This document shows positions 1 through 64,000 of a DNA stretch of 64,000 nt, piece by piece; position 1 is the stretch's first letter, and the number at the start of each line of letters is the position of its first letter. Origin of the DNA: Diphasiastrum complanatum. Its lineage: Eukaryota > Streptophyta > Lycopodiopsida > Lycopodiales > Lycopodiaceae. Location: the NCBI GenBank assembly GCA_029204225.1, contig CM055095.1, forward strand, positions 37,286,597 to 37,350,596, read 5' to 3'. Made by a program: the position numbers and the translations under genes. The notes beneath the pieces were generated by a model. The model did no database searches and had not been told where the DNA came from. It saw nothing but the letters and a program-made list of their open reading frames with translations.

Positions 1-2
1 GA

Positions 3-284
3 AACTTACACTCCTACAAGGCAGTTGAACCATATTTTGCTTCCTACTTGAGTGTGCTATTGCAATACTTCCAAGGGATGAAGGTAGAACTACACATGGT
101 TAAACTCAAAATATCCTATCTCAAAGAGGCTAACAACAAGCTGCAAAAGAAGGTGGATACATTGAGATAAGAACTCGAGGCCCAACCTATCCTTGCTACA
201 CTTGAATTATCAAACAAATTCAAAGAATTGGAAGATAAAATTGAGAAGAAGAAAGAAGAAGCCAAGTCTTGGAGCCGTACTTAA
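3..284 (+). pseudogene. Coiled-coil coding remnant, one internal stop
   Basis: An open frame enters from the left edge, contains a Met at 78, stops at TAA 168-170, and then continues in the same frame to a second stop at 282-284. The composition is strongly biased to Lys, Glu and Leu in heptad-like spacing (for example LKEANNKLQKKVDTLR, then FKELEDKIEKKKEEAK), which is typical of a coiled coil and unlikely by chance. I do not recognise the protein. It ends where a 29-bp tandem duplication and a retrotransposon-like primer site begin, so a retroelement insertion may have cut it off. Confidence 0.4.
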
Positions 285-356
285 GATACTCCATAGCTAG
301 GTCTTGCAATTAAGATACTCCATAGCTAGGTCTTGCAATTTATCATGGTATCAGAG
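281..356 (+). repeat. 29-bp tandem duplication followed by an LTR-type primer-binding site
   Basis: Positions 281-309 are repeated at 310-338. Immediately after, TGGTATCAGAG at 345-355 matches the initiator Met-tRNA primer-binding site used by plant LTR retrotransposons, so 281-344 is probably the end of an LTR. A purine run (AAGGGGAG) at 519-526 followed by TGTTATGAGCC at 527 looks like a polypurine tract and the start of another LTR. If so, the internal region is only about 170 bp, as in TRIM elements. No matching LTR pair can be confirmed. Confidence 0.35.
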
Positions 357-1032
357 TACGTTGCATAGCCTGTGAATCTGAGAGTGAGAGAAACATTAGT
401 GTGCTTAGATTCTTGAGGAGATCTCATCTTCCACAAGCACCTCAATCTTGTAAGAACGCACTTTTGATCTATAGGAACTCAGATCAGGTTGATTTTGCAT
501 TTTTGTATCACTATTGTCAAGGGGAGTGTTATGAGCCTCCTCGTGGAGCTGCAACTCTAGCTATTATTATTCAATGCAGCACAATTATGGGATAATCATG
601 AATGAGCTCTCTTGAGAGCCCTGTGAAAAATATCAACTAGTTTAGTTTAGTCAAGTTGAATTTATTTGGCAATTTTGAGGCCAATATGCATTTTCAACTT
701 AGAGATAGACTTTATAAAGTTAATAAGGCCTAAGAATAGTGGATTTACTATTTTGGCAACTTATGCAAGTTGATAAGGTCGAATTTGGACCTACCCTAAT
801 TGGTTAGTAGAGATCTAGAGTTTGGAAGAGATTTAGAAACTTCCATAAGCAGATAAGCTTGTGTAAGAGCATCCAAATAGGGCAATAGGCTGCTATAAAT
901 AGGCTACAAGCGTGGGAGGAATTTATCTCTCTCATTCTTCTCTCATTCATTCTTATGGAAGATCTCTTTGAGTTTCTACATCCATTTTTGCATCTTGGTG
1001 GTGATATAGTGAGATGTTGTGTATAGAATGCT

Positions 1033-1188
1033 ATTTTTCTTGTGTTTATGGATCCACACGTGTGAGTACTGTTGTTGTACGGCTGTTGTACGCATTGGAA
1101 CAGTAAATTATTTTTCTTGTGTTTATGGATCCACACGTGTGAGTACTATTGTTGTACGGCTGTTGTACAAACTGGAACAGTAAATTAA
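1033..1188. repeat. 77-bp tandem duplication
   Basis: Two adjacent copies with a period of 77 bp; both contain GGATCCACACGTGTGAGTACT-like sequence followed by TTGTACGGCTGTTGTAC. It lies in non-coding sequence between the LTR-like start at 527 and the first nucleoporin exon. Confidence 0.7.
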
Positions 1189-1371
1189 CTTACATAAGTG
1201 TTTTTGACAAGTTCTTATTGAGTTTACATCGTAGAAGCATGATTTCTACATTTGTAAAGTAACTTTATTCTAATCGTTTCTCTCTGTATCCACGCAAACG
1301 TGAGGTCTGCATACATGTGTACTTTATCCATAATAAACACATAGTTCTAAAGGACTGTGCAAAGATAAAAC

Positions 1372-1530
1372 CTGGTCTTCTGGGTGTAAAGACGCCCTTT
1401 CACGAGTGGGCGCATCTGGATCCAAGTGTTGGACAAGAGTTCCTCTATCAACTTTCTTTCTTATAGCAAGTTGTGTTTGATGCCAAACACCTAGTCTTTG
1501 CATGTAAGAACCAGCATACCAGCCTTTTTG
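1372..1530 (-). CDS. NUP107: NUP107-like nucleoporin, internal exon (53 codons)
   Basis: Nup107 is a scaffold subunit of the Y-shaped Nup107-160 nuclear pore complex. This exon runs from an acceptor (TTTACAG before 1530) to a GT donor next to 1372 and encodes 53 residues in one frame, including GVWHQTQLAIRKKVDRGT and HLDPDAPTRE. The DPDAPTR block followed by an acidic stretch is a conserved Nup107 landmark. It joins the exon at 1724-1849 in phase 0. The next, more C-terminal exon is not in the window; sequence to the left is repeat-derived. Assignment rests on remembered family motifs, not a search. Exons on this strand are read from high to low coordinates. Confidence 0.75.
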
Positions 1531-1723
1531 CTGTAAACCAAACAAAGTTAGAAACTATTTCACCAATGATTTTAAGGAACTAAAATGAATACAACCCACG
1601 AGCATTGAACATGAAAATGTCAAGTTCATAGCACTGCATTGACATGGTTAATCCCTATTGATGCACCTCATACTCTCTCACGTAACTTCCTGCATATAGC
1701 ATCGAATTTTGCAATAATCTAAC

Positions 1724-1849
1724 CTTCTTCTCCAAATCTAGCTCCTTCGAGGCCAAGCCTTCAAGCCATTGAACAACTCGAAGGCACAATTGGGCCACTT
1801 GATCAGTCATAATAAACTCACAAGCCTCTTGATTGGATGTGGATGGATA
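1724..1849 (-). CDS. NUP107: NUP107-like nucleoporin, internal exon (42 codons)
   Basis: The 126-nt exon is bounded by an acceptor (TTTTGTAACAG before 1849) and a GTTAGA donor after 1724. It encodes TDQVAQLCLRVVQWLEGLASKELDLE, shown here as TDQVAQLCLRVVQW plus LEGLASKELDLE, which matches the conserved helix of plant Nup107 that precedes the DxDAPTRE block. Both ends are phase 0, so it joins 1372-1530 directly. Confidence 0.8.
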
Positions 1850-1924
1850 CTGTTACAAAAGAAAGGACTGATCAGAGGAGTGATCAAAGCAATTATCTAA
1901 TTAAGCATTTCATTGTTGTCTTAC

Positions 1925-1980
1925 ATCAGTGTTGTTGAATATTACCACAATTGGATCCTCGAAGGTCATCTCTTCCATTC
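1925..1980 (-). CDS. NUP107: NUP107-like nucleoporin, short exon
   Basis: A 56-nt exon lies between a CTTTGCAG acceptor and a GTAAGA donor. Two leading bases complete a Gly codon with the G at the end of exon 7791-7906, giving LLWYLFGKGMEEMTFEDP across the junction. The exon ends in phase 0 before the exon at 1849. The reading frame is what links it to the gene; the residues themselves are poorly conserved. Confidence 0.65.
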
Positions 1981-2922
1981 CTGCAAAGATAAAATGAAAT
2001 CAAATAAAAAGTCTGTTCAAAGCTCATCAACAATATGTCAATGGTTATCATGAAGGGGTTAGAATCTCGTGAAGACTAGAAACAAGTTATAAGCTACCTA
2101 TAGCTAACATGATTCATGCTCAAGTATATTGACATAAGAACATACCTTTGATGTGCAATTGTAGCCAGTGCTCAAGTATGCTACATTACATACTTGAAAA
2201 TCATTTATTTTGTCATGATGATGCGATACAATCAAAATAAATGACCTATTTATGAACATTCACAGAGACAGGAGACATATAGTGATGAGAAAATTTTCCA
2301 AAAAGGGTAACAATGAGACCACAAGGTTGAGGAAACTCCTAATTACAGGTAGTTCCTCAGCAAAAAGTCATGTAAAAAACTTTTGACAATCTGCTACACA
2401 TATCACATATCTTTTGTCTGAAAGCTTATGAGTGGCAACAAAGTATTCCTCAGATTATGCCACACAAACCAGTGTAGATTTGAAAGCTTGAAGAGAATAT
2501 TTCTAGAGAATGTTATGGTCAAAAATTAAAATGATTCAAGACAACAAAAATCAATAACTAGAAAAGCTGCTGCATACAATACATTCATATTATTAATGGA
2601 TTTGAAGTGGTCAACAGACAATTTCAAGTTCAGCAGATTGAGTTTTCCACCAGCTACAACACAGAGATGATCTGGGACTATTCTCAAGATAATGGCTTCC
2701 ACTATCAAATCTAGCATGTAGTTAATCTATTCACACATATTTGTGGTCCTTGGCAGCGTATCACAATGAATAATGCTAAGTGGAACGTAATTGACAGCAA
2801 CATATGCCGGATTAATTTTCACTGCATTAGCTTGAGTGCTTAGTCGACTATGGCTAGGTAGCAAGTACTCTCTGTTCATAACCTATGTCATAGAAACCCA
2901 TTCCGAGGTTTTGAGGTAGAAA

Positions 2923-3902
2923 TGTACTGTACATTCCGTACAGTATGTTCTGGACCATAGTTGCCCGTTCCAGAACGGAACGCGTTCCAGAACGGGACCC
3001 TCAATAAAAAAAATCGTTTTTTAACAAAGGGAAAAAAAACCATATCCTGAGCTCTCAACCTTAGAAACCATATGAAGAATCTACCTCATTCTTTACCTGA
3101 GTAAATCTAGCTTTGAGTCAGATTAATTTGGTTCTAGTTTAACTATCTATCAATGGAAGAAATATCTCTGTTTCTACATGTGTCTGATCAGTAGCTCTAT
3201 TTCTATAGAGTAATTGTGTCTTAATAGACCACGAGTAATTCCAATTTCTATTTAGAATGATTTTTGCCTGATCCATTCAGTAGCTCTAAACCTTAGTTTA
3301 GAGTGATCCAAATCTTGCCTGAAACTATAATATTCATAGTAGCTCTGAGCCTTAGTTTAGAATGATCCTCTGAACACAGTCCATGACTAAATGTATATAA
3401 ATACATCATCCTGTAAATAGGTATCTCTGACAATGCAGTCAACACTCTCTCACATAGATTAAAAAGTTGAACAGTCAATTCTGAGAACTTAGTGTTCTTA
3501 CGCACCTAATCAAAACTAGTCTCCAACTCTATCAGTATAGGTCACTCATGATCTGCCATAGATTGGATCCAAATAGATATTAGTTTTAGTTTGATAGATC
3601 TTTGATAGATATTAGTTTTGCAAAAGTTGTGGGCCAGCAGGGTCATATATCCGCCATAGTTTTAGTTTGCAGGGTCCATGGCGGATATTATCTATTATCT
3701 ATTTGGACTGCTGGTAGATCTTTGATAGATATTAGTTTTGCAGAAGTCGTGGGCCAGCAGGGTCAGATATCAAATTTTTTATAATTACATTAACTCGTTC
3801 CGACCCAGTACGTTCCGGAACGTACAGAACGTACGGAACGGAACGTTCCAACCCAAAAGGGTCGGAACGGGCTTCTAAGTTCTGGACGGACGTACTGGTA
3901 CA
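2923..3902. mobile_element. Non-autonomous MITE-like element with GTTCC/GGAAC subterminal repeats
   Basis: The left end TGTACTGTACATTCC is an imperfect inverted match of the right end (reverse complement TGTACCAGTACGTCC). Both subterminal zones are dense in GTTCC/GGAAC and GTACGTTCC words arranged as palindromes. The interior has no coding sequence but contains a direct repeat of about 53 bp (3596-3648 and 3716-3768). No clear target duplication was found, so the superfamily is open; hAT-like is a guess from the short TIR and subterminal motifs. Confidence 0.5.
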
Positions 3903-4820
3903 AAACATCATGTTTTATCATGTAATACTGAAAAACCAGAAACTATGAGAATCTGAAAATGATGCAAGGATGAATAAGTAGAGCATAACGAAGGGGCTTT
4001 TCGAGACTAGCCACCACCTCACGAGAATGTGGATCCAACCGCTATTCAAGGATATGAAATGCTTAGGTAGGAGCGAAGCTGGGCGGTGAAATCAGGTCCA
4101 AGTAGATTTTTTGCGATTGATTCATCCAACACATTTAGCATGGAGTCCTCCGACACATTGGTGTTGCCTCATCTTGGTGAACAGGCGCACATTCTATGCA
4201 TTGGATTCTTGCTTTCTTAGTTTTCCAATCATTTTTTCAGCCACACCGACTAAACGACAAAGACAATTGCAACTGCCGAAAGATAGCGGGAAGCGCAGAG
4301 ATAAGACAACAGCTGCAATATTATACCAGCCAGGCCAGGGGGAGGGCCGCAAATACATAAAGCAAATCAGCTGTTAAGATTAACGAATGTTTTTGCAAAA
4401 CTTCATCGAAAGTCAGAAGAAAATTGACACCTTCTGACACAACTTATGATGGAAGGATGAAACAGAGATCGACAGCGCCAAAACACCTTCAGAAGTCAGC
4501 TGTTGAGATCAATAAAGGGTTTTTGAAAAATAACTTCATAGAAAGCCAGAATAGAAAAAAAAATTGAAATACTTTTTTCAGTACGTACTAAAAGTAAAAA
4601 ATAATAATTTGCTCTTTCCGGAACAGGCAACACAGCTCTATACTGCAATAAAAACTACATCAAACTTGTGTCTATCATATACTCTGCAATAAAAACTCAA
4701 TTAGCACATACAATATTATGCACACCTTGAGTTGGTTTTGACAAACACAAAAGTTCAAACAAAGTTCAAACCCATGCATATGAAGTTTGAACAAATGAGC
4801 CCCGGCTAGCATCACATTCG

Positions 4821-5655
4821 GTTTTTGGAACTGCAGCGGCCTCTTCTACAGCGGCTGATCTTGACACCTATCTGTGTTCGGCTCATTTTCTACTTTTTGC
4901 AGAGACATATGAGTCTTCCACACACCCACTTCCGCACATTTCTGGTTTTCAGTGGAATTCTGCTCCACGACCTATGCTACAGGGCAGAATACTTCAAGAC
5001 TCTGGTGGAGTTGCATGTTTGTATAGGTCAGTGTATACTCCTCCTATACGGTTGGTGTCTCGGGATACTTATGGCCGTTGCTTGTGGCTTCAGATTACTG
5101 CATCCTTCTTGGGGCTGGACCAGGACTTGTTTGTTGCAGTGTACAGGGCCCACTGTACAATCCACTCAGCGGACACTTCACACTTACTTTCACTGTATAC
5201 CTGGCTCGGGTTGTGGGCTTATTTCACTTCTGCTTTGTTCTACTTTCATTCGTAGCTAGTTTATAGCATTTTACGGCCATGTCCTCCTATGGATGATGCT
5301 CCTGCTATTGCTTGTACATATTTTCTTTTTGGTCTTATGCACCCACAAGTGCCCAAAAGACGTTAATGAAGGTGTCAATGACGGTCCATACCTCCTGATA
5401 TAGCTCGTATTAAGTCTTTTTTCAGCAGCAGCACTATCTGATACTACTCTACTCATGGCAGCTATTCTTGCTCCCACTTATGGACAGTTGGCAGTTTGTA
5501 GTTTACAGTTATATTACTCATTTCTCTTTTATGCATAGTTTTTCCTCGAGACGTTTATATACGCTCCCATGGTTTTCACATACTTGACATGTACTCCTTT
5601 TGGTCTTATATGCCTTTTGGCATGGAAAAGACATTAGTAAAGCTTTCTTTCTTTT
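4821..5655 (+). pseudogene. LINE fragment: endonuclease segment joined to a LINE 3' tail
   Basis: From 4821 one frame reads through residues typical of the apurinic endonuclease of plant LINEs (CSAHFLLFAETYESS, then GRILQDSGGVACLYRS, then RDTYGRCLWLQI) and ends at a stop near 5253. The end of the segment (about 5525-5650) matches the 3' tail of the LINE at 28200-28292 (shared CACATACTTGACATGTAC, CTTATATGCCTTTTGGCATG, TAAAGCTTTCT). Reverse transcriptase is absent, so this is an internally deleted copy. It sits in the nucleoporin intron. Confidence 0.65.
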
Positions 5656-6204
5656 TTACAGCACAATCCTCTATTCTTTCGGTTCTTTAGACTTCGTTTG
5701 AGCTGCATTTCATCAATACATGTCAAATCCAAGTTTGGTTTCCATTTGATAGTGATTTGTATTCTAATTGCTACACTGGTTTGTGCCAAGGTCCATAGAA
5801 TTGCCATGCGAGTAAAAGGATTGCAAATTCATCTCTTCTTGATCCTTTATGAAGCAGAATCGTTTTTTTTTTGGAAATTCTTTTAGGCAATATGGGTATC
5901 ATTAGACAAGAAACAATGAACATGAATCTGAAATTCTGATTATAAAAAGCAAGTACATATGATGGTGCTATCCAACCATGCACCTTGGAGAAGGGCTTCA
6001 ATGGCGATCTAGAATAGACTCGGGATGACTGATCTACACAATAAGATAAAGCTCCAACTACAAATGAATGCCTCACAATGTCGTAGTTATACAGTAACGA
6101 CCATCATCTGAGAGAGCGAACAGCCAAAGGACCAAGGGGATGCGAAACACCAAAAAGTGTGTTTTCGCTCGGGGAGTTGGAAGGCCAAATCATGAAGAGG
6201 CCTT

Positions 6205-6275
6205 ACCGTCAGGGGGGCATTGCCCCCCAAACCCCCCACCGGGGGGCTACCCCCCCCCGAACCCCCTAGGACTTC
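6205..6275. repeat. G/C-run cluster able to form hairpins or a G-quadruplex
   Basis: Alternating runs of six or more G and C occur here (GGGGGGCATTGCCCCCC, then CCCCCCACCGGGGGG, then a run of C). The runs are self-complementary. Four C-runs on the plus strand give four G-runs on the minus strand, the transcribed sense of the nucleoporin gene. Confidence 0.55.
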
Positions 6276-7790
6276 CTGCTATATAGACACTGTAATCTAG
6301 CCATCTCCTAACCATCATGGTCTCACAGTAGACCCATTATTAACAATCGTGCTCAATAATGGCTTCTCCTCATAACGGGTGCCTTACAGATTTGAGCTCA
6401 CGGTTAACTAGTGACTACTAAACTGAGAGGTGCATTATTTAGTTATGTCTAACAAATCCATGTTGGGTTCTATCAAGGACTTTTATCTGTTTGTGCCCTA
6501 TCTACTGCACTTATGGGAGGCAAAACGCTGATTTGACCATTGCTCCCTAAAAAATTCAGCCATAAGCTATTTTTCCCAAAAAACAAAAAAACACGATTTT
6601 GGGTTCAGAATCGCAATTCGCGGATCGCGGACCCAATGAATCGCGATTCGCTACAACTATGTTTCTAACACATATATAGTTTGCAAAAACATTTCCCATT
6701 ATAAGAATCAAGGCTAGTTCCTGAAAACTGAGGCTTGTTCCACCCTAAACTATGATTCTATTCCGCTAATTCCGCACTAACCCCTAAATCATGAGGCAAC
6801 AAGATTTCTAAGGTTGTGTTTCACTAGTTTTTTTGGGATCGAGGCACCCAAATCTGCTAGAGGATCGAGGCATCACAAACAATGAGATCTGAACATCGAG
6901 CCAGATACAAAGTTTTAAGGTTTTTTGAAAAAGTAACCCCTGAAGCAGCAAGGTTTCTGGGAATTGTAGCACCAAATTCCGCTAGTCTGAAGTTTCTGGA
7001 ATTTGATACTCAAGGTACTTGAATCCACTACAGGATCGAGGCATCACAAACTAGGGGATCATGAACGGATACAATGTTTTAAAAAGAAATTCAAAAAAGA
7101 AGAAACACATTTCTAATGTATTTTCAAACAAAAAAAATACAAATGTATGTGCAAAGTCATTCCATGCATGCCGATATTGTACACTTTGAAACTATGGGGG
7201 GGGCCCCAAACCTTAGAAAAAGATGTGCAATCTTTATTTCATGGAGTCCGTCCACAAATTCTTAGATCATCAACTCATCATGTGTCGCCCAACAGCTATA
7301 GAACAAAGGCTTCCTCATCTCATGGTGTTAGCTGTAACTCCGAACGCATTAGTGTCCTGAAGATGTGAACCCCAGTCACCTAAATAGAAAGCTTTTACTC
7401 AGTCCCTCCAACTGCCTGGCAATCATCCAGAAAATTGACTACACCGGTTTTTTTGAACTTGTATTTCCTTTGTGCAACAAGGTGGAATTGAACTCCAGAT
7501 CCCAAGAGAGAAAAGCTGGTCTTAACGTACACTAGTGAAATCAAACTCCAGACCTCAAAAAGAGAAAAGGAGGTATTAACCAACACACAATTCACATACC
7601 ATTCTGGAATTGAAAAAGGCATCCTTAAACTGCATATATTTTACATACAAACAATCATCATGAAACCAAAACCATAAGGTACCCTTCAATAATAAGTACT
7701 TTACCAATCTGATGATGCTAAATGAAGACTTGATAAATAGAGTGGACTCATTGATCTGTAATCATACATCCATTTTCACTCAATACATAC

Positions 7791-7906
7791 CTTTCCCAAA
7801 CAAATACCATAACAGTGCCCATGAACCTGCTTCTGCATGTAGCATCTGAGCTTTTTGACGCATAAGACGGTCCTCAGTAATGCGATGATGTTCAGCAGCC
7901 TCCTCC
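7791..7906 (-). CDS. NUP107: NUP107-like nucleoporin, internal exon
   Basis: A 116-nt exon runs between a CATGCAG acceptor and a GTATGT donor. It encodes RITEDRLMRQKAQMLHAEAG followed by SWALLWYLFGK. The segment EDxLMRQKAQ...SWxLLWYLxGK is a recognisable conserved Nup107 block. It begins in phase 1 and ends in phase 1, fitting exon 1925-1980 downstream and the phase-1 end of exon 52790-52865 upstream. Between the last two, plant Nup107 normally has about 25 more residues; I did not find that exon, so it is either diverged or lost. Confidence 0.75.
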
Positions 7907-8471
7907 CTGCATGGTCACATGAATCATGATAAATCTTCGTAACATACAAGTATCACAAACGTATATTCAAAGGAGTTAAAAAGGCCAATCGTAGAATGAT
8001 CTTTCTATACTAAAATGTTCACACTATGCAAGTATCGTACAAATAGTCAGAAGAGTTAAAGAGGACAGTTGTAAAATGGACTTTCTATACTCAAAAAATA
8101 ACATCTTGTGTCTCAGGATTCAATGAACTTTCTGATAGCAAATCAGCCACGTAGTACTTGAGAACGTATTGCTAGAATTAAAAAGGGCATCTGAAAAATC
8201 TTTTCTTCCCAATATACGGGCCAAATGAGTTGGTATATTTTTCAAAAAGATTGTGTGTTTCCAAGTAAGAGATGTACTTGTTACTTTCCTGGAGTATGGC
8301 TCATAGCTTCACAGATCTTGAGAAAAATCTTGGTAAAAATATTATACCCATGGCACCAACTCGTTTTCAAGCATAATAGTTTAATGTTCTACCGCAAGGA
8401 GAGACATACAAAAAATCGTTGAAAAAATAATACAATGAGTGATCTGATCTATTTTAATTCAAAGTTCAAAA

Positions 8472-8550
8472 CATGGGTCCCGCAATACCAGGTACTGCAG
8501 GTCCCAGTACCGCGGGACCATACACGGCACCAGTATGGTCCCGCGGTACC

Positions 8551-8597
<47 letters not shown>
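8472..8597 (+). repeat. Left arm of the outer hAT MITE and its (TA)n tract
   Basis: 8472-8553 is a 5'-type terminus (CATGGGTCCCGCAATACC..., with GTACCGCGG palindromes and a terminal GTACCACAATAT). A (TA)n tract of about 42 bp follows at 8554-8596. The same 5'-type arm recurs directly after the tract as the start of hAT-A, so the two arms are direct copies. Confidence 0.8.
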
Positions 8598-10234
8598 CAT
8601 AGATCCAGCGGTACCAGGATCCACGGATCCCGGTACCGCGGATCCAGTGTGGTGCCGCGAATCCATACTGATCCGCGGTACCACAATATTTGATATTTTT
8701 TAATATTTAATATATTAATATTTTTTTTTTACCCTAATCCCCCCCCTCGCTTCATCTCTCTCCCTGCCCATCGCGCTGCTGTCCGCGCCCTCTTCTTGCT
8801 GTATGCGCCCTCTCTGTTGTCCGCGCCCTCCTCGCCATCACACTGTCTCTGCATACGACAGATCACTTCCGCCCCTGCTACTGCTATTTCCGCCATTCTT
8901 GTGGTTTTTCCAACCTTCCGCCTCCTATCGCATTCACAATCATCTCTACCTTTTTTCCCCAGTTCCTTCTATAAAAATGGTGCATTCCAACCTTGCCGAT
9001 CTGTGGGACGAGGTGGACGTTGTCAGGCGGGTTCCCAACAAGTCCAACAAGTACAATGCAAAGATCGTGCGCTGCCGATATTGCCTGGTCGAGTTCATTG
9101 CCTCCCTCACTCGCCTTAAAGGCCACCTACTCAGCGCACGCGCCAAAAATGGTGGCACACTAAATGCTGCCCCCTGTGCCAGCATGTCCGTTCCCGACAG
9201 GCAGCGACTTCTGGACACCTACGGGCCACGTCTTGTGGCGGGGGAGAACACCATTTCGGAGGGTGTTCTCCGGTTTTGCACCGCGCCTTACGTGGTTGAC
9301 CCCGAGTTGCTACCTGCTTGGCTAGCACGCACGAGGAGAGGGACTGCATCCTCGTCCAGTCCCTTTGTCTCTCACCCCCCTCAAACAGTTCCGCCAAACG
9401 CACCCCCATCTGCACCCATTCCGGTGGATCCCATCCCCTCTCGTCAGCCAATTGCCACTGCGGTTCCACCACCACCTACTGTTGCTCGCACTCCCCTAGT
9501 TTACGACTTTCTCATGGACTCTCCACACCCCGAGCAGGTGCAGGCCCAGGATGCCAGTGACGAGGCCTTCCAGGATGTTGAGGAGATCCCTTCCTCCCTC
9601 CCTTCCCATCCGGATGACCTCCCTAGCCAGCAGTTTTCGTATCCCATGCCAGATGTTCCCCCTCCACCAGTGCACCCCACTTATGCTACTGCACCCATCC
9701 TTGCCAGTGCATCCCACTCTCCCCATTCCACGTCTACAGCCGATGCATCTACTAGTGCCCAACCTGTCGCGTCATCATCCATTCCCGTCACGTTTGGTGC
9801 ACCATGCTGGAGGTCCGCTACCCGTCGCCCAGCTGGGAGAGTTCTTAGGCAGCAGAGCATTCGCGGCGCGCATCAGCCGCACATGGACAGAGAGGCTACA
9901 CAGGCCGTGGCCAGTCTGATTTATGAGCTGAACCTGACATCACCGACTCTGAGCCCTTCAAAAGGGCCTTCTGCCATGCACAGTCTGTCAGCCCTACTTG
10001 GAGAGTCCCTAGTTCAGAGGTTGTCCGCACACACATGCTGAGGGATAGGGTCGAGTCCTTGTCTAGAGAGATGGAGCCTCTGCGTCGCCACTGGGCCACT
10101 TACGGTTGCAGCATCATGTCCGATGGCTGGACTGATGTCAGGATGAGGCCGATCCTCAACATATTGGTCTCCAACTGCATGGGCACACAGCTTTTGAGGG
10201 CCGTGGATTGTAGCAGGGGGGGGAGAGTCATATC

Positions 10235-10311
10235 TGGGGTCGACGACTTTTAAAACTGGTGCTGTAGCTAAGGCTTTTTTGAGAGCATCAAAGCTCTCTT
10301 GCTGTGCGGAC
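10235..10311 (-). pseudogene. Antisense fragment of a Ty3 RT/RNase H gene inserted in the hAT-A exon
   Basis: Read on the minus strand this stretch encodes [18 protein letters not shown] plus VLKVVDP. It matches Ty3-1 at about 32686-32763 with some five mismatches over about 77 bp. It replaces about 12 bp of the hAT exon between TCATATCT and GACTTTGATGTC. There are no LTRs, TIRs or target duplication, so it looks like filler DNA copied at break repair. Confidence 0.85.
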
Positions 10312-11330
10312 TTTGATGTCATCAGGTCTTCCATCCTGTCCATAGGCACACAACATGTCGTCACGCTGATGACGGACAATGCCACGAACTGCATTCAGAT
10401 GGGTGTACTGCTAGAGGCCGAGTTCCCTCACATTGTTCATACCCCCTGTGCAGCGCACGGCATAGACCTTCTGATGGAGGACATAGGTGCACTTCCTTGG
10501 GTTAGAGCCATCGTCCGTGAGGCCCTCTTCCTGGTGACTTTTGTCACCAGGAACATGCGTGTTCTTGCCATGTTCCGGGTGTTCAGCCATCTGGACCTCT
10601 GTAAGCCAGCCCCCACACGCTTTGCATTCGACTTGGTGGTCATTGACCGTCTGATCAGGTGTAGGGCACAGCTTCTACAGATGGTTGCCAGTGATCTTTG
10701 GCGTGCCAGTACGTTTCAGCACACTGAGGATGGGGAGCACTTTTCTTCCACGGTGAGGGGAGACCAGTTCTGGAGGGATGCACAGACATTGTCAGGACTG
10801 CTTCGACCACTCTACATTGTGTTCCGCATGGCTGACAGCGAGGGGTCGACACTTGGACTGGTATATGAGCTCATGGACCGGATTGGACAGTTCCTACAGC
10901 TGCCCATCTTGCAGCCAGAGAGGTAAGCAATATAGTAATGTAATTGGCCTTTATCTTTTCAGTAATTGCTAGTTTGTTTTTCTGTCAATGTTAAGTTTTT
11001 TCGTAATGCCCTAAACCACATGCCTCTCACCTACAGGATGACCAAGCTGAAGTTCATCTGGGAGACGCGATGGAACCACTTCCACAGGAGTATCCACAAC
11101 GTTGCACACATGCTGCATCCCCTCTTCCTCTCTCCGACACAGATCGCAGACAGGGAGCTTGAGGCCGATTGGCTTCAGTACATTCACAGGGTGGGTCCAC
11201 ACATAGGTTTGGATCCTATCAAGCTCATGGAGGAGATCGCTGCATTTCGTTTCGGCATGGGCACGTTCGGCCACCCGGCTGTTCAGGATCCAGAGAGGAG
11301 GCAGCTTCCCATTACCTGGTGGGCCATGTT

Positions 11331-11505
11331 ATTGTAGAATTTGTTTTGCCATTTGCCAATGTGCCATGCAAGGATTGGAAGAGAATTGGCTTAAAGCATA
11401 AACAGAGAAAGCCAAATCGGGTCTGATACAAATTGTAAGATACATCAGACTAACGATTAGGTTTTGGTAGGGAATACCTTCCATCTTCTATTTGTTTTCC
11501 TCTAT
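11331..11505. other. 175-bp insertion in hAT-A exon 2
   Basis: Exon 2 of hAT-D reads continuously through ITWWTMFGSTYPSIQ. In hAT-A the sequence breaks after ACCTGGTGGGCCATGTT and resumes at AGCACCTATCC. The insert is AT-rich, has no coding content and no recognised termini. Confidence 0.7.
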
Positions 11506-12907
11506 AGCACCTATCCATCCATACAGCGCCTTGCACTGCGTGTCCTTTCTCGTGTATGCATTTTATTTCATCCTCCATTGTTGTGTTTCGTTGAAGTTTC
11601 ACCTTTGCCACAATGTGCTGAAGTATTTCAATGCACGCACCATAGGACTGTGCTGCCTCCGTGTGTGAGCGTAATTGGAGCACATGGACACTCATTCACA
11701 CGAGGATAAGAAACTGGTTGTCAGTGAGCCAGTTGGAGCGGTTGGTGTTCTGTAGCACCAACGCACGTCTCGCCAGGAGACTTCCGACCAATACGAGCGC
11801 ATTGCAAGCGATAAGCTATTCTCCCATAGCATGTTGGTTGACTCCTGGTATGTTGGTTTCATTTCTTGATAAAGTTGTATCGGGAGACGGGCAAGGCACA
11901 CAGGGGGGACCAGTGGCATACCTTCTTATGTTGACATGATGGAGGAGGCTCTTGATAGGGGGCAGAGTCAGCTGCACAGGGACACCCATCTTTGGCTTCT
12001 CTATCCCAGCCGGCCGCAGCTTGGGCCCAGCCTAGCCTTTGCCAGGTGATCTGCATGGGGATGATGAGGCATTGACGGCTCCCCTCGTCCGCAAGAGGCT
12101 AGGAAGGCCCAAGGGTGCACCGAACAAGAAAGGCAGGGCACAGAAACTGCCAGGGAAGAGAGGACGACCTCGCAGGGCTCCAGTTGCTGTTAGAGGTGTA
12201 GTATTACAGCCAGCGGCAGCAGGTGTTGTTGGTTTAGCCTGCTTGGGGGCTGATGCGGAGGCAGATTGGAGGATGAGGATGACGAGTCTTCCCCCTCGGA
12301 TACACAGCCCATGCCAGTTCCAGACAGGCATAGATATCAGTTGCGAGAGTCAGCTCGGGGCCCTGAGTTGTCTCCGGAGCATTCATCTGAGTTTGAGGCA
12401 GAGCATTGATTGTAGCTCTGTTATTTTATTTTTAGCAGTTTGATATCATGTTCCATGTTTGGCGGCCAGATGGTCGAACACTGTATTCAGACCATTTTCC
12501 ATACTATATTCAATGTTGGACGTACTTTATTCGCTGCACATTTTGTATTTGTTGATTTGTAATTGTTATGCTCTGTTTTCAATTCTATTTCGAATGGTAT
12601 GTGCGTAATTACAATTAGTTTCAACTGCATAGATTGATAGCAGATGCACACACAGAAATACAACCCCCTTTATAGCATTTCATAAACACACATACTACAT
12701 TGCAATACACCAGGCACGCGTTGCACAAAAAACACACCATACATTAATTCATCAGATGTATCAAAATTACAATACGTATTCCCGCCATATACAGCTGGGG
12801 CTATTTTTTACACTATGTTAGACACTAAATGTTGCCACATCTACTGCCGAAAATTACATAACAACAGTCAACCACATACGGCCAGACCCCATCTATTCTA
12901 AACATTC

Positions 12908-13255
12908 CTATGGATCCTCCATTGACTCCTCACCCTCATCAGGTGCATTGTTCTGACGCTCTCGCTCTGCCTCCCGATTAGCCCGAGCTACCTCCTGGTT
13001 AGCACGACGGCGGGCAGCCCTTTCCCTGACCATGATGAGCAGCCGCCGTGTGAAGTTCATTCCGATCTGCTCATCCAAATCCAGCTCGACAGCGGGGGCG
13101 GGGGGCACAGCGCGGGCTGGGTGCTCCGGCTCCGGATTTCTCTGCCGAGCCCGTCGCAGCATCTTTGCAATGTCTGTCTCGTTGTGCCTTCGGACATCTT
13201 CCTCGAGCTTCCTCCTGGCTTCGCCCTCAGGCCTCGGTGGTATGCGCTCCGCCAT
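12908..13255 (-). CDS. ORF2 of hAT-A, small charged coiled-coil protein (115 aa), intact
   Basis: The start ATG at 13255 gives MAERIPPRPEGEARRKLEED; the stop is at 12908. The protein is rich in Arg, Glu, Lys and Gln, with a probable coiled coil at each end. Between them lies a Pro/Ala spacer and a well-conserved centre ELDLDEQIGMNFTRR, and it ends in an acidic tail (DEGEESMEDP). It is convergent with the transposase (stop to stop about 500 bp). It is open although the transposase beside it is wrecked. The function is unknown; it resembles no domain I can name. The same gene occurs in hAT-B, C, D and at 23003-23350. Confidence 0.75.
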   Translation of the reverse strand: MAERIPPRPEGEARRKLEEDVRRHNETDIAKMLRRARQRNPEPEHPARAVPPAPAVELDLDEQIGMNFTRRLLIMVRERAARRRANQEVARANREAERERQNNAPDEGEESMEDP

Positions 13256-13279
13256 CTCACGACACCCTGTTTCTCAAAA

Positions 13280-13430
13280 TGGCTCTCACAGCCTCTCACA
13301 GCCTCTCAATGGCTCTCACTGGCTCTCTCACAGCCTCCCTCTCACAGCCTCTCTCTCGGTCTGTGACACAGCCTCTCACAACGCCTCTCTCTCACAGCCT
13401 CTCACTGGCTCTCTCACTGCCTCGTGAGTG
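13280..13430. repeat. CTCACAGCCTCT-type short tandem repeats upstream of ORF2 (hAT-A)
   Basis: Degenerate repeats of CTCACAGCCTCT/CTCACTGGCTCT lie just 5' of the ORF2 start. The same kind of array precedes every ORF2 copy (23360-23465, 24440-24550, 43680-43800, 45110-45240), so it is a conserved part of the ORF2 leader or promoter. Confidence 0.6.
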
Positions 13431-13479
13431 CCTATTTAACCCCACAACCTGTTTCCCCATTTGCATTTGTTGATGATCC

Positions 13480-13830
13480 CATGTGCTACTGTACCTCTCC
13501 CATGTATTGCTCCCCCACATGCTGCACTCCGATTGGGTCCATGGTTTGCTCCTCCACAGTGCCCATGTGACGGTGTACCTGTCTGGATGTATTGCTCCCC
13601 CACATGCTACACTCCGATTGGGTCCATGGTCTGCTCCTCCACAGTGCCCATGTGACGGTGTACCTGCCCCATGTATTGCTCCCCCACATGCTGCACTCCG
13701 ATTGGGTCCGTGGTCTGCTCCCCCACAGTGCCCATGTGACGGTGTACCTGTCCGGATTTGCTGCCCCCCCACATGCTGCACTCCCATTGACCACCAGGTC
13801 TACTCTCCCACAGTGCCCCCAGTACAGTCC
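13480..13830. repeat. About 84-bp tandem repeat, four copies, in the ORF2 upstream region (hAT-A)
   Basis: Copies start near 13506, 13591, 13675 and 13756 (spacing 85, 84, 81). Each carries ATTGCTCCCCCACATGCTGC, then CCGATTGGGTCC and a CACAGTGCCCATGTGACGG-like word. Related units of about 87 bp occur twice in hAT-C (43870-44045), twice in hAT-D (44870-45045) and about once in hAT-B (24290-24380). Position upstream of ORF2 suggests repeated promoter elements; CCGATTGG contains a CCAAT box on the minus strand. Confidence 0.7.
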
Positions 13831-14077
13831 CCTTGTACAATCCCCTGTACAGTAACATCTTTTTTCTAAACCCTAGCCCTTTTTTTTCCTGAATTTTTTA
13901 CCCTGTATTAGCCTGTTAAAAGGGTTTTTAATTAAAAAATAATAATAATAATAATAATAATAAAATATTATTTTTGTGGTGCCGCCCTGGTACCGTTGGT
14001 CTGAGGGCGGCACCATAACCGCGGTACCACCATTATGGTACCACGGTACCATAATGGCGGTACCACGTGCCACTATG

Positions 14078-14111
<34 letters not shown>

Positions 14112-14225
14112 CAAAGCAAACATGAGGGTCCGGGCCGGACACGGCGTTTTCGCATCCGCGTCCGACGCCCGGACCCGGACGCGGGGTCGGACGCGTCAGG
14201 GCCCCGGACGCGTTTTTTTTTTTTT
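14078..14225. mobile_element. (TA)n tract and left part of a GC-rich MITE (MITE-2)
   Basis: (TA)n occupies 14078-14111. From 14112 the sequence has ATGAGGGTCCGGGCCGG and repeated CCGGACGC/GTCGGACGCG words, ending in a T-run. It matches the start of the complete copy at 37601-37907. The other end of the same type of element is found at 23752-23816, so this copy may have been split by the intervening 9.5 kb. Confidence 0.65.
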
Positions 14226-14553
14226 TTTAAAAAAGGGCGATCGGGCAACAAACTGTTCCGCAAAAGCCTGAGAGGAGAGAAAGAGGGCGGAAGAGGGAGA
14301 GAGAGAGAGTGAGGGAGAGGATAGAGAGAGAGAGAGGGTTATGGTGTGTGTGTGATAATTTATGTGTGTGTGTGTGTGTGGGTTATAATTTATGTGTGTG
14401 TGTGGGTTAGTTGATTTGTGTATCACAGAGGATTTGTGTGTGCGGGCGTGTACGAGACATGGTGTGTGTGTGTGAGTTTAGGGTTTAGGGTTTAGGGTGC
14501 TTGGGTTTGGGGTCTAGGAGAAGAGAGAGCGAGAGAAATTAGTTTTGCGTGCT

Positions 14554-14607
<54 letters not shown>
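14226..14607. repeat. Microsatellite-rich leader with three TTTAGGG units
   Basis: Stretches of (GA)n and (TG)n alternate here. Positions 14477-14497 carry three tandem TTTAGGG units, the plant telomere repeat, also known as a telo-box when in promoters. It lies just 5' of the hAT-2 start codon at 14608. Too short to be a telomere remnant. Confidence 0.6.
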
Positions 14608-14608
<1 letters not shown>

Positions 14609-14858
14609 TGGCCACTCGTCCCATTTGGGGTGAGGTGGAGTTGATGCCCGACAAAAAGTGACGTTGCCCTTTTGTCGAAAGCAGTTTACAGGGAACGCCT
14701 CACGGGTTCGAGCACTTTGGGGGGGATTGCGAGTCCAACCCACAGGACGCTACGGGGCTCACATTCTCGAGGCATATGCTGAGCCCGGCGAGCCGTCCAC
14801 AGATGCCGCGGACTCTGTTTCCATTGGTGCACCCACTGCCACCGACCCTGCCACTGGT
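14608..14858 (+). pseudogene. hAT-2 transposase-like gene, 5' part (BED finger), split by Ty3-2
   Basis: ATG 14608 begins MATRPIWGEVELMPDKK and then a frameshift or stop. From about 14658 the frame continues VTLPFCRKQFTGNASRVRA, a BED-finger-like motif, then reads open to 14858. There it is interrupted by the LTR of Ty3-2. After removal of Ty3-2 and one target copy the codons run on as ...ATDPATG-TPNATAPTP... at 20151. The protein is related to, but clearly different from, the main hAT family. Confidence 0.65.
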
Positions 14859-15293
14859 ACAGTTATGGACTCGGCTCATCACATTCGTCGCGTCCATTTA
14901 CATTTACTTTACTTTATGCATAAGCAGGCCTTGGGTCCTTTTTTATTCATTAGTGACACTTAGACTATACGGTTGGCCTTTGGCCTTATTATTCATTATT
15001 AGGACATATTACTGGAGAGTGGGGGCCTTCTTGGAGGGCGCACTATTTTCCCTCCCAGTTGGGCCCTAGCCACCGGAAGCTTCCTTTTAAAGCTTCCTCT
15101 TGGCTATAAGTTGGGAAATTGTGTCATTTGTTATTCAGCTGATGATATTGATCTCTCTCTTTAGTCTCCTTAATCTCTCTCTTTCCTGCTTTCTAGGGTT
15201 AAGTCTTGCTTATGTGCTGCTTTCATAGCTTAAGTCTTGCTTATGTGATGCTTTCATAGCTTAGCTTTAGATCAGCTGTGGCTTTATTCATAA
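14859..15293 (+). repeat. Ty3-2 5' LTR
   Basis: Shares ACAGTTATGGACTCGGCTCA at its start and TTAGATCAGCTGTGGC near its end with the right LTR. It is followed after two bases by the tRNA primer site. About 435 bp. Confidence 0.85.
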
Positions 15294-15990
15294 CTTGGTA
15301 TCAGAGCACTTTCCTGATTGCTGAATTTCAGATCTGATTTTCTGATTGGGTGCCCATTTTCCTTGCTGATTTTTCTCTCTTTGCTGAGGGCTTTCGTCCC
15401 TTTGCTTCAGCAACATTCAGCACAGTTTGGAGGAGGACCAGCTCCTATCAAAGCATTTTCCTTGGCGGAGCTTTAGCAGATAGTTAGCGGAAGTACTTCC
15501 GCTAGATTTGGCGGCCGGAAAAAAAAAAAGAATTTCGGCAGATTATTTCCGGCGCCCAAGTTCCAACCCTCTATCACCCATTTTCAGCTTGTTTGCAGGC
15601 TCTCCACCGCCCAATTCCCTCATCTCTTTCATCCGTTCCTCCTCCCATTTTCAGCCTTCTCACTTTTGTTTGCAGGCTGTCCAGCCGCTTCATACTTGTC
15701 ACTTTCGTCCGTTTTTGTCTCCGTTTGCAGCCATTTTTCACACCTTGTTTGTAGGCTGTCCATCGCCCATCCTCAACCAAATTTCACAAAATTCCGACTC
15801 CGTTTGATACTCCAATTTGTCACTTGCCTCCTGGCTGTCCAACGCATTTTCACAGCCTTCATTTTCACTTTTTTCATTTGTTGATTGCTGTCCTTTCTTA
15901 GTTGTGATAATAGTGGTTTTAATAGACTAATTTGGGGTGACGACAAGAGTCCGCTCTCTCAAGTTTTCGTCTATTCCTTCCACTATCATT

Positions 15991-17080
15991 ATGGCACATT
16001 CACCTACCCCGAGTGAGACTACTCAGGAAACCTTATCCGATCAGTTTCGTCGCATGGATGAGACCCTTTCTGGCCTCGTTCTTCGCTTCGATACCGTTAT
16101 GACCGGCTTTGTTACTATGCAGTCACAGATTGATTCTTTACAGCCTCATGGTCTTGGTAAAGCTCCTGTTTTTCCTTCATTTGGGACTCCCCCTCCATTT
16201 GGATTTCCATCTTCCTCTGCTAGTCAGCCTGGTGGTGGACTGATCATTCCACCTAACCCATCTCCTGGTTTCTTTTCACGTCCCCCACTTCCTGAGCCAC
16301 ACTTTGCTCGAGACTTTCGTAATAGGGTACAGATTGCTACCTATTCCGGTTCCTCTGACGAAAACTTATTAGAGAATTGGTTTGCTAAGCTTGACACATA
16401 TTTTCAGATCTACTCTAAGACTGATCCTCAGAAGATCCAGTTGGCTGCTTTACATTTAGATGGACGCGCCGCCACGTGGTGGCGAGTTTATAGAGCTGAT
16501 CCTGATCGGGAAGGGCTCCATTTATGGCATACTTTTCGCCGTGACCTCCGTCATGCTATGATTGACCCTCAATGGATCGACCGCTAACGTGATACATTCC
16601 GTAGTCTCACTCAAACCAGTGATCTTGCTTCTTATACAGATCAGTTTATGGAGTTTTCTTATCTTTTCATAGATCTACAGCCCACTCAGCTTATTTCTCG
16701 TTACATTGCTGGGCTTCGTGGTGCTATACGTTATGATGTTTCTTCCTTCCATCCTCACACTTGTTGAGGCGATGTCTCTTGCCAGTACTTTACAACATAA
16801 GTACTCTGACACTCTTCCTTCCCGCTTCTCCTGACCCCATCCTTCTGCTTCATCTTTTCCCGCTGCATCCACCCCTACACCTGCCCCTTCTGTTCCAGCT
16901 CTCTCCATTGTCCCTTCGTCTCCTCGTCATCCGACTCCTCGACCTGCTTTTGTCCGACGTTACACGTCTGCAGAGTTCGCTGACCTTCAGCAGCAGCGTC
17001 TTTGCTTTCGTTGTAAGAGTCCTGACCATTTTGCCCGTGATTGCCATCAGCCTCTCCGTACTACTACTGCTGTTTTTTTA
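15991..17080 (+). pseudogene. Ty3-2 gag (capsid and zinc knuckle), frameshifted
   Basis: ATG 15991 (MAHSPTPSETTQETLSDQF) is preferred over the upstream in-frame codon at 15937 because the preceding residues look like leader. Residues after it carry the capsid motif LENWFAKLDTYFQIY and LDGRAATWWRVY. TAA at 16585-16587 interrupts the frame, which continues RDTFRSLTQTSDLASYTDQF. A frameshift follows near 16755. The knuckle CFRCKSPDHFARDC (CX2CX4HX4C) is at 17003-17044. Confidence 0.8.
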
Positions 17081-17239
17081 CCATGAGGGCACTACTCCAG
17101 ATGATTCCGATATCTACATTCATATTTCTGATGAGCCTGACCTATCCTCTCAGCCTTCCACTAATTTACTTCCTGCTACTTGCCATGCTCAGCTTGCCTA
17201 TGCTACTTGGACAGGACGTCCTGGTCCTCGCTCCATTCG

Positions 17240-17689
17240 GTAACGTGTACGTATTACAGGTCGTGAGTATATTGCTTTAGTTGATACTGGCAGCACTCAT
17301 TCTTTTATTAGCAGTTATATCACTCGTCAGATACGTGCTTCACCTATTCCTGCTTCACAGACTCTCACAGTTGAGGTTGCCAGTTCCCATTCTTTTCCTA
17401 GTTCTCATATGTTTCAGCGTTTACCATACCGCATTGGAGATTTTCTGGATAGGCAGATCTTTACATTATTCCTATGGAGCGTTATGATCTTATCCTTGGT
17501 GCTGATTGGTTTGCATCTCTTGGAGCCGTTACACTGGACTTGACACAGCAGACATTGACATTTGTACTTGATGCAATTACACACTCACTTGTTGGCATTG
17601 ATTCTCAGGGAGACTTCCAGTTGGTTACCGGGAAGCAATTTATGCGTAGCCTGCCAAAGGCTGACGATGCAGCTCTTTTTTCCATTTAG
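17240..17689 (+). pseudogene. Ty3-2 retroviral-type aspartic protease, frameshifted
   Basis: The catalytic segment LVDTGSTHSFISS lies at 17278-17310. In another frame MERYDLILGADWFASLGAV at 17474-17530 is the conserved C-terminal flap region of Ty3 proteases. The frame closes at TAG 17687-17689. At least one frameshift separates the two parts. Confidence 0.8.
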
Positions 17690-17764
17690 AGTACATCAGT
17701 TGCTGCTTCACTTTCACCATCCGTGGGTCCTCTTCCTCAGGTTGATGCTGCTTCGGATTTATAG

Positions 17765-19306
17765 GTTGTTGATGTGTGCCTTGCGCCTATATGCCTTGAT
17801 TCACAGATATCATATTCAGTGGTCATTCCTGGTTTCATTGATATTGAGGCTGTATACCTTGGTGGTATTTCTACTATTGCTTTTGCGCATACTTCAAATT
17901 GCCCTCCTGGTTCAGTGGTGGGTGCAGTATCTTCTCCATTGGTCTCTATATCTCCATTTCTTGAGTCTGTTCTGGCCGATGTTCCTGCTGATTTCTATGG
18001 GGTTCTTCATGGGTCCACGTTTGATGGTTCCCTCGCTATTGGTGATCAGGTTGTATCTTCTTTCGCTTTACTCCATGGATCTCTGCTTGAGGTTTGTGAT
18101 CTGCCTCATGATATTTCTACGGTTCCTGACATGATTCATGCGCCTTTGGCCCTAACTGTTACACATTTTTCATCCGAGGATATTTGCCAGATGGTCACTA
18201 TTACTTATCTAGGGTATTTATATGCTGGGATCTTTCTAGATGAGTACACGGACATCCTTCAATCTCCTGGTGTTTCTACATATAGGTTTGTTGCAGTCCA
18301 TGCGGATGGTATACACTTCTGGGTTCATGCGACTGATTCCTTTTTACCTCTTGATATTTGGCATTCCTGGTTATTACGTATCGCTTGGATTTCATTTGGA
18401 CCTATTGCTTACACTACTGCTTCATTTTCAGCTATTGATATATGGCATTCCTGGTTATTACATATAGCTTGGTTTTCATTTGGACTTGTTGATTGGTGCT
18501 GGTTTTTCCATATTACTGATCGCCTATGGTGCGGATATCTCTATGATTATGCATGTGGCTCTCTATCTGTTCCTTGGATTGTTGCTCATTGTCAAGCTTG
18601 GCATATCCTGTTGGCTTGGGTTATTGCCTCCGTTCCAGCTACTGTTTGTCTGGGTGATCTTCAGGTTCCCTGTCGTTTCAGGTTGCTCCATATTGCTTGG
18701 TCTCCGATGCTGAGTTGCCACTTTGTTCTGGTGTTCCGAGACCATCAGGGTACCTTGAGAGAATTCCTTCTCCTCTCTTGGATAGTTTTTGGGGATGTTG
18801 CCGCCATATACTTCAGTGTTGCTCATATGTGCTTTGATACTCATTCCCAGCTACATGTGGATATTGCTCCGATGCTTGCTACTGATGTTGCGGAACCTGT
18901 TCCTCGTTCCAGTGCATTTCTTCTATTCCTCACTTGTGCGCCTGGTGTGTACTTTGGGATTACACTTGCGGCCAGTTCTGATGGGTCATCCGATTCTCCA
19001 TCCGTTTTTGGTGTATCCTATGATGGATTGTTCTACCTTCTCGGGCTTTTTGTATACCTTGGTGCTCGAGAGCTTATTACTCGAGCCAGTTCTCATTTAC
19101 AGCATGTTCAGCAACGTTATCAGACCTCAGTTGATCGTCACCACCGCCATGTTGAGTTTCAGCTTGGAGATATGGTTTATCTACGCCTACGGTTTGCACG
19201 TCATCATTTTGTCCAGGGCCATGCATCTACTGAGAAGCTTGCACCACGTTATTATGGGCCTTATCACATTTTGGAGGTTCTTAGTCCAGTTACATATCGC
19301 TTATAG
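17765..19306 (+). CDS. Unassigned 1.5-kb open frame in place of RT/RNase H, fused to integrase C-terminus
   Basis: The frame is open from the TAG at 17762 to TAG at 19304-19306. The last 80 or so residues (RASSHLQHVQQRYQTSVDRH, FQLGDMVYLRLR, KLAPRYYGPYHILEVLSPVT) are the Ty3 integrase C-terminal region. The preceding 430 residues contain no RT, RNase H or integrase-core motif. They are hydrophobic and Trp-rich, and hold an internal duplication (LDIWHSWLLRIAWISFG and AIDIWHSWLLHIAWFSFG). Position and frame say it is part of this element's pol. The origin may be a captured sequence or a diverged non-coding filler that happens to be open. No ATG opens the frame near 17765. Confidence 0.5.
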   Translation, partial: VVDVCLAPICLDSQISYSVVIPGFIDIEAVYLGGISTIAFAHTSNCPPGSVVGAVSSPLVSISPFLESVLADVPADFYGVLHGSTFDGSLAIGDQVVSSFALLHGSLLEVCDLPHDISTVPDMIHAPLALTVTHFSSEDICQMVTITYLGYLYAGIFLDEYTDILQSPGVSTYRFVAVHADGIHFWVHATDSFLPLDIWHSWLLRIAWISFGPIAYTTASFSAIDIWHSWLLHIAWFSFGLVDWCWFFHITDRLWCGYLYDYACGSLSVPWIVAHCQAWHILLAWVIASVPATVCLGDLQVPCRFRLLHIAWSPMLSCHFVLVFRDHQGTLREFLLLSWIVFGDVAAIYFSVAHMCFDTHSQLHVDIAPMLATDVAEPVPRSSAFLLFLTCAPGVYFGITLAASSDGSSDSPSVFGVSYDGLFYLLGLFVYLGARELITRASSHLQHVQQRYQTSVDRHHRHVEFQLGDMVYLRLRFARHHFVQGHASTEKLAPRYYGPYHILEVLSPVTYRL

Positions 19307-19657
19307 CTTCCTGCTTCCACACGCGCCTGTGATGTATTCCATGTCAGTTTATTACGTGCTGCTATTGAGGATGACGCTCCTTGTGATGCTGAGTTTCCTA
19401 CTGCTCCAGAGTTATTTCCATTTTTACCTGCTGCTATATTACAGGTTCGTCTATACTATAGTCGACGCCGCCGGCAGATTCAGTTTTTGGTCCAATGGGA
19501 TGGCCGTCCTATTGAGGAGGCCACATGGGAGCCTATTGATGTCTTTTATCATACACCATCACTTGCGGATCAGGCTCGTGCTCTTGCTGCACTTGTTGAT
19601 TTCTCTACATCAGATGTTGCTCTAGTTGTTGATGCACCAAGGCTTGCTGCTACTTGA
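19307..19657 (+). pseudogene. Ty3-2 integrase tail and chromodomain
   Basis: In frame after the TAG at 19304, the sequence reads LPASTRACDVFHVSLLRAAI, then RRQIQFLVQWDGRPIEEATW and ends at TGA 19655-19657. FHVSLL and LVQWDG...EATWEP are the usual junction motif and chromodomain core of chromoviruses; the chromodomain is thought to guide integration to heterochromatin. The family normally has Gln at the stop position (YRLQLP), so CAG to TAG is likely. Confidence 0.8.
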
Positions 19658-19702
19658 TCCAATTTCTTTTCGGCAGTTGGGTCTTTTTCTTTTGTGCCAG
19701 GG

Positions 19703-20145
19703 ACAGTTATGGACTCGGCTCATTACATTCGCCGCGTCCATTTACATTTACTTTACTTCATGCATAAGCAGGCCTTGGGCCCTTTTTTATTCATTAGTGA
19801 CACTTAGACTATATGGTTGGCCTTTGGCCTTATTATTCATTATTAGGCCATTTGGACATATTACTGGAGAGTGGGGGCCTTCTTGGAGGGCGCACTATTT
19901 TCCCTCCCAGTTGAGCCCTAGCCACCGGAAGCTTCCTTTTAGAGCTTCCTCTTGGCTATAAGTTGGGAAATTGTGTCATTTGTTATTCAGCTAATGATAT
20001 TGATCTCTCTCTTTAGTCTCCTTAATCTCTCTCTTTCCTGCTTTCTAGGGTTAAGTCTTGCTTATGTGCTGCTTTCATAGCTTAAGTCTTGCTTATGTGA
20101 TGCTTTCATAGCTTAGCTTTAGATCAGCTGTGGCTTTATTCGTAA
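19703..20145 (+). repeat. Ty3-2 3' LTR
   Basis: About 443 bp, highly similar to 14859-15293. It carries CCATTTGG near 19850 that is missing from the left copy. Right flank CTGGTACACCC restores the hAT-2 codons. Confidence 0.85.
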
Positions 20146-20150
20146 CTGGT

Positions 20151-21402
20151 ACACCCAACGCCACCGCCCCCACCCCCACCGTCGCATCCGCACCCGCCAC
20201 CGCCAACGCCTCCGCCTCCGCCACAGCCACCCGTACCCCCTCCGCCAGTACTCCCCATGGATCCACAGCCTCCACTGTTGCACCTACACCTGTGCCATCA
20301 CCATCAGATCTGCACGGCTTGTCCACATCATCCGCTTCCGCACCTACACCTATGCCACCACCTCCAGGTCCGCATCGTCCATCCACATCCTCCCAGCCAT
20401 CCACATCCCGAGGCACCAGATAGATGTCCATGCCGGGATCTTTCAGAGAGGGGCAGCACAGAGAGGCCACCAAGACAATAGCACGGATGTTCTATGACCT
20501 GAACCTCCCCTTTATCATGGCATCATCCCGCATCTTTCGAGAGGCTATCTCGAAAGTTGCAGTCTGCGGGCCCGGCCACACACCACCCACAGCCGACGCA
20601 CTACGCGGCCCTTTGCTCCAGGAGCGGGTTGCATCAGTCAGAGAGAGACTAGCCGCACTGCATGAGGCTTGGGATAGATACGGTTGTTCCATCATGGCTG
20701 ATGGGTGGACTGATCGTCGTAGACATCGACTCATCAACGTGATTGTTTCTAGTTGTTACGACATTCAGTTTAATGCCTTCACGGTTGCTTCGGCTATTCT
20801 CACGAATGATTGACTTCTGCAAGTCAATCCCAATGAGTGCTTGGTTGCAACGGCCGATCATGAGGCAGAGCCAGAGGTTGATCTAGACGATGCCGCTCGG
20901 CGTGCTCTGTGGGGTGATCCCGAGGATGATGCCGATGAGACTACCCCCCTTCCTGCTGACGTTCCATTGCCCTCCTCTGAGGATGAGCCCACATATGATT
21001 CAGACGAGACGGTCGACCTTGCAGGGGATGGCCCCACCCAGTACTCCCGCATCACGCCCCCTTTCAGATGATGGCTGGTCAGAGTTTGCGAGGGAGACAG
21101 AGGCTGCTGCCCAGAGACAGATTGCGCAGAGACGATTAAGAGCATCACAGGCAGTCGGTTCTTCTCAGAGACCCCCTCGTGGCAGAGGGAGACCCCCAGG
21201 CAGGAGTGTACCACAGAGGGTTCCTTCCGGTAGACCAAGAGGTAGGCCAGCCAAGAGGGGACGCACCGATGATTTTTCTAGTCGCCTCTTGGCAGGCGTT
21301 GGCCCAGACTTGGAGGAGTCCCAGATGCCAGACTTTGTATTTGACACCCCCGAGGATGCATCTGGCACGCAGAGGGATGATTTTTTTAGCACAAACTTGT
21401 AG
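20151..21402 (+). pseudogene. hAT-2 transposase-like gene, 3' part (DUF659 core fragment, AT-hook tail)
   Basis: The Pro/Thr/Ala-rich linker continues to TAG 20421-20423. Then, in the same frame, EATKTIARMFYDLNLPF and AWDRYGCSIMADGWTDRRRH (20424-20813) give the start of the DUF659 transposase core. The rest of the core and the dimerisation domain are deleted. After further frame changes an acidic region is followed by AT-hook type sequence (RGRGRPPGRS, GRPRGRPAKRGR) and an end at 21402. It is an internal-deletion derivative of a hAT with the same domain order as the main family. Confidence 0.65.
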
Positions 21403-21408
21403 ATATTG

Positions 21409-22790
21409 ATACACACAGACTATCATGTATATTGGCATCAGATGAGATGTATATATTTTTTTACAGTTTATTCGTGTCATGGCTAGTTTATCATGGTTGC
21501 TTACAAATGGTTAGCTTTGTGAAATTTGACTGGTTAGTTAGAAATGGTTTGCTACGTGCAAGATGAGAGAGAGAGAGAGAGAGAGAGAGACATAGATCAG
21601 CACATCTGCATCTCTCTCATAACATATGCATCATGTTCAACCATTCAACATAACACGCTAAACCCGACACCGTAACAAATGGAACAGTTAACATAACACC
21701 CTAAACCCTAACAAATCATCATAAACCCACAACCCCACAGCCATAACCATCAAAACAAGCCACAACCATAGTCATCATAACCACAACCATAGACATCATA
21801 AACCCCACGTCCTCATTGTGTCGTAGGCATTGCACCACAGGTATGTGCAGCACTTGTGTAGCATCCACTTAAACTTGTGTAGAATGCATTAATGGTCCAC
21901 GAATACAGTCCACGGGTTCGTGATCTCGATACGAACCCAACGGATCGAGTCTGGCTTGATTCGGGTATCGTTCGGTCAAAATGGCCCTTCGACGGAGAGA
22001 AACGCAATTAGGTCACATGAAATGGACTAGTTTTGCAGCTTTCTGTCCGACGGCCCAGTTTCTCCAAACGGGATCCATTTTAGGTGTCGTCTGTTTCGGC
22101 CAGTGGACAACCTCAATAGGAACCTGTGGGAACAGATAGGACGAGGAACGGACGGAGGGCCGGCCCAAATCGTCCATCTGAAGTTCGACGTTAAATAGAG
22201 CTTCAGGGACACTTTGTCCGGTCGGGACCTGAAAACTGGGAGATGTTTCGAAGCCCCCGTGTCGGTACTGTGCCATAAGTAATTAGTAAGCCGTTGAAGT
22301 TCATCCGGGGAGAAACCGATCTCGCCAACCGAGCCATAGTAGTGTGTAGGTCTCGTGGTTCCCTGTAGTGAATGACACAGTTTTGCATAAGTAATTAGTA
22401 AGCTGTTGAAGTTCATCCGGGGGGAAACCGATCACATCATATAAGACACAGTAGTGTGTACGTCTCGTGGTTCCCTGTAGTGAATGACACAGTTTTGCAT
22501 AAGTAATTAGTAAGCTGTTGAAGTTCATCCGAGGGGAAACCGATCTCCTCATATAAGACATAGTAGTGTGTAGGTCTTGTGGTTCCCTATCTTGAGAGCT
22601 TGTACACATTTTAGCATCATGTACACTGGTATCAGAACAGATGTGTATATTTTTTTACAGTCTATTCGTGTCATAGCCAATTTATCGTGGTTGGTTAGAA
22701 ATGGCTAGGTATGTGAAATTTGAATGGTTGGTTAGAAATGGTTTGCATTACGCAATCTTTATGGTTGGTTAGAAGTGGCTTGCTCTGTGC

Positions 22791-22824
<34 letters not shown>
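21409..22824. repeat. Duplicated block flanking a 112-bp tandem repeat
   Basis: 21421-21594 and 22616-22824 are diverged direct copies (both contain TTTTTTTACAGT, TATTCGTGTCAT, GAAATGGTTTGC and end in (GA)n). Between them, 22275-22610 holds three units of 112 bp starting at 22275, 22387 and 22499 (ATAAGTAATTAGTAAGC, GTTGAAGTTCATCCG, GTCTCGTGGTTCCCT). Telomere-like CCCTAAACCCTAAC occurs at 21699-21712. No coding sequence. Confidence 0.65.
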
Positions 22825-22827
<3 letters not shown>

Positions 22828-23002
22828 CACACCATACATTAATTCATCAGATGTATCAAAATAACAATACGTATTCCCACCATATACGGCTGGGGCTGTT
22901 CTTTACACTATGTTAGACAATAAATGCTGCCTCATCTACTACCGAAAATTACATAACAACAGTCAGCCACATACGGCTAGACCCCATCTATTCTAAACAT
23001 TT

Positions 23003-23350
23003 CTATGGATCCTCCACTGACTCCTCGCCCTCGTCAGGTGCATTGTTCTGTCGCTCTCGCTCTGCCTCCCGGTTAGCCCGAGCTGCCACCTGATTAGCCC
23101 GACGGCGGGCCGCCCTTTCCCTGACCATGATGAGCTGTCGTCGTGTGAAGTTCATTCCAATCTGCTCATCCAAATCCAGCTCGACAACAGGGGCAGGTGG
23201 CTCCGGTTCCGGATTTCTCTGCCCAGCCTGTCACTGCATCTCTGCAAATTCCGCCTCAAACTTTCGATGCCTTTCGTTGTGCTGTCGGACATCTTCCTCG
23301 AGCTTCCTCCTAGCTTCGCCATCGGGCTTCGGTGGTATGCATTCCGCCAT
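23003..23350 (-). pseudogene. ORF2 relic of a truncated hAT copy (one stop)
   Basis: ATG 23350 to stop 23003-23005, 348 nt, in frame with the other ORF2 copies (MAECIPPKPDGEARRKLEED...). A TGA at 23231-23233 replaces the CGA found in hAT-D. Downstream sequence to 22823 matches the region after ORF2 of hAT-A closely and then stops at a (GA)n tract. The GGTACC-type terminus is missing. It may be the ORF2 of hAT-2, because it is convergent with it, or an independent truncated copy. Confidence 0.75.
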
Positions 23351-23751
23351 CTCACGACGTCCTACTCTCACAGCCTCTCACAGCCTCTCTCTCTCTCTCT
23401 CTCTCACAGCCGCTCACAATGCCTCTCACAGCCTCTGAAAAAGCCTCTCACAATGCCTCTCACAATGGCCTTGTGAATATAAATTGTTGCTCTTTCGTGT
23501 CCGATTCTGTAGATATCAGACATGGGAGGCATGGGGGCAGTGGTTACGTCTGTTGCAAATTTTTTTGGGTACCGTTTTCTTATTTTTTAACAGGAAGGGG
23601 TAGGTGGGTGCCAGACACCCTCTGATAATTAATTCCGGGGGGGGGGGGGGGGCAGGGGCCATAAATTGCTTTTATTTCGCTTTGGGGATGTGGGACAGCG
23701 TGGGCAAGTGCCTGTATTTTATTTTATTTTTTTGAAAAAAAAAATTTCAAA

Positions 23752-23816
23752 ATGCGGGACACGTCTGGACGCGGACGCACCCCTGAGGCGTCCGCATCCA
23801 GGGTCCGCTTCCTTAG
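23752..23816. mobile_element. Right end of a GC-rich MITE-2 copy
   Basis: CACGTCTGGACGCGGACGCA ... GTCCGCTTCCTTAG matches the end of the MITE-2 at 44325 (reverse orientation). It is directly followed by TATCAAAG of MITE-3. Confidence 0.65.
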
Positions 23817-24027
23817 TATCAAAGTTCCAGGTGCCGTGGTACGGCACCTGGTACGGCACGGATGCCGTGGAACTTCAATTCCACGGCACCCACGACACCT
23901 GTTTTTTTTTTCAAAGTCACTTTTAGTAAAAAAAACCCAAAAAAAAAAACAGGTGTTGTACCACGACACGTGTGCCATGGTACGGCACCTGGACCCCACG
24001 GCACTTGTGTCGTGGGGTACTTTGATA
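23817..24027. mobile_element. MITE-3, about 207 bp with TCAAAGTWCC terminal inverted repeats
   Basis: Left end TATCAAAGTTCCAGGTGCCG and right end (reverse complement) TATCAAAGTACCCCACGAC form inverted repeats bounded by TA. The interior has several GGTGCCGTGG/CCACGGCACC palindromes around a poly-T/poly-A core. TA duplication with these TIRs would fit a Tc1/mariner-like MITE, although the TIR is not the Stowaway consensus. Confidence 0.65.
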
Positions 24028-24575
24028 TTATATATATATATATATATATCATAGTGGCCTTTGGTACCGTTGGTATGGTACCGGCGGTACCATAACAGTG
24101 GTACCGCCGGTACGGTACCGCCCTGGGATCCGCAGTACCAGGGCGGTACCATTTTTAATATTTTTTTGTATATTTTTTAAATTCAATTTTTGCCTTTAAC
24201 ATACCAAAATACGTCAAAAAAATGGAAAATAAAAAGGATTCTGGGTGTAGGAAAAGAGGGTACAGTACATGGTGCAGGGGACTGGTGCAACAGCACATGG
24301 ACACTGTGGGTGAGCAGACCATGGGGCACACAGGGGGAGAGCATCACATGGGGGCAGGTACAGAGGCACATGGAGAGATGATGGGGATCCACATGGCCGA
24401 TCAGGCTGTGGGGATAAATAGGCACTCACAATGCCATTGTGAGAGGCATTTTCAGAGGCTGTGAGAGCTAGTGATAGACAGTGAGAGAGCAAGCGAGAGC
24501 CGGTGACAGGCTGTGAGAGGCTGTTTGAGAGCCAGGGTGCTGTGAGAGGGTGTTGTGAGGAGAAGGTCGATCGAG

Positions 24576-24902
24576 ATGGCAGAGCGCATACCACCGAAGC
24601 CCGATGGCGAAGCCAAGAGGAAGCTCGAGGAAGATATCCGAAGGCACAACGAAAGACATCGGAAGCAAGAGGCAGACATTGCAGAGATGCTGCGACAGAC
24701 TCGGCAGAGACACCCAGAGCTGCAGATCCTCGCCCCCGCTGTCGAGCTGGATTTGGATGAGCAGATCGGAATGAACTTCACACGACGGTAGCTCATCATG
24801 GTCAGGGAAAGGGCGGCCAGACGTCGGGCTAACCAGGAGGCAGAGCGAGAGCGACAGAACAATGCACCTGACGAGGGCGAGGAGTCAGTGGAGGATCAGT
24901 AG
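24576..24902 (+). pseudogene. ORF2 of hAT-B, one TAG
   Basis: ATG 24576 (MAERIPPKPDGEAKRKLEED) runs to stop 24900-24902, 108 codons, in-frame shorter than hAT-D by deletions that keep the frame. TAG at 24789-24791 replaces the CAG of hAT-D in NFTRRQL. Convergent with the hAT-B transposase. Confidence 0.8.
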
Positions 24903-25581
24903 ACATCTTTAGAATAGATAAGGTCCAGCCGTATGTGGCGAACTGTTGCTATGTGATTTTCGGTGGTTTAGGGTATGTAAAAAAAGACGGGATATGTAAT
25001 GTTATCTTGATACAACGGCTAAATCAATATATAGATGTTTTTTTGCAACGCGAGCCTGGTCATGTGAAATGCAATCTCTGCAATTTTTTTAAATGCAAAT
25101 GTGATACGTGTGTTTACGAAATGCCATTTGGGGTGTAGGGGTAATTCTTGTGCTCATTATGTATGTGCATTTATGTGAAGCTATCATTCACTTCAATCGA
25201 AATTAGTTGAAAATAAGATTCACACGCACATAGAATTTGACATAAAATTGAAAATACAGCATCCAAGCAGCTGCGGGACCGGCATCTAAATCACTCTGCC
25301 CTCTATCAAGAGCCTCCTCCATCATGTCGACATAGGTAGGTATGCCACTGCCCCCCCCTGTGTGCCCTGCCTGTCTCCCGGTATAACCTGTGCAATGTGC
25401 CCCACCTCTGCCACATGATGCACCTGTGACCCCTGCCCGTGGCGTGTGCCCTGCACCTGTATCATCTGCCTCATCCCTCTCTGATCTGGCAAACACAACC
25501 CGAATGGGCTCATCCTCATCATGCTCATCCTCTAACACTGGCTCATCTGCCTCATACAATGGAGGCTCTCTGTGCTCAAGC

Positions 25582-25585
<4 letters not shown>

Positions 25586-25662
<77 letters not shown>
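25586..25662. repeat. Expanded (CT)n microsatellite in hAT-B exon 4
   Basis: About 77 bp of CT. In hAT-D the same place holds a short run coding RERE (47660-47700). The LINE/prohibitin insertion begins right after it and ends in front of the remaining CTCTCTCTGCC at 28293. Confidence 0.85.
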
Positions 25663-25665
<3 letters not shown>

Positions 25666-26027
25666 AGCGTGCATCAACGTCTTCCACCTACAAACTCTTC
25701 TCTGATCTGTGAGTCAGTGAGCGGGCAGCCCATATTCCACCAATGAGCTCTACAAATGTGTAAGGGTGGACAGTCGCAAGCACCTCCAATACGGATTCGA
25801 GCGGGCCAGATCGCATCAGTATTAATAGAGGTTCCTCTTTGATCGGGCCTCCAGTCACCAAGTTTTACCTCTAACGACTAATGCCCTCAGCCCATTTTGA
25901 TCTATGAAAGGTAGCGAGCTCCTACAGATCAGTTTAGGGCCAGAATTCATTGGAGTGGCGAGACCTGAGCATCAGAGCAGTGACTGAGCCTCCCTTTCTA
26001 CCGAGCATGACCTTCTGAATCAGCACT

Positions 26028-26316
26028 AAGGTATATCCGGAAGGAACCCACTTGAAATTTCCTTGGATTGATAGACCTATAATTTTTTATGTGAGAGCTA
26101 GGCCCCATGTAACAGACAGTACTCAGGAAGCAGGGATCTTCAGACGGTTCGCATCACACTTAGAATTTTGACTAGGCCGATGCCAGACAGACTACCTGAA
26201 ATTTATAGGACACTTGGCTTAGACTATGCAGAGAAGGTACTGCCATCAATAGTTCATGAAACTTTGAAGGCTATAGTTGCTCAGTACAATGCAACCCACT
26301 CATAACTCAACGTGAG
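26028..26316 (+). pseudogene. Prohibitin-2-like (PHB) cDNA-type fragment, frameshifted
   Basis: Prohibitins are ring-forming scaffolds of the mitochondrial inner membrane. From 26028 the frame reads KVYPEGTHLKFPWIDRPIIF, then VRARPH. After a frameshift near 26110 it reads GSRDLQTVRITLRILTRPMP, DRLPEIYRTLGLDYAEKVLP and SIVHETLKAIVAQYNAT. After one lost base it gives LITQRE. These are hallmark blocks of the PHB (SPFH) domain, in the type found in plant PHB2-class proteins. No intron interrupts about 95 codons, suggesting a processed copy. It abuts the LINE RT at about 26317. The stretch 25663-26027 before it shows nothing I can assign. Confidence 0.85.
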
Positions 26317-28292
26317 GGTGCTCCATCTCGCTGCTCCAGGGTGATTTATCACCTGATATTATCAGATTTGCAAAGCGAGGGCATATTTGATGACTCTGAA
26401 GGAAAACGCCTCGTTGACCTTCTCTTCAGTTCTTCTTCAGGCGCCTTTTGGCGTGAGTTTATCCCTCGTACTCCACCACCTCTCCTAGAAGACCTTCGCA
26501 TATGGACCGACTACGCTACCAGTCTATATACCATACCTACTGACGCACCTATCTCTATCTCCCCTCGTCCCTCTGAGTTCACCTTCTTCACCGCTGACAT
26601 GGTACTTGCGGCCATTAAGAAAATGAAATCCCATAAAGCAAGAGACATTGAAGACCTTGAGTCTGAACTCCTAATCCATGCTACCGACCTCCTTGCTCCC
26701 ACACTAGCCACTCTCCTCAATTCCGCCGTTGTCTCTGGCTTCCCTTCATCCTGGTGCACCAACATCATCCATCCTATCCATAAAAATGGTGATCCCATGA
26801 TTCCTGGTAACTATCATGATCGGACATGTCCTCACTAAGCTTTATGGTACCATACTCCAGTCTGCAGTAAGCTCAGAGGCGGAATCGAGGAGATTACAAG
26901 CATTGGGACAGGCAGGTTTCCGGGCTCATTACTCTACCACTGACCATATTTTCACACTTAGAGCTTTGATTGAGGAAGCACAGGAAAGAAAGGGTTTACT
27001 GCAATTTTGTGGATTTCAGGAAAGCCTTTGATTCTGTACCACGCTCCCTACTCATTCAAAGACTTTGGGATCTTGGTTTCTCCACGGATATTGTTCTGGC
27101 AGTGATGGCTCTTTATGAGAAGGTCTTGGGATGCTTCCGACATGGTAGTGGTATCTCTGATCACAGCACCATTGGCGTGAAAAATGGATGCTCTCTTTTG
27201 CCGGTTCTTTTTGGATTGTACATTGATGAGTTAGAGCGAGCCATCTCACAGTGTGCAGGAGCTGGATGTAGACTTGGCACCATCTTGATTGCCATTCTCT
27301 TGTATGCGGATGATGTGGTACTAGTATCCACGACCAGAGAGGGATTACAGAGGCAGCTAGATTGTTTACAGGGTTTCTGTACTAGATGGGGATTGGGGGT
27401 GAACACTGCGAAGACCAAGGTTATGGTCTTCAACACTTCTCGAGCCTTCATGCAGCGCCAGGAGCTCATGCTTGATGGACGGGCCTTAGAGGTAGTTTCC
27501 TCGTCTACATATTTGGGGATACTCTTTTCTGGTCCTACTTTCAGCATGCGACAAGCAGCCACCACTCGACTTGGGAAGGGGCATTCCTCCCTTGTTCAGC
27601 TTGAGCGGTTCTGCTTCAGGAAGTCCATCAGAGATGCTCGCAGTAAGTGCCGACTTTTTGACACTATTGTCACTCCCACAGCCTTAGATGCAGCAGAGAC
27701 ATGGTGTACAGGTCTTCCATCTTCACACTAGGCCAGCATTTCACGATTACAGACCACCATGCTAGCTCGTATGATTCGGGCGAAGTCCTCGGTTCCGCAC
27801 GAGATTCTTCTTGCAGAGTTTGTCGTTCCACCCATTCAGATAGCTGCAGCATTCCAGCTCATCGCATATATTCAGAGCGTTCAGGATCTACCAGATGCAG
27901 ACACGAGATATACACGGGCCTCACTTGCCTCCTCACACTTCCTTCATGACCAGGGCTACCGACTGTCATGGTTCTCACAGGCATCCCATTTCCTCCTTGA
28001 TTCCTTTGGCATATCCATCACAGAGCTTCCCTCGGGCATCCACCAGTATATCAGGCGCTTCTTATATAGAGCATACCTTGACCGTACTTGGAGGCGACAG
28101 CTGGGGGTTAAACCCGCCTATTACTGGACTCACTTCATTGAGCTTGACATAGTAGGGTTCCCAATTTTGCCACACTATTTGGATTTCTGTTATAGTCTTG
28201 GAGACGTTTCATACACTCCTACGGTTACCACATACTTGACATGTACATTTACTAGTCTTATATGCCTTTTGGCATGGAAAAGGCATTAATAA
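26317..28292 (+). pseudogene. 5'-truncated LINE: reverse transcriptase and 3' end
   Basis: Frames at 26341-26838, 26816-27031, 26970-27731 and 27759-28289 together give a non-LTR reverse transcriptase. Motifs are IIHPIHKNGDPMIPGNY, QAGFRAHYSTTDHIFTLRAL, FVDFRKAFDSVPR, NGCSLLPVLFGLYIDELE and LLYADDVVLVS (about 27300). Frameshifts lie near 26815 and 27000 and a TAG near 27729. The 3' end TTTTGGCATGG...TTAATAAAGCTTTC matches the tail of the fragment at 5525-5650. The endonuclease is missing. Confidence 0.85.
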
Positions 28293-28935
28293 AGCTTTCT
28301 CTCTCTGCCATCAACTGTGTGCCCAAGTCATCTGCAGGCATGGGATGGATGCTGTCCGTAGGCAAGTCAACTTGGCGCTCCAAATCAGATATCTTCGTCT
28401 GCAAGGTCAAAATTAAGCGTGTCAGGACAACAACTTGATCAAAAATTGAAACCTACATTTTAGTGAGACGTCAACCAACATGCTATGCTTATCACCTGCA
28501 ATGCGCTCGTAATGGTCAGCAGTCTCTTGGCGAGACGTACGTTGGTGCTACAGAACACCAACCGCCCTAGCTGACTCACTGACAGCCTGTTTCTTCTCCT
28601 TGTGTGAACGAGGGCCCATGTGCTCTAATTACGCTCACACACGGAGGCAGCGCAATCCTGTGGTACGTGCAATGAAATGGTTCAGCACATGTGCACGGGT
28701 GGAACGTCAACGAAACACAGCAAGGGAGGATGCGATGAGAAACATACCTGTGAAAGGACACGCAGTGTAAGACGCTGTATGGAGGGATAGGTGCTACCGA
28801 ACATGGTCCACCAAGTAATGGAGAGCTCCCTCCTCTCTGGGTCCTGAGCAGCCGGGTGACCGAACGTGCCCATGCAGAAACGAAATGCAACTAACTCCTC
28901 CATGAGTCTGATAGGATCCAAGCCAATGTGTGGAC

Positions 28936-29293
28936 TGTTACGAGCTCGTAACCAGTGCCGAACCCTAGAGAACACAGATAGGTCAGATACCACAGTCAGG
29001 GTCGTGTCCAGCGTACATGACCAACAGGGCAAGACAGTGTGAGTAGTGTGCCCCAGCATGGTCCATAGCCATGGCGGGCCTAACACAGCCTAGGGACCCT
29101 GTCAGCAGGATAGGGCCCCCAGTTGGGTCCCGACGTGCAGTCGGCCACGTCAGTGCCATGTGGCCGACACTTGGCAGTACCATGCTACCAGTCCTCACAC
29201 TGGGCTAGGAGGGGCTTACTCTATATCAGGGAGTAGGCAAGGTTGGGTGGATCAGTTAGTGTTTGCCCTACTGTGGTGTTAGGATCTATTACA
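28936..29293 (+). repeat. Ty3-1 5' LTR
   Basis: 358 bp, TG...CA ends. It differs from the right LTR at three sites (GTCGGCC/GTCGACC, GTACCATG/GTAGCATG, GGGCTAGG/GGGTTAGG). Confidence 0.95.
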
Positions 29294-29294
29294 C

Positions 29295-29307
29295 TGGTAT
29301 CAGAGCC
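29295..29307 (+). promoter_or_regulatory. Ty3-1 primer-binding site (initiator Met-tRNA)
   Basis: TGGTATCAGAGCC starts one base after the LTR end and is complementary to the 3' end of the plant initiator Met-tRNA, where minus-strand DNA synthesis begins. Confidence 0.9.
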
Positions 29308-30000
29308 ATCTCCATCCTAGGGAGTTCAGGACAGCAGTAGAGAAAGCTATCAGAAGATAGGAAAGATTTCTCAGATTCTCAGAAAAGAATTGAGGAGGAA
29401 AATCGCTGTAGGAACAGCTTTCAAATCCTTGAAATTTGCTGGGAATTTACAGTTGTTTGAGGCACAATCCCTTGTAGAAGCTCAGCGCTGAAAAATCAGG
29501 GATTTACCCTTGATTTTTATGTATCAGTTGTGGATTTTTGAGCACATTTTAAATAGAAAACGTGGAGCAGGTCCAGCGCTGCCAAATTGGGTGGAAACTT
29601 CGAATTTGGAGTGAAATTTTCTGGAATTTGGAGCGGATCTGAGACAGAATCGTGGGTGCAGGTCCAGAGCTGAAGGTCTTTGGCAGGAACCACAAGTTTG
29701 CAACTGTTTTGGGTCCTAAAACGGGAATTTTGGAGCAAAAAGTATACACCTCAGACAGCGAGGGAAGGGGCCAAGACGATCAGAAGTTTGTTTCTTTTTC
29801 TTGGTACCTTGATCTCTGATTTTTCCGGACAGCAGATCTGAAAGCAGTGGAGGAAGAGCTGAAAGGGCTTTTCTTGATTCTCTATGTGGAAGTACAGTTC
29901 TCAAAAGCTAAGTTTTCTTTCCCTCCTTGTACAGTTGTAAATTAGTCTTTTAGACTTTTTTTCCTTCAGAAGTTAAGGTAGCTCTCTTTCAGTTCCGAAG

Positions 30001-31146
30001 ATGACCACTCCTCAGGGACCTGATCAACCCCCGGAGAGAGACTTCGACGAACTTGAAACAGAAGCCTTGGCTTACAAAAAAGGGAAGGAACCCATGGAAG
30101 TAGAAGAACAGGAACAGTTCGCCGAAGAACTCGACGAACTGGTTACCAAGGAGCAGTTCCTCCAATTGGTAACAGAAGTGGATGAACTGAAGCTGGCATT
30201 AGCCAATTTCAAGTCCAGTGTGGACGACTCGTTCGCTGAACTCAAAAACTTGATTTTGAGCTCCGCGAAAGGAAGCCTTCCCTCCACTTCTCAGTTATCC
30301 CCTTCTCCACTTCCATCAGTTTCGGGTGAGACTTTACGGTCTCACCCCAGTGTTTTTAAAGATTTAAAGCCTCCTACTTTTAATGGGGAAGAGAAGGATA
30401 GAAATGCAGATATTCTACAAACCTTCCTCAGCAAATGGAAGAACATTCATGCTCTTAAATAGACCCCTGACCATTTGCAAGCAATTGAGGCCAGTCTTTC
30501 TTTAGGGCCTATGGCCTATAAGTGGTGGTTAAATCTCCAGGAGACTGGGCAGACTCCCCGGTCATGGAAAGCTTTTGAAGAAGCTTTCCTAAGAGAATTT
30601 CTACCAGAGAATGAACTTGATAGAGCCTGGGAAGCCTGGGAAAGAACAGTAATGGACAAGTCCCTCATCCAATATATCTCGCAGTATCGAGAAGCAATTT
30701 TAAAGATTAAAAATATGGATGACTATCAAAAAATCAGGGGATTTGTCCGTGGCCTCAAAGATGAATATAAAGTAGAGGTCCAGAGAAACTCGCCTACTAC
30801 CCTTGAGCAAGCTCTCAGATATGCTCAAATCTATGATGATTCAGTGGGTAGGAAGAGAGCGAGACAGCAACCACTTTCTGAGCAGCTTCCTCAGAAAGAC
30901 TTTCAATTTAAAAAGAAATTTTTAAAAAGAAAGAAAGAAGATAAATTTAAAGGTGAAGCTCCTCAGAAACGCCCTTCACTCATACAGCCCTTAAAACCAG
31001 ATGATTTTGAGAAAGCCAAACAAGAACGTTTGTGCTTTGTGTGTATGGGCAAGGGACACACAGTCAGACAGTGTCCCAAGGGGCCTTTCACTAAAAAAGA
31101 TAAAAAAACAAGTTCATCTTGTTCAGACTGTATGTTTCCCCAGTGA
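30001..31146 (+). pseudogene. Ty3-1 gag, one in-frame TAG
   Basis: ATG 30001 (MTTPQGPDQPPERDFDELET). An acidic coiled-coil N-terminus is followed by capsid motifs (KPPTFNGEEKDRN; LSLGPMAYKWWLNLQETG; SWKAFEEAFLREFLPENE), then a Lys-rich stretch and the zinc knuckle CFVCMGKGHTVRQC (CX2CX4HX4C, 31033-31074). It stops at 31144-31146. A TAG at 30460-30462 interrupts the frame after ALK; everything after it stays in frame, so the lesion is a single point change. The protein would form the particle that packages the element RNA. Confidence 0.9.
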
Positions 31147-31259
31147 CTCGGCAGCTTCCGAGATCAAAGTGTATCATGAAGATCATGAACACTGTTGCCA
31201 GCTGACCTCTGCAATGCTAGCGAGACCCTTCAGCTATTGGGCCGCATGACCTAGTACGT

Positions 31260-34200
31260 ATGCATGGGAAAGTTGGTAACCAGTCAGTAAGAGTCATGGT
31301 TGATGATGGGGCAACCCATAATTTCATCAACCACACCCTGGTTAAAAAGCTTAAACTACCAGAAGTACCTAGTCAGCATAGGTACATAGTTTCATTAGCT
31401 AAGGGTGAAGATAAAAAAATATGGGAAACTATGGTAAGTAAGTTAAATCTTGGTATTCAGGGGTACCAAGATCAAATAAACTTTCAGATAATGCACCTGG
31501 ATCGAACAGACATTGTTCTCGGGAGAGATTGGCTCTACAGTTTAGGACCTTCCCTCCACAGAAACTATCAAGAGAACACACTCAGCTTTCAGTATAAAGG
31601 CCGAGAGATCCAGTTGCATGGGGAGCATGATGTTCCCAACAGCCCTATGGTCTGCAGTTCAGAGCTCTGTCAGCTAATCGGAGACGAAGACCATCAGGTA
31701 TTCTTATGTGACTTTCAGTTTATTCCTGAAGTTTCTATTTCCAGTTCTATTCAGCAGAAAATCAGTAAATTAGAAACTTTATTGTCTAAATTTAAAGATG
31801 TTTTTCCTGAAGATTTGCCACATGGTTTACCACCTAGCAGAGAGGTAGATCATGTAATAAACCTAGTACCAGGTACAGCACCTGTTTCTAAACCTCCGTA
31901 TCGGGTCAGCCGAACAGAGGATGAAGAAATAACTAGGCAGTTAACAGACTATCTTGGGAAAGGCCAAATTCAGACCAGTAGTTCACCATGGGCCTCACCA
32001 GTCCTATTGGTGAAAAAGAAGGAGGGGTCTATGCGTCTTTGCGTAGATTACAGAGCCCTCAATAAAGTCACAATTAAGAATAAATACCCTATGCCTCGGG
32101 CAGACGAGTTGTTTGATCAACTCGACGGGGCTAAGTTTTTCAGCAAAATAGACCTCAGAACGGGATATCATCAAGTCCGTATAAAATCGGAAGATGTCTC
32201 GAAAACAGCTTTTAGGACTCGTCACGGTCATTATGAGTTTAAGGTGATGCCATTTGGGCTCACAAATGCTCCAGCTACCTTTATGACCTTGATGAACAAT
32301 GTCCTCAGACCATACTTGGGTAAGTTTGTAGTCGTATTTTTAGATGACATCCTCGTCTACAGCAAAACGAGGAAGGAGCATCTAAAACACCTCAGAAAGG
32401 TGTTTCGACTGCTCAGAAAGCATAAGCTTTATGCTAAACAATCCAAGTGTGAATTCTTCGTTGAAGAAGTAGCATATTTGGGTCACATTATCTCTTCAGA
32501 TGGGATTAAGATGGACCCAAATAAGGTTAAAGCCATACTCAGTTGGCTGAGACCTCAGAATATTTTGGAACTTGAAATCTTTCTTGGTCTGGCGGGATAT
32601 TACAGACGATTTGTCAAGGAATATGCTCAGATAGCAGTCCCTATGACAAATCTCCTTAAGGGGAAGGGAAAGGAGTTCATTTGGGAGTCCGCACAACAGG
32701 AGAGCTTTGATGCTCTTAAAACAGCCTTAGCTACAGCACCAGTTTTAAAGGTCGTCGACCCCAATCAGCCATTTGTGGTCGAAACAGATGCTAGCGACTT
32801 TGCAGTAGGTGCTGTGCTAACTCAGGGTGGACGACCAGTTGCGTTCGAGAGTAAAAAACTCGAGCCAGCACAGACTAGGTATAGTGCCTATGAAAAGGAA
32901 CTCTTTTCTATAGTCCATGCCCTTAAGACTTGGAGGCATTATTTGTATGGTGCCAACTTTGAGGTCCTGACAGACCATGAGAGTCTCAGATACCTTTGCA
33001 ATCAACCTGAGCTTAGAGGTCGGAAAGCTCGTTGGGCAGAGTTGATGCAAGAGTTTGACATGTCTATCAGATATAGGCGTGGAAAATTCAATACAGTAGC
33101 AGATGCCCTTAGCAGAATGCCTATGATAAACGAGCTGAGTTTTACTTAGATTCGTAATGAGTTACTCGAGTCCTTGAGAGGGAAATGCCAGCATGATGCA
33201 TTCTTCTCTATTATCTGGAACTCAGTCCAGAACAGACAGTTACAGACTCCAGAACCAGTTCCCGGGGCTGGTGCCAGTTCATCCAAGAATACGGCAGCTT
33301 CCGTTGAGGATGATGATGAGTCCGAGTATACGTCATCAGATGACGTTGAGGATTTTGAGCCTGTATTACCCAAGCAAACCCCAGTGGTTAAGGGTCAGTT
33401 GACTCAAGGATTCAAATGGAAACAGTATTCCATTCAGGATGAGTACTTGCTCTATAGAGATAGAGTATGTGTCCCCAATTCAGAGGATTATAGGCAGCAA
33501 GTCCTATATGAATGTCATGACAATCCTAGCGCGGGACACCCAGGCATACAGAAGACCTATGAGCTTCTTCGTAGGCAATTTTTCTGGCCCAGTATGAAAA
33601 GGGACGTCCACCAGTATGTAACCAGTTGCCAGAAATGTCAAGTAAATAAAGCAGAGCGTTTAAAGGCAGGAGGGTTGTTGCATCCCTTAGAAATACCAGC
33701 TGGTAAATGGGAGAGTATCTCCATGGATTTTATAGTAGGCCTGCCTAAAACCCAAAAGGGTAATGACGCTATATGGGTCACAGTTGACCGTCTGACCAAA
33801 ATGGCTCATTTTATTCCGACCAAAACAACCGTTAGAGCTCCAGAGTTAGCGAGGTTGTTTGTAGACGGGCTATTTAAATTGTACGGTCTACCTTCCGGCA
33901 TAGTCAGCGACCGGGACAGTAAGTTTACTGGAAATTTTTGGAAGGCAGTATTCCATCATCTCCATACTAAACTTAATATGAGTACCACCGACCATCCACA
34001 GACGGACGGTCAAACAGAAAGGGTAAATCAAGTGCTGGAGGATATGCTTCGTGCATACGTCAGCAAGAGGCAGACTAATTGGGAGGAGTATCTCTCGATA
34101 TTAGAGTTTGCTTACAACAGTACCAAACATTCAGCTACGGGATACAGCCCATTTATGCTGATGTACGGTTTTCAGCCACGCTCACCCACAGTTGTAGGGT

Positions 34201-34781
34201 TTAAACAAGAAAAAGTTGAAGCAGCCAGAAACTTTTTAGAAGACCTAAACCAGATGATAGAACATGCTAAGCGTAGCATTAGACAATCCCAGGATCGAGC
34301 CAGGCATTATGCAGATCCACACAGACGGGATGTGCAGTTCTCCACTGGTGAGAGAGTCTACTTGAGAGTCCCAGTTGACTCTAAAACCCTCAAATCAGGA
34401 GTGTGTGCTAAGTTGTCTCCAAGGTATTGTGGTCCCTTTACCATCAGTAGGAGACTAGGCGAGGTCACCTATGAACTAGAACTCCCACACAGCAGTAAGG
34501 TTTTTCCAGTTTTTCATGTAAGTCAGTTACGAAAAGCCTTAACCAGATCAGATAATCTGGTAGGGGACAGTGTTCTAGTTCTCCCATTGGATCCTCAACA
34601 ACCTCCACATGAACCAGAGGAGATTCTTGATAGTAGAGAGACGCAGACTCGTCATACTCTATACCGAGAATATCTGGTTAAGTGGAATGATCAGCCTGTT
34701 GAGAATGCCACTTGGGAAAGAGGCAGCGTCCTTCGCAAGATTTTTCCAGACTTTGTCTTAGAGGACCAAGACGGTTCTTAA
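31260..34781 (+). pseudogene. Ty3-1 pol (protease, RT, RNase H, integrase, chromodomain), one in-frame TAG
   Basis: ATG 31260; the frame is open back to 31221 and differs from the gag frame. Protease has [12 protein letters not shown] (an Asp-Asp-Gly form of the usual DT/SG) and [11 protein letters not shown] has [28 protein letters not shown] and the catalytic FLDDILVYS (about 32338). RNase H has [28 protein letters not shown] and [13 protein letters not shown] is at 33147-33149; the same frame then gives the integrase HHCC finger (ECHDNPSAGHPGIQ...CQKCQ), D,D-35-E residues (SMDF, VSDRDSKF, NQVLEDML), IN tail and a chromodomain (YLVKWNDQPVENATWE). Confidence 0.92.
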
Positions 34782-34792
34782 GGGGGAGGGAG
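34780..34792 (+). promoter_or_regulatory. Ty3-1 polypurine tract
   Basis: AAGGGGGAGGGAG directly precedes the TG of the right LTR and overlaps the end of the pol frame region; it primes plus-strand synthesis. Confidence 0.85.
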
Positions 34793-35150
34793 TGTTACGA
34801 GCTCGTAACCAGTGCCGAACCCTAGAGAACACAGATAGGTCAGATACCACAGTCAGGGTCGTGTCCAGCGTACATGACCAACAGGGCAAGACAGTGTGAG
34901 TAGTGTGCCCCAGCATGGTCCATAGCCATGGCGGGCCTAACACAGCCTAGGGACCCTGTCAGCAGGATAGGGCCCCCAGTTGGGTCCCGACGTGCAGTCG
35001 ACCACGTCAGTGCCATGTGGCCGACACTTGGCAGTAGCATGCTACCAGTCCTCACACTGGGTTAGGAGGGGCTTACTCTATATCAGGGAGTAGGCAAGGT
35101 TGGGTGGATCAGTTAGTGTTTGCCCTACTGTGGTGTTAGGATCTATTACA
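34793..35150 (+). repeat. Ty3-1 3' LTR
   Basis: 358 bp, three differences from the left LTR, followed by the TGGAC target copy. Confidence 0.95.
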
Positions 35151-37588
35151 TGGACCCACCCTATAGATGTACTCAAGCCAATCCGCCTCGAGCTCCCTGT
35201 CTGATATCTGTGTTGGAGAGAGGAAGAGGGGATGCAAGATGTGTGCAACGCTGTGGATACTCCTGGGAAAGTAGTTCCACCGCGTCTCCCAGATGAACCT
35301 CAACCCCGTCATCCTGCACGAAGTCGAAGCAAATTTTGGAAAAAACGTAATATTGACGGAAAGACAAACTAGCAAACACTGAAAAGATAAAGAACAATTA
35401 CAACACTGTACCACTTACCTCTCTGGCTGCAAGATGGGCAGCTACAGGAACTGTCCGATCCGGTCCATGAGCTCATACACTAGTCCAAGTGTGGACCCCT
35501 CGCTGTCAGCCATGCGGAGCACAATGTAGAGTGGTCGAAGCAGTCCTGACAATATCTGTGCATCCCTCTAGAACTGATCTCCCCTCACCGTGGAAGAAAA
35601 GTGTGCCCCATCCTCCGTGTGCTGATAGAAAGCGTGTGGGGGCTGGCTTACGGAGGTCCAAATGGCTGAACACCCGGAACATGGCAAGAACACGCCTCTT
35701 CCTGGTGACAAAAGTCACCAGGAAGAGGGCCTCGCGGACAATTGCTCTAACCCAGGGAAGTGCACCTATGTCCCCCATCATAAGGTCTATGCCGTGCGCT
35801 GCACAGGGGGTATGGACGATGTGAGGGAACTCGGCCCCTAGCAGGACACCCATCTGAACGCAATTGATGGCATTGTCCGTCACCACCGTAACGACATGTT
35901 GGGGGCCTATGGACAGGATGGAAGACCTAATGACATCGTACATGAAATCTGCAGATATGACTCCCCCCCCTACTGCAATCCACGGCTCTCAAAAACTGTG
36001 TACCCATGCAGCTGGAGACCAAGATGTTGAAGATTGGCCTCCTCCTGACATCAGTCCAGCCATCGGACATGATGCTGCATCCATATGTGGCCCAGTGGTG
36101 GCGTAGAGGCTCCATCTCTCTAGACAAGGACTCAACCCTATCTCTCAGCATGTGTGTGCGGACAACCTCTGAACCAGGGACTCTATAGCTAGGGCTGACA
36201 GACTGTGCAAGGCGGAATGCCCTTCTAAAAGGCTCAGAATCGGTGATGGCAAAAGGTAGGTTCAGCTCGTAAATCAAACTGGCCACGGCCTGTGTGGCCT
36301 CTCTGTCCATGTGCGGCTGATGCGCGCCGCGAATGGTATGCTACACAAGGGCTCTACCTGGTGGGCGACGGGTGGTGGACCTCCAGCACGGTGCACCAAC
36401 CGTGACGGGAATGGACGATGATGCGACAGGCTGGGCACTTGTGGATGCATCGGCTGTAGACGTGGAATGGGGAGAGTGGGATGCACTGGCAGGGATGGGT
36501 GCAGCAGCATAAGTGGGGTGCACTGGTGGAGGGGCAAGATCTGGCATGGGATACGAAAACTGCTGGCTAGGGAGGTCATCCGGATGGGAAGGGAAGGAAG
36601 AAGGGATCTCATCCACATCCTCGAAGGCCTTGTCAGTAGCATCCTGGGCCTGCTCGGGTGGCGGAGAATCCATGAGAAAATCGTAAACTGGGGGCGTGCG
36701 AGCAAAAGGACGTGGTGGTGGAACCGCAGTGGCAACTGGTGGACGTGATGGGACGGGATCCACAGGAATGGGTGCGTGTGGCGGAACTGTCCGAGGGGGA
36801 TGAGGATGGACTCCCTCTCCTCGTGCGTGCTAGCCAAGCAAGCAGCAACTCTAGGTCAGCCACATAAGGAGCGGTGCAAAACCGGAGAATGCCCTCCGAA
36901 ATGGTGTTCTTCCCCGCCACGAGCCGCGGCCTGTAGGTCTCCAGTAGTCGCTGCTTGTCGGGGATGGACATGCTGCCACAAGGGGCAGCACTTAAGGTGG
37001 CACCATTTTTGGCGCGTGCACCAAGCAGGTGCAGTAAGGCGAGTGAGGGACGCAGCAAATTCGACGAGGCAGTATCGGCAACGCATGATCTTCTGACCGG
37101 TCTTGTTGGTCTTGTCGGCAACCGGCCTGACAATGTCTACCTCGTCCCACAGACCGGAAAGGTCGGATTGCACCATTGCGATGGAGAAAACTAGGGAAAA
37201 AATGCAGATGAAGCTAAAGCTGGAAGGATGGATTGCTGGAAAAAAAACAGCAGGGTTCACTGTTGGAGAGACGAATGGGCGAAGGCAGTGAACGCAGGGC
37301 GAAGGCAGCGAGAGGCAAATCAGATGCAAGGCAAGGGGGTTTGCGGGCGAGGGGCGAGGCAAATCAAAAGAGGGGCGAGCGAAGGCAGGGCAGGAAAACC
37401 AGAAGCGATGGTAGGGAAACGATGGGCAGAAAAAAAACCTTGGGAGAGAAGAAGCGAGGGGGGCGGGTGGTTTAGGTTAAAAAAAAAATTAAAAAATATA
37501 TTATTATATTGTGGTACCGCAGTACCAGTATGGTCCCGCGGTACCGGGATCCGCGGTACTGGTAGTACCTAGTACCGCGGGACCTATG

Positions 37589-37930
37589 ATATATATATAT
37601 CAAGGATGAGGGTCTGGGCCGGAATGCCCGAGTCCTGACCCGGACACGTCCGACCCCCGGACGCAGGGTCGGACGCGTCCAATTTATTTATTTATTTATT
37701 TTTAACTAAATCTCTACAAAAAAAAAAAACTGACGCATCGGGGGTCCGGACGCACGCGTCTGGAGATCCGGACGCCATATATTTTTTTTCAAATTTTTTT
37801 TTTAAGTCCAAAATTTTTATACAAAAATTTTAAAAAAAAATAAAAATCGGATGCGGACGTGAACGCGCATCCGGACGCGCGTTCACGTCTTCCATCCCCC
37901 TCCTTAGATATATATATATATATATAATAT
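37589..37930. mobile_element. Complete GC-rich MITE-2 between two (TA)n tracts
   Basis: Short (TA)n at 37589-37600, MITE-2 at 37601-37907, then (TA)n to 37930. Ends are CAAGGATGAGGG and (reverse complement) CTAAGGAGGGGG. Both halves are packed with CCGGACGC/GTCCGGACGCG words around an AT-rich core with T- and A-runs. No coding sequence. It separates the head-to-head 5' ends of hAT-B and hAT-C. Confidence 0.75.
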
Positions 37931-38355
37931 CATAGGCCCCGCGGTACTGGGTACCACGGATCCCGGTACCGCGGGACCGTACTGGTACCGCGGTACCATC
38001 ATACCATGATGGTACCGCGGTACCATAATATATTCATATAATTAATATTTAATATTTTTTCAAATTTTCTTGAACCTAATCTACCCGCCCCCCTCGCTTC
38101 TTCTCTCCCAGTTTTTTTCCAGCCATCGTTGCCCTGCCTTCGCTACTAGTTTTGCTGCCTTGCCTTCCCTGCCTTGCGTCTGATTTGCGTAGCCCTTCGC
38201 CCACAGACCGCCCTGCCTTGCATTTGATTTGCAAGAACCTGCCTTCACCCATTTCCAGCGTCTCTCACACAGTGTACCCTGTTGTTTTTTTTCCAGCGTT
38301 CCATCCTTGCAGCTTTAGGTTCATCTGCATTTTTTCCCTAGTTTTCTCCATCGCA

Positions 38356-41300
38356 ATGGTGCAATCCGACCTTTCCCGTCTGTGGGACGAGGTAGACATT
38401 GTCAGGCGGGTTGCCGACAAGTCCAACAAGACCGGACAGAAGATCGTGCGCTACCGATACTGTCTCATCGAATTTGCTGCATCCCTCACTCGCCTTAAAG
38501 GCCATCTACTCGGTGCACGTGCCAAAAATGGTGAAAATGGTGCCACCTTGAATGCTGCCCCTTGTGGCAGCATGACCGTCCCCGACAGGCAACGACTACT
38601 GGACACCTACGGGCCGCGGCTCGTGGCGGAGGAGAACACCATTTCGGAGGGCATTCTCCGATTTTGCACCGCTCCTTATGTGCCTGACCCAGAGTTGCTG
38701 CCTGCTTGGCTGGCACGCACGAGGAGAGGGAGTGCATCCTCGTCCAGTCCCTTTGCCCCTCATCCCCCTCAGACAGTTCCACCTCACGCACCCCCATCTG
38801 CTCAGATTCCGGTGGATCCCGTCCCATCACGTCCGCCAGTTGCCACTGCGGTTCACCTCCACGCCCCCGGTTTACGACTTTCTCATGGACTCTCCGCCAC
38901 TCGAGCAGGCCCAGGATGCTACTACTGAGGCCTTCGAGGATGTGGAAGAGATCCCTTCTTCCTTCCCTTCCCATCCGGATGACCTGCTCAGCCAACAGTT
39001 TTCGTACCCCATGCCAGATGTTGCCCCTCCACCAGTGCACCCCACCTATGCTGCTGCACCCATCCCTGCCAGTGCATCCCACTCTCCCCCTTCCTCGTCT
39101 ACAGCCGATGCATCCACCAGTGCCCAGCCTGTCGCGTAATCGTCCATTCCCGTCACGGTTGGTGCACCGTGCTGGAGGTCCACCACCCGTCGCCCACCAG
39201 GTAGAGCCCTTGTGCAGCAGACCATTGGCGGCGCGCATCAGCCGCACATGGACAGAGAGGCCACACAGGTCATGGCCAGTTTGACTTACGAGCTGAACCT
39301 ACCTTTTGCCATCAACGATTCTGAGCCCTTCAGAAGGGCATTCCGCCTTGCACAGTCTGTCAGCACTGGCTGGAGAGTCCCTGGTTCGGAGGTTGTCCGC
39401 ACACACATGCTGAGAGATAGGGTTGAGTCCTTGTCTAGAGAGATGGAGCCTCTACGCCGCCATTGGGCCACATATGGATGTAGCATCATGTCCGATGGCT
39501 GGACTGATGTCAAGAGCAGGCCGATCCTCAACATCTTGGTCTCCAGCTGCATGGGTACACAGTTTTTGAGAGCCGTGGATTGCAGTAGGGGGGGGAGAGT
39601 CATATCTGCAGATTTCATGTACGATGTCATCAGGTCTTCCATACTGTCCATAGGCCCCCAGCATGTCGTTACGGTGATGACGGACAATGCCACCAACTGT
39701 GTTCAGATGGGTGTCCTACTAGAGGCCGAGTTCCCTCACATCGTCCTGTGTGGCGCACGGCATAGACCTTCTCATGGGGGACATAGGTGCACTTCCCTGG
39801 GTTAGAGCCATCGTCCGTGAGACCCTCTTCCTGGTGACTTTTGTCACCAGAAAGAGGCGTGTTCTTGCCATGTTCCGGGTGTTCAGCCATCTGGACCTCC
39901 GTAAGCCAGCCCCCACACGCTTTGCATTTGACTTTGTGGTCATCGACCGTCTTATCAGGTGTAGGGCGCAGCTTCTACAGATGGTTGCCAGTGATCTTTG
40001 GCGTGCCAGCACGTTTCAGCAAACTGAGGATGGGGAGCACTTTTCTTCCACAGTGAGGGGAGACCAGTTCTGGAGGGATGCATAGACATTGTCAGGACTG
40101 CTTCGACCACTCTACATTGTGCTCCGCATGGCTGACAGCGAGGGGTCGACACTTGGACTTGTATATGAGCTCATGGACCGGATTGGACAGTTCCTGCAGC
40201 TAACCATTTTGCATCCAGAGAGGTAAGCAGTATAGTAATGTAATTGACCTTTATCTTTTTAGTAATTGCAAGTTTGTTTTTCTGTCAGTGTTAAGTTTTT
40301 TGGTAATGCCCTAAACCACATGCCTCTCACCTGCAGGATGACAGAGCTGAAGTTCATATGGAGACGCGGTGGAACTACTTCCACAGGAGTATCCACAGCG
40401 TTCCACACATGCTGCATCCCCTCTTCCTCTCTCCGACACAGATCGCAGACAGGGAGCTCGAGGCCGATTGGCTTCAGTACATTCACAGGGTGGGTCCATA
40501 CACAGGTTTGGATCCTATCAGGCTCATGGAGGAGCTCGCTGGTCGAGGCCGATTGGCTTCAGTACATTCACAGGGTGGGTCCACACATAGGTTTGGATCC
40601 TATCAGGCTCATGGAGGAGCTCGCTGCATTTCGTTTCGGCATGGGCACGTTCGGCCACCCAGCTGCTCAGGATCCAGATAGGAGGCAGCTTCCCATTACC
40701 TAGTGGACCATGTTCGGCAGCACCTATCCATCCATACAGCGTCTTGCACTACGTGTCCTTTCTCAGGTATGCATCTCATTTCATCCTCCATTGCTGTGTT
40801 TCGTTGACCTTCCACCCGTGCACATGTGCTGAAGCATTTCATTGCACATACCACAAAACTACGCTGCCTCCGTGTGTGAGCGTAATTGGAGCACATGGGC
40901 ACTGATTCACACGAGGAGAAGAAACCGGTTGTCAGTGAATCAGTTGGAGCGGTTGGTGTTCTGTAGCACCAACGCACGTCTCGCCAGGAGACTTCCGACC
41001 ATTACGAGCGCATTGCAGGTGATTAGCTATTCTCCCATAGCATGTTGGTTGACTCCTAGTACGTTGGTTTCATTTCTTCATAAAGTTGTCTCTCTGACAT
41101 GCAAATTTTAAACCTTGCAGACGAAGATATCTGATTTGGAGCGCCAGGTTGACTTGCCTACGGACAGCACCCATCCCATGCCTGCAGATGACCTGGGCAC
41201 ACAGTTGATGGCAGAGAAAGAGAGGGAGCTTGTCGAGATGAGAGAGAGAGAGAGAGCTTGGGCTTGAGCACAAAAAGCCCCCATTGTATGAGGCAGATGA

Positions 41301-42762
41301 GCCAGTGTCAGAGGATGAGCATGATGAGGATGAGCCCATTCGGGTTGTGTTTGCCAGATCAGAGAGGGATGAAGCAGATGATACAGGTGCATGGCACACG
41401 CCACGGGCAGGGGTCACAGGTGCATCACGTGGCAGAGGTGGGACACATGCCACAGGTTATACCGGGAGACAGGCAGGGCACACAGGGGGGGCCAGTGGCA
41501 TACCTACCTATGCCGACATGATGGAGGAGGCTCTTGATAGAAAGCAGAGTGATTTAGATGCCGGTCCGGCAGATGTTTGGATGCGTGCAGTACAGAGTCA
41601 TGGCCGTTACTACGACAGCACACCAGAGGAGGCACCAGATGACTTTGATTGCACAGATTGGGAGGCCATGCAAGGTCTACAAGGTGCACATGATGAGGCA
41701 CGGGATGAGGCTCGGGTTGATTCAGGGGTTGGTGCACAGGATGATTCAAAGGTTGGTGCACAGGATGATTTAGAGGCTAGTGCACAGGATGAGTCCCAGA
41801 GTCCAGAGCATTTGTATTCAGATGCCCAGCTGGACGACTTGGTTGCCACATTGGATTCAGAGGCCCAGCAGATGCCGAGTGTCAGGGCACCCCCTTCATC
41901 TCTTGCCAGCATGCCATACACCGAGTCCCAGCCAGAGCAACCGCATGAGGTGCCTACAGTTCCTCCAGCTCCTCAGAGGGTGTATGTGCGTCGCACAGCT
42001 CCTCCAGTGCCACCGATGCCATTCAGGCCTGCAGCCCCTCCATCATCGTCCACTTCTGCAGCACCAGGTCTACATGGCAGGCCACCATCTGTGCCCAGGT
42101 TTTCTCTTGCAGCGCCCACATCCACAATGGCTCCTCCAGCTGCTCCTCCAGTGGCAGCACCCACTCCACATCCTCATCCTTTGGCAGCACCCAGGATGTA
42201 CCAGGTTCGGCCACCGCAGCGCCCTTTTCAGTACATATCGCCGCTGTACTCGCCTCCTGCACATCCAGTTCCTCCACCTGCAGCAGCCCCACGGGCACAC
42301 ACTCCACGAGCTCATCCTTCTCGCTCAGGTGCACAGGGAGTTCCCTCTTTTGCTTCCCTATCCCAGTCGGCCTCAGCTTGGGCCCAGCCTAGCCAACCAA
42401 GTGATTTGCATGGGGGTGACGAGGCATTGACAGCTCCTCTTGTTCGCAAGAGACCAGGAAGGCCCAAGGGTGCACCGAACAAGAAAGGCAAGGCACAGAA
42501 ACTGCCAGGGAGGAGAGGACGACCACGCAGGGCTCCAGGTACAGGTAGAGGTGCAGTATCACAGCCAGTTGGAGCAGGTGTTGTTGGTTTGGCCTGCTTG
42601 GGGGCTGATGGGGAGGCAGACTGGGATGATGCTAGTGACAAGTCCTCCTCGGACACACAGCCCATGCCAATTCCAGACAGGCAGAGATATCGGCTGCGAG
42701 AGTCAGCTCGGGGCCCTGAGTTGTCTCCAGAGGATTCGTCTGAGTCAGAGCCAGAGCATTGA
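38356..42762 (+). pseudogene. hAT-C transposase, broken
   Basis: Exons are 38356-40222, 40337-40766, 40857-41018 and 41121-42762. The first BED Cys is Tyr (IVRYRYCLIEF). Lesions are a frameshift near 38862, TAA 39137-39139, a small deletion near 39747, TAG 40083-40085 (CAG in A and D), a base loss near 40361, an 85-bp tandem duplication in exon 2 (unit starts 40459 and 40544), TAG 40701-40703 (TGG), a lost AG acceptor before exon 3, and two extra bases in the (AG)n of exon 4. From 41284 to 42762 the tail is open for 492 codons and keeps both AT-hooks (RKRPGRPKG, GRRGRPRR). Confidence 0.88.
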
Positions 42763-43287
42763 TTGGGGCTCTGTTGTTTTAGTTTCAGTAGTTTGTCTCT
42801 AGCAGACGGTCTACCATTGTACTCAGATGATTTTTCACATTATATACAGTGTTTGGCCTACATTATTTGCTGCACATTGTGCGTATGTCGCTCTGTACAT
42901 GTGATGCTATATTTTCAATTTTATGTCAAATTCTATGTGCGTGTGATTCCTATTTTCATTTAATTTAGTTTGAAGTCAATGCTAGCTTCACATATATGCA
43001 CCTACATCATGAGCACAGAAATCACCCCTACACCCCAAACGATATTTCATAAACACATGTAATACATCTGCATTTAAAAAAATTACAGAGATTGCATCTT
43101 ACATGACCAGGCTCGCGTTACACAAAAAACAACTATGTATATATTCAACCGTTGTATCAAGATAACATCACATATACTGTCATTTTTTTAAGCAGCCATC
43201 TAGTTATTTGCTGCACCATAAACTGCCGAAAACTACATAGCAACAGTCCGCCACATACGGCTGGACCTTATGTATTCTAAACATCCC

Positions 43288-43653
43288 TCACTGATCCTCC
43301 ACCGACTCCCCACCCTCGTCTGGTGCATTGTTTTCTCGCTCTTGCTCTGCCTCCTGGTTAGCCCGAGCTGCCTCCTGGTTAGCCCGACGTCTGGCCGCCC
43401 TTTCCCTGACCATGATGAGCTACCGTCATGTGAAATTCATTCCGATCTGCTCATCCAGATCCAGCTCGACAGCGGGGACAGGATCCACAGCGGGGGCGGG
43501 TGGCTCCGGTTCCGAATTTCTCTGCCGAGTTTGTCGCAGCATCTCTCAGATATCTGCCTCTTGCTTCCGATGTCTCTCGTTCTGCCTTCGGATATCTTCC
43601 TCAAGCTTCCTCCTGGCTTCGCCCTGGGGCTTCGGTGGTATGCGCTCTGCCAT
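43288..43653 (-). pseudogene. ORF2 of hAT-C, three stops
   Basis: Same length and frame as the hAT-D gene (366 nt, ATG 43653, stop 43288-43290). Internal stops are TGA 43546-43548 and TGA 43426-43428 (both CGA in hAT-D) and TAG 43420-43422 (CAG in hAT-D). Confidence 0.85.
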
Positions 43654-44290
43654 CTCGATCGACCTTCTCCTCACAGCACCCTGGTCCTTGAACACCCTCT
43701 CACAGCACCCTGGCTCTCAAACAGCCTGTCACCGGCTCTCGCTTGCTCTCTCACTGTCTATCACTAGCTCTCTCACAGCCTCTGAAAATGCCGACCACAA
43801 TGGCATTGTGAGTGCCTATTTATCCCCACAGCCTAATCGGCCATGTGGATCCCCACAATCCATCCATGTGCCTCTATACCTGCCCCCATGTGATGCTCCC
43901 CCCTTGTGTTGGTCTCCCATTGGCCCCATGGTCTGTCACCCACAGTGCCCATGTGCCTCTGTACCTGCCCCCATGTGATGCTCCCCCCCTGTGTTGGTCT
44001 CCCATTGGCCCCATGGTCTGCTCACCCACAGTGCCCATGAGCCACTGCACCAGTCCCTTGCACCATGTGTTGTACCCTCTTTTTTTACACCCAGTACCCC
44101 TTTTTTTTCCCTTTTTTTGTCCTTTTTTAGTAAGTAATAGGCAAAAGAAAATTATTAAATATATTAAAAAAATAATAATAATAATAAATGGTACCGCCCT
44201 GGTACCGTGGATCCCAGGGTGGTACCGTACCGGCAGTACCACTGATATGGTACCGGCGGTACCATACCAGCGGTACAAGGGGGTACTATG

Positions 44291-44326
<36 letters not shown>

Positions 44327-44632
44327 AAGGAAGCGGACGGTGGGCGCGTACACGTCTGCGTCCGGACGCGTCAGGGGTGCGTCCGCATCCCCGGATGCGT
44401 CCGGTTATTTTTTTATTTTTATTTTTTAAATTTAAAAAAATAATAAATGAAGCCACGGGTGCGTACGGCAGTGCGGACACGTCCGTTTTTTATTGTTTTT
44501 AAATTTTTTTAATTCTTTTTAGGGTTTTTTAGTTAAAAAAAAAAATTCGACACGTCCGACCTTGCGTCCGGGGGTCGGACACGTCCGGGTCTGGACGCCG
44601 GACGCAGCCATTCCGGCCCGGACCATCATCCT
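44291..44632. mobile_element. (TA)n and a MITE-2 copy in reverse orientation
   Basis: (TA)n 44291-44324, then CTAAGGAAGCGGAC at 44325 through GGCCCGGACCATCATCC near 44632. The reverse complement aligns with 37601-37907. It directly abuts the hAT-D 3' arm, whose terminal CATAG and (TA)n flank are missing, so the junction truncated hAT-D by about 15 bp. Confidence 0.75.
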
Positions 44633-45272
44633 CTGGTACCGCTGGTATGGTACCGCCGGTACCATATCAGTGGTACCGCCGGTACGGTACCGCCCTGGGA
44701 TCCGCGGTACCAGGGCGGTACCATTTTTAATATTTTTTTTTATTTTTTAATATATTTTTAGTAATTTTTTTTTGCATATTAACTACCAAAAAAGGACAAA
44801 AAAAAGTAAAAAGAGGGGGTTCTGGGTGTAAAAAAAGAGGGTACAGTACATGATGCAGGGGACTGTTGCAATGGCACATGGGCACTGCGAGTGAGCAGAC
44901 CGAGGGGCCAATGGGAGACCAACACAGGGGGGTAGCATCACATGGGGGCAAGTACAGAGGCACATGGGCATTGTGGGTGAGCAGACCATGGGCCCAATGG
45001 GAGACCAACACAGGGGGGAGCATCACATGGGGGCAGGTACGGAGGCACATGGAGAGATGATGGGGATCCACATGGCCGATCAGGCTGTGGGGATAAATAG
45101 GCACTCACAATGCCATTGTGGTCGGCATTTTCAGAGGCTGTGAGAGGGCTAGTGATAGACAGTGAGAGAGCAAGCGAGAGCCGGTGACAGGCTGTGAGAG
45201 GCTGTTTGAGAGCCAGGGTGCTGTGAGAGGGTGTTCAAGGATCAGGGTGCTGTGAGGAGAAGGTCGATCGAG

Positions 45273-45638
45273 ATGGCTGAGCGAATACCACCGAAGCCCG
45301 AGGGCGAAGCCAGGAGAAAGCTTGAGGAAGATATCCGAAGGCACAACGAGAGGCATCGGAAGCAAGAGGCAGATATCCGAGAGATGCTGCGACAGACTCG
45401 ACAGAGAAATCCGGAACCGGAGCCACCCGCCCCCGCTGTGGATCCTGTCCCCGCTGTCGAGCTGGATCTGGATGAGCAGATCGGAATGAATTTCACACGA
45501 CGGCAGCTCATCATGGTCAGGGAAAGGGCGGCCAGACGTCGGGCTAACCAGGAGGCAGCTCGGGCTAACCGGGAGGCAGAGCAAGAGCGACAAAACAATG
45601 CACCAGACGAGGGCGAGGAGTCGGTGGAGGATCAGTGA
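45273..45638 (+). CDS. ORF2 of hAT-D, 121-aa charged coiled-coil protein, intact
   Basis: ATG 45273 is chosen because all five copies begin MAE(R/C)IPP at this point although the frame is open further upstream. Layout is a basic/acidic helix (residues about 10-50, RRKLEEDIRRHNERHRKQEA), a Pro-rich spacer (EPEPPAPAVDPVPA), the conserved centre ELDLDEQIGMNFTRRQL, a second Arg/Glu helix (RERAARRRANQEAARANREA) and an acidic end. No signal peptide or membrane segment. It may be a DNA- or transposase-binding helper, as second genes are in MuDR and Harbinger elements, but nothing in the sequence proves that. It is preceded by about 87-bp and CTCACAGC-type repeats. Confidence 0.75.
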   Translation: MAERIPPKPEGEARRKLEEDIRRHNERHRKQEADIREMLRQTRQRNPEPEPPAPAVDPVPAVELDLDEQIGMNFTRRQLIMVRERAARRRANQEAARANREAEQERQNNAPDEGEESVEDQ

Positions 45639-46161
45639 GGGATGTTTAGAATAGATGAGGTCCACCCGTATGTGGCGGACTGTTGCTATGTAGTTTTCGG
45701 CAGTTTATGGTGCAGCAAATAACTAGATGGCTGCTTAAAAAAATGACAGTATATGTGATGTTATCCTGATACAACGGTTGAATATATACATAGTTGTTTT
45801 TTGTGCAACGCGAGCCTGGTCATGTAAGATGCAATGTTTGTAATTTTTTTAAATGCAGATGTATTACATGTGTTTATTCAATGTCGTTTGGGGTGTACGG
45901 GTGATTGCTGTGCTCATGATGTAGGTGCATGTATGTGAAGCTAGCATTCACTTCAAACGAAATTAAATGAAAATAGGATTCACACACGCACATAGAATTC
46001 TTCAACATAAAATAAAGCATCACATGTACAGAGCGACATACGCACAATGTGCAGCAAATAATGTAGGCCAAACACTGTATATAATGTGAAAAATCATCTG
46101 AGTACAATGGTAGACCGACTGCTAGAGACAAACTACTGAAACTAAAACAATAGAGCCACAA

Positions 46162-49100
46162 TCAATGCTCTGGCTCTGACTCAGACGAATGCTCTGGAGA
46201 CAACTCAGGGCCCCGAGCTGACTCTCGCAGCCGATATCTCTGCCTGTCTGGAACTGGCATGGGCTGTGTATCCGAGGGGGAAGACTCGTCATCCTCATCC
46301 TCCCAATCAGCCTCCGCATCAGCCCCCAAGCAGGCCAAACCAACAACACCTGCTCCAACTGGCTGTGATACTGCACCTCTACCTGTACCTGGAGCCCTGC
46401 GTGGTCGTCCTCTCCTCCCTGGCAGTTTCTGTGCCTTGCCTTTCTTGTTCGGTGCACCCTTGGGCCTGCCTGGTCTCTTGCGGACAAGAGGAGCTGTCAA
46501 TGCCTCGTCACCCCCATGCAAATCACCTGGCTGGCTAGGCTGGGCCCAAGCTGAGGCCGGCTGGGATAGGGAAGCAAAAGAGGGAACTCCCTGTGCAACT
46601 GAGCGAGGAGGATGAGCTCGTGGAGTGTGTGCCCGTGGGGCTGCTGCAGGTGGAGGAACTGGCTGTGCAGGAGGCGAGTACAGTGGCGATATGTACTGAA
46701 AGGGGCGCTGTGGTGGCCGGTACTGGTACATCCTGGGTGCTGCCAAAGGAGGAGGATGTGACGTGGGTGCTGCCACTGGAGGAGCCACTGTGGATGTGGG
46801 CGCTGCAAGAGAAAACCTGGGCACAGATGGTGGCCTGCCATGGAGACCTGGTGCTGCAGAAGTGGACGGCGATGGAGGGGATGCAGGCCTAAATGGCATC
46901 GGTGGCACTGGAGGACCTGTGCGACGCACATACACCCTCTGAGGAGCTGGAGGAACTGTAGGCACCTCATGCGGCTGCTCTGGCTGGGACTCTGTGTGTG
47001 GCATGCTGGCAAGAGATGATGGGGGCGCCCTGACACTCGGCATCTGCTGGGCCTCTGAATCCAATGTGGCAACCAAGTCGGCCAGCTGGGCATCCGAATA
47101 CAAATGCTCTGGGCTCTGGGACTCATCCTGTGCACCAGCCTCTAAATCATCCTGTGCACCGACCTCTGAATCATCCTGTGCACCAACCCCTGAATCAACC
47201 CAAGCCTCATCCCGTGCCTCATCATGTGCACCCTGTAGACCCTGCATGGCCTCCCAATCTGTGCAATGAAAGTCATCAGGTGCCTCCTCTGGTGTGCTGT
47301 CGTAGTAACGGCCATGACTCTGTGCTGCACGCATCCAAACATCTGCGGGACCAGCATCTAAACCACTCTGCCCTCTATCAAGAGCCTCCTCCATCATGTC
47401 GACATAGGTAGGTATGCCACTGCCCCCCCCTGTGTGCCCTGCCTGTCTGCCGGTATAACCTGTGCCATGTGTCCCACCTCTGCCACGTGATGCACCTGTG
47501 ACCCCTGCCCGTGGCGTGTGCCCTGCACCTGTATAATCTGCCTCATCCCTCTCTGGTCTGGGAAACACAACCCGAATGGGCTCATCCTCATCATGCTCAT
47601 CCTCTGACACTGGCTCATCTGCCTCATACAATGGGGGCTCTCTGTGCTCAAGCCCAAGCTCTCTCTCTCTCATCTCGGCAAGCTCCCTCTCTCTCTCTGC
47701 CATCAACTGTGTGCCCAGGTCATCTGCAGGCATGGGATGGGTGCTGTCCGTAGGCAAGTCAACCTGGCGCTCCAAATCAGATATCTTCGTCTGCAAGGTT
47801 TAAAATTTGCATGTCAGAGAGACAACTTTTTCAAGAAATGAAACCAACATACCAGGAGTCAACCAACATGCTATGAAAGATTAGCTTATCACCTGCAATG
47901 CGCTCGTAATGGTCGGAAGCCTCCTGGCGAGACGTGCGTTGGTGCTACAGAACACCAACCGCTCCAACTGACTCACTGACAACCGGTTTCTTCTCCTCGT
48001 GTGAATCAGTGCCCATGTGCTCCAATTACGCTCACACACAGAGGCAGCACAGTCCTGTGGTGCGTGCATTGAAATACTTCAGCACATTGTGGCAAAGGTG
48101 AAACTTCAACGAAACACAAAAAATGGAGGATAAAATGAGATGCATACCTGAGAAAGGACACGCAGTGCAAGACGCTGTATAGATGGGTATGTGCTACCGA
48201 ACATGGTCCACCAGGTAATGGGTAGCTGCCTCCTCTCTGGATCCTGGGCAGCCGGGTGGCCGAATGTGCCCATGCCGAAACGAAATGCAGCGAGCTCCTC
48301 CATGAGCCTGATAGGATCCAAACCTATGTGTGGACCCACCCTGTGAATGTACTGAAGCCAATCGGCCTCGAGCTCCCTGTCTGCGATCTGTGTCGGAGAG
48401 AGGAAGAGGGGATGCAGCATGTGTGGAACGCTGTGGATACTCCTGTGGAAGTAGTTCCATCGCGTCTCCCATATGAACTTCAGCTCTGTCATCCTGCAGG
48501 TGAGGGGCATGTGGTTTAGGGCATTACGAAAAAGCTTAACATTGACAGAAAAACAAACTAGCAAGTACTGAAAAGATAAAGGTCAATTGCAACACTGTAC
48601 CGCTTACCTCTCTGGCTGCAAGATGGGCAGCTGCAGGAACTGTCCAATCCGGTCCATGAGCTCATACACCAGTCCAAGTGGCGACCCCTCGCTGTCAGCC
48701 ATGCGGAGCACAATGTAGAGTGGTCGAAGCAGTCCTGACAATGTCTGTGCATCCCTCCAGAACTGGTCTCCCCTCACCGTGGAAGAAAAGTGCTCCCCAT
48801 CCTCAGTGTGCGGAAATGTACTGGCACCCCAAAGATCACTGGCAACCATCTGTAGAAGCTGGGCCCTGCACCTGATCAAACGGTCGATGACCACCAAGTC
48901 GAATGCAAAGCGCGTGGGGGCTGGCTTACGGAGGTCCAGATGGCTAAACACCCGGAACATGGCAAGAACACGCCTCTTTCTGGTGATAAAAGTCACCAGG
49001 AAGAGGGCCTCCCGGACGATGGCTCTAACCCAGGGAAGTGCTCCAATGTCCCCCATCAAAAGGTCTATGCCGTGGGCTGCACAGGGGGTATGAACAATAT

Positions 49101-50481
49101 GAGGGAACTCGGCCTCTAGCAGTACACCCATCTGAATGCAGTTCGTGGCATTGTCCGTCACCACCGTGACGACATGCTGTGGGCCTATGGCTAGGATGGA
49201 AGACCTGATGACATCAAACATGAACTCTGCAGATATGACTCTCCCCCCCCTGCTGCAATCCACTGCCCTCAAAAACTGTGTGCCCATGCAGCTGGAGACG
49301 AGTATGTTGAGGATCGGCCTCCTCCTGACATCAGTCCAGCCATCGGACATGATGCTGCAACCGTAAGTGGCCCAGTGCCGACGCAGAGGCTCCATCTCTC
49401 TAGACAAGGACTCGACCCTATCCCTCAGCATGTGTGTGCGGACAACCTCTGAACTAGGGACTCTCCAGCTAGGGCTGACAGACTGTGCAAGGCGGAAGGC
49501 CCTTCTGAAGGGCTCAGAGTCGGTGATGGCAAAGGGCAGGTTCAGCTCGTAAACCAGACTGGCCACGGCCTGTGTGGCCTCTCTGTCCATGTGCGGCTGA
49601 TGCGCGCCGCGAATGGTCTGCTGCACGAGGGCTCTCCCTGGTGGACGACGGGTGGTGGACCTCCAGCACGGTGCACCAACCGTGACGGGAATGGACGATG
49701 ACGCGACAGGCTGGGCGCTGGTGGATGCATCGGCTGTAGACGTGGAATGGGGAGAGTGGGATGCACTGGCAGGGATGGGTGCAGCAGCATAGGTGGGGTG
49801 CACTGGTGGAGGGGCAACATCTGGCATGGGGTACGAAAACTGCTGGCTGAGGAGGTCATCCGGATGGGAAGGGAAGGAAGAAGGGATCTCTTCCACATCC
49901 TCGAAGGCCCGCCCAGTACCATCCTGGGCCTGCTCGGGTGGCGGAGAGTCCATGAGAAAGTCGTAGACTGGTGGAGTGCGAGCAACAGTGGGTGGTGGTG
50001 GAACCGCAGTGGCAACTGTCGGACGCGATGGGACGGGATCCACCGGAATCTGAGCAGATGGGGGTGCATGAGGCAGAGCTGTCTGAGGGGCAAAGGGACC
50101 AGAGGAGGATGCACTCCCTCTCCTCGTGCGTGCCAGCCAAGCAGGCAGCAACTCTGGGTTAGTCACATAAGGAGCGGTGCAAAATCGGAGAACGCCCTCC
50201 GAAATGGTGTTCTCCCCTGCCACGAGCCGCGGCCCGTAGGTGTCCAGTAGTCGCTGCCTGTCGGGGACGGTCATGCTGCCACAAGGGGCAGCATTCAAGG
50301 TGGCACCATTTTTGGCGCGTGCACCGAGCAGATGGCCTTTAAGGCGAGTGAGGGATGCAGCAAACTCGACGAGACAGTATCGGCAGCGCACGATCTTCTG
50401 ACCGGTCTTGTTGGCCTTGTGGGCAACCCGCCTGACAATGTCTACCTCGTCCCACAGACCGGAAAGGTCGGATTGCACCAT
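46162..50481 (-). CDS. hAT-D transposase, four exons, about 1336 aa, with AT-hook tail
   Basis: Exons: 50481-48608, 48493-48148, 48054-47893, 47790-46162, all GT-AG and in phase. BED finger: C33, C36, H50 (VRCRYCLVEF...RLKGH). Residues 60-290 are a Pro/Ser linker. DUF659/RNase-H-like core: D380 in MSDGWTD, D443 in VTDNATNC, C467/H470 in CAAHGIDLL, PTRF near 512. Exon 2 carries FIWETRWNYF and ends WWTMFGSTYPSIQRLALRV. Exon 3 completes the hAT dimerisation motif (LSQ-DCAASVCERNWSTW...RRRNRLSVSQLERLVF). Exon 4 is an unusual tail: acidic/Ala-rich, then Pro-rich, then AT-hooks RKRPGRPKG (about 1231-1239) and GRRGRPRR (about 1252-1259). No lesion seen, so it may still be functional. Splicing is inferred. 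Confidence 0.88.
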
Positions 50482-50801
50482 TGCAGATGAAATGAGGGAT
50501 GGATTGCTGGAAAAAAAACAGCAGGGTTCACTGTTGGAGAGACGCTAAAAATGGGCGAAGGCAGGGCGAAGCAAGTCAGATGCAAGGCAAGGCGTTGCGT
50601 GGGCGAAGGGTGACGCAAGGAATCAGAAGGCAAGTAGGCAAAAACAACAGCGATGGCAGGGCGGAGGAGGGCGCAAAAAAATTTTAGAGGAAATGCGAAG
50701 GGGGAGGGTAGGTTTAGGTCAAAAAAAAAAATTTAAAATATTAAATAATAAAAATATTATTATATTGTGGTCCCGCGGTACCCAGTACCGCGGGAACTAT
50801 G

Positions 50802-50918
50802 ATATATATATATATATATATATGGTGCCGCCCTGGTACCGCATTTTCCAGGGCGGTACCACCATTATGGTACCAGCGGTACCATAATGGCAGTACCACA
50901 TGGTTCTATGGTTCAAAA
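50802..50918 (+). repeat. (TA)n and right arm of the outer hAT MITE with target copy
   Basis: (TA)n to 50823, then a 3'-type arm (GGTGCCGCCCTGGTACCG ... CAGTACCACATGGTTCTATG) ending 50910 and GTTCAAAA at 50911-50918. The arm resembles the 3' arm of hAT-A (13978-14077). Confidence 0.8.
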
Positions 50919-52789
50919 TGCTAGCTACAGAACAAAACTTCAAGGTTTTTCATGTCAAAATACTATATGGGTTGGGGGAAGGTGTTACTATGAAACAATT
51001 TACCTCTTGATTGTTGCCTATGGATGCAAAAGAGAAAATCTTAACATCACCTTAAAAGTGCACAAAAATTGTAGTTCCAACTTAAATTTTTCAAAAATTA
51101 CCTGGATAGAAACTATAACAGTAGTCTATCTAATCAATAAGAAGCCAGAACAGAACCTCACTGGAAAATTCACGAGCAAAAATAAAGATGAAAATTCTAA
51201 GGATGCTTGGGTCATGTTGGCACCAGTAATGTTCAAAATTCAAAAGAATATCAATGAAACCAACCTGATTGACTCAGCAAGATCTCGGCATGTAGCCTCA
51301 TATTGTCGCATCAGATCTGAGAAGGAAAGAAAGCCTGCAGTAAAGGGTTTTGACAAAAAATCTTATAGAAATCAGCGTGCCTCCAATATTGGATAACTGA
51401 GGAAGAGACTTCATGAACAGTTGATGTAAATCCCCATAATGTTGTTTTTTCCATAATGTTAAATGTGCATGTCACACTATAAATAGTAACAAGCCAAAGG
51501 TATTTGAGTTAGATACATTTGAACTTCCCGAAGAGTATTCAAAATAATCGAGCATATTATTGCTTTCCAGACACAAGCTACCATCTGAATTAAAATCTAG
51601 GCTTGTATTTGCATTACTAGGGGACTTATTCATACGGACGGTTCAAAAATTATTACTTTCATGATTCATTATCAAATTTGGCCCGTTAACTCTTATTTGA
51701 GTCAATAGATAAGATTGGACCAATGGAGCATTAAACTCTAGATGGATCCGCACAATACTAAATAGGGTGAATGGTAACTCATTGAGTAGCCATTAACTGG
51801 AGTTTCTCAATTTCTTTGCAGGAGACTCAGCTCTGCAGTATCCTTTGGAGGAGAACTTGTAATTCATCGTATGTAACAACCAAGATCATTTTATATTTGT
51901 GATAATTCTGATAATATCGCATAATCGCTTGCATGCATGAATTGACAAACAATCTACATTGAATGTCAGGACTTTGCATTTCAGCTGGCCAGCATATTAT
52001 GGGCATTGAGTAGTTGAAGGACCGTTTACTCAATAGATGGCTTAGATTGGTCAAAGGACTTACTACTCAAATGACGGAATGACTGCTTTGCCAAAGGTGA
52101 TTAGGGGACTAATCACCTGAGGGACCACAGTAGGTGCTAAGACAGAATGGTTAGGTAGACAAGCTAACATTCCTTTAGCCTTTTCAGTAGACCAGTAGTT
52201 CCTGATATTACCTTTGCATGTTGAAAAGCATGCACATGAAAAACAGATTTTTAAGGATAAAAAAAATTATTCTATTTTTTCAATTCAAAATATAAAAATG
52301 TCCTTGGATTCCTTATAGTGTAAGTGTGATATCCATATGTACTACATCAATCAAATAGTGGAAGCAAACATCTACAAGAATACATCAAATTCAATGTTGA
52401 CAATTCAAATACGTAAAAAGAAATCACAAATCATGTCGTAAGTTCACGATCACACACAACAATGCTTGAGCCTTGACTAAAGCAAGGACAACATAAAAAC
52501 CTTAATATATGTATTTCATACCATGACATCGTGATTGTTGTTGTGCATTCATGTAACAAGTACAAAAGATCCTTTGAATTAAGTTAATCCATTGCAATAA
52601 TCTCCCATAATGTAAGATCATTTTTCTATTCATGAACTAGCATTCGAATAAATTACCCAGATCTATATCGACAAAATTCACTTGGAACATTTTGCATATG
52701 TTCAAACTTCAACTTTAAAGGCACATGGCCGTGCACTCTCTAATTATCAAAGTTACAAAGTCCAAATGTAACCAATAAAGAGGGTTGAC

Positions 52790-52865
52790 CTTGCAAAACA
52801 GCATCCCAATTTGAGGCAAAAAGATCAAATGATGATTCTGAGCTATCAGCAAATTCTTCTTGTTC
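52790..52865 (-). CDS. NUP107: NUP107-like nucleoporin, exon
   Basis: A 76-nt exon from a AATCTCAG acceptor to a GTCAAC donor encodes EQEEFADSSESSFDLFASNW plus DAVLQ and one base. The DLFASxxDxxxQG segment precedes the helical core in plant Nup107. It begins in phase 0, matching the end of the exon at 54294-54621, and ends in phase 1. Confidence 0.6.
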
Positions 52866-54293
52866 CTGAGATTAAACAAACACACCATAAATGATAAAAA
52901 CATAGAGATGAACATTTCTGTAGCAGAAAATCTTTTTCCAATGTCCACATTGGATATTTTTGGATATTCACAATGAAAGATTAAAACAACGTGCTTGAAA
53001 TTGAACTTTGAGTCAATTTATTTTTGAGTTCTATGATTTGTTGTGGCAGAGATTTCTAGCAAGTATCTAACATGGAGAAAAGACATATAAATGGTAGCCC
53101 TATGTCTAGATATGAACACAACTATAGACATGAAATTACATAAGCTCAACAAGAGAGCAAAAGATTATCAAAATGGAAGCTCCAACTAAGATTACTTGAT
53201 AAGCATCAATTAAATTTGTGGTAACCGATCCTTGCAAGAATAGCAAATGCTTCACCTAGAATTAACTCAAGAAAAGAGAAATGAACTATTGTCCCAATAG
53301 AAGCTCCTCCATTTGAGAGACCCCACCTTCTAGGAATTATCAATTAGGGCAAGACTGGGCCAAGACAAAGAAGCAACCATCCTGCAACTTCTAATCCACA
53401 AGTTCCGTTAGAAGAATCTAACAGCTTATGTTAAACTTACAAGTTACAACTTGGCCATTAAGGCGATTGTTGGGCTTAGTACTCAAAACAATATCCAACA
53501 ATGTCTTCGGGGTCTATATAGACCCAAATGAGCTGGTACAGCAAAGGAGTCAACAAGAATGATAAAAGATCTCAAATGTAAGTTCAAATGCCCTAGAAAT
53601 TAAAATCAAATATGGGTGCGTCAGGTTTTCTCAAGAAGAAGAAATTTGTTGATGCCTTTCAAGTACCAAAAGTAATGTGTAAGACAAGAACAAGCACATT
53701 AAAGCATGATACAGCTATTGGGAGCACAAAAGGTCTCCAAAAAAGAGAGAGAAATCTAATCAACATTTATCTCCGCATTCCTTGTGAAGAACTATGGCAA
53801 TCCAGAATAGGATGTGCACTTGTACTGTTTGTTATTTGTAAGAAAATGGTCCATATTATTTTCATTCTTCTCAACTAAATGTTGTGTCTTTCTCCCTCCT
53901 TGTTATGGCTTCAGAAATATGGTATCTTGAAGAAGCTTCTAATTGTACAGGTACCATCCCTTTGTAGCATGAGTATGTCCTCCAGATTCTCAATAATTTT
54001 ATGGCAACAAAAAATTGAGGGATCTGTTGGTGTGTATGTTGATCTGTTTGTTGATTATGTTGTAACCAAGCAGAACCTATTGCTGAGCAGCATGAAGTGT
54101 GCACGTCATGTCACATCTAGTGATGGTGTTACCAAGTAAACTACTAGTTTAAATGGATTACAAGGACATATTTTCTAGGAAAATCTGTCAAAATAAGTCT
54201 CTTATATGAAAACATACATTAATTCTACCACAGTCAACATCTTTCAAAATGTTATTGAAAAGAACTCGCCTTGACGCAAAAAAACAAACACAC
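52866..54293 (-). other. NUP107: Intron of the NUP107-like gene, no recognisable content
   Basis: AT-rich sequence between two in-phase exons. I see no repeat, RNA gene or coding segment in it. Confidence 0.5.
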
Positions 54294-54621
54294 CTCTTTC
54301 ACAGATCTGTACATGGTTGTAGGCACCACAGGACCATGTTCAAGTTTGACTGGATAGGCTCGTCCTTTACCCTCTTCCAACGAAGGAACTGTCCGCAAAC
54401 CAGCTGAATGTTCATAGACCCCCACTGTGTCTCCAATATTGGACATTCTATGAGAGACCACATGTCCAACACGAGGAGTAACAAAGCCATCTCCACTCGG
54501 CTCCCTTTCTGGGCTTGTATTTTGAAGTATAAAAGCTGCTCTTTGTTCCCTTTGCACACTTGCAGTAGGACTTGTCTTTTTGTCTTCCACAAAAAAAGAA
54601 CTAATGTTTGGCCTCCTTTTC
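54294..54621 (-). CDS. NUP107: NUP107-like nucleoporin, N-terminal region exon
   Basis: The 328-nt exon runs from an AATGCAG acceptor to a GTGTGT donor. It is open throughout (KRRPNISSFFVEDKKTSPTA..., QREQRAAFILQNTSPEREPS..., TTMYRSVKE) and ends in phase 0 before exon 52865. The N-terminal region of Nup107 is weakly conserved and disordered, so the assignment depends on position, phase and lack of stops. The first exon must lie further right. Confidence 0.5.
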
Positions 54622-54654
54622 CTGCATTAATATCTTAACATGTGTGAGTTGATA

Positions 54655-54655
54655 G

Positions 54656-54701
<46 letters not shown>
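54655..54701. repeat. (CT)n microsatellite
   Basis: About 46 bp of uninterrupted CT just upstream of the nucleoporin exon, within an intron or upstream region. Confidence 0.9.
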
Positions 54702-54704
<3 letters not shown>

Positions 54705-54976
54705 ATAGTAAGGCTCATGGTCCTCTCTCTCCTCCCACCTTTTTCACACGCACCAGCAGACAAGTACCGGGGTCTGCAGGACTGAAGAGTTAGCAAAAAC
54801 TTTTTCTCAGGTAACGGTTTGCAAATTTTTATGCCTTGAACCTTCTTCCGCAGTCAACTGCCTGTGAAACGCATTCCACAGGCAACTGCCTGCAAACCTC
54901 GTCCCGCAGACTGCTGTCCCTTTTAGTTGCCTGCAGACCTCTTCCTGTAGGCCACTGCCCCTTTGGCATTTTTTTT

Positions 54977-55133
54977 AGTTACTATAAAATTGAACGTGAC
55001 CTTTGTCATTATGTTTTGTTCAATATTGATAGGCGTAGTCATGCATTAGGAAAGCAGGCTCCATTCCGCTACGCTCGATAAGTCGTTCACAAGCTTTGAC
55101 TTGTCGTTATTGCATTATCACCTCTTTCCAACA
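54977..55133 (+). repeat. Inverted piece of the Copia-1 3' LTR
   Basis: It reads in the plus direction (ACTATAAAATTGAACGTGAC ... CACCTCTTTCCAACA at 55119-55133) and matches the reverse complement of 59911-60020, so it is turned around relative to the LTR body at 55314-55933. Confidence 0.7.
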
Positions 55134-55313
55134 GGAACACGTTCCTTGGTAACTAAGCGTGGGTCGAAACTGATTGGCCAGACCACTAACCTATACTCCG
55201 TGCTTCAATCTTATGGAAGGTGTAATGACTTTGACGACCATTCCCGTGGCTTGTCATGCCTCAGTGATCACTAGGCAAGGTTAAAATACAGAAATTTGAC
55301 CACTTTGAAAAAA

Positions 55314-55933
55314 GCGAGAAATCGTCAGTACTACAGCGATTATGTAGCCAAACAATGAATTATGAGACAAAAGCAATATGAGATTTATCAGCTACAAAAC
55401 TATCACAGAGATGCATACATTCTGATATAATACTGAATGCAATAAAGGATAGATTGAATCAACATGAAACAGATGATGATGAGCACAAGATAATTGCGGA
55501 TAGAAACCGCATACTCTAAGCTATCTTTGAGTAACTGAAGATCTCTGTCTGAATTTGCACTTCCGCTAATAAATAGTAAGCGCTAATAGCAAAACTCTAA
55601 ATGAACTCTAAAGAACTGAATGCTCAAGAGTGTTCAAGCTTGAAAGCTTGAGAGAGCTGCTACTTGATTGAAAATTAATAGAAGTATGATCAGCTATTTA
55701 TACTAAGAAAAATGCGGCAAGTCCAGTAGGACAACTAATTAGGTCGTCATAGATCTTAATGGCCAATTGGCTATCATGAGCTGGCATCCATCCAGTTAGT
55801 ACTTCCTAGAAAATTGAGCGATTCCCAAGTATTTCTGCAGACTGTGTAGGAACATGCATAAAACTGCAGAGCTAGATAATGTAGTGGATGAAGATTAAAA
55901 ACGATTAGTTGATAATCAGGAGAATAATCCAAA
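55314..55933 (-). repeat. Copia-1 3' LTR main body
   Basis: It lies directly after the polypurine tract in element orientation. It contains a TATA box (AGTATAAATAGC on the minus strand, about 55693-55704) and ends in CGCTGTAGTACTGACGATTTC, which recurs in the truncated 5' LTR at 60035-60081. Confidence 0.65.
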
Positions 55934-55941
55934 ACTCCCCC

Positions 55942-58012
55942 TTAATCTGAATCCATGAATGCTTTGACCTTCAAATTTAGTTTTGCACAAAATTTCTTGT
56001 GTGCATCCAAGCTTAATGCTTTAGTGAAAATATCCGCTGTCATATCTTGCGTTCGAAAGTACTGCAAGTCAACCTCTTTGTCGAGAACTTTGCTTCTGAC
56101 ATAGTGATACTTAATTTCAATGTGCTTACTCCTAGAATTAAAACTAGGGTTGGTTGATAAAGCAACGGCACTTTGATTATCACAAAATAAAATTCTCGGA
56201 GCATATTGATTTAGACTGATATCTGAAAGTAAGTTTCTCAACCATATTGCTTCCCATGTAGCTTGAGAGGCTGCGATATACTCTGATTCAGTGGAAGATA
56301 GAGCTATCGAAGTTTGCTTGTGACTGTTCCATGAAATAGAACCATTGTTGAGGAAGAATGTAAATCCTAAAGTGGATTTACGAGTGTCTACATCTCCTGC
56401 GCAACTTGCATCTAAAAAACCACTGAGAATATTGAGTTTGTCGTTGTCGACTCCTCCATAACAAATGCAAAAGTCCATAGTAGCTCGAAGATATCTCATG
56501 ACTCTGATAAGAGCCTTCCCATGTGTTATACTAAGATTGGTCATATACTGACTCAAGGAACTGAATGCAAAAGCTATGTCTGGTCTGGTACAGATCATTG
56601 CGTACATAAGAGATCCTATTATCGAATGATAAGGATACTCACGCATCTGCTCCTTCTCTTCAATTGTTCAGGGACACTGGTCTCCGACATCTTGAGTCCT
56701 GGATCCATTGGTGAGAGAGCTAATTTGCAATTCATCAGATTATATCTGATTAAGACATTGTGAATGTATCTTTGCTGAGTAAAATAAATCAACTTGTGTT
56801 TTGTCACTTTGGATTTGAATACCTAGACAGTAATGAGCTTCGCCCAGATCGGTCATGTCGAATTCGGAAGATAGCATTGTCTTAGTTTCCGTTATCAGAT
56901 TGATATTGTTGCTGAAAAGCAATGTGTCGTCCACATACAAAGTGATAATAATAAAGGAATGTTGCACTGACTTGAAGTAGACATTCAAATCTGAAGAGCT
57001 TGGTATGTAGCCGTGATCAATAAGAAAAGTATTGATCCTTTGAAACCATGCTCAAGCAGATTGCTTCAAGCCATAAAGTGCTTTATGGAGTTTACACACA
57101 TGATTGTGTTTACCTTCGATTTTGTAACCTTCAGGTTGCACCATGAAAATGTCCTCTTCGATAACTGCATTAAGATATGCTGTATGTACATCCATTTGAT
57201 GTATTTCCAAATCTGCTACAGCAGCAAATGACAATAGAAGTCGAATAGAAGAATGTTTAACTATTGGACTGAAGGTCTCAGTGTAGTCGATGTTGTGTAC
57301 CTGACTGAGAGAATCCTCTGGCGACAAGTCGAGCCTTTCTTCGATCAATACTTCCATTTGCCTTGTATTTGATTTTGAACAACCATTTGCAATCAACTAC
57401 ATTTCTGCTGGCAAGTAATTTGACAATAGTCCATGTCTGGTTCTTGATAAGAGATGAATATTCTTTATCCATAGCTTCTTTCCAGAGATCGGAATTGGGC
57501 TGACTGAGTGCCTCTTCCACAGTCGTCGGCTCTTGAACAAGGTTAGTTGCAGACTCGTCGATATACCTGTTAGGTGGTCTGCTGACTCTTGTCGATCTTC
57601 TGGGTGATGATCGAAGTTGATCTTCATCATGTTGTAGTTGTTGAACTGCAACATCATCATCTTCAGCTTCGTCGTTGATGAGTTGCTCGTCGGGAGTAGA
57701 CAAGCTTGGACCTTCAATAGAAATAGTCGAATTTGGAACTTGAAAGTTCAATGTTCCGAAAGAGTCTGGAAGTTCAACTATATGAGCTTTGCCTTTACCT
57801 TTGAGGTCAATAAATTGATCTTCGATGAAGATGACATCCTGGCTAGTGAATATCTTCGACTCGACAGGATCATACAACTTATAAGCTTGATCTGAAGTAG
57901 TGTAGCTGATGAAAATCGATTTGATACTCTGGAAGTCAAGCTTCTTCCTGAGATCATGTGGAATTTGCGCATAAGCGATACATCCAAAAACTCGTAAGTT
58001 CGATAGAGATGG
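55942..58012 (-). pseudogene. Copia-1 pol 3' half: integrase C-part, RT, RNase H
   Basis: From 58012 down: LRVFGCIAYAQIPHDLRKKL and FISYTTSDQAYKLYDP (integrase C-terminal part), a Pro/Ser linker, then DLWKEAMDKEYSSLIKNQTW and WLFKIKYKANGSIDRRKARL. After frameshifts near 57395 and 57050 come FSPIVKHSSIRLLLSFAA, QMDVHTAYLNAVI and LYVDDTLLFS (RT catalytic YVDD). YHSIIGSLMYAMICTRPDIA and ALSSTESEYIAAS...CDNQSAVAL close the RNase H domain at 55942. Several frameshifts make it non-functional. Confidence 0.9.
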
Positions 58013-58050
58013 TATTGCATTATCACCTCTTTCCAACATGGTATCAGAGC
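58013..58050 (+). promoter_or_regulatory. Copia-1 LTR tail and primer-binding site
   Basis: TATTGCATTATCACCTCTTT...CCAACA (58013-58038) is the LTR end, followed by TGGTATCAGAGC at 58039-58050, the initiator Met-tRNA site. Confidence 0.8.
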
Positions 58051-58251
58051 TCTAATATATAATATCAGAGCGTACCTTCATGATATCAGAGCGATTTGTT
58101 ATACCAGAGCTCTAATACTTGATATCTTTCGCGATATCAAATCGATATCATATTCTTCAATTTGTGGTATCAGATAGTTGATTTCCAATTGTAGCGCAGC
58201 ATGGTATCCCTCTCTTAACGTCGTCAATATATCGACAGACTAAAGTTCCAG

Positions 58252-59553
58252 ATGGATTCTCAGAGTAAAACAGGTCTTATCGCAGACAAGCTGAATGGAT
58301 CCAATTACTACTTGTGGAAATTTAAGATGAAGACCTTGCTAATCACCAATGAGTTGTGGGATGTTGTCATAGGTACAGAAGAGAAGCCTGAAGACGACAC
58401 AGCCGACTCAAAATGGAAATCGAAGGATGGTAAAGCCTTCGCGCTTATTATTCTCAATATATTAGACACTCAGATTGGCCACATAGCTGAAGCTCAAACT
58501 TCGAAAGAAGTATGGGACATCCTGAGCTCACTATATGATGTGAGGGACGTAACTTCTAAGTTACACCTACGAAGAAAATTCTTCACTCTCAAGATGTCGA
58601 ATGGTGATTCACTTCAGAATCACGTTAACCAGTTTAAGAATCTCTTGCAACAGATGGCCTTTGTCGGATCAGTCATAGACAATCAAGACGCAATCATGAC
58701 ACTGCTTTCAAGCTTGCCCTCTACATATGAGAACTGGGTGATGATCATATCGGCACACTCAAATTTAACTCTTACCAACAAAGGCTCAAAACGACAGAAG
58801 CAGAAAAGCTCTAAGCAGTCCGCATCAAATCAGAAACTGACTCAAAGTCAAGAACAATTATCAAATCTACAATCGAAGAAGAAGATGCTCTGTAAGTATT
58901 GCAAGCGCACCAATCATGAGATCCAGGATTGCAGGGTTCTCAAAGCGAAAAATGCGAGTAAGCAACCAGAAAAACAGGCGAATGCAGTCACCACACCTCT
59001 CGACATTGACTTGGACGAAGGAGCATTTATGGTCAAAGACCGAAAAGCACTATTGGATAATTCTTGGTTTCTGGATTTTGGAGCTACTCAACATATGACC
59101 AGTCATCGTGAACATTTTCACTCCTATATGCCTTACAGTACAAAGAAATACGTTCATCTTGGCGACGATAGCACTCACAATATTGAAGGTGAAGAAGGCA
59201 CTGTAAGATTGAAATTCCAGCATGATCAATTCAAACTACTATCAAATGTTTTATATGTACCTAAACTCTCTACGAATCTGTTATCAGTAAGTAGGCTCAC
59301 TGATTTAGGTCATAGGGTGGAGTTTGAGTCTGATCAATGCCGAATTATCGATAGGACAAGTAAGGTCCTTGCACTCGGCGAGAGGCATGGAAACCTATAT
59401 AGATTGGCACATTGTTATTCTGATACTAGTCAAGCCTTGAAAACCTCTGTTCTTGTCAATAAAGCATTACTATGGCATCATCGATTAGGACACTTGAATC
59501 ATACATCTGTTTCATACATGTATAAACGATCCCTAGCACATAATCTCAACTAA
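58252..59553 (+). CDS. Copia-1 gag and protease, open 433-codon frame
   Basis: ATG 58252 (MDSQSKTGLIADKLNGSNYY). The N-terminal part is the UBN2/Copia gag type (NYYLWKFKMKTLL, EVWDILSSLYDV, LLSSLPSTYENW). The zinc knuckle CKYCKRTNHEIQDC follows. Protease has WFLDFGATQHMTSH, where the family has D-S/T-G; Phe in place of Ser would inactivate it. Then LYVPKLSTNLLSVSRLTDLG and the pre-integrase LLWHHRLGHLNHTSV. The stop at 59553 is followed by a deletion of the start of integrase. Confidence 0.88.
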   Translation: MDSQSKTGLIADKLNGSNYYLWKFKMKTLLITNELWDVVIGTEEKPEDDTADSKWKSKDGKAFALIILNILDTQIGHIAEAQTSKEVWDILSSLYDVRDVTSKLHLRRKFFTLKMSNGDSLQNHVNQFKNLLQQMAFVGSVIDNQDAIMTLLSSLPSTYENWVMIISAHSNLTLTNKGSKRQKQKSSKQSASNQKLTQSQEQLSNLQSKKKMLCKYCKRTNHEIQDCRVLKAKNASKQPEKQANAVTTPLDIDLDEGAFMVKDRKALLDNSWFLDFGATQHMTSHREHFHSYMPYSTKKYVHLGDDSTHNIEGEEGTVRLKFQHDQFKLLSNVLYVPKLSTNLLSVSRLTDLGHRVEFESDQCRIIDRTSKVLALGERHGNLYRLAHCYSDTSQALKTSVLVNKALLWHHRLGHLNHTSVSYMYKRSLAHNLN

Positions 59554-59556
59554 AAT

Positions 59557-59910
59557 CGGAGGCTTTCAACAAGTTTCGACAATTCAAAGAGCATGCAGAA
59601 AATCAAACTGGTAAAAGAATCAAAGCACTGAGATCCGACAATGGGGGAGAATACATCTCTACCGAATTCAAGGAGTATTGCCTTACAATGGCATTGAGCA
59701 ACAATACATTACCTCCTATTCGCCTCAGTCGAATGGTCTTGCTGAGAGAAAGAACAGAACCTTAGTCGAATCGGCAAAGTGCATGTTATCACATGCGACA
59801 CTTCCAAAGTCCTTCTAGGCTAAAGCAGTTTCAACTGCAGCTTATATTCAGAACAGATGTCCTACTAAAGGTCTCTCAGACAAAACACCATACGAAGTTT
59901 GGACAGGCTG
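59557..59910 (+). pseudogene. Copia-1 integrase core fragment
   Basis: KALRSDNGGEYISTEFKEYC, then one base out of frame QQYITSYSPQSNGLAERKNR, TLVESAKCMLSHATLPKSF, TAG at 59816-59818 in place of the conserved Trp, and KTPYEVWTG ending at the inversion breakpoint 59910. The zinc-finger part is absent. Confidence 0.85.
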
Positions 59911-60081
59911 TCGAAGCTTGTGAACGACTTATCGAGCACAGCGGAATGGAGCCTGCTTTCCTGATGCATGACTACGCCTATCAATATTGAACAAAACATA
60001 ATGACAGAAGTCACGTTCAATTTTATAGTACCTAACTTTGAAATCGTCAATACTACAGTGATTACGTAGCCAAACAATGAA
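59911..60081 (-). repeat. Truncated Copia-1 5' LTR piece
   Basis: Its reverse complement matches 54977-55105 and part of 55314-55370. It is cut off at about 60081, so the outer end of this LTR and any target duplication are lost. Confidence 0.7.
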
Positions 60082-60084
60082 TTA

Positions 60085-60430
60085 TCAACCGTTTGAAGGG
60101 AGCCACGGCCAGTCAACATGGAATTGTGGATTGGGGAAGAGGCGCATCACTTCGAAAGCTTGAGAATGATTGGAGTGCTCACCGAGGATGGTGTGGTGAG
60201 CTTGTTGTGGAAAGAGAGTGGCATACAAGTTGTGGGCAACCTTCAAAACAATTAAAAAGTTATGCAACATAGATGATCATGTGGCCAAGATCATGGCGAA
60301 TGCTTTTACTCAAGAGTGGAAATTATTACACCTCCCAATGTGCTTGGCTCCATGAGGGTACTCCACGAGAAGCAAGGCTTTAATGCTCAGCTTGCTAATC
60401 ACATAGATAAGAATGTTGGTAGAATCGTGG
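60085..60430. pseudogene. Protein-coding remnants of unknown identity
   Basis: The minus strand 60270-60085 is open and reads VAHNLYATLFPQQAHHTILG, then FEVMRLFPNPQFHVDWPWLP and a stop. The plus strand from about 60320 reads IITPPNVLGSMRVLHEKQGF plus NAQLANHIDKNVGRIVAE and a stop near 60440. Both look protein-like but point in opposite directions, and I recognise neither. Probably decayed pieces of one or two genes beside the Copia junction. Confidence 0.3.
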
Positions 60431-61169
60431 CGGAGTGAGACAGATTAATTATAGTAGAATACATATAGTTGAGGAGAGAGGAGAGAGTAGCATGGAGAGA
60501 TAAGAGCACACAAAACAAGTAGCTGAGTAAGACAGCTCCTTAGCCAGGGGTCAGGGCCTCCGTGGAGGATCAATCCTAAAAGTTTAGGATCCACTCTCTA
60601 ATAGAGGTGCCTGAATGTAGCTAAAAAAAGAAAGGTTTAAATTTCTTAGCAAGCCCAGCATTTTAGTGTTTGATCTTCTATTTGTGGAGGAGGCCGCTTG
60701 AACAGGTCTACCTTAGTGCTTCCATTGTTAAAAGACCAAGTTTTCATTTGTAAAAGGGTAGAATAAAAGCTATTGCTTTCTATCATATGATTGTAAAGTG
60801 GGGGTGCATGAAAGACAGCTATCACTAGTAGATCTTAAGTTCACTTCTAAAGTAAAATTACATGTAGCAAAGTAGATAGATTGCTTGTTCTATATATACA
60901 GGTGATTCCATCTCTTGAATGAGAGAATAGAATAATGTATTGAATTGGGGTGAGATGCTTAAATTTTGCTCTTATTTTGACACATCATTTTATGTTCTTA
61001 GATAAGTTTTTGATGTGCAGATTTGAAGCGGTTCTATACTAGTAACATAGCGGTATCTTTTTCCCTTGTATGTAACTCATTTTAGAGAGTAATTTGTCTC
61101 ATGGAATAGGTGGTAGATTATTAAGTCACTTGAATGTCATTAGCATTCTATTCTTTCCTCAATTTCTTC
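60414..61169 (+). repeat. Probable 5' LTR of Copia-2
   Basis: TGTTGGTAGAATC at 60414 resembles a Copia LTR start, and the stretch ends TTTCTTCA just before a primer-site variant. About 756 bp with no coding content. The partner LTR would be outside the window, so limits are tentative. Confidence 0.4.
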
Positions 61170-61181
61170 ATGGTATCAAAG
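61170..61181 (+). promoter_or_regulatory. Copia-2 primer-binding site variant
   Basis: TGGTATCAAAGC at 61170-61181 differs at one base from the initiator Met-tRNA site. The following 61182-62150 shows no coding sequence that I can assign. Confidence 0.55.
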
Positions 61182-62156
61182 CACCACAATTGCCATAGTT
61201 TGCAGTGCTTGGAGTAGCTTGAATTATCGCTTGTAGAATCATCTTTGGCATCTCTCTTTGCAAGAGCTTTCCAAGAGGATTATTGCTGCCATGCATGTGG
61301 TTATTTGCTAGTTACCATCTAGCATTCATTACATGCAATTAAAGAAGCATTGCATGCATGCAACTTTCTATCATTGAAGCTTCATTTGCAAGTATTCTAT
61401 GGACAACTTCTATGCGGTTTGAAGCCTATCTCTCATCGTGTACTTCTACAGTGAATTCTTTGGTCACATAGCAAGCATTCAAAAGGTGAATTCCTTGTTT
61501 CCACTCAGTACACAACCAGAAGTCCTAACCTGAGGCATCAATCATCAAGGGGAAGTCCAGCGCATTTTCTCATATGGTTTTATGTGAAAACTGAATATTT
61601 ATATACACAACGAATTGACATGCAATCATTCATGAAAACATTTATCATCCATGTGCAGTGCAGTTCTTGCAGCTATCTATGTCAGCTTTCAGAAAGTCAC
61701 TACGGCTAGTAGGAGCTGCCGCTGGAGATAAAACTTTGTCAAATGTTTCTTACTTGTGTTAGCCAACTAAAGTGCTAAACGCCTCTTGATTTGGTTTTGG
61801 TATGTGTTGTGCATCAATCGTTCCATTTCACTCGCTGCCACTGGCTGGCAGAAAAACTGGCAAAACTTTATGAAGGTCGGTTGGTCCCATTATTGTTCAC
61901 GAAACTTCTTCGCTAGTTTGCATAACGTGTTGATTATTAGTTCTCAATTTGTACTGCTCTCTAAAGATTTCCAAGTACTTGCATGTGAAGTATACAGTAC
62001 TTTGAGGTTGTCTTATAAGCGTTATCAATTGTATAGGAAATAACAAAATTCCAGCTTTCATAGCGTTTCGTTAAAACTTGAATATTTATTTCCATCACAA
62101 GCTTGGAGTTATTTATTCCAGCTACTAGGCCAAGTTCAATTTATACTCACTATTAT

Positions 62157-62912
62157 GGCTAGCACACCTTTAGATGCCGTTATGCTTACAGATTATAGTA
62201 AGTAAGACAGGTCTAATTACACCATGGGATCTTGTTACAAGTTTGGGCAAAGACCAACAGCAAACAGAGAAGCTTCATGGAATGTTAAAAAGTGAGTCAA
62301 AATGGCTTGAACAATGATCAATTTGTCCGTAAAGGACTCATCTACGTTTGGTAACAACACCATCAAAAGCTTGGAAATTTCTCAAGAGTTAGTTTGAAAC
62401 AGAAAATATTTCAAGATATTTGTTTCTAAGAAGTAAATTCTTTAAACTTGGAGTGTATGACTCTAAAACTATTTATGACTGTTTGAGTAGGCTAAAAGAT
62501 CTAAAAGATCAATTATTAGCTATTGGTGAAAGTATAAGTGCTTGAGAACTTGTAAACATCACGTTACAAGGTCTAAATGATAGCTTCCAACAAGTTGCTA
62601 TTAGCATAGCTTTTGGCTGTAAAGATGCTATGACTTTTGGAGAGTTATCAAGACTCTTAATCAAGAAGAAGTTAGGAGAGATGTGTCTTCTAAAGAGTCA
62701 TCTAGTCTTGTGTTTCTTGCTAAAGGTAAGAAGAAATTTTCTTGTAATATAGGTCTCAATGGTGATTCCAAAGACAAAGCCGATGGAAACAAAGCAAAGA
62801 AGCATGGAGCGTGCAATTGTTGTGGCCAAGAAGGCCATTGGGCCAAACTTTGCCGCAAACGGAAATCAAATCTCAAAAAGGGCAAACGCTATGGAGACCA
62901 ACAACTTTGCTA
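62157..62912 (+). pseudogene. Copia-2 gag, heavily decayed
   Basis: ATG 62157 (MASTPLDAVMLTDYSK) is followed by many stops. In other frames TMINLSVKDSSTFGNN, a helical region (62480-62700) and the zinc knuckle CNCCGQEGHWAKLC (62814-62855) are visible. Confidence 0.7.
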
Positions 62913-62959
62913 AAGAGGAGAAGTGTGATGGTTTAAACAATCCCACATTCCTCCTTTCT

Positions 62960-63330
62960 TCTTTAGATCAAAAACACAATGGTTGGTGGATAGAATGAGC
63001 ATGCACACAGCATATGGCAACCTGTAGAGATTGGTTTACTACTTTCAAAGATATAAATGATGAACAAAGGCAAGTGTGCTTAGGTGATGGCGATAAAATA
63101 CCAGTTGAAGGAGTTGGGTCTATCATCACCAATACACCACATCAATCAAGGACAATTAAGCAAGTACTTTACGTTCCTAAGTTATCCCAAAATCTTCTTT
63201 TAGATAGTGCAACTACTTTAAATATCAATTTCATTTCTATGATGATAAGTTCCAAAGATGGAGGTTTGTATAGACGTGATACGAACTCAAATTGCTACAA
63301 GTGTCAAAGATGGAGATTTGTATAGGCTTG
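62960..63330 (+). pseudogene. Copia-2 protease and pre-integrase, decayed
   Basis: The segment WWIE-stop-ACTQHMATCRDWFTTF stands where Copia has W(I/L)xDSGAT.HM. VCLGDGDKIPVEGVGSI and IKQVLYVPKLSQNLL follow. Then a tandem duplication of about 60 bp (GTTCCAAAGATGGAGGTTTG at 63248 and GTGTCAAAGATGGAGATTTG at 63300) breaks the frame. Confidence 0.75.
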
Positions 63331-63379
63331 ATACTAATTCAATATCGTATGCATGTCTATCTTCATCAAATCTAATTCA

Positions 63380-64000
63380 TACAGATATTTGTGATCCTAC
63401 GCAAACAACAACTTTAATAGGTGCTATCTACTTTCTCACGTTTACAGAAGATTTTTCGAGATAATGTTGGATCTATTTCCTAATAGTGAAGCTTTGAGTT
63501 ATTTGAATTTCAAACGGTTTTTGGCTTTAGTTCAAAATCAGACAAGTCAGCATGTCAAAGTGTTACATTCAGATGGTGGGGGTGAATTTATTTCCAATAA
63601 GTTTGATTTGTTTTGCAAGTCCGATGGAATTAAAAGGCAATACACTACCTCCTATACTCCCCAACAGAATGGGGCAGGAGAAGATACAAAATGCACTATT
63701 GTAGAATACACTCGATCCATGATAAAAGCTAAATTTCTTCCAATCCATTTTTGGGCTGAAGCAGTTAACACTATAGTTTATGTAAGAAATAGAACTCCAA
63801 CTACTGCTATAAAGGGAAAACTCCATGCGAAGTATTTATAGATACTAAGCCAAGTGTTTCTCATCTTGGAATCTTTGGAACTACGGCATTTGCATGGATA
63901 CCACATGAAAAGAGAAAGAAATTAGATGATAAGTCTATCAAGTATCTATTCATTGGTTATGGTGACGAACTAAAAAGTATCACATTTGAGATCCTTCAAC
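63380..64000 (+). pseudogene. Copia-2 integrase, running off the window
   Basis: IHTDICDPTQTTTLIGAIYF, then from 63464 KVLHSDGGGEFISNKFDLFC, YTTSYTPQQNGAGEDTKCTI and FWAEAVNTIVYVRNRTPTTA, then after a stop near 63841 SHLGIFGTTAFAWIPHEKRK. The D,D-35-E spacing is visible, but R/N residues of the usual NGVAERKNR motif are lost (NGAGEDTK). The RT half lies beyond 64000. Confidence 0.85.

Follow-up and report, generated by a model that had tools for sequence, protein, structure and literature searches.

How does a row of DNA transposons come to stand, joined by runs of TA, inside a single small hAT element? The question is raised by one locus of the clubmoss Diphasiastrum complanatum, an array of about 42 kb (8464..50918) to which our analysis is confined; it lies in a 64,000-nt stretch of CM055095.1, hereafter the window, in whose coordinates all positions are given. 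Between two outer arms we find eight DNA elements: four large copies of one family, hAT-1 (hAT-A to hAT-D), another large element (E2), two copies of MITE-2, and MITE-3 (Table 1). The boundaries, repeats and order reported in a first-pass annotation of this DNA are confirmed, including the two copies of GTTCAAAA flush with the outer ends. Its list of elements, however, has to be amended: what it took for the first MITE-2 is E2, a large member of a second, putative hAT family according to a domain match to DUF659 (20424-20810, E 5.4e-15, Pfam), and three retroelement insertions were omitted, all within element bodies, one in E2 (a Ty3/gypsy element) and two in hAT-B.

Table 1. The array and its parts, in window positions
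Feature	Position	Strand	Basis or context
Outer target duplication, left copy, 8 bp, GTTCAAAA	8464..8471	.	exact repeat
Outer hAT-1 miniature element, left arm, 82 bp	8472..8553	+	alignment to 5' ends of hAT-A to D
TA run, 43 bp pure plus a G	8554..8597	.	between left arm and hAT-A
hAT-A, 5,480 bp, CATAG..CTATG	8598..14077	+	hAT-1 family, alignment
AT-hook-like motifs of hAT-A (2)	12090..12179	+	motif search
TA run with one C	14078..14111	.	between hAT-A and E2
E2, 9,705 bp including insert, CAAAG..CTTAG	14112..23816	+	ends; DUF659 piece
Ty3/gypsy in E2 body, 5-bp duplication GGTAC	14861..20147	+	LTR pair, gag/integrase domains
AT-hook-like motifs of E2 (RGRGRPPGR ... GRPRGRPAKRG)	21166..21261	+	motif search
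MITE-3, 205 bp, CAAAG..CTTTG	23820..24024	+	ends
TA run	24025..24049	.	between MITE-3 and hAT-B
hAT-B, flanks ATATATAT 8/8	24050..37588	-	hAT-1 family, alignment
Reverse-transcriptase-bearing insert in hAT-B, CT-rich tract, edges approximate	25629..28297	+	RVT_1; gap in B-to-C alignment
Ty3/gypsy with chromodomain in hAT-B body, 5-bp duplication TGGAC	28936..35150	+	domains, edges
TA run	37589..37600	.	between hAT-B and MITE-2a
MITE-2a, 307 bp, flanks ATATATAT 8/8	37601..37907	+	ends like those of E2
TA run, last bases TATAATAT	37908..37930	.	between MITE-2a and hAT-C
hAT-C, 6,360 bp, TATAATAT on both sides	37931..44290	+	hAT-1 family
AT-hook-like motifs of hAT-C (2)	42445..42534	+	motif search
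TA run, first bases TATAATAT	44291..44324	.	between hAT-C and MITE-2b
MITE-2b, fused to hAT-D, boundary approximate	44325..44631	-	ends
hAT-D, coding part intact	44632..50801	-	hAT-1 family, alignment
Small convergent ORF in hAT-D, 121 aa (MAERIPP..)	45273..45638	+	ORF
hAT-D transposase exon 4, long C-terminal tail	46162..47790	-	conceptual splicing
AT-hook-like motifs of hAT-D (2; RKRPGRPKG ... GRRGRPRRA)	46393..46482	-	motif search
hAT-D transposase exon 3, CERNWS.. motif	47893..48054	-	conceptual splicing
hAT-D transposase exon 2	48148..48493	-	conceptual splicing
hAT-D transposase exon 1, BED-like finger and DUF659	48608..50481	-	conceptual splicing
TA run	50802..50823	.	between hAT-D and right arm
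Outer hAT-1 miniature element, right arm, 87 bp	50824..50910	+	alignment to 3' ends of hAT-A to D
Outer target duplication, right copy, GTTCAAAA	50911..50918	.	exact repeat

The outermost sequences reveal how the array began. Since hAT-A to D match the left arm with their 5' ends and the right arm with their 3' ends, the arms belong, as its two ends, to a single hAT-1 element with an internal deletion and with termini CATGG and CTATG. In both arms this similarity stops where the TA run starts. The copies of GTTCAAAA lie flush with the left end (CATGGGTCCC) and the right end (TTCTATG), and with the base frequencies of the flanking DNA a single specified pair of flush positions would match over 8 bp with a probability of about 2.4e-5. 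An origin of the arms from two separate elements was rejected, as one corresponds to the 5' and the other to the 3' end of the same family and both abut the same duplication. The earlier proposal that the whole interval began as one hAT insertion agrees with this. Short terminal inverted repeats starting with CA, as expected of hAT elements, are found in the outer element and in hAT-A to D, and CATAG/CTATG termini are seen in hAT-A, hAT-B, hAT-C and at one end of hAT-D. MITE-3 shows no 8-bp duplication, its flanks (CTTAGTAT and ATATTATA) differing, and no ends shared with a hAT element, its CAAAG resembling only the first five bases of E2. MITE-2a and MITE-2b align poorly with each other (K about 0.43).

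Neighbouring elements had been said to be separated by (TA)n almost throughout, and this holds for seven of the nine gaps; between E2 and MITE-3 there is nothing but TAT, and one gap is lost, MITE-2b being fused to hAT-D without TA at the place where hAT-D has lost its CATAG end. The window has seven alternating TA runs that reach 10 bp, and each of the seven is at a junction of array elements, with none in the 21.5 kb of flanks, and 60 dinucleotide shuffles produced no TA run of at least 12 bp. None of the eight inner DNA elements is interrupted by any other DNA element. While all eight of them lie between others, none of the three retroelement insertions, among them the one with an RVT_1 match (26970-27728, E 8.8e-21), entered a TA run (Fisher's test, one in 165).

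The flanks of the hAT-1 copies match at 8/8 positions for the outer element, hAT-B and hAT-C and at 6/8 for hAT-A, those of hAT-D being unreadable. ATATATAT is the exact 8-bp flank of both hAT-B and MITE-2a; for MITE-2a it is pure TA, and since pure-TA flanks are no proof of duplication, only the TATAATAT of hAT-C is informative inside the array. This imperfect 8-mer lies flush on either side of hAT-C in exact copy, which points to cut-and-paste insertion with an 8-bp duplication. No duplication can be read at E2, MITE-3, MITE-2b or hAT-D. The outer insertion, the only one with a readable non-TA target, shows that a TA target is not obligatory. The exact outer duplication, the 8-bp flanks of hAT-B, MITE-2a and hAT-C and the lack of mutual interruption make stepwise insertion, as first suggested, the best reading.

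We regard cut-and-paste hAT insertions into the (TA)n within a hAT-1 miniature element, perhaps aimed by the tail of the transposase, as probably the best explanation of the array. As its arms and 8-bp duplication show, the first arrival at GTTCAAAA was a hAT-1 miniature element that carried (TA)n in its interior, and hAT elements belonging to two or more families would then have entered that (TA)n by ordinary cut-and-paste. Each insertion would duplicate 8 bp of TA, so that a TA run is kept on both sides and one target becomes two. Such a landing pad would be self-renewing, with later copies entering between earlier ones; that the copies stand between and not inside one another is evident from the order, the flanks and the absence of interruption. 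The long C-terminal tail of the BED-DUF659-hAT transposase, with its two AT-hook-like motifs, is proposed to anchor the transpososome in the minor grooves of AT DNA.

What the elements encode bears on this last step. hAT-A has a broken reading frame and has lost most of the tail, with the hook-like motifs retained; hAT-B is disrupted by its two retroelement insertions and by a deletion that took out these motifs. hAT-D looks like the sole coding-intact copy, yet one of its termini is gone. It differs from hAT-C, its near-identical inverted copy, at 438 of 6,125 aligned sites; an origin of the pair by inverted duplication was rejected, the divergence of about 7% and the different 5' arms favouring two insertions. 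The hAT-D transposase, conceptually spliced, has 1,336 aa with DUF659 (Pfam, 4.8e-40) and a hAT dimerisation domain (Dimer_Tnp_hAT, 2.5e-8), and a Hermes-like fold: the top Foldseek matches of its model (mean pLDDT 66) are Hermes chains, 8/8 at E <= 0.001. PDB sequence searches with exon 1 and with the 58-residue hook block gave chance matches only. Pfam named no family for exon 4, nor for the small convergent ORF, which is also open in hAT-A (12908-13255, minus strand) and left remnants in hAT-B, hAT-C and E2.

The AT-hook-like motifs have GRP cores in basic context. Even with E values as high as 10 allowed, the Pfam AT_hook profile gave nothing in hAT-D (hAT-D and the homologues P0029 and P0030 are not listed) and scored 7.1 bits in E2, below the cut-off of 17.4. 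Hook-like motifs arose in 21 of 20,000 shuffles of the hAT-D tail and in 352 of 20,000 of the E2 ORF, the regular expression counting overlapping starts; arginine- and proline-rich tails yield them by chance now and then. In comparisons of hAT-A, B and C with D, dN/dS is 0.12-0.27 for the catalytic part and 0.38-0.59 for the tail, which is under less constraint. Hook-like motifs are kept in the two homologues that were found for the tail, P0029 (Diphasiastrum) and P0030 (37% identity), P0030 having the first hook only, with the second GRP missing. Among 36 proteins hit with the catalytic part, GRP occurs in three (P0009, P0025 and P0037), always outside a basic tail context, but no more than 16 of these proteins extend to the ER..[WF]S motif, so that most could not show a tail; fern tails are basic as well, without GRP. 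That the aim at (TA)n stems from a tail with putative AT hooks is a tentative proposal, to which we give somewhat less than an even chance.

The preference might instead lie in the hAT catalytic core itself and in the flexibility of the DNA, with the tail motifs serving other ends such as nuclear entry or end binding and arrays forming because (TA)n is simply the best local target; this is a serious possibility, if not the one we would choose. Indeed, Hermes favours nTnnnnAn, and Tol2 and Ds favour flexible, TA-centred palindromic sites (PMC10368747, PMC4825651). GTTCAAAA and ATATATAT both fit nTnnnnAn, but TATAATAT does so at only one of the two fixed positions, and an intrinsic preference predicts frequent hAT arrays in other plants, of which we found no report in the open-licence literature. 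Less likely is a scenario in which slippage or gap repair lengthened the TA runs once the elements were in place, starting from short TA targets or from 8-bp duplications with TA in them; (TA)n would then be more product than target. The restriction of long TA runs to element ends would suit it, and such a view of the maize TAFT elements is given in PMC5907723. However, the outer element has TA inside only and none at its outer ends, and expansion alone leaves eight end-to-end, un-nested elements unexplained, so that TA targeting is still required. Circular intermediates with TA filler, joined to the array by homologous recombination, are improbable here: the modular architecture resembles that of arrays for which they were proposed, where many insertions are without duplications (PMC5907723), but the flush TATAATAT around hAT-C has the length of the outer GTTCAAAA and is what a hAT transposase produces. 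An assembly artefact, with repeats of one family joined via TA runs, is the least credible, for although TA runs are difficult to assemble and hAT-C and hAT-D are near-identical inverted copies, the outer, hAT-C and both gypsy duplications agree across the joins.

Arrays joined by (TA)n have parallels, so that the array cannot be called undescribed without qualification. (i) The SaTars of guayule and rice, built from non-autonomous and autonomous Mutator-like elements, are likewise linear, (TA)n-joined arrays of mixed families in which no element interrupts another; large coding elements stand beside small derivatives, linker deletions cause fusions, and some members lie outside TA with normal duplications (PMC5907723). 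SaTar duplications, however, are of 10 bp and the elements Mutator, whereas here the transposase is of hAT type (DUF659 and hAT dimerisation) and the duplication 8 bp; the SaTar authors proposed circle recombination because duplications were lacking (PMC5907723), whereas the clubmoss array has one imperfect duplication within TA that speaks for cut-and-paste, and its growth took place within a hAT miniature element belonging to the same family. Judged by its sequence, the clubmoss array works like a SaTar but is not one. (ii) Pineapple Ac-mMITE clusters consist of un-nested MITEs with almost pure (TA)n between them, but are Mutator-related with 9/10-bp duplications, and no coding partner was found there (PMC8449440). 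(iii) MuTAnT of Medicago (PMC4486113) and the microsatellite MITEs of carrot (PMC8227079) strongly prefer TA microsatellites, one of them having a coding relative, but are Mutator-like and have duplications of 9 bp; the carrot paper calls it unclear what directs the copies to TA (PMC8227079). (iv) The Microns of rice are also small elements in (TA)n, but are now considered derivatives of Mutator and not of hAT (PMC12550479). (v) Hermes and other hAT transposons share the fold of the catalytic part and the 8-bp duplication, and the available part of PMC10368747 yielded no report of TA arrays or AT-hook-like tails in them. TA-linked modular arrays are thus already known for Mutator elements, among them SaTars and the pineapple clusters, and what is new here is the hAT-built version, no other example of which was found in the open-licence literature.

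In this hAT array the imperfect duplication of 8 bp within TA speaks for simple cut-and-paste, and the AT-hook-like motifs of the tail offer a specific candidate cause of TA targeting that can be tested. We tentatively suggest, with rather less confidence than in cut-and-paste insertion itself, that a hAT lineage, at least in clubmosses, may have acquired a putative AT-hook tail that steers it into (TA)n, and that its miniature elements, by carrying (TA)n, provide self-built, growing landing pads, convergent with the SaTar arrays of Mutator. If this is true, two transposase superfamilies would have arrived at the same self-renewing, self-protecting landing pad.

At this locus one outer hAT-1 insertion holds an array of transposons in modular order, with TA runs confined to the junctions and a single informative target duplication inside TA. 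In the 64,000-bp window the exact 8-mer GTTCAAAA bounds the interval on either side, as the first-pass annotation had it; from base composition, two fixed positions would agree over 8 bp with a probability of 2.4e-5. The left arm of the outer miniature element (82 bp) aligns with the 5' ends of the large hAT-1 copies (hAT-A, hAT-B, hAT-C and hAT-D), and the right arm (87 bp) with their 3' ends, in each case until the TA run begins. Thus, the arms are the two ends of one element, by its sequence an internally deleted hAT-1 copy with (TA)n in the middle, and the proposed origin as one arm-(TA)n-arm insertion is borne out.

Between the arms the order is hAT-A (+), E2 (+; a large element, probably of a second hAT family), MITE-3, hAT-B (-), MITE-2a, hAT-C (+), MITE-2b and hAT-D (-). 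The large copies span 5.5-13.5 kb, inserts counted, and hAT-C differs from hAT-D at 438 of 6,125 aligned sites. The claim that (TA)n separates nearly all neighbours also stands: TA runs of 12-44 bp fill seven of the nine gaps, the gap E2/MITE-3 is TAT only, and MITE-2b is fused to hAT-D, whose end is lost there. All seven alternating TA runs of at least 10 bp in the window lie at array gaps; the flanks (21.5 kb) and the element bodies contain none, and in 60 shuffles no TA run reached 12 bp. No DNA element of the array interrupts another. Element bodies hold two Ty3/gypsy insertions, which have the duplications GGTAC and TGGAC and LTR distances of 0.027 and 0.017, and a third insert, with reverse transcriptase and approximate edges, at a CT-rich tract; all eight DNA elements lie between others, versus none of three retroelements (p = 0.006, at one locus and with possibly dependent events). 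This CT-rich tract belongs to hAT-B and a (CT)38 run adjoins the insert, so the latter too may have met a microsatellite. The right flank carries Copia-type gag and pol pieces.

Coordinates of features in and beside the array
Feature	Position	Strand	State
Interval bounded by the 8-mer	8472-50910		
E2	14112-23816	+	
Small convergent ORF, hAT-D	45273-45638	+	open
Small convergent ORF, hAT-A	12908-13255	-	open
Small convergent ORF, hAT-B	24576-24791		remnant
Small convergent ORF, hAT-C	43546-43653		remnant
Small convergent ORF, E2	23231-23350		remnant
Shared 3' module, E2	22823-23436		
Shared 3' module, hAT-1	12728-13352		
CT-rich tract and (CT)38 run, hAT-B	25587-25662, 28290-28310		
Copia-type pieces, right flank	57278-59553	opposite strands	

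The word ATATATAT flanks both hAT-B and MITE-2a on either side, which is uninformative within a TA run. hAT-C is flanked flush on either side by the imperfect word TATAATAT, matching the expectation for an 8-bp duplication and being the sole informative case inside TA; the hAT-A flanks agree at 6 of 8 positions, and those of the remaining elements are unreadable. We propose that elements were repeatedly inserted into (TA)n by cut-and-paste, that each insertion would duplicate TA and so keep the target alive on either side, and that the transposase tail may steer insertion.

In a conceptual gene model, hAT-D has four exons separated by GT-AG introns (114, 93 and 102 bp) and encodes 1,336 aa without a stop, with Pfam matches to DUF659 (4.8e-40) and Dimer_Tnp_hAT (2.5e-8). 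A model of the exon 1 frame (mean pLDDT 66; residues 106-303 disordered) gave Hermes transposase as best Foldseek match (8/8 matches at E <= 0.001). For the catalytic part, the fern Ceratopteris supplies the nearest named relatives. The Pro-rich tail encoded by exon 4 is long and contains RKRPGRPKG and GRRGRPRRA, two motifs similar to AT-hooks. These motifs are present in hAT-A, hAT-C and hAT-D and deleted in hAT-B. E2 carries a separate pair, in an ORF that lies downstream of the DUF659 piece in that element. A search with the tail found two proteins, P0029 (Diphasiastrum complanatum, the closest, 83% identity over 53%) and P0030 (37% identity), which both keep the first motif; the second is kept, as GRP, in P0029 only. 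Since P0029 comes from a clubmoss, the host is probably a lycopod. The tail motifs do not reach the cut-off of the Pfam AT_hook model; two regex matches occurred in 21 of 20,000 shuffled tails for hAT-D and 352 of 20,000 for E2. Against hAT-D, dN/dS is 0.38-0.59 in the tail (183 codons from hAT-A, 163 from hAT-B) versus 0.12-0.27 in the catalytic part, so constraint on the tail is only moderate. A strong alternative to steering by the tail is that the hAT core by itself favours flexible TA DNA.

A small convergent ORF (MAERIPPKPEGEARRKLEED..) occurs in each of the five large elements; it is 115-121 aa long where open, is common to two families otherwise unlike and had no Pfam match. Its dN/dS is 0.14-0.20 for D-A, E2-A, E2-D and B-D, 0.28 for B-E2 and 0.67 for B-A, and the ORF may give these hAT elements a second protein. 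The DNA identity between E2 and hAT-1 (~84%) is limited to the 3' part with this ORF, which suggests that a module was exchanged between the families.

The architecture is that of the Mutator-like SaTar arrays of guayule and rice, linker-loss fusions included (PMC5907723), and of pineapple MITE clusters (PMC8449440). The suggestion that such an array is undescribed is therefore only partly right, the architecture being known; neither a hAT array of this kind nor an AT-hook hAT transposase was found by title or abstract in the open-licence literature. In contrast to SaTar and the pineapple clusters, here we find (i) the hAT superfamily, (ii) an 8-bp duplication inside TA, (iii) birth inside a family member and (iv) the tail. 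At this one locus the array is real and its chemistry ordinary; what is unusual is the superfamily, and that it offers a testable cause.
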